From IMG/VR virus record IMGVR_UViG_3300029953_000172, positions 1 to 21,084 of that record: a DNA stretch of 21,084 nt; one strand, 5' to 3'. This document shows positions 1-21,084 of this stretch, one piece after another. The notes under the pieces are model-generated. The model saw nothing but the letters and a program-made list of their open reading frames with translations. It ran no database searches and was not told where the DNA came from. A program made the translations under genes and the position numbers. This DNA comes from a virus. The first letter of the stretch is position 1; each line of letters opens with the position of its first letter.

Positions 1-1761
1 AAATAAGTGATCCATAGCGACGCCAAGGCGGGCGAAGTCCTTGGTGGTGTCCGAAAGGCTATTAGGCACCTTACTAAAATAATCATTAAAATCGCTTAGT
101 GCCGCCGACACCATCTCGCTCGCTTTACCTTCGGCGTTAAGGTTTCGAAGATGCTCCATCTCCTGCTCATTGATAGCCGGGTATTCGACATTGAACTTGG
201 CTATTGCCTCAATACCACCCTCAAATACCTGCTTAAGTGTGGTTCCCGCCGACGCCAGATCGGTACCATTCAACATTCCAAAGTTGCTGGAAGTCTGGGT
301 AAACTTTTGAGGGTCCAACTTAAGATTGTTGTCAGTAGCCCGCTGAGACAGCATGGACATTGTATCTGCACGGGAATAGGTGGAATTACCGGCGATATCG
401 AAAGATGCCCCGCGTAGCTGCTGGGCGTTTACCGAACCCGTATTTCCGGTCAACTGCATCTGCATGTTGAGGGTACGAACTTCCTGGGAAGCGGCAGCCG
501 ACTTAGCCGCAAACTCCCCAAGAACTACAGCAACAGCCGCAATACCCCCGAGCATCCCGAACGACATATTACGCACGAGACCCATGTACTCAGACATGAC
601 CATCATAGTGCCGGGGATACGGGAGAAGTTACCCGTTACGATCTCATGGCCCATGACGATGAATTCACGGGTGAGCATGGCAGTGGCACCCCGCGCCTTA
701 CCTGCGCCTTCCTCCACCTTACCAAGGGCATCTTCGTATTGCTGTGCGTTCTGGTCCAGTTTATCCTTTACATCATCCTGAGATATAACGCCGTTGACCA
801 ATCCCCTGCGAATTTTGGCCTCATTCTGTGCGTATTCAACCGCCGCTTTAGGCACCTGACCAATAGAATGATCTATGCTGGCAGCCTTGGCCCGCTGTTC
901 TGCCTCTACCGCAAGTGTCTCCTGTCGAGCCATGGTGATACGCTGTTCACCTTCGGCCTTAAGCCTAGCAACGGTGTCACTGGTGGGGCCACCCCCCGTA
1001 GAGGTGCGCTGCTGCGCATACGAAGCATCTTCGGCAGCGGAGGCATCCTGCCGATCCTGCTCAAGCCTCTGCTGATATTCAGCACGGAGTTGTTCACGGG
1101 ATTTTCCGCCAAATAGACGCTGGTTTACCTGTTCTGAGACATCACCCTGCGGAGGGGTCATAACCCGCATCTGGGATGCAAGCTCCGCCTGGACACCAAG
1201 ATGGTTGGAAAAAAACGCAGCACTGTCCTTGGCCGTCTTATCGCCGGTACCCGTTTGACCAGTGAGCATGCGAATACGCTCAAGCGTAGCCTTTGCGATC
1301 TGCTCTTGGGCGACTACCTCTTGGGCAGCAGCAACTTTGGAGGCCTCCGCCTCTGCTCGTCGGCTTTCTGCAAGCTGAGCAGAGGCGTTGGCGACATTGC
1401 GTAAAATAGATACGCCCTTGGCACTATCTGCAAAGAAGCCAGCCTGGGCTCCTGTAAGTTTAATGGTTGCTCCGGTCAAAAGATCGGTAGCAACTCTGGC
1501 CTCGCTAACTCCACCTGCGACGGCAGAGAAGTCCGAACGCATCCGGGCGATACCGCCAGCCTGGGCCGTAACCTCTTTGATGGCAGCCGACATAGCAGAA
1601 AACCCGCTGCCGACGTTGGCACCGGAGCCCATAGCTTGTACGGCGGAAGCAATGTCCCGCATCTGGCTTGCAAACGTTTGCATGTCGCCAGACACTTGTT
1701 GGATGGCAGCGGAAGCTTCATTGCGGAACCGCAGGGTAAATTCAAGATCGGTACCAGCCAT
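1..1761 (-). CDS. Tail tape measure protein (N-terminal 587 residues, runs off the window)
   Basis: This open frame starts with ATG at 1761 and stays open to base 1, so only the N-terminal 587 codons are present. A GGGAG Shine-Dalgarno sequence lies 7 bases upstream of the start. The protein begins MAGTDLEFTLRFRNEASAAI and continues as an Ala/Gln/Ser-rich, helical, coiled-coil-like chain. Near residues 370-390 it carries GHEIVTGNFSRIPGTMMV, typical of tape measure proteins, followed by a hydrophobic segment around residues 395-415 that could cross a membrane. Tape measure proteins set tail length and often help DNA entry. The position straight after the frameshifted tail chaperone pair fits lambda-like order (G, GT, H). 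A copy of the dispersed palindrome lies inside the gene at 1669-1682, encoding MQTFAS. The role is secure from order and composition; the C-terminus is unseen. Confidence 0.93.
   Translation of the reverse strand, partial: MAGTDLEFTLRFRNEASAAIQQVSGDMQTFASQMRDIASAVQAMGSGANVGSGFSAMSAAIKEVTAQAGGIARMRSDFSAVAGGVSEARVATDLLTGATIKLTGAQAGFFADSAKGVSILRNVANASAQLAESRRAEAEASKVAAAQEVVAQEQIAKATLERIRMLTGQTGTGDKTAKDSAAFFSNHLGVQAELASQMRVMTPPQGDVSEQVNQRLFGGKSREQLRAEYQQRLEQDRQDASAAEDASYAQQRTSTGGGPTSDTVARLKAEGEQRITMARQETLAVEAEQRAKAASIDHSIGQVPKAAVEYAQNEAKIRRGLVNGVISQDDVKDKLDQNAQQYEDALGKVEEGAGKARGATAMLTREFIVMGHEIVTGNFSRIPGTMMVMSEYMGLVRNMSFGMLGGIAAVAVVLGEFAAKSAAASQEVRTLNMQMQLTGNTGSVNAQQLRGASFDIAGNSTYSRADTMSMLSQRATDNNLKLDPQKFTQTSSNFGMLNGTDLASAGTTLKQVFEGGIEAIAKFNVEYPAINEQEMEHLRNLNAEGKASEMVSAALSDFNDYFSKVPNSLSDTTKDFARLGVAMDHLF
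1669..1682. repeat. Dispersed palindrome, site 1 (exact TGCAAACGTTTGCA)
   Basis: Exact 14-bp palindrome inside the tape measure gene, about 85 bp after its start codon. It encodes QTFA in the gene's frame, so it is constrained by both protein and site. Confidence 0.9.
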
Positions 1762-1776
1762 ATGAAAGCTCCCGCT

Positions 1777-2543
1777 TTATGTATTGTTCAACCTCTTCAT
1801 CCGTTCCGCTTCGCCCTCGGAAACCGCCATATCGATGATTTCCATGAAGGTAACGAATGCAATTGGTTGATCCATCCAAGTTCCGGCATCCGGGAGTAAC
1901 CCCTTTTTATGCCAGCGATAGAGGCGGAACAGTTCTGCGTAGAAAGCCGAGTTTTCGTACTGTGGCTTTTTAGGGCAGAACCACGCCTCCTCCCCGTCAA
2001 AGGAATACGGTATGGGCGCTTTTTCTTTGCACCCATACCGTGACTTCATGCTTGGGGTACACTTGCTGCATTGCCTATCCGGCAGGAGAATTCCAGCAAG
2101 TGTGACCCCTCTTAGTTTTTTGCGGCGGCTGCCGTGACGGTGTTCAGGTCGGACAGCTTATCCGCGATCTCTCGGACCAACTGAAGGCCGAGGGCGTCGG
2201 TCATGGCGTCGGTAGCCACGGTGCGGTCCTTACCGTCGATTACGCGAACCTCCGTGGTGAAGGGGACAGGATTGCCGCTGGCATCCTGGAAGTTCAAGAT
2301 GCCCTGTAGGCCGAACTTGACGGTCTCGATGGCCGCAAGATTGCCGTGGTGGACAGAAACCATCTTGTCGGCGTCGTTGGGGTCGGGCTGCCAAGTGAAG
2401 GCGGCGTCTTTGATCAGAGCCTGCTCACGGGCGGAGATTGTGCCCAACAGAAAAACAGTGGCTCCAGCCTCTTCCGTCTGAGCCGGATCAGTCTTGGAGA
2501 TGTGACGGGCCTGGATGCCCGAAGAAACCGCAATAAGCGCCAT
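1777..2543 (-). CDS. Tail assembly chaperone G-T fusion made by -1 ribosomal frameshift
   Basis: The first reading frame (2543-2112) ends just after the slippery heptamer A AAA AAC (2121-2115). A -1 slip there continues into the frame that runs to a stop at 1777-1779, with no stop between. The product is about 255 residues: 143 from G plus 112 from the T frame, starting LRGVTLAGILLPDRQ. The only ATG early in the T frame (2049) has no Shine-Dalgarno sequence, which argues that T is made only by frameshift, as in lambda. The T part has cysteines as C-x2-C, a third about ten residues on, and a further FC, so it may bind metal. It also has a segment LPDAGTWMDQPIAFVTFMEI. By analogy with lambda gpG/gpGT, the pair would coat the tape measure and recruit tail tube protein. 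The frameshift is inferred from sequence, not measured. Confidence 0.85.
2054..2121 (-). promoter_or_regulatory. Programmed -1 frameshift signal (slippery heptamer plus hairpin)
   Basis: On the minus strand the heptamer A AAA AAC (2121-2115) is followed by a five-base spacer, TAAGA. A long stem comes next: 2109-2094 (GGGGTCACACTTGCTG) pairs with 2068-2054 (CAGCAAGTGTACCCC), giving 15 base pairs with one bulged C and a 25-base loop. The loop itself contains TGCC/GGCA that can pair. Heptamer, spacer and stem match the classic -1 frameshift layout, and the frame reached has no stop before the T coding region. Confidence 0.9.
2112..2543 (-). CDS. Tail assembly chaperone G-like protein
   Basis: 143 residues, starting MALIAVSSGIQARHISKTDP at ATG 2543 with GGGAG eight bases upstream. 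A longer open frame extends upstream to 2807 but overlaps the tail tube gene, so I chose 2543. The protein has no recognisable catalytic motif. It ends TAAAAKN just after the slippery site and stops at TAA 2112-2114. Its place between the tail tube gene and the tape measure gene, and the frameshift into the T frame, identify it as the G-type chaperone. Unshifted ribosomes make this short form; a minority should make the G-T fusion. A hairpin containing a copy of the dispersed palindrome lies directly upstream (2567-2592) and could lower expression relative to the tail tube gene. Confidence 0.85.
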   Translation of the reverse strand: MALIAVSSGIQARHISKTDPAQTEEAGATVFLLGTISAREQALIKDAAFTWQPDPNDADKMVSVHHGNLAAIETVKFGLQGILNFQDASGNPVPFTTEVRVIDGKDRTVATDAMTDALGLQLVREIADKLSDLNTVTAAAAKN

Positions 2544-2566
2544 AATTGATACTCCCTGGGAAAGAT

Positions 2567-2592
2567 GCCCCTTGCAAACGATTGCAAGGGGC
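2567..2592 (-). terminator. Hairpin between tail tube and G genes, containing dispersed palindrome site 2
   Basis: An 11-bp perfect stem (GCCCCTTGCAA / TTGCAAGGGGC) closes a 4-base loop in the 59-bp gap between the tail tube gene and the G gene. The inner 14 bases (2573-2586) are the dispersed palindrome with one mismatch, TGCAAACGATTGCA. On the minus strand the stem is followed by ATCTTTCCC, so it is a weak terminator or attenuator candidate rather than a classic one, lacking a full T run. It may also work as a protein-binding site. Confidence 0.6.
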
Positions 2593-2602
2593 GGTGGTGA
2601 AC

Positions 2603-3844
2603 TTAGCTGAAGAAAATCTGCAATTCGTCGTTGCCGTTGAGGCGGGCGAGGTGCAGAGACACTTCGTAGGTACGAATGTTGTTCCGGTTGCCGTACTTCA
2701 GGTCGCTTTCCTGCACGTTCGGCATCGAGAACTGAACGGTATTGCCCTTCTGGATACCGACCTTGACGCTGAAAGCGGCTTGCTCGGCAGTGGCTAGGTT
2801 GCCCCAAAAGGGGTTGACCGACTCCAGCACCGCTTCGGGATCGAAGCTGGCGGTGCCTTTGCGGCCTGTAATCATGGAACCAGCATAGCCGTTCATGGCG
2901 TTCATGTCATCACGAATGGTGACTTCGTTGCCAATGTCGATGGAGAACTTGGAAGCAGCGAAGGTGCTGACCCCGTTCAACGTGATGGCAGCCATCTCGA
3001 CCTGGACCGGAATGGTGGTCTCATAGACGGCGGTGGACGGGATAGCCACGTTCTGCACGGCGTTGTAATCGCCCGTGAAGGTGAACTTGAAGTTGGCGAA
3101 GTTGCCGCCCGAGCCATCAACGGTGAAGGTGCCCCGCGAACCCGTCATGGTATGCAGGACGCCATCGTAATACAGGTACAGCGTGGCGCTGTCCATATTG
3201 TCGGTGACGGGGTTGTACTGCCAGCCAGCCGGGGTAAGCAGGAGGGTGAAGGTATCACCAACCGCCAACGGAGAAGTGATGTTCGGGGTGATGGAAGCCC
3301 CGTTCGACAGCACCAGGGGTGTGGTGTTCGCCAGGGTCTGGGCGACAAGGTTCACAGCGGGGACTTCGCCAACAGCCGGAGCCATGACGCTGACCTCGGC
3401 TACACCAGTGCCACCCGCCGTGGTGCAGGTAAGCGTAACCTGCTGGGCCACATAGCCGGTATAGGCTGCCGTGGGGGTGAACGAGGCGACACCAACATTG
3501 GCCGAACCGGGGGTAACAGCCCCAACAGTAGCCAGCCCGGTGACTTGGGTCTCGGCAAATCCGCAAGCACGGAGCAGGACGCCCAACTTCGGATGCACAG
3601 TGGCGAGGTTGGCTGCACCCGGTCCACGAACTTCGTGAGTGAACGAGATGCTGGACACGGCGCGTCCAGCCGCATTCGGCAGGGGCGAAATATCGTTGCG
3701 GACGTTGTTGCGGGTAAGCTGCGTGACCTTCAGGCTGAACTTGGGATCAGCGACCAGGAGGGCATCAGCAATGGGGGTGGGGTTGGCATCCGTGCGGAAA
3801 ACCGACTCGACCTTCGCCAGCAGTAGTGCGCGTTCGTAAAGCAT
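2603..3844 (-). CDS. Major tail tube protein
   Basis: 413 residues, beginning MLYERALLLAKVESVFRTDA at ATG 3844 with AAGGAG upstream. The first ~90 residues and the last ~150 (from about ITLNGVSTFAASKFSIDIGN to the end) resemble siphovirus tail tube proteins: mostly beta, with phrases such as VTIRDDMNAMNGYAGSMITG and FDPEAVLE seen in this family. The middle (about residues 95-265) is Thr/Ala/Gly/Val-rich, beta-like and lower in complexity, like an inserted Ig-type decoration domain. That would explain a length well above the usual 150-250 residues. Position before the G/G-T chaperones supports the call. The exact family was not checked by search. Confidence 0.82.
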   Translation of the reverse strand: MLYERALLLAKVESVFRTDANPTPIADALLVADPKFSLKVTQLTRNNVRNDISPLPNAAGRAVSSISFTHEVRGPGAANLATVHPKLGVLLRACGFAETQVTGLATVGAVTPGSANVGVASFTPTAAYTGYVAQQVTLTCTTAGGTGVAEVSVMAPAVGEVPAVNLVAQTLANTTPLVLSNGASITPNITSPLAVGDTFTLLLTPAGWQYNPVTDNMDSATLYLYYDGVLHTMTGSRGTFTVDGSGGNFANFKFTFTGDYNAVQNVAIPSTAVYETTIPVQVEMAAITLNGVSTFAASKFSIDIGNEVTIRDDMNAMNGYAGSMITGRKGTASFDPEAVLESVNPFWGNLATAEQAAFSVKVGIQKGNTVQFSMPNVQESDLKYGNRNNIRTYEVSLHLARLNGNDELQIFFS

Positions 3845-3852
3845 GGTGGTGT

Positions 3853-4086
3853 TTACTCCTTCACCAAAACACGGCGACCATCGTCACCAATGACGTAATG
3901 ACCACCGATGCCCGCTGATACGGGAACGTGGGCAGCCTGGGTTTCTTTCGCGACCTCGGGCTTGCAAACGTTTGCATCCTCGGTAACTTCAGGCTCCTCG
4001 TGAACCTCTGGAGCCTCCTGCTTCTCTTCCTCGGGGGCTTCCCCCTCAGCGCCTTGCGGCTTTTCGTGACCAAAAAGGTGGGCCAT
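3853..4086 (-). CDS. Small acidic protein of unknown function
   Basis: 77 residues, starting MAHLFGHEKPQGAEGEAPEE at ATG 4086 with AGGAG nine bases upstream. The first half is Glu/Pro-rich and probably disordered. The end, GGHYVIGDDGRRVLVKE, may be a small folded beta hairpin. I do not recognise a family. It lies between a tail-terminator-like gene and the tail tube gene, 8 bp before the latter, so it is probably co-translated with tail proteins. The dispersed palindrome at 3963-3976 sits in its coding sequence and encodes ANVC, the same peptide that the site encodes in the ParB-like and scaffold-like genes. Confidence 0.75.
   Translation of the reverse strand: MAHLFGHEKPQGAEGEAPEEEKQEAPEVHEEPEVTEDANVCKPEVAKETQAAHVPVSAGIGGHYVIGDDGRRVLVKE
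3963..3976. repeat. Dispersed palindrome, site 3 (exact)
   Basis: Exact TGCAAACGTTTGCA within the small acidic gene, about 115 bp after its start codon. It is read as ANVC in that gene's frame. Confidence 0.9.
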
Positions 4087-4097
4087 ATCGTGGACTC

Positions 4098-4631
4098 CTA
4101 AACAAGAACTCGGGGATCGTCAACCCTAGTGCGATATTTTATCTCGATCTCTTTATAACCAGAGAACAGACTGACACGCGGGCTTTCGATATCAAACTGG
4201 GTAGCCAGGGGGCGCACTGATACGGACAGTTGATCACCCGTGGCCTGCTCTACCGTATTATTGTCCGAGGAGAACAGACGTTGCAAGTCCGCATCCATCC
4301 TAGCCAATTCTCGGTGAGGTAGGTCTTCAATAAACCGCTTGTACCAGAAGTCGATACCGACCCGAGCGGTGGTCATGCACCAACCCGCACCACGCTCATG
4401 CTTTTCGTTCTGAGGGTAGATACCGACAGCGTTTCCGGCCACATGTTCAAGATGGTCAACCGGGCCGCTGGTGACGTGTAACCAATTACTCGTATAGGCG
4501 GGCAGGCACATCTCTTGGAGACGACCATACCACTCATCAAGTATGCGCTGGAAGATCGAGGGCTGGTACGGGGTGCCATCAGTCAGCGTATAGGTGACTG
4601 GGGTACGAACATTGGCGTGACGATGGCTCAT
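4098..4631 (-). CDS. Probable tail terminator / minor tail protein
   Basis: 177 residues, starting MSHRHANVRTPVTYTLTDGT at ATG 4631, three bases after the stop of the preceding gene. No catalytic motif is visible. The protein has a mixed alpha/beta look: helix around QPSIFQRILDEWYGRLQEM, then strands ending VSLFSGYKEIEIKYRTRVDD. In siphoviruses the gene between the HK97-gp10-like completion protein and the tail tube gene usually encodes the tail terminator (lambda gpU-like), which caps the tail tube and joins it to the head. I assign the role from position only; the fold is compatible but not diagnostic. Confidence 0.55.
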   Translation of the reverse strand: MSHRHANVRTPVTYTLTDGTPYQPSIFQRILDEWYGRLQEMCLPAYTSNWLHVTSGPVDHLEHVAGNAVGIYPQNEKHERGAGWCMTTARVGIDFWYKRFIEDLPHRELARMDADLQRLFSSDNNTVEQATGDQLSVSVRPLATQFDIESPRVSLFSGYKEIEIKYRTRVDDPRVLV

Positions 4632-4634
4632 AGC

Positions 4635-5270
4635 TTATATCCCAAATTCGCTGCGTACAGCGGCAAGCATGCTATTGGAGAACTCGGTTATACCGCCCTC
4701 CAGTTCAATACCCATGCCAAGACGCGCAGGGATCGTTACTGACTTCTTGAGGACGTAAAGCGGTATACCTGCACCCTTCCTTGCCGTCCGCTTGAATATG
4801 ATCAGGTTCCCCGCTTTCGATTTCATCTTGTAGGTATTGCCCCAGTCCCGAGGACGGAGCATTTTAGGCGTTCCGTCCGCGTTTAGGGCAGCAGGTAGCG
4901 GGATGCATAGATAACCCCCGTGCCGGGACGTTAAAACCGCCCCCGTTTCGTGGGTTTTGGCATAATAGATGCCCCCGATATGCCCGATGATATCCCCTAA
5001 GTCGCCGTCAACCTTAACGGAACCGAGGATGCTATCTACAAGAGCCCCGCTGCGCCTAGACAGAGTGGTAGCCGTAGTACCTCCCGGCCAGGGGACACCG
5101 TGCCTAACCGCCAGACGCTCCGCCACACCCGATAGGTACAGCTTAAGCTCCCGTTTCATCAGGTCGGGCAATTCATCGGCATGGTGCTGGAATTCGGAAG
5201 CCATCTGATCGACAGCCTCGCCCGGATCGTCGAAGGTATGCCCGTCCCATGATCCGAATATTTCGAACAT
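4635..5270 (-). CDS. HK97 gp10-like tail completion / head-tail joining protein
   Basis: 211 residues, beginning MFEIFGSWDGHTFDDPGEAV at ATG 5270. The start overlaps the previous stop as TAATG, indicating translational coupling. Residues 20-60 form an amphipathic helix (MASEFQHHADELPDLMKREL), followed by SRRSGALVDSILGSVKVDGD and GGIYYAKTHETGAVL. The pattern 'R-S-G-L-..S-I' then 'Y-x3-H-E-x-G' is characteristic of the HK97-gp10/phage virion morphogenesis family. A basic segment follows (MLRPRDWGNTYKMKSKAGNL), then a C-terminal helix. Such proteins sit at the head-tail interface. The position after the head connector supports this. Confidence 0.7.
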   Translation of the reverse strand: MFEIFGSWDGHTFDDPGEAVDQMASEFQHHADELPDLMKRELKLYLSGVAERLAVRHGVPWPGGTTATTLSRRSGALVDSILGSVKVDGDLGDIIGHIGGIYYAKTHETGAVLTSRHGGYLCIPLPAALNADGTPKMLRPRDWGNTYKMKSKAGNLIIFKRTARKGAGIPLYVLKKSVTIPARLGMGIELEGGITEFSNSMLAAVRSEFGI

Positions 5271-6040
5271 TAGAGCCTGCCCACCATGAGGCGCTGATAG
5301 TTCTGCGCCAAGTTAGCGGCTTCGTCGCAGATCATATCGTTGCTGGTGTATTTCTCGTATTTGCTGGACTTGCTATCCGAAGGCTGAGACAGACCCAGAC
5401 CGCCGCCCCACATCTTCTCAAACATATACATAGCTTGGGTGGTGCAAGCCATCTGTAGATCGGTGGGTACCCCCATATACACGGGATAAGGGGAGACAAC
5501 CTCTTCAACGATAGCCGCCCCCGGATTGCTGGTGCCGTCAATGGTCTCCGCCGTACCGAAACCGCCTCGAATATGCTGGTGGTATTGAACACCAAAACCA
5601 CCCGCGTAGACGATCTTGATCGTTCCACGCCCCTTACGAGTACGCTTGAGCAGTTTGACGCACATCTTACGGTCATCATAGTACCAGTCCGTACCCCGAG
5701 TTAGCACAACCGGATTGGGTGCGTCGTAGGCAAACGGATAGTAATAGACCGTCATCGCTTGGATGGAGCTGTCCGGGTCTATCAGGAACCCGTCCAGGAA
5801 GCACTTCTGCTCGGGGGAGCGGAAACTGGGGGAACTGCAATAGGCTTCGAAGTACAGGGTTTCCCGCGTATCGAAGCGTTGGGTATAGACCCGAGCATAG
5901 AACGAGTTGCGAGTATATACCTCAAGCAACGAACTGGCGGTCACTAGCAGCGTATCGAACCGGCTGTCATAGGTGTGGGTACACTGACGGCTATCCATAA
6001 ACTGTTTAAAGAATTCTACAGTGCAAAGCGCCGCGTCCAT
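5270..6040 (-). CDS. Head-tail connector / adaptor protein
   Basis: 256 residues from ATG 6040 (MDAALCTVEFFKQFMDSRQC), chosen because GGAG lies 7 bases upstream. The open frame extends to a TTG at 6097, but that extension runs through a terminator's T-rich end and the dispersed palindrome, so it is unlikely to be translated. The N-terminal helical part (YDSRFDTLLVTASSLLEVYT) resembles gp6/gp15-type adaptors. A beta-rich middle (TDWYYDDRKMCVKLLKRTRK, then GTIKIVYAGGFG) and a long C-terminal helical part follow. That 'T-x-W-Y-..D...L...G.I.I.Y.GG' layout is common in phage connector proteins. It sits between the capsid genes and the gp10-like gene, as expected for a first head completion protein. 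Confidence 0.65.
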   Translation of the reverse strand: MDAALCTVEFFKQFMDSRQCTHTYDSRFDTLLVTASSLLEVYTRNSFYARVYTQRFDTRETLYFEAYCSSPSFRSPEQKCFLDGFLIDPDSSIQAMTVYYYPFAYDAPNPVVLTRGTDWYYDDRKMCVKLLKRTRKGRGTIKIVYAGGFGVQYHQHIRGGFGTAETIDGTSNPGAAIVEEVVSPYPVYMGVPTDLQMACTTQAMYMFEKMWGGGLGLSQPSDSKSSKYEKYTSNDMICDEAANLAQNYQRLMVGRL

Positions 6041-6052
6041 ATTCCGCTCCGT

Positions 6053-6066
6053 TGCAAACGTTTGCA
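6053..6066. repeat. Dispersed palindrome, site 4 (exact)
   Basis: Exact TGCAAACGTTTGCA directly upstream of the GGAG ribosome-binding site of the connector gene (ATG 6040), and downstream of a terminator. This is one of the copies in an untranslated region. Confidence 0.9.
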
Positions 6067-6080
6067 CGAGTGTACCCCAT

Positions 6081-6117
6081 AACAAAAGGCGGGGCAACTT
6101 ATCGCTGCACCCGCCTT
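6081..6117 (-). terminator. Rho-independent terminator after the capsid-linked gene
   Basis: On the minus strand AAGGCGGG (6117-6110) pairs with CCCGCCTT (6093-6086) around a 16-base loop, and the stem runs into CCTTTTGTTAT. A GC-rich stem ending in a T run, 19 bp after the stop at 6137, is a good intrinsic terminator. It would separate highly expressed capsid genes from the connector genes. Confidence 0.7.
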
Positions 6118-6136
6118 ATGCTTGGTGGCTACTGCC

Positions 6137-6478
6137 TTAACCCGGTCGGCCCGGACGAGCACGAATACCAGTCTTGGAGCCGGTAGAGGTCGTATTGGCC
6201 GGGGGGGCCAGACGGCGGCGCTGACGCTCCGCTTTGACCTCCGGTTCCGGTTCTTCAATGTCCCGGTGGATAGCGAAGTAAGGCTTATCGAAAATCTCGC
6301 CTTCGCTATCGTGGATTTCCTCGACCAACTCTTCAAGTTCGTCGGCCAGATCAGCGGCCACTACAAGGGGAATACCCCGCTTATAGTGAACCGCCTTCTC
6401 TTGGTTGAGTCCCTTGAAGACATAGACCTTGCCACGAACCAGGGTGGCGGTAGTCACTCGATTTCGAACTGCGCTCAT
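6137..6478 (-). CDS. Small head-associated protein of unknown function
   Basis: 113 residues from ATG 6478 (MSAVRNRVTTATLVRGKVYV), with GGAG about 10 bases upstream. A TTG at 6484 is the only earlier in-frame start and is less likely. The first ~70 residues look folded (KGLNQEKAVHYKRGIPLVVA, then an acidic helix ADLADELEELVEEIHDSEGE). The last ~40 are Glu/Pro/Arg-rich and probably disordered, ending in a basic tail RARPGRPG. It follows the major capsid gene and precedes a terminator, so decoration, head-fibre or connector-accessory roles are possible. I do not recognise a family. Confidence 0.75.
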   Translation of the reverse strand: MSAVRNRVTTATLVRGKVYVFKGLNQEKAVHYKRGIPLVVAADLADELEELVEEIHDSEGEIFDKPYFAIHRDIEEPEPEVKAERQRRRLAPPANTTSTGSKTGIRARPGRPG

Positions 6479-6532
6479 AACCAATACTCCGCACTAACTT
6501 GGGTGTGCTAGTTAGGGATACTTCTGGCACCT

Positions 6533-6561
6533 AATATACTTAACGAATTAAGCTGCGTTAA
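6533..6561 (-). promoter_or_regulatory. Possible sigma70-type promoter upstream of the small head protein
   Basis: On the minus strand TTAACG (6561-6556) and TATATT (6538-6533) are separated by exactly 17 bases. The -10 matches consensus at five of six positions and the -35 at four of six. It lies in the AT-rich ~100-bp gap after the capsid gene, and transcription would start near 6525, about 50 bases before ATG 6478. The spacer includes a short CTTAA-TTCG-TTAAG hairpin. Suggestive only. Confidence 0.35.
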
Positions 6562-6580
6562 TCAGCCTGCCGACATAGGC

Positions 6581-7534
6581 TTAACCGACGTTGATGGCCT
6601 TGACAACCATGTCTTCCTGCTCGATGGCGGTGGCAACGCGCATGGTCAGGACGATGATGATCACGCGCTCACGGATGTTTTTGTCGAATTCCATCCGCAT
6701 CTGACGCTGAACGCCCCAGATGATGTTCTTCGGGATGGTCATCAAGATGTTGTTCGTGGGCATGTAGGCCGCACGTTCCATCGGGATACCCAGCACGGAG
6801 ACCGGAGCGGTGCCCTGGAGGATGGCATCACCGAGCGAGGTCTGACGCTGGGCGACCTGCATGCGGTAGTTGATTTCCTGGGTGTTCTCCAGGTAGTGCT
6901 TGTACTGGCCGAACAAGCGATGGTACTGCACGGGCAGCGCCTTCATCATGTTGGCGAACATGTCGGCGTCGAGCGGGGCGCCGTTCTGGTTGACGATGTT
7001 CGAAACCACGTTCTTCAGGATGCCGTTCTGGAGGGCCAGATAGGTATCGCCCGAGGTGGTGTCGCCGTTGATCAGGAGTTCTTCCAGGTCGGCGGCGGCG
7101 CGTTCGGCCATCATGTCCAGGATGGTGTTCTCGAATTCGGTGCCGTCGATCTGCCCGCCTTCGATATTGTCTTCCAGCACTTCATAGGGCAGGTTGATTT
7201 CAGCGATGACTTCCGAGGTTTCCAGGCTGATCTTGTCGGTGGTGGGCTGATACCGCTGTTCGCGGGTCAGAGCACGACTACCAGTCTCGCCAGCTTCAAC
7301 AGCGGAAACCGCTCCTTGATTGGCAGCCTGCAACATGCGGGTGCCGAAGCCGATCTTGTTGATCTCCAACTGCGGACGCGGCATCTGAATGGTGCGAACG
7401 TTCTGGAGGATGGTGGGCTGCGCGATCATCTTGCGATAGAAGCGCATCTGCTGTTCGGGGAGAAGATAACCGCCGTTGCCAATCAGGCCACTCAGGGTCA
7501 TATCCGCTTTTTGCAAAACTTCCAACTCGGTCAT
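6581..7534 (-). CDS. Major capsid protein (HK97 fold, XkdG-like)
   Basis: 317 residues, starting MTELEVLQKADMTLSGLIGN at ATG 7534 with AGAGGAG upstream. The N-terminal part GGYLLPEQQMRFYRKMIAQP is followed by VRTIQMPRPQLEINKIGFGT, then a loop and helix typical of HK97-type capsids (QPTTDKISLETSEVIAEINL, LPYEVLEDN). The middle, AERAAADLEELLINGDTTSG, is the classic 'A..D.E...I.GD' spine-helix motif. The C-terminal part (APVSVLGIPMERAAYMP, then TIPKNIIWGVQRQMRMEFDK) matches the P-domain/A-domain order. No long delta domain precedes it, consistent with a separate scaffold gene upstream. It is the best-supported structural call in the head module. Confidence 0.92.
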   Translation of the reverse strand: MTELEVLQKADMTLSGLIGNGGYLLPEQQMRFYRKMIAQPTILQNVRTIQMPRPQLEINKIGFGTRMLQAANQGAVSAVEAGETGSRALTREQRYQPTTDKISLETSEVIAEINLPYEVLEDNIEGGQIDGTEFENTILDMMAERAAADLEELLINGDTTSGDTYLALQNGILKNVVSNIVNQNGAPLDADMFANMMKALPVQYHRLFGQYKHYLENTQEINYRMQVAQRQTSLGDAILQGTAPVSVLGIPMERAAYMPTNNILMTIPKNIIWGVQRQMRMEFDKNIRERVIIIVLTMRVATAIEQEDMVVKAINVG

Positions 7535-7568
7535 GGGAGACTCCTCTTAAACTTGACCGTTGACTGAC

Positions 7569-8954
7569 TTAGTTCAGGCCGATGAGATGGCGGAGGTTCA
7601 TGGTCTTAGCGGCCTTGATCTCCTTGGTCTTCTCGTCTTCCGACTTGCTGGCCTCTTCCACGCCGTCCGTACCCTCGGACTTGCGGGAAGGTGCCCGCTC
7701 CCCGATGGCTTTGGCTTCCGCCGCCGCTTTGGATGCCGTTTCGTTGGCCTTGATGGCGGTAGTGGTGGCATCTTCCACCTTAAGACTCACGCCGTCAACC
7801 TTCTTGTCGATAGTACCGATGGCCGAAGACATGGTACCCAGCGCCTGGACGATGCTGTCCATGCTCTTGCAAACGTTCGCAAGAGCCTCGGCAGTGGCAT
7901 CGGCCTTAGCAGCGGTGTCGCCCTGCCTGTCACCGTTCTCGGCTTCTTCGTCGCCGCGATCCATGTCCTTGGTCTCGGGGTCTTTGCAGCCCTTGGTGGC
8001 GACTAGGCTGTAGACCATCTCGTTGAAGGCAGCCTTGGCGACAAGCATCTTAGCCGGATCAGCCTTAGCCGACTTGACCGATTTCTGCACATCGTCGGTA
8101 TCCAGGCCCGAGAACAGTTCGAACAGCGACGCGATGATACCGCCGAACTCGTTGCCGATGGAAACCAGCTTGGCGCGAACGTCCTTGCCGCTGGAGATGG
8201 CATTCGCCATGGCGTAGCAGGTAGCCTGCGTCACGTCATCGAAGCCGGGGGGCAGCGGGTCATTGTTCAGGCCATCCGACACCACGTCGATAACGGTCTC
8301 CTCGGCGGAGTCATACATGCCCCACCAGGAAATCTTACGGGTTGTGACCTTCCCGCTTTCCGACTTGGCAGAGGCAGCGGTGGTGGCCGGTCCCTCTTCA
8401 CCGCCGGTACCGGCGTCCTGGTTGGTACCGTTCTCGTCGTCCGAGGTGGCAGCAGGCTTGGCCTTGGCAGCTTTGTCCGCCGCCTCTTCCGCCGGGTCTT
8501 CGACAACGGGATCGGTGGTCGTGGTGGCAGCCGTATCGTTCTTGGCAACCTTGACGTTGCCCACGAAGCCCTGAACGCCGGTTTCCATCTTTACGGCACG
8601 GATACCTTCGAAAGCATCGTCGGTGACGCCCTTCTCAGCGGCTTCGAAGCCCTCGGCGGTAGCAGTGACAACGATGTCGCCGCTCCAGTCGTTCTTCTTC
8701 AGCCAATCCTTCACCGCGCCCTCGTCAGCGAACGTGCCTTTGGCGAACGTCAGCTTACGGACGGCGGTGGGCTTGGCAGTTTTTGCCGCGCTCACACGCT
8801 TATTAATCGACATGTCCTCGTCTCCGCTTCCATCTCGTTTCAAGGAAGAAAATGGGGTCTGGTTGGCCCCGTGGTCAACAACCGAGACCCACTTAGGCTC
8901 GGTATTCGTCAGAAGCTTGACCAGCTTCTCGACTTCTTTAACTCCTGGCTGCAT
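7569..8954 (-). CDS. Scaffold-like / XkdF-associated head morphogenesis protein
   Basis: 461 residues from ATG 8954 (MQPGVKEVEKLVKLLTNTEP), chosen because AGG precedes it and it lies 11 bp after the protease gene's stop; the frame extends further upstream without a credible start. Residues 20-35 include WVSVVDHGANQTPF, the 'VSLVDxGANxxPF' signature seen near the N-terminus of many XkdF-type phage proteins. A low-complexity Ala/Lys/Asp/Glu-rich region follows (about 140-210), then a helical middle and a C-terminal coiled coil (from about MDSIVQALGTMSSAIGTIDK). Placement between protease and capsid genes and the acidic, helical composition suggest a scaffold removed by the protease during head assembly. 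No catalytic residues are evident. It contains a 24-bp near-palindromic copy of the dispersed site. Confidence 0.7.
   Translation of the reverse strand: MQPGVKEVEKLVKLLTNTEPKWVSVVDHGANQTPFSSLKRDGSGDEDMSINKRVSAAKTAKPTAVRKLTFAKGTFADEGAVKDWLKKNDWSGDIVVTATAEGFEAAEKGVTDDAFEGIRAVKMETGVQGFVGNVKVAKNDTAATTTTDPVVEDPAEEAADKAAKAKPAATSDDENGTNQDAGTGGEEGPATTAASAKSESGKVTTRKISWWGMYDSAEETVIDVVSDGLNNDPLPPGFDDVTQATCYAMANAISSGKDVRAKLVSIGNEFGGIIASLFELFSGLDTDDVQKSVKSAKADPAKMLVAKAAFNEMVYSLVATKGCKDPETKDMDRGDEEAENGDRQGDTAAKADATAEALANVCKSMDSIVQALGTMSSAIGTIDKKVDGVSLKVEDATTTAIKANETASKAAAEAKAIGERAPSRKSEGTDGVEEASKSEDEKTKEIKAAKTMNLRHLIGLN
7863..7886. repeat. Dispersed palindrome, site 5 (one mismatch, extended to 24 bp)
   Basis: Core TGCAAACGTTCGCA (7868-7881) has one mismatch. 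The symmetry extends five bases further on each side (GCTCT / AGAGC), giving 24 bases with a single mismatched pair. It lies in the interior of the scaffold-like gene, read as ANVC, far from any gene start. Confidence 0.88.
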
Positions 8955-8965
8955 GGCACCTAGCC

Positions 8966-9574
8966 CTATGACAAGAAGTATCGGTGTTGGTGTCCGTCTG
9001 TCTCTTCCGTGGCAGTGCCGGATCGTATCGTATGGGAGTGCCCGCCATCGTAGGAGGTGCGGCCCCCGCAAACCCTGCCGTCATCATTAACCATAAGGTA
9101 GAATGCGTGATCATGTCCATTGCATTCTTCGGTGTTCCCGAAAACCTGCGGCTGGATGGTCATGGTGACGATGGCGGGAACCTTGTTGGTGAGGAATTCC
9201 ATGGAGAAGCCGTTATACACCCCGGACTTGATATCCTCCCACAATGCGGGATCGTCAATCTTGAGGGTCACTACCCATGCACCCTCGGTAAAGTCAGGGT
9301 GTCCCCGGCTGATAAAGCTCTCAACTGCCGTCGCCTGTACCTTCTCATTGTTGTGCATTAAATCGATCTGATCGACCAACTTATTGGCTACGAAGGCGTG
9401 GGCTAACTGAACAAGCTCATCCTCTTCGATCATGTCCCCGTGGCTATCAACTACCAGGGGGGCGTAGACCTCACCCGTGGCAAGCTGCTTATCGTTGTCG
9501 ATCTTGCAGATGCGTACCCGAAGTGAGCAAGACCGCACATCTGCGGCCTTCTTGAGCAGTTCAAGGGGGTTCAT
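8966..9574 (-). CDS. Prohead protease-like protein (XkdF family) with His-rich C-terminal tail
   Basis: 202 residues, starting MNPLELLKKAADVRSCSLRV at ATG 9574. It overlaps the portal stop as ATGA. The first ~140 residues match the XkdF-type putative prohead protease: CKIDNDKQLATGEVYAPLVV, then DSHGDMIEEDEL, LVDQIDLMHN, TEGAWVVTLKIDDPALWEDI and GVYNGFSMEF. Proteases of this type are thought to process scaffold and capsid during head maturation. The last ~60 residues are odd: they contain GHDHAFYL, GGHSHTI and TDGHQHRY, a histidine-rich, probably metal-binding tail resembling GHxH motifs known from phage tail-tip proteins. Catalytic residues in this family are not firmly assigned, so I name none. 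Confidence 0.8.
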   Translation of the reverse strand: MNPLELLKKAADVRSCSLRVRICKIDNDKQLATGEVYAPLVVDSHGDMIEEDELVQLAHAFVANKLVDQIDLMHNNEKVQATAVESFISRGHPDFTEGAWVVTLKIDDPALWEDIKSGVYNGFSMEFLTNKVPAIVTMTIQPQVFGNTEECNGHDHAFYLMVNDDGRVCGGRTSYDGGHSHTIRSGTATEETDGHQHRYFLS

Positions 9575-11334
9575 CGATCACTCCTGACGCGAGCCCGCTT
9601 CCTTGCAGACGTTTGCAAGACCACGACATTACCCGCTGCTTCCTTCAAGTCTTCGTTGAGCTTGCGTAGGGTGGATTTCACGGTGTCCTGGGGGGTGGCG
9701 TTGGGCTTGGGGGCTTTATCCTTGCCATTACCGGCTAGATTATCCTCGTTGCCCGTATCATTGCCGCCAGTGCCAACGGTCTGATCGATCTCTTCAACGA
9801 ATTTGTCGAGACCCTTGATAGTCTTGCCCGCCTGCACCGATGCAAGGATGTAGTTGAAGGGGGCGTTACCCCAGTCTTCAACAATCGGCTCGATCTGGCT
9901 ATCAAGCATCTTGTTGGCGATCTTGATGACCACATTCGGTGTCAGAGCACCCTGATCACCGAAGGCTTTCAGCATGGTCGCCAGGGACTGGGGCTCGTTC
10001 AAGGATGGTGCTAAGGTCTTAAACTTCCAGAACTTGGGACGATACGTGAACAGCACGAAGCGGTTCATCAGGTCATCGAAGCTGGTACGCTCTGGGGCGA
10101 AGACCTGATTTTCAGCCGTCAACATAGATGCCAGGGCGGAAGCCCGCGTATAATCTTCAGCCCGACCAACATAAATCGGGGGTAGCCGGAATGAGGATCG
10201 GACCTTACCCTGGCCCTTTTCGTCGTAGTCCTGGAACAGGCCGTCCTGCTGGCGTTCCGAAATCATCGGCTTCATATCGATCTTCGGGGCAGGCTGGGTT
10301 GTATCGATGCTACCAGCATTGTCATCGGCGGCAGCTTCCAGCACCATGACCCGCTGCATAGAGTCCTGACCACGGGTGGCGTTGATGTAATCTTCGATGC
10401 GATCAAAGCTGTCTTCGGTAAGGGCACCGCCCGATACCAAGACGGTCATAGCCGGGATGGCGTTGTCCCTGAAGAAGTTCAGGTTCACCATCTCACTCTC
10501 TCGGCAGCCCAGGATCGAGGGGATTTGCCCGATGTAGCGGGGCAGCCCGTAGACAGAGCCTGGAGCATACAGATAGTCCCAGTGGACTTCGGTAGCCTGC
10601 TGCTCAGGTGCGAGTGTCTTATCAACGTCACCAGTTACGGGGCTGATCGAGCGTGGATCACCAAATTCCTTGAAGAATACCCGCTTGCCCGAATAGCCAA
10701 TCTGCACGAAGCGGCGGAAGTGGCGCATGACCTTGCGGGTAGTGAAGCCATCATCGTCAGGATCGGGGATGGTAATGGTGACTTCGGTGGGCACTAGGTC
10801 ACGCTTGGTGACGCGCATGGTGACGGCTGGAATATGGACCATTTCAAGAATGGTGCCCTTGTTCGTCCGCACGATCTCAAAGAAGCGATTGCCCAGACCC
10901 TCCAAATCCCAACGGGACCACTCGCGCATCTGCCGCAAGGTCATCTCAGACGAGGGGAATTCCAGGAAGGCTTCCAGTCGGCGCTTCTCATCCTGTGGAC
11001 CCTCGGTATGCTCCTGACCGGCTGGCCCGATATACTCCAGCGTATAGCCGTTGCTTTCCGTGTTGATCACGTAGCTTTCGATGCACTGGCGGAGGATGTT
11101 GGATTGTAGGATAAGCTGGGCCAAGCGCATGAAGGGGTACACGGGCTCGATGGCCCCGCGCATACCCACACCATACTGGTTAGCAAAGGGGTCGGTAAGC
11201 TGCTTACTTTCCTGCGCCTTGTACACCAGTTCAAGGATAAAGGGGGCACACTGTCCCTTACGGGTGGGGGCTGATATTTGCCGACCGCGCTTGGCAGTCT
11301 TGCTAACCCCTGTAATACGGCGCTGAATACCCAT
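9571..11334 (-). CDS. Portal protein (PBSX-like)
   Basis: 587 residues, starting MGIQRRITGVSKTAKRGRQI at ATG 11334. The core carries the portal pattern: FMRLAQLILQSNILRQCIES, a wing with strands, then VYGLPRYIGQIPSILGCRES, NLNFFRDNAIPAMTVLVSGG and FRLPPIYVGRAEDYTRASAL. The 'VYGLPR.IG...S' and 'FR.N.A.P.' steps are characteristic of PBSX-type portals. The C-terminal ~80 residues are Asn/Gly/Lys-rich and end in the basic RKRARVRSDR, possibly disordered. The portal forms the dodecameric gate for DNA at one capsid vertex and docks the terminase. The ribosome-binding site AAGGG lies inside the 3' arm of a long hairpin (11339-11375). A dispersed palindrome lies near the gene's 3' end (9604-9617). 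Confidence 0.9.
   Translation of the reverse strand: MGIQRRITGVSKTAKRGRQISAPTRKGQCAPFILELVYKAQESKQLTDPFANQYGVGMRGAIEPVYPFMRLAQLILQSNILRQCIESYVINTESNGYTLEYIGPAGQEHTEGPQDEKRRLEAFLEFPSSEMTLRQMREWSRWDLEGLGNRFFEIVRTNKGTILEMVHIPAVTMRVTKRDLVPTEVTITIPDPDDDGFTTRKVMRHFRRFVQIGYSGKRVFFKEFGDPRSISPVTGDVDKTLAPEQQATEVHWDYLYAPGSVYGLPRYIGQIPSILGCRESEMVNLNFFRDNAIPAMTVLVSGGALTEDSFDRIEDYINATRGQDSMQRVMVLEAAADDNAGSIDTTQPAPKIDMKPMISERQQDGLFQDYDEKGQGKVRSSFRLPPIYVGRAEDYTRASALASMLTAENQVFAPERTSFDDLMNRFVLFTYRPKFWKFKTLAPSLNEPQSLATMLKAFGDQGALTPNVVIKIANKMLDSQIEPIVEDWGNAPFNYILASVQAGKTIKGLDKFVEEIDQTVGTGGNDTGNEDNLAGNGKDKAPKPNATPQDTVKSTLRKLNEDLKEAAGNVVVLQTSARKRARVRSDR
9604..9617. repeat. Dispersed palindrome, site 6 (one mismatch)
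   Basis: TGCAGACGTTTGCA, one mismatch from the consensus, extended to 18 bases (9602-9619) by flanking CT/AG. It lies within the last codons of the portal gene and about 30 bp upstream of the protease gene start. Confidence 0.88.
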
Positions 11335-11338
11335 GAAA

Positions 11339-11375
11339 ATCGCCCTTGTTGCAAACGTTTGCAGTCAAGGGCGAT
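11339..11375 (-). terminator. Long hairpin over the portal ribosome-binding site, containing dispersed palindrome site 7
   Basis: ATCGCCCTTG (11339-11348) pairs with CAAGGGCGAT (11366-11375), and inside lies an exact TGCAAACGTTTGCA (11350-11363). The element is therefore almost fully palindromic, apart from an AC versus A asymmetry. On the minus strand the 3' arm contains AAGGG, the portal gene's Shine-Dalgarno sequence, and is followed by TTTTC then ATG. It could act as an attenuator (stem plus T run), as a fold hiding the ribosome-binding site, or as an operator with extended symmetry. The sequence does not decide between these. Confidence 0.65.
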
Positions 11376-11421
11376 GATAGGATCATTTCATGGCAGCGTC
11401 AACCTCGGCAAAGAGGCTGGA

Positions 11422-11832
11422 TTAGTCTGTTGCTTCCTCGTTTCCTTCCCCCGGTTTGCCTAGCTTGCCGAAGAAGGGGTTAGAGCCCGTGCGGAAAGGC
11501 CATAGCGAGCAGCAAGTATTCGTGCAATTTGTGGCTCCTCTCGGGGAACCACCCGAGCAAAAGACGCAGTAAGCACGAATGCCGGTCAGAGGTGATCGGA
11601 TGCGCTCACGGTAGGCTACTTCGACGTTATCCGTCTCGTTCCCCTGACGCACCATGTCCAGAAGATCATTGACATGCATCTCTTTGGGGACCGGGAAACC
11701 CCCGGACCAACCAATGGCCCTATGGACAGCACCCCGTAGCCCGCCCTCGGGCAGTTTATTGCGCTCAGACAGGGTGACGTAGGTTTCCTTGACTGGCTCA
11801 GTAGCCGGTAGCCTTCTCTGGACCTGTACCAT
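11422..11832 (-). CDS. Cys-rich putative zinc-binding protein, paralogue B
   Basis: 136 residues, starting MVQVQRRLPATEPVKETYVT at ATG 11832, abutting the previous TAA with no gap; GAGGAG precedes it. The N-terminal half is helical and unrecognised (GGLRGAVHRAIGWSGGFPVP, MHVNDLLDMVRQG). The C-terminal half contains YRERIRSPLTGIRAYC, then C-x2-C-GGS, an NC about ten residues later, a CC, and PFRTGSNPFFGKL. The cysteine layout suggests a single zinc site. The block is shared with the adjacent upstream gene, so the pair arose by tandem duplication. No function can be assigned. It could be a DNA- or protein-binding accessory factor of the packaging/head module, judged only from location upstream of the portal gene. 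Confidence 0.78.
   Translation of the reverse strand: MVQVQRRLPATEPVKETYVTLSERNKLPEGGLRGAVHRAIGWSGGFPVPKEMHVNDLLDMVRQGNETDNVEVAYRERIRSPLTGIRAYCVFCSGGSPRGATNCTNTCCSLWPFRTGSNPFFGKLGKPGEGNEEATD
11579..11613 (-). repeat. 35-bp direct repeat, copy 1
   Basis: This 35-bp stretch in paralogue B matches 12050-12084 in paralogue A with a single difference. It encodes the shared YRERIRSPLTGI segment. Near identity at DNA level over this stretch, compared with the lower similarity around it, suggests recent duplication or gene conversion. Confidence 0.85.
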
Positions 11833-12354
11833 TTATTGCTCCTCTTTAGCATCAAGTTCAGCTTGGACCTGATCGGCAATGGTGGTGGGCTCCTCAACGT
11901 CCGGGTCAACTGCCTCGGCTTCGGCATCAACAAGCCTGCCAAAGAACGGATTATTACCCATACGAAACGGGTAGATCGGGCAGTTGGTGGACGCGCATTC
12001 CCGGATTAGCGAAACGCTACCACCCATGCACTCAGCGCAAAAAGCTCGGATGCCGGTCAGGGGTGATCGGATGCGCTCACGGTACTTGTTGACCACTGCA
12101 TCACCACGCCCACTATGCACGATGAAAAGAAGATCATCGGTTGGGACGGACTTTGGGTTTTGGTCGCGGTACACGGCACGGCATAGGGCCAGCTTGTATA
12201 GATGCTTGGCCTTGAGGGCTTTTACCACAGGGCGCGGAGTCTGCACTTCCAACTCTTCTAAGGCGTCCAGGAGGTGGTTTGACTCCACTTCGGCTTGGTT
12301 GACTGGTTTGAGGAAGCGGTGACGGTCCTCCACCCACTCGTCTATCTCGCTCAT
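11833..12354 (-). CDS. Cys-rich putative zinc-binding protein, paralogue A
   Basis: 173 residues, starting MSEIDEWVEDRHRFLKPVNQ at ATG 12354 with AAGG about nine bases upstream. Helical N-terminal half; then VPTDDLLFIVHSGRGDAVVN, YRERIRSPLTGIRAFC, C-x2-C with MGGS, EC, NC and IYPFRMGNNPFFGRL; then an acidic tail rich in Glu/Ala/Asp. Four cysteines (FCAEC, REC, NC) could hold one zinc. It matches paralogue B over about 60 residues, and the DNA encoding RERIRSPLTGI is nearly identical. The first ~220 bp overlap the 3' end of the upstream open frame in another phase. No function known. Confidence 0.78.
   Translation of the reverse strand: MSEIDEWVEDRHRFLKPVNQAEVESNHLLDALEELEVQTPRPVVKALKAKHLYKLALCRAVYRDQNPKSVPTDDLLFIVHSGRGDAVVNKYRERIRSPLTGIRAFCAECMGGSVSLIRECASTNCPIYPFRMGNNPFFGRLVDAEAEAVDPDVEEPTTIADQVQAELDAKEEQ
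12050..12084 (-). repeat. 35-bp direct repeat, copy 2
   Basis: Second copy of the repeat, in paralogue A, 471 bp from the first copy and differing at one base. Confidence 0.85.
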
Positions 12355-13006
12355 CGTTTACTGCCTTATCTTTCAAAGTGATGATTACAGATAGAGCACC
12401 ATGCTCCCGATCTGTCAGGGTAACGTCAGGGCTGCTTCCCCCTGCTACCAATGAATTCATGCTTGGGCGCAGTTCTTTTGGTAGGGACTTATATTCTGAA
12501 AGCATGTACTGAACTAAGTGGTGAAAACCACCATCGGTAAGCAATACATTCTCCGCATCATAGTAGTACGTATGATTTGCAAACCGATATAAATCACAGA
12601 TAAGGTATCTGCTTCTATCAGCAAGTGGTCTTAGGTGCTCCACATCGTCTATGAACGCTATTAGCTTCCGAGTCATAAGCGTATCCGCTGCCGTTATGAT
12701 ATCAGTTTCTGGGTTTAACCCGTGGACGTGGCTTAATTCCAGAGCCCGATCCAGCATTGCCAGCGGTGATAGCTCGACCTTCGGCAAGGAGGGCTTCAAC
12801 CTCGGGGGTGCTTTGACCGCCCTCACCAACTCTTTTTCTGATCCCGATGAGGGGAGCGGCTGTCCGGGTGCAGGCTTTATCGATGATACCCTGCCAGTGA
12901 TGCGCGGGCCGCTCTTTGGGGCTACGGCGGATGAGACGGCTCCAGTGGCTTCCGAGGGGGGCGACGATGCTTTGCCCGGTGGTCTTTTTAGACGGAATGC
13001 ACTCAC
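12134..13006 (-). CDS. Unknown protein with long overlaps at both ends
   Basis: 290 residues from GTG 13006 (read MSAFRLKRPPGKASSPPSEA), with AGGAG 7 bases upstream, so the start is well supported even though it lies 305 bp inside the preceding frame. Residues 1-75 are Pro/Ser/Lys-rich and probably disordered. Residues 80-215 look folded and helical (AMLDRALELSHVHGLNPETD, MTRKLIAFIDDVEHLRPLAD, FANHTYYYDAENVLLTDGGF). The last ~73 residues overlap the next gene in another phase; they are Pro/Arg/Gly-rich and end RPKPKVRPNR. I do not recognise a family. The C-terminal tail could be a real overprinted extension, or could mean that a frame error hides an earlier stop. Confidence 0.6.
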   Translation of the reverse strand: MSAFRLKRPPGKASSPPSEATGAVSSAVAPKSGPRITGRVSSIKPAPGQPLPSSGSEKELVRAVKAPPRLKPSLPKVELSPLAMLDRALELSHVHGLNPETDIITAADTLMTRKLIAFIDDVEHLRPLADRSRYLICDLYRFANHTYYYDAENVLLTDGGFHHLVQYMLSEYKSLPKELRPSMNSLVAGGSSPDVTLTDREHGALSVIITLKDKAVNDERDRRVGGGPSPLPQTSQPSRSGVKPPPGRLRRVGSADSAPCGKSPQGQASIQAGPMPCRVPRPKPKVRPNR

Positions 13007-13682
13007 CTTCGATCTCCTGTAGCAGAACGTGCATGATCACTTCGCCTGCCCGATTACTTGACACCAGCGGCTTGAAAGCCCTGCCATTGGGCCTAACTCG
13101 GGGCTTACCGTCCTTGAGAGCCTCGTCCTTGTCCACCCGATAATATTTATCGATAAACATTTCGGGGTAGCAAGGGGAGTTGGCCTCGTAGCCTGGGTAC
13201 ATGGAGAACGGATTAGACACATAGGCAGCATAGGGCCACGTATCCCGCCAGGGATTGAAGTCCCTAAGATCGTCCGGGACCACTAGGCTTACCTGAACAT
13301 CCTCGGTCACAGCTTTAAGCCTGACGGGTGACATGGCATCCCTAGCAAGCCTGCGAATGAGGTAGCCTTTTTCCTTGAGCCCGCAAAACCAGGGGTTAGC
13401 GATGACCCGATGCACATCAAGTGCCTGGGCAAGCTCGTAGGGGCGAAGCTCATGGGAAGGGCCGAAGTGCTTGACCAGCCAATGACACAGAAGGCGTAGG
13501 CGCACGTCATCGATCCTCTGCACTCCGCTGTCGTAAGTCGGGGGATGCCCCGGTATCCAGGGCCGATGGGCTTTGTAGCCTTCTCCGTCCGCTATGTACG
13601 GGCTAAAGGTGAGCCGTAGCGGAGTAGAGTTTACCGTTGCAGACGTTTGCAAGGTTGGACGCTTTAAAATCTTTAAGGCCAC
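12702..13682 (-). CDS. Unknown protein, first gene after the structured leader RNA
   Basis: 326 residues from GTG 13682 (read MALKILKRPTLQTSATVNST), preceded by GGGGGCG. Residues 55-125 (VRLRLLCHWLVKHFGPSHEL, LAQALDVHRVIANPWFCGLK, EKGYLIRRL) look like a small helical domain with a winged-helix feel. A Trp/Tyr/Pro-rich central part follows (FNPWRDTWPYAAYVSNPFSM, YPEMFIDKYYRVDKDEA). From about residue 225 the frame overlaps the next gene for 305 bp and becomes basic and low in complexity, ending KPRPRVKPRN. No family recognised. A strong promoter and about 225 bases of structured leader precede it, so it heads its own transcript. A dispersed palindrome (13638-13651) lies in its first codons, encoding LQTSA. 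Confidence 0.65.
   Translation of the reverse strand: MALKILKRPTLQTSATVNSTPLRLTFSPYIADGEGYKAHRPWIPGHPPTYDSGVQRIDDVRLRLLCHWLVKHFGPSHELRPYELAQALDVHRVIANPWFCGLKEKGYLIRRLARDAMSPVRLKAVTEDVQVSLVVPDDLRDFNPWRDTWPYAAYVSNPFSMYPGYEANSPCYPEMFIDKYYRVDKDEALKDGKPRVRPNGRAFKPLVSSNRAGEVIMHVLLQEIEGECIPSKKTTGQSIVAPLGSHWSRLIRRSPKERPAHHWQGIIDKACTRTAAPLIGIRKRVGEGGQSTPEVEALLAEGRAITAGNAGSGSGIKPRPRVKPRN
13638..13651. repeat. Dispersed palindrome, site 8 (one mismatch)
   Basis: TGCAGACGTTTGCA, 16 bases (13637-13652) with one mismatched pair, about 35 bp inside the gene starting at 13682. The single difference is the same as at site 6. Confidence 0.88.
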
Positions 13683-13713
13683 TTATCGCCCCCAATAAGA
13701 ATACGTGATGCAA

Positions 13714-13908
13714 CTCTCGCCTTTCGGGCCAAGGCCTCGGGATCGAACCGACACACCTCCGGCACTTAACGCTGAACGCAGACCTCTTATTTCTCCACCG
13801 CGTCTTGTACGGTGTTATGAGATTGCCCGGCCTATCCTTTGCTACCGGGCAGCAGTATGTACCCGAAAAGCGAGAGCGTACCACCAACGAGGGTTGAACC
13901 CCGTCGAT
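13714..13908 (-). ncRNA. Putative structured RNA or leader with 15-bp closing stem and T-arm-like hairpin
   Basis: About 195 bases between the consensus promoter and the gene at 13682, with no credible coding. On the minus strand CTCTCGCTTTTCGGG (13876-13862) pairs with CCCGAAAGGCGAGAG (13728-13714): 15 pairs, one of them G-U. Inside lie a 7-bp hairpin TGCCCGG/CCGGGCA (13851-13824), a CACCG/CGGTG hairpin flanked by TCTC/GAGA, and TCGG-TTCGATC-CCGA (13751-13737), which looks like a tRNA T-arm. A GGG/CCC hairpin lies near the transcript's 5' end. The whole folds as a multibranch junction. I could not fit a complete tRNA or tmRNA. It may be a free small RNA, a regulatory leader, or a packaging element. 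Confidence 0.5.
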
Positions 13909-13913
13909 GCTGT

Positions 13914-13942
13914 ATAATAGCAATTAGCAGATTTTTTGTCAA
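13914..13942 (-). promoter_or_regulatory. Strong sigma70-type promoter
   Basis: On the minus strand TTGACA (13942-13937), a perfect -35, is separated by exactly 17 bases from TATTAT (13919-13914), a five-of-six -10. The spacer is AT-rich. Transcription should start near 13908. It lies 7 bp downstream of the terminase nuclease stop and feeds the structured RNA and the gene at 13682. It is the best promoter I see in the window. Confidence 0.8.
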
Positions 13943-13948
13943 CCGATA

Positions 13949-14686
13949 TTAACGCCGGGTCAGTCGTTTTCGCTCGACAGTCTGACGCTTCATTGTGGGT
14001 CGTTTTAAGCGGCTAGACGTAGTGCTTGCAGCATCCCTATCGATGTCAGTATTACCGGCTGAAGCGGCGGCGGCTTCTCGGGCTGCATCCGTGCCTAGCA
14101 GGTGCGTACCCGTGCGGGAGCTAACTGCAATACCGGCCCAAGCTGCGCGACGATTGAGCAGGAAGGAGACCACCCCACACACCGCATCGGCCACATCTTT
14201 CGAGCCTTGAGGGCGATGGTCTACCTTTTCTTTATTGTTGATAATGGTGGTCTCAAGCTCGGAAAGTTCCTTTAGGAGGTACTGGTGCTGGGGTACTAAG
14301 ACCCGAGTATCGTACACCGCATCCCGGAAAGCTCGCCACGGTTCGATCTTTTCAACAGACAGATAATCGGTCTGAAACCCGTACTTGCGCATGATCTGCC
14401 TCAAATCGACCGACTGAAATCCGTCTGTCGTCACGTACTTAATGGGCAGGCCATGCACATCGCGTAGCCGCTTAATCAACTCGCGTATCTGAGCAAATTC
14501 TATCTCCCCACCAGGAGGAGGAACTATCCGTAAGACCAGATCAATAGCGATCACGGGGAGGATTTCGTGAGTGGGTTCACCCTCCTCAACCTTATATCGC
14601 TCCACTAGCTTGGTACCTGCGATGTGCCCGATGGCAATACCGCAAGCATCCTTCTTTAAACCAAGATCGATATGAAAGTACGGAAG
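13949..14686 (-). CDS. Terminase large subunit, nuclease part (separate frame)
   Basis: This frame opens after a TAG at 14687-14689 and encodes YFHIDLGLKKDACGIAIGHI, then VIAIDLVLRI, KYVTTDGFQSVDLRQIMRKY and HRPQGSKDVADAVCG, which together are the RNase H-like terminase nuclease with its acidic residues (D in HIDLG, D in TTDGFQS, D in GSKDVADA). The only usual start codon, a GTG at 14605, lies downstream of HIDLG. Independent translation from there would lose the first catalytic Asp. The frame is -1 relative to the ATPase part, and the two overlap for about 30 bases. A fused product would be about 691 residues, long for the family owing to a basic Ala/Thr/Arg-rich tail of ~70 residues. The nuclease cuts concatemeric DNA during packaging. 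Confidence 0.85.
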   Translation of the reverse strand, partial: LPYFHIDLGLKKDACGIAIGHIAGTKLVERYKVEEGEPTHEILPVIAIDLVLRIVPPPGGEIEFAQIRELIKRLRDVHGLPIKYVTTDGFQSVDLRQIMRKYGFQTDYLSVEKIEPWRAFRDAVYDTRVLVPQHQYLLKELSELETTIINNKEKVDHRPQGSKDVADAVCGVVSFLLNRRAAWAGIAVSSRTGTHLLGTDAAREAAAASAGNTDIDRDAASTTSSRLKRPTMKRQTVERKRLTRR

Positions 14687-16023
14687 CTATCGACATCCAA
14701 ACGCAGCCTATCTTTATCGGGTCGTGGCATCCCGATTGACAGATCGATTTCTTCGAAGTTAAAGGGCAGCTTATAGCCCTGCCTATCGGCCTCCGCCATG
14801 CAGGAGTGTATGGCCTCTCTTTTACCAAAGAAGGGATGGGCCGACATCACGGTGACGCCGCCAAAGTCGCGTAGTGCCCCCTCGCAGTCTTTATTGAAGT
14901 CAGCGAAGAAATCCATGGGAACGTCTATGGTCTGGACACCCGGAAGTACCTCGGCATCGTCTGCCAGTATCTTCGACCGCACCTTATCGTTACCGATCTG
15001 AACACGGAAGCTTTCCGGCAGGAAGTGCTCACGCCCCTTAGATGACCACTGCGAATGGCTATACACATAGATGGTGGGGTCCGTGCCCCCGCACATGACG
15101 CTTTCCTTGGCCTTCTGCTCGGTGAAGTCGTCAGGGTACCGGGAGGAGGAGACCAGAAACAGGATGCCGGGAACCTTTCCCTTACGAGTGAAGCGCGAAC
15201 GCCTGCGTCGGCTCAGGGTGTTGTAAAGCTGCTTCGCCTGATCGAAGGCACCTGTATCCATGTCGGCGTAGCTAGACTTGGAACGTTCGATCTTCTGCAT
15301 GAAGTTCATTTCGTCGAGGATGCCCCCGATGACGTTCATGGAGATAGCGCCCGTGGGGCCAGAAGATACCGGCAGGATAGATACGTTCTGCTCCCGGAAG
15401 ATCATCTGGGATGTGACGGTCTTATCGTAGGGGTAGACAGTGCGGAAGTAGGCCGAATGATTGATGTATGCCCCGAACTCCTCAAATACCGCCTTCTTGG
15501 CCGTGTTAAACCGCACGGATTGGATGGTAAATACGATAGATGACTTCGATTGGATGCCGTAGGTTGCCTGGGGGTGCCGCATACAGGAAAGCTTATAGAC
15601 ACCTCGGGCAATCCCCGCGTTACCTATGGTGCTTTTTCCTGAACCGATGCAGCCCTTTAGGCAGGCCTCGCCATAGGCTTCCCCGTCTAGCTCCTCTAGT
15701 GCCTCCCGGACGGCAGGGAAGGTGCTGGTTTCGTCCATGCCAAGATAGGTAGGGCTAAATAGGAATTCGTCTAGGGGAACAACCCGCCGCCGCCACTCGC
15801 AAGCCGACAGCAACTGTTTAACGTCCCCGGAGCTTGCGAACGTTTGCAACGCATCAAGATACAGTTCTCGGGTCTCCCCGTCCTCGATACCGTTGGCCTC
15901 CGTGATGATCTGTTGATAGATCATAAAGGTGCGCTCATCAAGGCTGAACTGCTCGTCACCCAGCGAGGCGCTAGGTGCGAGTTTTATCAGGTGCTTTGGC
16001 CTTGGCAGAATTCGAATTGCCAT
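14656..16023 (-). CDS. Terminase large subunit, ATPase part
   Basis: 455 residues from ATG 16023 (MAIRILPRPKHLIKLAPSAS), overlapping the small terminase gene by 53 bp. Walker A is GCIGSGKST at residues 124-132, and Walker B is VIGGILDEMN at about 231-240 with the catalytic DE. FLVSSSRYPDDFTEQKAKES carries the SS coupling region at about 285-305. This is the packaging motor that pumps DNA through the portal. The frame ends DVDSFRTFISILV and stops at 14656-14658, exactly where the nuclease domain should begin; that domain continues in the -1 frame. I see no classic X XXY YYZ slippery heptamer in the overlap, although TTC to TTT slippage at 14676-14674 is possible. The alternatives are a real gene split or a sequence error. 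Confidence 0.93.
   Translation of the reverse strand: MAIRILPRPKHLIKLAPSASLGDEQFSLDERTFMIYQQIITEANGIEDGETRELYLDALQTFASSGDVKQLLSACEWRRRVVPLDEFLFSPTYLGMDETSTFPAVREALEELDGEAYGEACLKGCIGSGKSTIGNAGIARGVYKLSCMRHPQATYGIQSKSSIVFTIQSVRFNTAKKAVFEEFGAYINHSAYFRTVYPYDKTVTSQMIFREQNVSILPVSSGPTGAISMNVIGGILDEMNFMQKIERSKSSYADMDTGAFDQAKQLYNTLSRRRRSRFTRKGKVPGILFLVSSSRYPDDFTEQKAKESVMCGGTDPTIYVYSHSQWSSKGREHFLPESFRVQIGNDKVRSKILADDAEVLPGVQTIDVPMDFFADFNKDCEGALRDFGGVTVMSAHPFFGKREAIHSCMAEADRQGYKLPFNFEEIDLSIGMPRPDKDRLRLDVDSFRTFISILV
15835..15848. repeat. Dispersed palindrome, site 9 (one mismatch)
   Basis: TGCGAACGTTTGCA, 16 bases (15834-15849) with one mismatched pair, in the terminase ATPase coding sequence (read LQTFAS) about 180 bp after its start. 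Confidence 0.88.
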
Positions 16024-16681
16024 TGTTCAGGGCTCCGAGGAACTGTTCTGTCAGGGTGGACATGCGATCTCTCGCGCTTTCGTCTACCCGTAGCTTATGA
16101 ATGTTTGAAGCAGCGTCAGCAGGAAGGGCGTGGCCCGAGGCTGCCGTGGAAGTGATACCCTTGCCCTGAACTTTAGCTAGGGTTTCGAGCAACAGTCGGG
16201 TTTCGGCTATTTCCTTGTGGGCATTGGGCTGTAACGCGCCAAGGCTTTTCATCATGTCCTGCTGTTCGAAGTCAACGACAGCCCGGAGCCGTACCTTCTG
16301 TAGACGAATGAGGCGGTTAAGCTCGACCTCAACATCCATGTCCGGTTGGTTGGCGTCAATAACTCCATCAATGCTGTTTTTGTTATCCGATTTGCAGTAT
16401 TCCGGGTAGGTCCGCTTGAACGTCCCGATATACACCATAAAGGTGTTCTCGTTGATGGAGTCCAGCCAACCTTCCCTAGCAAACCAACCCGCTATGTCCT
16501 GAAACTTTAGGCCCTCCTTAAGAGCCGAGATAATCAACTCTTTCTTGGGATGATTGAGGATGTAGCGCAGTTGGCTTTCGGCCACCTTCTGCGCGGGGGT
16601 CGGTTGAACGCCAGCCGCCCCCGCATTGATCTTTCTGCGGGGGCGTATAAGGCGAGACCGACCAGTGTTAGGACTGGGCAT
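15971..16681 (-). CDS. Terminase small subunit (probable)
   Basis: 236 residues from ATG 16681 (MPSPNTGRSRLIRPRRKINA). A TTG at 16708 is the only earlier start. The start overlaps the upstream gene by 14 bp and has no strong ribosome-binding site, so translation may be coupled. After a basic N-terminus comes a helical HTH-like region (ESQLRYILNHPKKELIISAL, LKFQDIAGWFAREGWLDSIN, TFMVYIGTFKRTYPEYC), then a long helical segment (VEVELNRLIRLQKVRLRAVV) and a low-complexity C-terminus. DNA-binding N-terminus, coiled-coil centre and position directly before the large subunit fit a small terminase, which recognises the packaging site. No family-specific motif proves it. Confidence 0.7.
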   Translation of the reverse strand: MPSPNTGRSRLIRPRRKINAGAAGVQPTPAQKVAESQLRYILNHPKKELIISALKEGLKFQDIAGWFAREGWLDSINENTFMVYIGTFKRTYPEYCKSDNKNSIDGVIDANQPDMDVEVELNRLIRLQKVRLRAVVDFEQQDMMKSLGALQPNAHKEIAETRLLLETLAKVQGKGITSTAASGHALPADAASNIHKLRVDESARDRMSTLTEQFLGALNNGNSNSAKAKAPDKTRT

Positions 16682-17666
16682 CGATCTGCGTGGTCGCCAA
16701 CTCGGCAACCTGAGTGGTGGCGAGTGAGGAGATGTCGGTCGTGGTCAGGCCCGAGATTTCCGTGGAAGCCAGCGGGGCCAGTTCAGTGGTGGTCAGCGTA
16801 TCGATCTGGGTAGTGGTCAGAGCCGACAGTTCGGCGGTTTCCAGAACCGAGATTTCGGTGGTGGTCAGAGCTTCGGCAACGGTGGAAGAGGCCGGGCCGG
16901 TATAGGCGGTGGTGTCCACGGTCCAATCGGCATCCGGGGTGGGGCGATAGGCATCATTGGTGGCGACGAAGACAGCCGAATTATCTTCATCGTTAAAAAT
17001 CTGGGTGCCGTCAGCGTCGAACAACTGGAAGACATCACCGGCCACCAGCTTATCGAAAATCTTCTTGGTCGAGAACGTGGCGGGCTCGCCGCCAAGAACC
17101 AGGACATAGCGTTCGGTGGCGTCGGTGCCCGCGTTGTCCACATCGCCTGAGACTTCGCCAGCCACCGGCTCGGGAGCGGCAGGGGGGATGACCTCGGCGG
17201 GAGCCGGGGCAGCGTCGGTCAGGTTCAGGCCTTCGCCAACATCGTTGACCAGGGCTTTGCCTTCCTGCACGACATCGCCAACAACGGCCTCAACCTTGTC
17301 GGCTTCCGTCTTGGCAGCATCGGCAGCCGCGACGGCCTCGGTCTTAATCTTTTCCCAGACGGAGCCCAGGATGGCAGAGGCGTCATCACCGGCAATGGAC
17401 ACCAGATGGCGCAAATAGGTCTCGACGTGGGCAGCCGCATCTTCCAGGTCATCGACCAGTTCGATGGGAGCCTGCACGGCGTCCCGCTTGACGGTGGCGA
17501 TGAGGTCATGGGCCTCTTCGATGGTGGCGGGAAGGTCTTTGTGAACGACATCGCCAGCGGTGGTGGTAACGTCCTGGGCGATCAAGTGCAGCACATGGCC
17601 GGTACGCAGCGCAAACGCCACGAGGTAGCCCTCGGCAGTCTTGATGATCTGAAACTTAGCGGCCAT
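16668..17666 (-). CDS. Unknown protein with eight C-terminal 8-residue repeats
   Basis: 332 residues, starting MAAKFQIIKTAEGYLVAFAL at ATG 17666 with AAGGATTG upstream, three bp after the ParB-like gene. Residues 1-60 look like a small beta/alpha domain. Residues 60-150 are Ala/Asp/Glu/Val-rich and helical, and 150-175 are Pro/Ala-rich. Residues 185-260 are a second folded part (RYVLVLGGEPATFSTKKIFD, LVAGDVFQLFDADGTQIFND). Residues 266-329 are eight consecutive octads of the form x-L-T-T-T-E/Q-I-S/D. Such LTTTQ-type repeats occur in large surface proteins of some alphaproteobacteria, from memory and not checked. Function is unknown; a virion-surface or adhesion role is possible but unsupported by position. 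Confidence 0.75.
   Translation of the reverse strand: MAAKFQIIKTAEGYLVAFALRTGHVLHLIAQDVTTTAGDVVHKDLPATIEEAHDLIATVKRDAVQAPIELVDDLEDAAAHVETYLRHLVSIAGDDASAILGSVWEKIKTEAVAAADAAKTEADKVEAVVGDVVQEGKALVNDVGEGLNLTDAAPAPAEVIPPAAPEPVAGEVSGDVDNAGTDATERYVLVLGGEPATFSTKKIFDKLVAGDVFQLFDADGTQIFNDEDNSAVFVATNDAYRPTPDADWTVDTTAYTGPASSTVAEALTTTEISVLETAELSALTTTQIDTLTTTELAPLASTEISGLTTTDISSLATTQVAELATTQIDAQS
16680..16871 (-). repeat. Eight tandem 24-bp (8-residue) coding repeats
   Basis: The units encode ALTTTEIS, VLETAELS, ALTTTQID, TLTTTELA, PLASTEIS, GLTTTDIS, SLATTQVA and ELATTQID. Leucine at position 2, Thr at 4 (except one unit) and a hydrophobic residue at 7 are kept, suggesting a regular solenoid or coiled structure. 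The DNA units have diverged more than the protein pattern. Confidence 0.85.
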
Positions 17667-17669
17667 TTT

Positions 17670-18551
17670 TCAATCCTTCTTACGGATAGGTTTGGGATGA
17701 ACACCCGATGCCTTGACTGTAACCGATTTTTCGACACCAGACAAGATAACGCCCGATAGCAGTTGCTTCCACACATCGTCGGCTTGTCGGCCCGAGGTGA
17801 TAAGCTCCTGCTCAAAAGCGCCGAGTAGTTTATGGGTCTCCTGGGAAACCTTGAAGTAGTGGTGCTTCTTACCACCGAAGGAGAACACCAGGAAATCGCT
17901 TTCCAGGTTGCTACCGTTCTCCTTGAAGATGGTATTAAGCACGGAAGACAGATCGTCAACGGAGCGGATCGTTTCCTTGGCTTCCTCCAGCTTGGCTTTC
18001 TGGCGAGGAGGCAGTTTATCGGCAACCGATTTGTAAAGCTGTTCGAAAGCTTTCTTCTCGGTTAGACCCATCATCCGCTTGACCATTTCCCGGTCCATGC
18101 CCCGGCCAACGGCCTTATTATAGAGCTTGGTGAACTTCTCGGGATCGATGGTGCCTCGCAGCATATTACGGCGAACGAGGTTGGCTTCAATAGCGATGTC
18201 GTTCCACTCGGGCTTAAGGATGCACGGCACCTTTTTCATGCCGATGACCTTAGCCGCTTTGGTGCGGTGGTGGCCCGAGGCCAGAAGGTAGCGTCCGGTG
18301 AACACTCCCTTATCGTCGATCTTGGGCACCACAAGGCAGGGCTCGTCGAAGCCGTCTTTCCGCATACCCTCGCACAGTTCGTCGAAGGTGGCGTCGGACA
18401 TAGCATTAGGGTTTTCTTCGTGACCGTCGATAAGCTCGATAGGCACGTCGAATACCTTGACAATAGATGACTCCTCAAGCTGTTGCTCGGGAGCCGGGGG
18501 CTTGCAAACGTTTGCAGGCTTGGTGATAGGCTTGGCCTTAAGGAGTGCCAT
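17670..18551 (-). CDS. ParB-like protein with HTH (ParB/Spo0J N-terminal domain)
   Basis: 293 residues from ATG 18551 (MALLKAKPITKPANVCKPPA), chosen over an upstream start because the extension overlaps the P-loop gene; GGGGGAA lies about 7 bases upstream. Residues 31-110 are a ParB-type domain: VFDVPIELIDGHEENPNAMS, then YLLASGHHRTKAAKVIGM, where SGHHRTKAA (92-100) is the GxxR motif that binds CTP in ParB proteins. Residues 119-135 (IAIEANLVRRNMLRGTIDPE) match the linker, and 149-176 (GMDREMVKRMMGLTEKKAFE) form the helix-turn-helix. The C-terminal ~110 residues are unrecognised. ParB proteins bind palindromic 16-bp parS sites and may slide along DNA; phage homologues may also be regulators or nucleases. 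Its own gene carries a dispersed palindrome. Confidence 0.85.
   Translation of the reverse strand: MALLKAKPITKPANVCKPPAPEQQLEESSIVKVFDVPIELIDGHEENPNAMSDATFDELCEGMRKDGFDEPCLVVPKIDDKGVFTGRYLLASGHHRTKAAKVIGMKKVPCILKPEWNDIAIEANLVRRNMLRGTIDPEKFTKLYNKAVGRGMDREMVKRMMGLTEKKAFEQLYKSVADKLPPRQKAKLEEAKETIRSVDDLSSVLNTIFKENGSNLESDFLVFSFGGKKHHYFKVSQETHKLLGAFEQELITSGRQADDVWKQLLSGVILSGVEKSVTVKASGVHPKPIRKKD
18503..18516. repeat. Dispersed palindrome, site 10 (exact)
   Basis: Exact TGCAAACGTTTGCA, 35 bp after the start codon of the ParB-like gene and read as ANVC there. Outer GC/GC bases extend the symmetry to 20 bases with one mismatched pair. Confidence 0.9.
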
Positions 18552-18822
18552 GCTGGGTTCCCCCGAATAGACGATAGACCGTAGCCAGGGGGCGGTGGCC
18601 CTTGATCGAGTGCATGCACTTGATATGCACGTCAGGCGGCGGGTGATTTGCGCAGAACTTGGAGACGAGTTCACCTTTGATGTATATCCCAGTATAGGGG
18701 GATAGCTCACCGTCATCCAGGAACACGGAAAGACCCTTGGCCGAGAATGTCTCGATCATCTGCAAAGCCTTGGTGGTTTTACCAGACCCAGGATTGCCGA
18801 CGATATCAATATCAATCGGCAT
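18538..18822 (-). CDS. Small P-loop protein
   Basis: 94 residues from ATG 18822 (MPIDIDIVGNPGSGKTTKAL), preceded by GGGGGTG and overlapping the upstream gene by 11 bp. Walker A is GNPGSGKT at residues 9-16, followed by LSVFLDDGELSPYTG, which looks like a second strand. There is no clear Walker B, and at 94 residues it is only about half a normal P-loop NTPase, so it may be a truncated or minimal nucleotide-binding protein. It overlaps the start of the ParB-like gene by 14 bp. A ParA-like partner is tempting, but the Walker A is of the classical, not the deviant ParA, type and the size is wrong. Confidence 0.72.
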   Translation of the reverse strand: MPIDIDIVGNPGSGKTTKALQMIETFSAKGLSVFLDDGELSPYTGIYIKGELVSKFCANHPPPDVHIKCMHSIKGHRPLATVYRLFGGTQHGTP

Positions 18823-19063
18823 TTTCACCCCCGAGGAAAGAGGGACGATCCGCCAGATAGCGCAGAGCCGAGGCAAAGGCCTCTTCCTGCTTCGTAATGG
18901 CGAAGTCCAGAGTGCGATGGGCGGGGAGCCCGTGCAGAGTGCTCATCGTGTTAAGGTGTGATTGCACGATGGTATCAACCGCATTGCGCTCCAACTCGGA
19001 ACCACGGACCCGGATTGCGTCAACAAGAATACGTGCGCTGGGGCACAGACGAGACACGCCCAT
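18812..19063 (-). CDS. Small protein resembling the Acb2/Tad1 hairpin family
   Basis: 83 residues from ATG 19063 (MGVSRLCPSARILVDAIRVR) with AAGGAG eight bases upstream. It is almost entirely helical: one long helix (ILVDAIRVRGSELERNAVDT), a turn with LPAHRTLDF, then AITKQEEAFASALRYLADR. The last part matches the pattern I recall for the Acb2/Tad1 hairpin family (P-x-x-R-x4-A-I/L-T-K-x-E-E-A-x3-A-x3-L). Some members of that family sequester cyclic nucleotides and block CBASS or Thoeris signalling. The match is by eye from memory. Many small phage proteins with this hairpin have no tested function. It sits between a glycosyltransferase and a P-loop gene in an accessory block, as anti-defence genes often do. 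Confidence 0.6.
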   Translation of the reverse strand: MGVSRLCPSARILVDAIRVRGSELERNAVDTIVQSHLNTMSTLHGLPAHRTLDFAITKQEEAFASALRYLADRPSFLGGENAD

Positions 19064-19068
19064 AATGC

Positions 19069-20616
19069 TTACTCCTTATGCGAAGGACGAGACTTAACGA
19101 TAGGTGCTGACGTTTTGGTCAGGTAATCCCGCTCAAAGATATCTCTTCGAACGAATAGCTCCTCTGCACTATCGCAGGTATCCACGTAGCCCGCCAAGTT
19201 CAAGGCATGGTGGATTGCCGCACGGGCATAGGTGAATGTCTGCCGGATAGTCTGATCACCAACGGAGACCCCGAGCCGCCCCGTGGTGCGCAGATACGCG
19301 ATCACATCGGGGAACGTATAGTTAGTGCCCTTGAGGTCTTTTAGCAGGTTGACTACACCCGAGGAGGTCTTGAAGTTATCGATAGGTTGACGGGCCTGCT
19401 TTTCGATCTCATCGCAGATGACTTCGTTGTTGACCGTAGCATCATACTGCCCCCGGATACGATCACGCCAGGGGAGAACCTTGGCTCGGGCCTCCTCTGG
19501 GTTTTCCCGGATATCGTTCAGTGCGGCAAGCATCCCGGCTTTGTCTGAAGGCTTAATCACCCACGGCCAATCGGGGAAGAAGGTGCGCTGATAGTCAGAG
19601 ACGGGTATAACCCCCGGAACGCCGAGGTATATGGCCTCTAGTAAGCCCGTGGGGTGGTCGTAATGGCTGACGGGGCAGATGAAGGCATGAAACCGCTTAA
19701 TAGACGGCAAATACTCAGCTTTGGGAACCTTCGTCATAACCTTGAACTGACGGCCCACGCCATTGTCAAAGTCGAAGCCGAGTCCCATAAGCTTTGCCCG
19801 CATCGGGCCACCAAGAGCGCCGGATAGGGAGATGGTCAGGCTTACGTCCTGTCCTGCCTTATAGAGGTAGTCAAACCAGGGAAGGTACTCGGCGTAGGAC
19901 TGTCCAAAGATACGACCGATGGACAGGACATTAAACCCTGTTTCAACCTTGTATCGTTCGGGATCGTAGTGCCTGTCAAGATCATGCACTTTAATTCCAG
20001 GGGCCAATACGGTGGTGCGCTCTGCAATCCACTTATCGACCAGAGATGACCTGAAGACATCGAGCATCTCCTTGGTGATAGCTTCCCGATTATGATCAGA
20101 CTGGAAGAAAGTCATCTCCGCACTGAAGTACCCAACATGCTGGCGCAGGGCGTAAGCGCGGCTGATATGATCCTTCTGCTTCGTCTGGGGAAACCCCTCA
20201 ATGATGCAGACGGGCAATCCGTAGCTCTTATCCGTATAGGCCGTATCGGTATCGTGGAACCGGCAGCTTTGAAGGCTCTCTTTATATCCGTTCGCCATAC
20301 CCGTCCGCTGGGTAATAACCATGTCGATATGGTATTTGCCCGAGATACGGTTGAACAGGTTGATGTGGTTCTCGGGAACCATTACGTCCAGCAGGAACTG
20401 ATCCTGGATCGGGGCTGTTCTGATAACCCCGACCTGTGGATGGCTCTCAAGCGGGTGCGGCGTATAGTCCGCTTCCGGTATCATCCAGTAAACGAAGTGC
20501 CCCCGCTTTACCAGTTCACATATGAGGTTTACCCAGCGGTGATAAGTGGATGAGGAGGACAGATTTGATATTTGGATGTAGATAGGGTCGCAGAGAATTC
20601 TCAGGCGTTCTCGCAT
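19069..20616 (-). CDS. GT-B fold glycosyltransferase (GT4-like)
   Basis: 515 residues from ATG 20616 (MRERLRILCDPIYIQISNLS) with AGGAG upstream; a start at 20643 would read into the palindrome. The N-terminal half looks like the acceptor-side Rossmann domain (HRWVNLICELVKRGHFVYWM, IDMVITQRTG). The second half starts around FNVLSIGRIFGQSYAEYLPW and contains KAEYLPSIKRFHAFICPVSH and HPTGLLEAIYLGVPGVIPVS (about residues 312-330), the E-x-x-x-x-G-x-P donor-binding region of GT4 enzymes. About 100 C-terminal residues (TFPDVIAYLRTTGRLGVSVG) are a helical extension. The sugar and acceptor are unknown: phage DNA base modification, virion decoration, or host surface. No DNA-modification partner is visible in the window. 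Confidence 0.82.
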   Translation of the reverse strand: MRERLRILCDPIYIQISNLSSSSTYHRWVNLICELVKRGHFVYWMIPEADYTPHPLESHPQVGVIRTAPIQDQFLLDVMVPENHINLFNRISGKYHIDMVITQRTGMANGYKESLQSCRFHDTDTAYTDKSYGLPVCIIEGFPQTKQKDHISRAYALRQHVGYFSAEMTFFQSDHNREAITKEMLDVFRSSLVDKWIAERTTVLAPGIKVHDLDRHYDPERYKVETGFNVLSIGRIFGQSYAEYLPWFDYLYKAGQDVSLTISLSGALGGPMRAKLMGLGFDFDNGVGRQFKVMTKVPKAEYLPSIKRFHAFICPVSHYDHPTGLLEAIYLGVPGVIPVSDYQRTFFPDWPWVIKPSDKAGMLAALNDIRENPEEARAKVLPWRDRIRGQYDATVNNEVICDEIEKQARQPIDNFKTSSGVVNLLKDLKGTNYTFPDVIAYLRTTGRLGVSVGDQTIRQTFTYARAAIHHALNLAGYVDTCDSAEELFVRRDIFERDYLTKTSAPIVKSRPSHKE

Positions 20617-20638
20617 AGTGGTAGCTCCTGGTAGGCGC

Positions 20639-20652
20639 TGCAAACGTTTGCA
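20639..20652. repeat. Dispersed palindrome, site 11 (exact)
   Basis: Exact TGCAAACGTTTGCA in the 41-bp gap between the SLOG gene and the glycosyltransferase start, just upstream of the AGGAG. TTTGCAAACGC continues on one side, so a second overlapping half-site is present. Confidence 0.9.
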
Positions 20653-20657
20653 AACGC

Positions 20658-21023
20658 TTATTTCATCGGAATAAGATAAACCTCTCGCTGGCTTTGCATA
20701 GAGGAGGACATGGCCTCCAGCAGAGCCGGGTTATTCCTTCCGTCCCAGAAGATTATGAGAACGTCGCTGGCCTGCATAATGGCAATATTGCGCATAGTGA
20801 AGGCGGCTAAGTTCTGCCGGTGCTTTGTCATATCCGGGGGGATAATGGCAAGCTCGATGTTTGCCTCTTTGGCATAGTCCTCGACAAGACGTTCAACGCC
20901 CTTGGAGCCCCCGCTGATTAGCTTAGTGGCGTCCTGGAATGACGATAACAGCGTCTTGACGTGTTCGTAGTTGGTGTAGTCCTGACCATCGAAGGTCTTT
21001 GGACCAAGAACGCCATATATCAT
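20658..21023 (-). CDS. SLOG-fold protein (DUF2493/YspA-like)
   Basis: 121 residues from ATG 21023 (MIYGVLGPKTFDGQDYTNYE), with GAGG about seven bases upstream. KLISGGSKGVERLVEDYAKE and IELAIIPPDMTKHRQNLAAF, then TMRNIAIMQASDVLIIFWDG, match the DUF2493 pattern (GG.kGV..l...yA.e, then ..RN..m...aD.li.f.dG). SLOG domains bind nucleotides or nucleotide-derived signals and occur in bacterial defence effectors and some phage proteins. Substrate is not readable from sequence. It lies directly upstream of the glycosyltransferase. An 8-bp inverted repeat (21018-21025 / 21059-21066) spans the ribosome-binding site and start codon, which might hide them. Confidence 0.78.
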   Translation of the reverse strand: MIYGVLGPKTFDGQDYTNYEHVKTLLSSFQDATKLISGGSKGVERLVEDYAKEANIELAIIPPDMTKHRQNLAAFTMRNIAIMQASDVLIIFWDGRNNPALLEAMSSSMQSQREVYLIPMK

Positions 21024-21041
21024 CGCGTACCTCGCGGGCGA

Positions 21042-21084
21042 TTAAGAAATAAGATGTTCGATGATATAGGGAGTTAGCAGAATG
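21042..21084 (-). CDS. Possible C-terminal end of an upstream gene
   Basis: An open frame entering from the window edge reads ILLTPYIIEHLIS and stops at TAA 21042-21044, 18 bp before the SLOG gene. Thirteen residues are too few to identify anything. It is listed because its spacing fits the tight gene packing here. Confidence 0.3.
   Translation of the reverse strand, partial: ILLTPYIIEHLIS

Follow-up and report, generated by a model that had tools for sequence, protein, structure and literature searches.

The window, a 21,084-bp virus fragment from IMG/VR, carries tape-measure-like, capsid protease, portal, terminase, ParB-like and glycosyltransferase genes, and with them a dyad, TGCAAACGTTTGCA, that recurs throughout (Table 1). 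At up to two mismatches the dyad is found 11 times, as six exact and five one-mismatch copies and none with two mismatches, whereas dinucleotide shuffles of the window gave a mean of 0.08 matches and a maximum of 1. These are the same copies, with the same gaps, that an earlier note on this DNA had listed. Its further points, namely that the copies are more even than random placement, that coding homology does not account for them and that the symmetry extends to outer bases, were borne out as well. The gap CV is 0.25 versus 0.87 under random placement (P=0.0003), copies sit in both coding and non-coding DNA and in differing frames, and 10 of the 11 copies are followed by an A when read along the coding (minus) strand; in Agrobacterium phage JP1 the 16-mer TTGCAAACGTTTGCAA is the prevailing form. 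By eye, direct repeats flank the dyads at 3963 and 18503. When the complete window was compared with the phage collection by megablast there was no match, and no near-identical phage record is present.

Table 1. Dyad copies and the ParB-like gene in the window.
Feature	Position	Strand	Context
Dyad TGCAAACGTTTGCA, exact	1669..1682		Within tape-measure-like gene (1-1761, minus)
Dyad, 1 mismatch, coding strand TGCAATCGTTTGCA	2573..2586		Intergenic; palindrome extended by flanks GCCCCT...AGGGGC
Dyad, exact	3963..3976		Within small ORF 3853-4086 (minus)
Dyad, exact	6053..6066		Immediately upstream of probable ATG of minus-strand gene 5270-
Dyad, 1 mismatch	7868..7881		Within gene 7569-9071 (minus)
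Dyad, 1 mismatch	9604..9617		3' end of portal gene; 29 nt upstream of capsid protease start (9574)
Dyad, exact	11350..11363		15 nt upstream of portal start (11334); arms GCCCTTG/CAAGGGC on either side
Dyad, 1 mismatch	13638..13651		Close to 5' end of ORF 12702-13682 (minus)
Dyad, 1 mismatch	15835..15848		Within terminase gene, encodes LQTFA; JP1 dyad at same codons
ParB-like protein, PF02195 ParB_N, phrog_26387	17670..18551	-	
Dyad, exact	18503..18516		5' part of ParB-like gene, encodes ANVC
Dyad, exact	20639..20652		Upstream of glycosyltransferase gene (start about 20613)

The earlier note had proposed a genome-wide site, and the relatives agree with it. The palindrome of the window also occurs genome-wide in JP1 (42 sites in 97 kb) and in several IMG/VR contigs, and an array of this type, with a dyad about every 2-3 kb, is carried by a large family of phages and phage-plasmids of roughly 80-110 kb. 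The family dyad spans 14-16 bp, with two 5-6 bp arms about one helical turn apart around a 4-bp centre; its canonical form is TTGCAA-N4-TTGCAA, present in about 20-55 copies per genome at roughly 2-5 kb intervals over the full length. Among the relatives this geometry is kept and the letters change by lineage: the dyad is TGCAATCGATTGCA in RcDurkin (53 sites), TGCAAT-NN-ATTGCA in DLP3 and DLP5 and TGCAAC-NN-GTTGCA in RHph_I4, and other relatives have arms of TGAAA, GCGCAA or GTGCACAC. Further array genomes include RHph_TM16, RcZahn, VH2, HJ05, KarBoss and SIO-2, and phage-plasmid members include DLP5 (31 sites) and Rhizobium plasmid p7 (42 sites). The cultured phages infect Agrobacterium, Rhizobium, Rhodobacter, Stenotrophomonas, Vibrio and Aeromonas, and metagenomic contigs add to these. 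A literature search for the exact motif strings, which left most subscription journals outside its reach, returned no relevant paper.

Even spacing is a general property of these arrays, with CVs of 0.41-0.70 in nine genomes (the window was run alongside) versus about 0.9-1.0 for random placement, and the sites span structural, replication and small-gene regions alike. Most of them fall between genes. In JP1, 26 of 42 sites are wholly intergenic in a genome of which intergenic DNA makes up 7.6%, and 19 of 42 lie no more than 60 nt upstream of start codons (null mean 5.0). Intragenic sites tend to fill long stretches that have no intergenic site (P=0.034). The consensus is a dyad, yet imperfect copies are biased in orientation: relative to transcription, JP1 imperfect sites carry 3 mismatches in the left half and 23 in the right, and RcDurkin has TACAATCGATTGCA 12 times against 3 for its reverse. 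Individual sites turn over, as only 1 position is shared among 29 JP1/RcDurkin ortholog pairs; a dyad upstream of the capsid protease gene is found in JP1, RcDurkin and DLP3 as well as in the window. Host DNA was compared in a single assembly, that of Paracoccus MKU1 (5.4 Mb, TGCAACNNGTTGCA version), where all 48 exact sites fall on a 96-kb phage contig and the remaining host DNA, about 5.3 Mb, has none. Sequence comparison shows that the array exists, that it is evenly spaced, that its letters differ by lineage and that, in one host assembly, it is limited to phage DNA; the putative reading of the dyads as a protein-binding array stands.

Eleven protein families were compared across 53 RecA-bearing loci for a profile that follows the dyad. 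The phrog_17202 family, a conserved replication-module protein whose members include JP1_074 and RcDurkin gp82, tracks it best and is, from sequence, the most likely candidate reader. It is present in 20 of 20 dyad-positive loci and missing from 25 of 33 negatives (Fisher 1.5e-8); RecA, Cas4, RuvC and DnaB are present in many dyad-negative loci. Contigs positive for phrog_17202 that were initially scored dyad-negative mostly proved dyad-positive once read at full length, whereas no dyad of the family type was found in the positive contig G037 (100 kb) or in 40 kb of another, G036. Motif distance follows distance in the second domain of the protein with RecA controlled (partial r 0.26, P=0.0015). 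The association may have its source in common descent, the dyad is accompanied nearly as well by a family of ssDNA-binding proteins, and residue-motif covariation did not single out phrog_17202, RecA columns scoring equally high. The protein combines a helical domain weakly like DUF3102 and Borrelia PF49 with a small C-terminal helix-helix domain (predicted at 232-266), and several members have Ala/Lys-rich, histone-H1-like tails. NCBIfam borfam_49 matches 7 of 29 members with a best E of 4.6e-5, all under the curated cut-off (for example, 19.7 bits for L026 against a cut-off of 60), and hhalign to cp32-1 PF49 gave 60%, where a ParA control gave 0.1%. Borrelia PF49 is a proposed ParB-like, centromere-binding protein (PMC10406323). 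A structure model of phrog_17202 had no significant match in the PDB and only weak Raf1-like matches in Foldseek, and the guess of a ribbon-helix-helix C-terminus found no confirming sequence or fold match. The window itself does not encode phrog_17202, because the fragment stops before the replication module, and the presence of the protein in this virus is inferred from relatives.

We tentatively favour the reading that the dyads may be distributed centromere- or nucleoid-like sites of this phage and phage-plasmid family, with phrog_17202 as their possible reader. A phage-encoded dimer, most likely the phrog_17202-family protein of the replication module, would bind every copy, and the bound dyads would organise, condense or segregate the genome during replication or plasmid persistence, a role in whole-genome organisation and not in gene-by-gene regulation. 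Against this, no ParA partner was identified (the search was not systematic), and SIO-2-like phages, which carry the array, are reported lytic. A stronger form seems to us somewhat unlikely. In it, a PF49/DUF3102-like protein would bind 20-55 even, lineage-specific dyads that mark viral and not host DNA, the whole phage genome would serve as a distributed centromere or nucleoid, and protein and site would change in step across the family.

The main rival, and a live one although rather unlikely in our estimate, is a silencing array like the stoperators of cluster A mycobacteriophages, in which a phage repressor (phrog_17202 or another protein) on dispersed operators would block elongation along the prophage. 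The two cases are alike in how many copies they have, in their preference for intergenic DNA and in a spelling that varies by lineage (PMC6550527), and the orientation bias of imperfect sites in JP1 and RcDurkin, the excess of JP1 sites just upstream of starts and the temperate lifestyle of DLP5 and DLP3 all fit it. The sites of cluster A are asymmetric, however, the spacing here is even across regions of every type, the best reader candidate is encoded within the replication module instead of an immunity locus, and SIO-2 relatives, which are reported as lytic, carry dyads too. Distinctly less probable is some other whole-genome process, such as marking the genome for packaging or recombination, modifying DNA at specific sequences or telling self from non-self. 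This would suit sites that are evenly spaced and, in the one host assembly, found on the phage contig alone, the association of the array with a recombination/replication gene block and the reportedly heavy modification of DLP5 DNA, but among the 11 families no packaging, recombination or modification enzyme outperforms phrog_17202 in tracking the dyad.

Other readers fare worse. The earlier note had named the ParB-like protein of the window, which would treat the dyads as dispersed parS sites. Its ParB_N domain is confirmed (29.8 bits against a cut-off of 26.3), the gene is also present in many array-bearing genomes, and parS sites are likewise palindromes of 14-16 bp. Co-occurrence nevertheless fails both ways, and the proposal is therefore disfavoured and, in our view, improbable: the Arthrobacter phages KellEzio (E 2e-72) and DanielleIgnace (9e-77) have a good homologue but lack such a dyad, and in HJ05 the dyad is present and ParB gave no match. 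Among the 20 dyad-positive loci, each of 20 kb and centred on RecA, only 6 contain the gene, although ParB is frequently encoded farther from RecA than that, and two genomes that share the ACGT centre of the window (G002 and G007) have ParB proteins 27-29% identical, while that of RcDurkin, where the centre is TCGA, is 40% identical. As a single-protein query against viral contigs the window ParB gave no match, and its structure model was of low confidence (pLDDT 59) and too poor for use. An RNA-level element such as a leader hairpin, acting in place of a DNA site, is very improbable. TTGCAA-ACGT-TTGCAA can form a 6-bp hairpin and ribosome-binding sites come after many dyads, but the reading is disfavoured because frequent variants disrupt the stem (TGCAAACGTTCACA occurs 4 times in JP1); some dyads also lie deep within genes, and a leader element would not predict even genome-wide spacing. 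The remaining suggestion of the earlier note, a LacI/PurR-type regulator of the host, drew on GCAAACGTTTGC, which resembles the E. coli PurR operator core. It can be rejected with hardly any doubt, since RcDurkin and RcZahn share one R. capsulatus strain and differ in their dyads and since the Paracoccus sites are all on the phage contig; the divergent arms of the other relatives speak against it as well.

Dispersed dyads were formerly known from isolated phage groups such as cluster O, and the architecture now extends to a broad cultured and metagenomic set. The cluster O mycobacteriophage Corndog has 17-bp dyads, TGTTCGG-NNN-CCGAACA (PMC4351075), and resembles the present case in its more than 30 perfect-armed, genome-wide copies, both intergenic and intragenic, and in predicted dimer binding. 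It differs in its own sequence, its 7-3-7 geometry (here, 5-6 bp arms of the TTGCAA type and a 4-bp centre), its hosts and its higher density toward the right genome end, whereas the arrays described here are evenly spaced, change their letters by lineage while keeping one geometry over a broad family, and have a candidate reader protein. Like these arrays, cluster A stoperators are dispersed repeated sites, 20-30 per genome, with a lineage-specific consensus; they have one predominant orientation relative to transcription (PMC6550527), and here the imperfect copies in JP1 and RcDurkin are biased in orientation. Stoperators are asymmetric and bound by the immunity repressor, and any link of the dyads to a repressor is hypothetical. 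ParB-parS and plasmid centromeres, including the Borrelia PF32/PF49 loci, are similar in their palindromic sites, in the PF49-like candidate reader and in the phage-plasmid lifestyle of some array members; a known centromere usually occupies a single locus or a small cluster of loci, in contrast to 20-55 sites across the replicon. With regular spacing, a spelling that differs by lineage and a gene for a candidate reader, a vague puzzle becomes testable: such arrays may condense, segregate or silence phage genomes. If the role is segregation, it would account for the persistence of large phages as plasmids that lack a classical single centromere. Dyads spelled by lineage that track a little-studied partition-like protein suggest an unrecognised means by which viruses could organise, segregate or silence the DNA they carry. 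HIP1 and DNA uptake sequences are likewise short palindromic words, highly over-represented, but they are spread genome-wide in hosts, whereas the dyad is missing from host DNA in the one assembly.

Phages related to the window carry a family-wide, evenly spaced dyad array whose letters are lineage-specific and which, in the one host assembly tested, is confined to the phage. A phage-encoded dimer, probably of the phrog_17202 protein family, would bind these dyads, and such binding would serve genome organisation or segregation. The window, a 21,084-bp IMG/VR virus fragment, comes from that end of a tailed-phage genome which holds the structural genes (minus-strand order SLOG/DprA-like, glycosyltransferase, ParB-like, terminase, portal, protease, major capsid, tail) and is syntenic with both RcDurkin (a Rhodobacter phage) and JP1 (an Agrobacterium phage). 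The palindrome reported in the earlier note was recovered as six exact and five one-mismatch copies, with none at two mismatches (0.08 expected from shuffles), and its gaps were indeed more even than random (spacing variability, CV, 0.25 versus 0.87, P=0.0003).

The claim that the array is genome-wide was borne out. Scanning for exact matches to the 14-mer turned up IMG/VR contigs in which it occurs many times, and whole records at ≤1 mismatch gave 35 copies in JP1 (96.9 kb) and 53, 25 and 21 on contigs of 102, 85 and 46 kb. The word is absent at ≤1 mismatch from RcDurkin, whose terminase is 53% identical to that of the window, because RcDurkin has TGCAATCGATTGCA in its place (21 exact copies and 49 at ≤1 mismatch, 0.01 expected; 53 at ≤2). 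The assumption-free search that revealed this dyad also yielded TGCAAT-NN-ATTGCA in Stenotrophomonas phage DLP3, versions with a TTAA centre in RcZahn and Vibrio VH2_2019, and a GTGCAA version in RHph_TM16. RHph_I4 has 41 copies of TGCAAC-NN-GTTGCA and Aeromonas HJ05 has 16; Vibrio 1.215, negative at first, proved to contain 17 degenerate copies where 0.36 would be expected. The shared plan is a 4-bp centre between two short arms, which recur one helical turn apart because TTGCAA is itself palindromic. No earlier description of dyads in this phage family was found in the literature searched; cluster O mycobacteriophages have comparable dispersed dyads, whose role is not established (PMC4351075).

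It is the phage, rather than its host, that the dyad letters track. One R. capsulatus strain served to isolate both RcDurkin and RcZahn, whose dyads differ, and in the Paracoccus sp. MKU1 assembly (5.4 Mb) all 48 exact TGCAACNNGTTGCA sites lie on a 96-kb phage contig, with none elsewhere; both facts argue strongly against the host LacI/PurR-type reader that the earlier note had entertained. The ParB-like protein, another of its candidates, is present in 9/9 genomes first compared and is less tied to the dyad than the phrog_17202 family: Arthrobacter phages KellEzio and DanielleIgnace have the gene beside a glycosyltransferase and no such dyad, and HJ05 has the dyad with no ParB match found. 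That the glycosyltransferase adjoins the ParB-like gene even in these otherwise unrelated phages (loci L180, L181) points to a mobile cassette, perhaps for DNA or capsid modification.

The association of phrog_17202 was drawn from 80 RecA-bearing IMG/VR loci, scored for dyads blind to motif identity, with the reader profile restricted to 53 loci of ≥14 kb. The family was present in 20/20 dyad-positive loci and absent from 25 of the 33 negatives (Fisher 1.5e-8, kinship ignored), counts that disregard shared ancestry and include near-duplicates (L217/L218; L220 and L332, one contig). Among these 53 loci RecA, Cas4, RuvC and DnaB were frequent in dyad-negative ones, and an ssDNA-binding protein was the second-best tracker. 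Whole-contig reading turned four phrog_17202-positive negatives (G042, G033, G038, G040) dyad-positive; some rescored contigs had arms as divergent as CGCAA, and G035 showed TCCTA-N4-TAGGA. Phrog_17202-positive G037, and G036 over the 40 kb read, still lacked a dyad of this type. With RecA controlled, motif distance correlated with the phrog_17202 C-terminal domain (partial r 0.26, P=0.0015); uncontrolled, the ssDNA-binding protein correlated equally (r 0.36), and residue-level covariation with the motif in phrog_17202 was not decisive.

The candidate reader is modelled as a confident helical domain with a C-terminal helix-helix element, with no significant match to PDB folds. Two members match DUF3102 weakly, several have Ala/Lys-rich tails, and 7/29 match NCBIfam borfam_49 ('chromosome replication/partitioning protein'; best 4.6e-5, under the curated cut-off). 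In a profile comparison, PF49 of Borrelia cp32-1, described as likely centromeric and ParB-like (PMC10406323), matched over 28 columns at 60% probability; the ParA control reached 0.1%.

The chief rival is a silencing array like the stoperators, the dispersed repressor sites of cluster A mycobacteriophages. It draws on an orientation bias, reminiscent of stoperators, among the imperfect dyads in JP1 (3 versus 23 mismatches between the two halves) and RcDurkin (commonest variant, 12 in one orientation versus 3 in the other). In JP1, 26/42 sites are fully intergenic, where the intergenic share of the genome is 7.6%, and 19/42 precede an annotated start by ≤60 nt (under the null, 5.0 on average and at most 12). 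Exact positions turn over between relatives: a comparison of 29 JP1/RcDurkin ortholog pairs gave one common position, which lies upstream of the gene for the capsid protease, and only the window and JP1 have the LQTFA site of terminase in common. Spacing CV, about 0.95 at random, is 0.49 in JP1 and RcDurkin, 0.43 in DLP3, 0.41 in VH2, 0.44 in HJ05 and contig G006, 0.56 in G007, 0.63 in G002 (P=0.02) and 0.70 in RHph_I4 (P=0.007). Since density and spacing are preserved and positions are not, an architectural role fits better than control of particular genes. In-gene JP1 sites lie 2309 bp from intergenic sites, versus 1528 bp for random coding positions (P=0.034), so they tend to fill long intervals, for example the tape-measure gene; a sum-of-squared-gaps test of gap-filling was not significant (P=0.14).

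Array-bearing phages differ in lifestyle. DLP5, with 31 exact-arm sites, persists as a replicating phagemid prophage (PMC5834331), stable lysogens are reported for DLP3, and SIO-2-like vibriophages are lytic by report. Rhizobium bangladeshense 'plasmid' p7 (L294, NZ_CP071625.1; 109 kb), with phrog_17202 and 42 TGCAA-N4-TTGCA dyads, is a previously undescribed phage-plasmid that belongs to the family. A Rickettsiales MAG contig (L331, JALZUV010000087.1) has phrog_17202 and four copies (≤1 mismatch) of a CGCAAACGTTTGCG-type dyad in 11.7 kb, and is probably a phage of the family in a Rickettsiales bin. The repeated dyad of the phrog_17202-positive G035 contig (L312-L314), TCTCCTA-AT-TAGGAGA-like with the same 5-4-5 geometry, is possibly a far-diverged version of the system.

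Coordinates of further features in the window and in related phages
Record	Position	Strand	Feature	Reading
Window	3950-3982		6-bp direct repeats CCTCGG around dyad 3963	perhaps chance
Window	11422-12354	minus	adjacent ORFs of 136 and 173 aa, both with YRERIRSPLTGIRA and a cysteine-rich stretch	tandem paralogues
Window	13949-16023	minus	terminase, frame broken near 14,600-14,660; N-terminal 455 aa and separate C-terminal-like ORF	likely frameshift or assembly error
Window	16668-17666	minus	332-aa ORF, C-terminal end of repeated TTTEIS/TTQIDxL-type motifs	
Window	18497-18523		6-bp direct repeats GGCTTG overlapping dyad 18503	perhaps chance
RcDurkin	11620-14760		terminase, 1,046 aa; window terminase aligns in two pieces, with a large insertion	insertion possibly an intein
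RHph_TM16	29489-30313		phrog_17202 protein, public label 'putative ribonuclease E/G family protein'	label probably due to low-complexity tails
vB_VneS_J26	57583-58191		phrog_17202 protein, same public label	as for RHph_TM16
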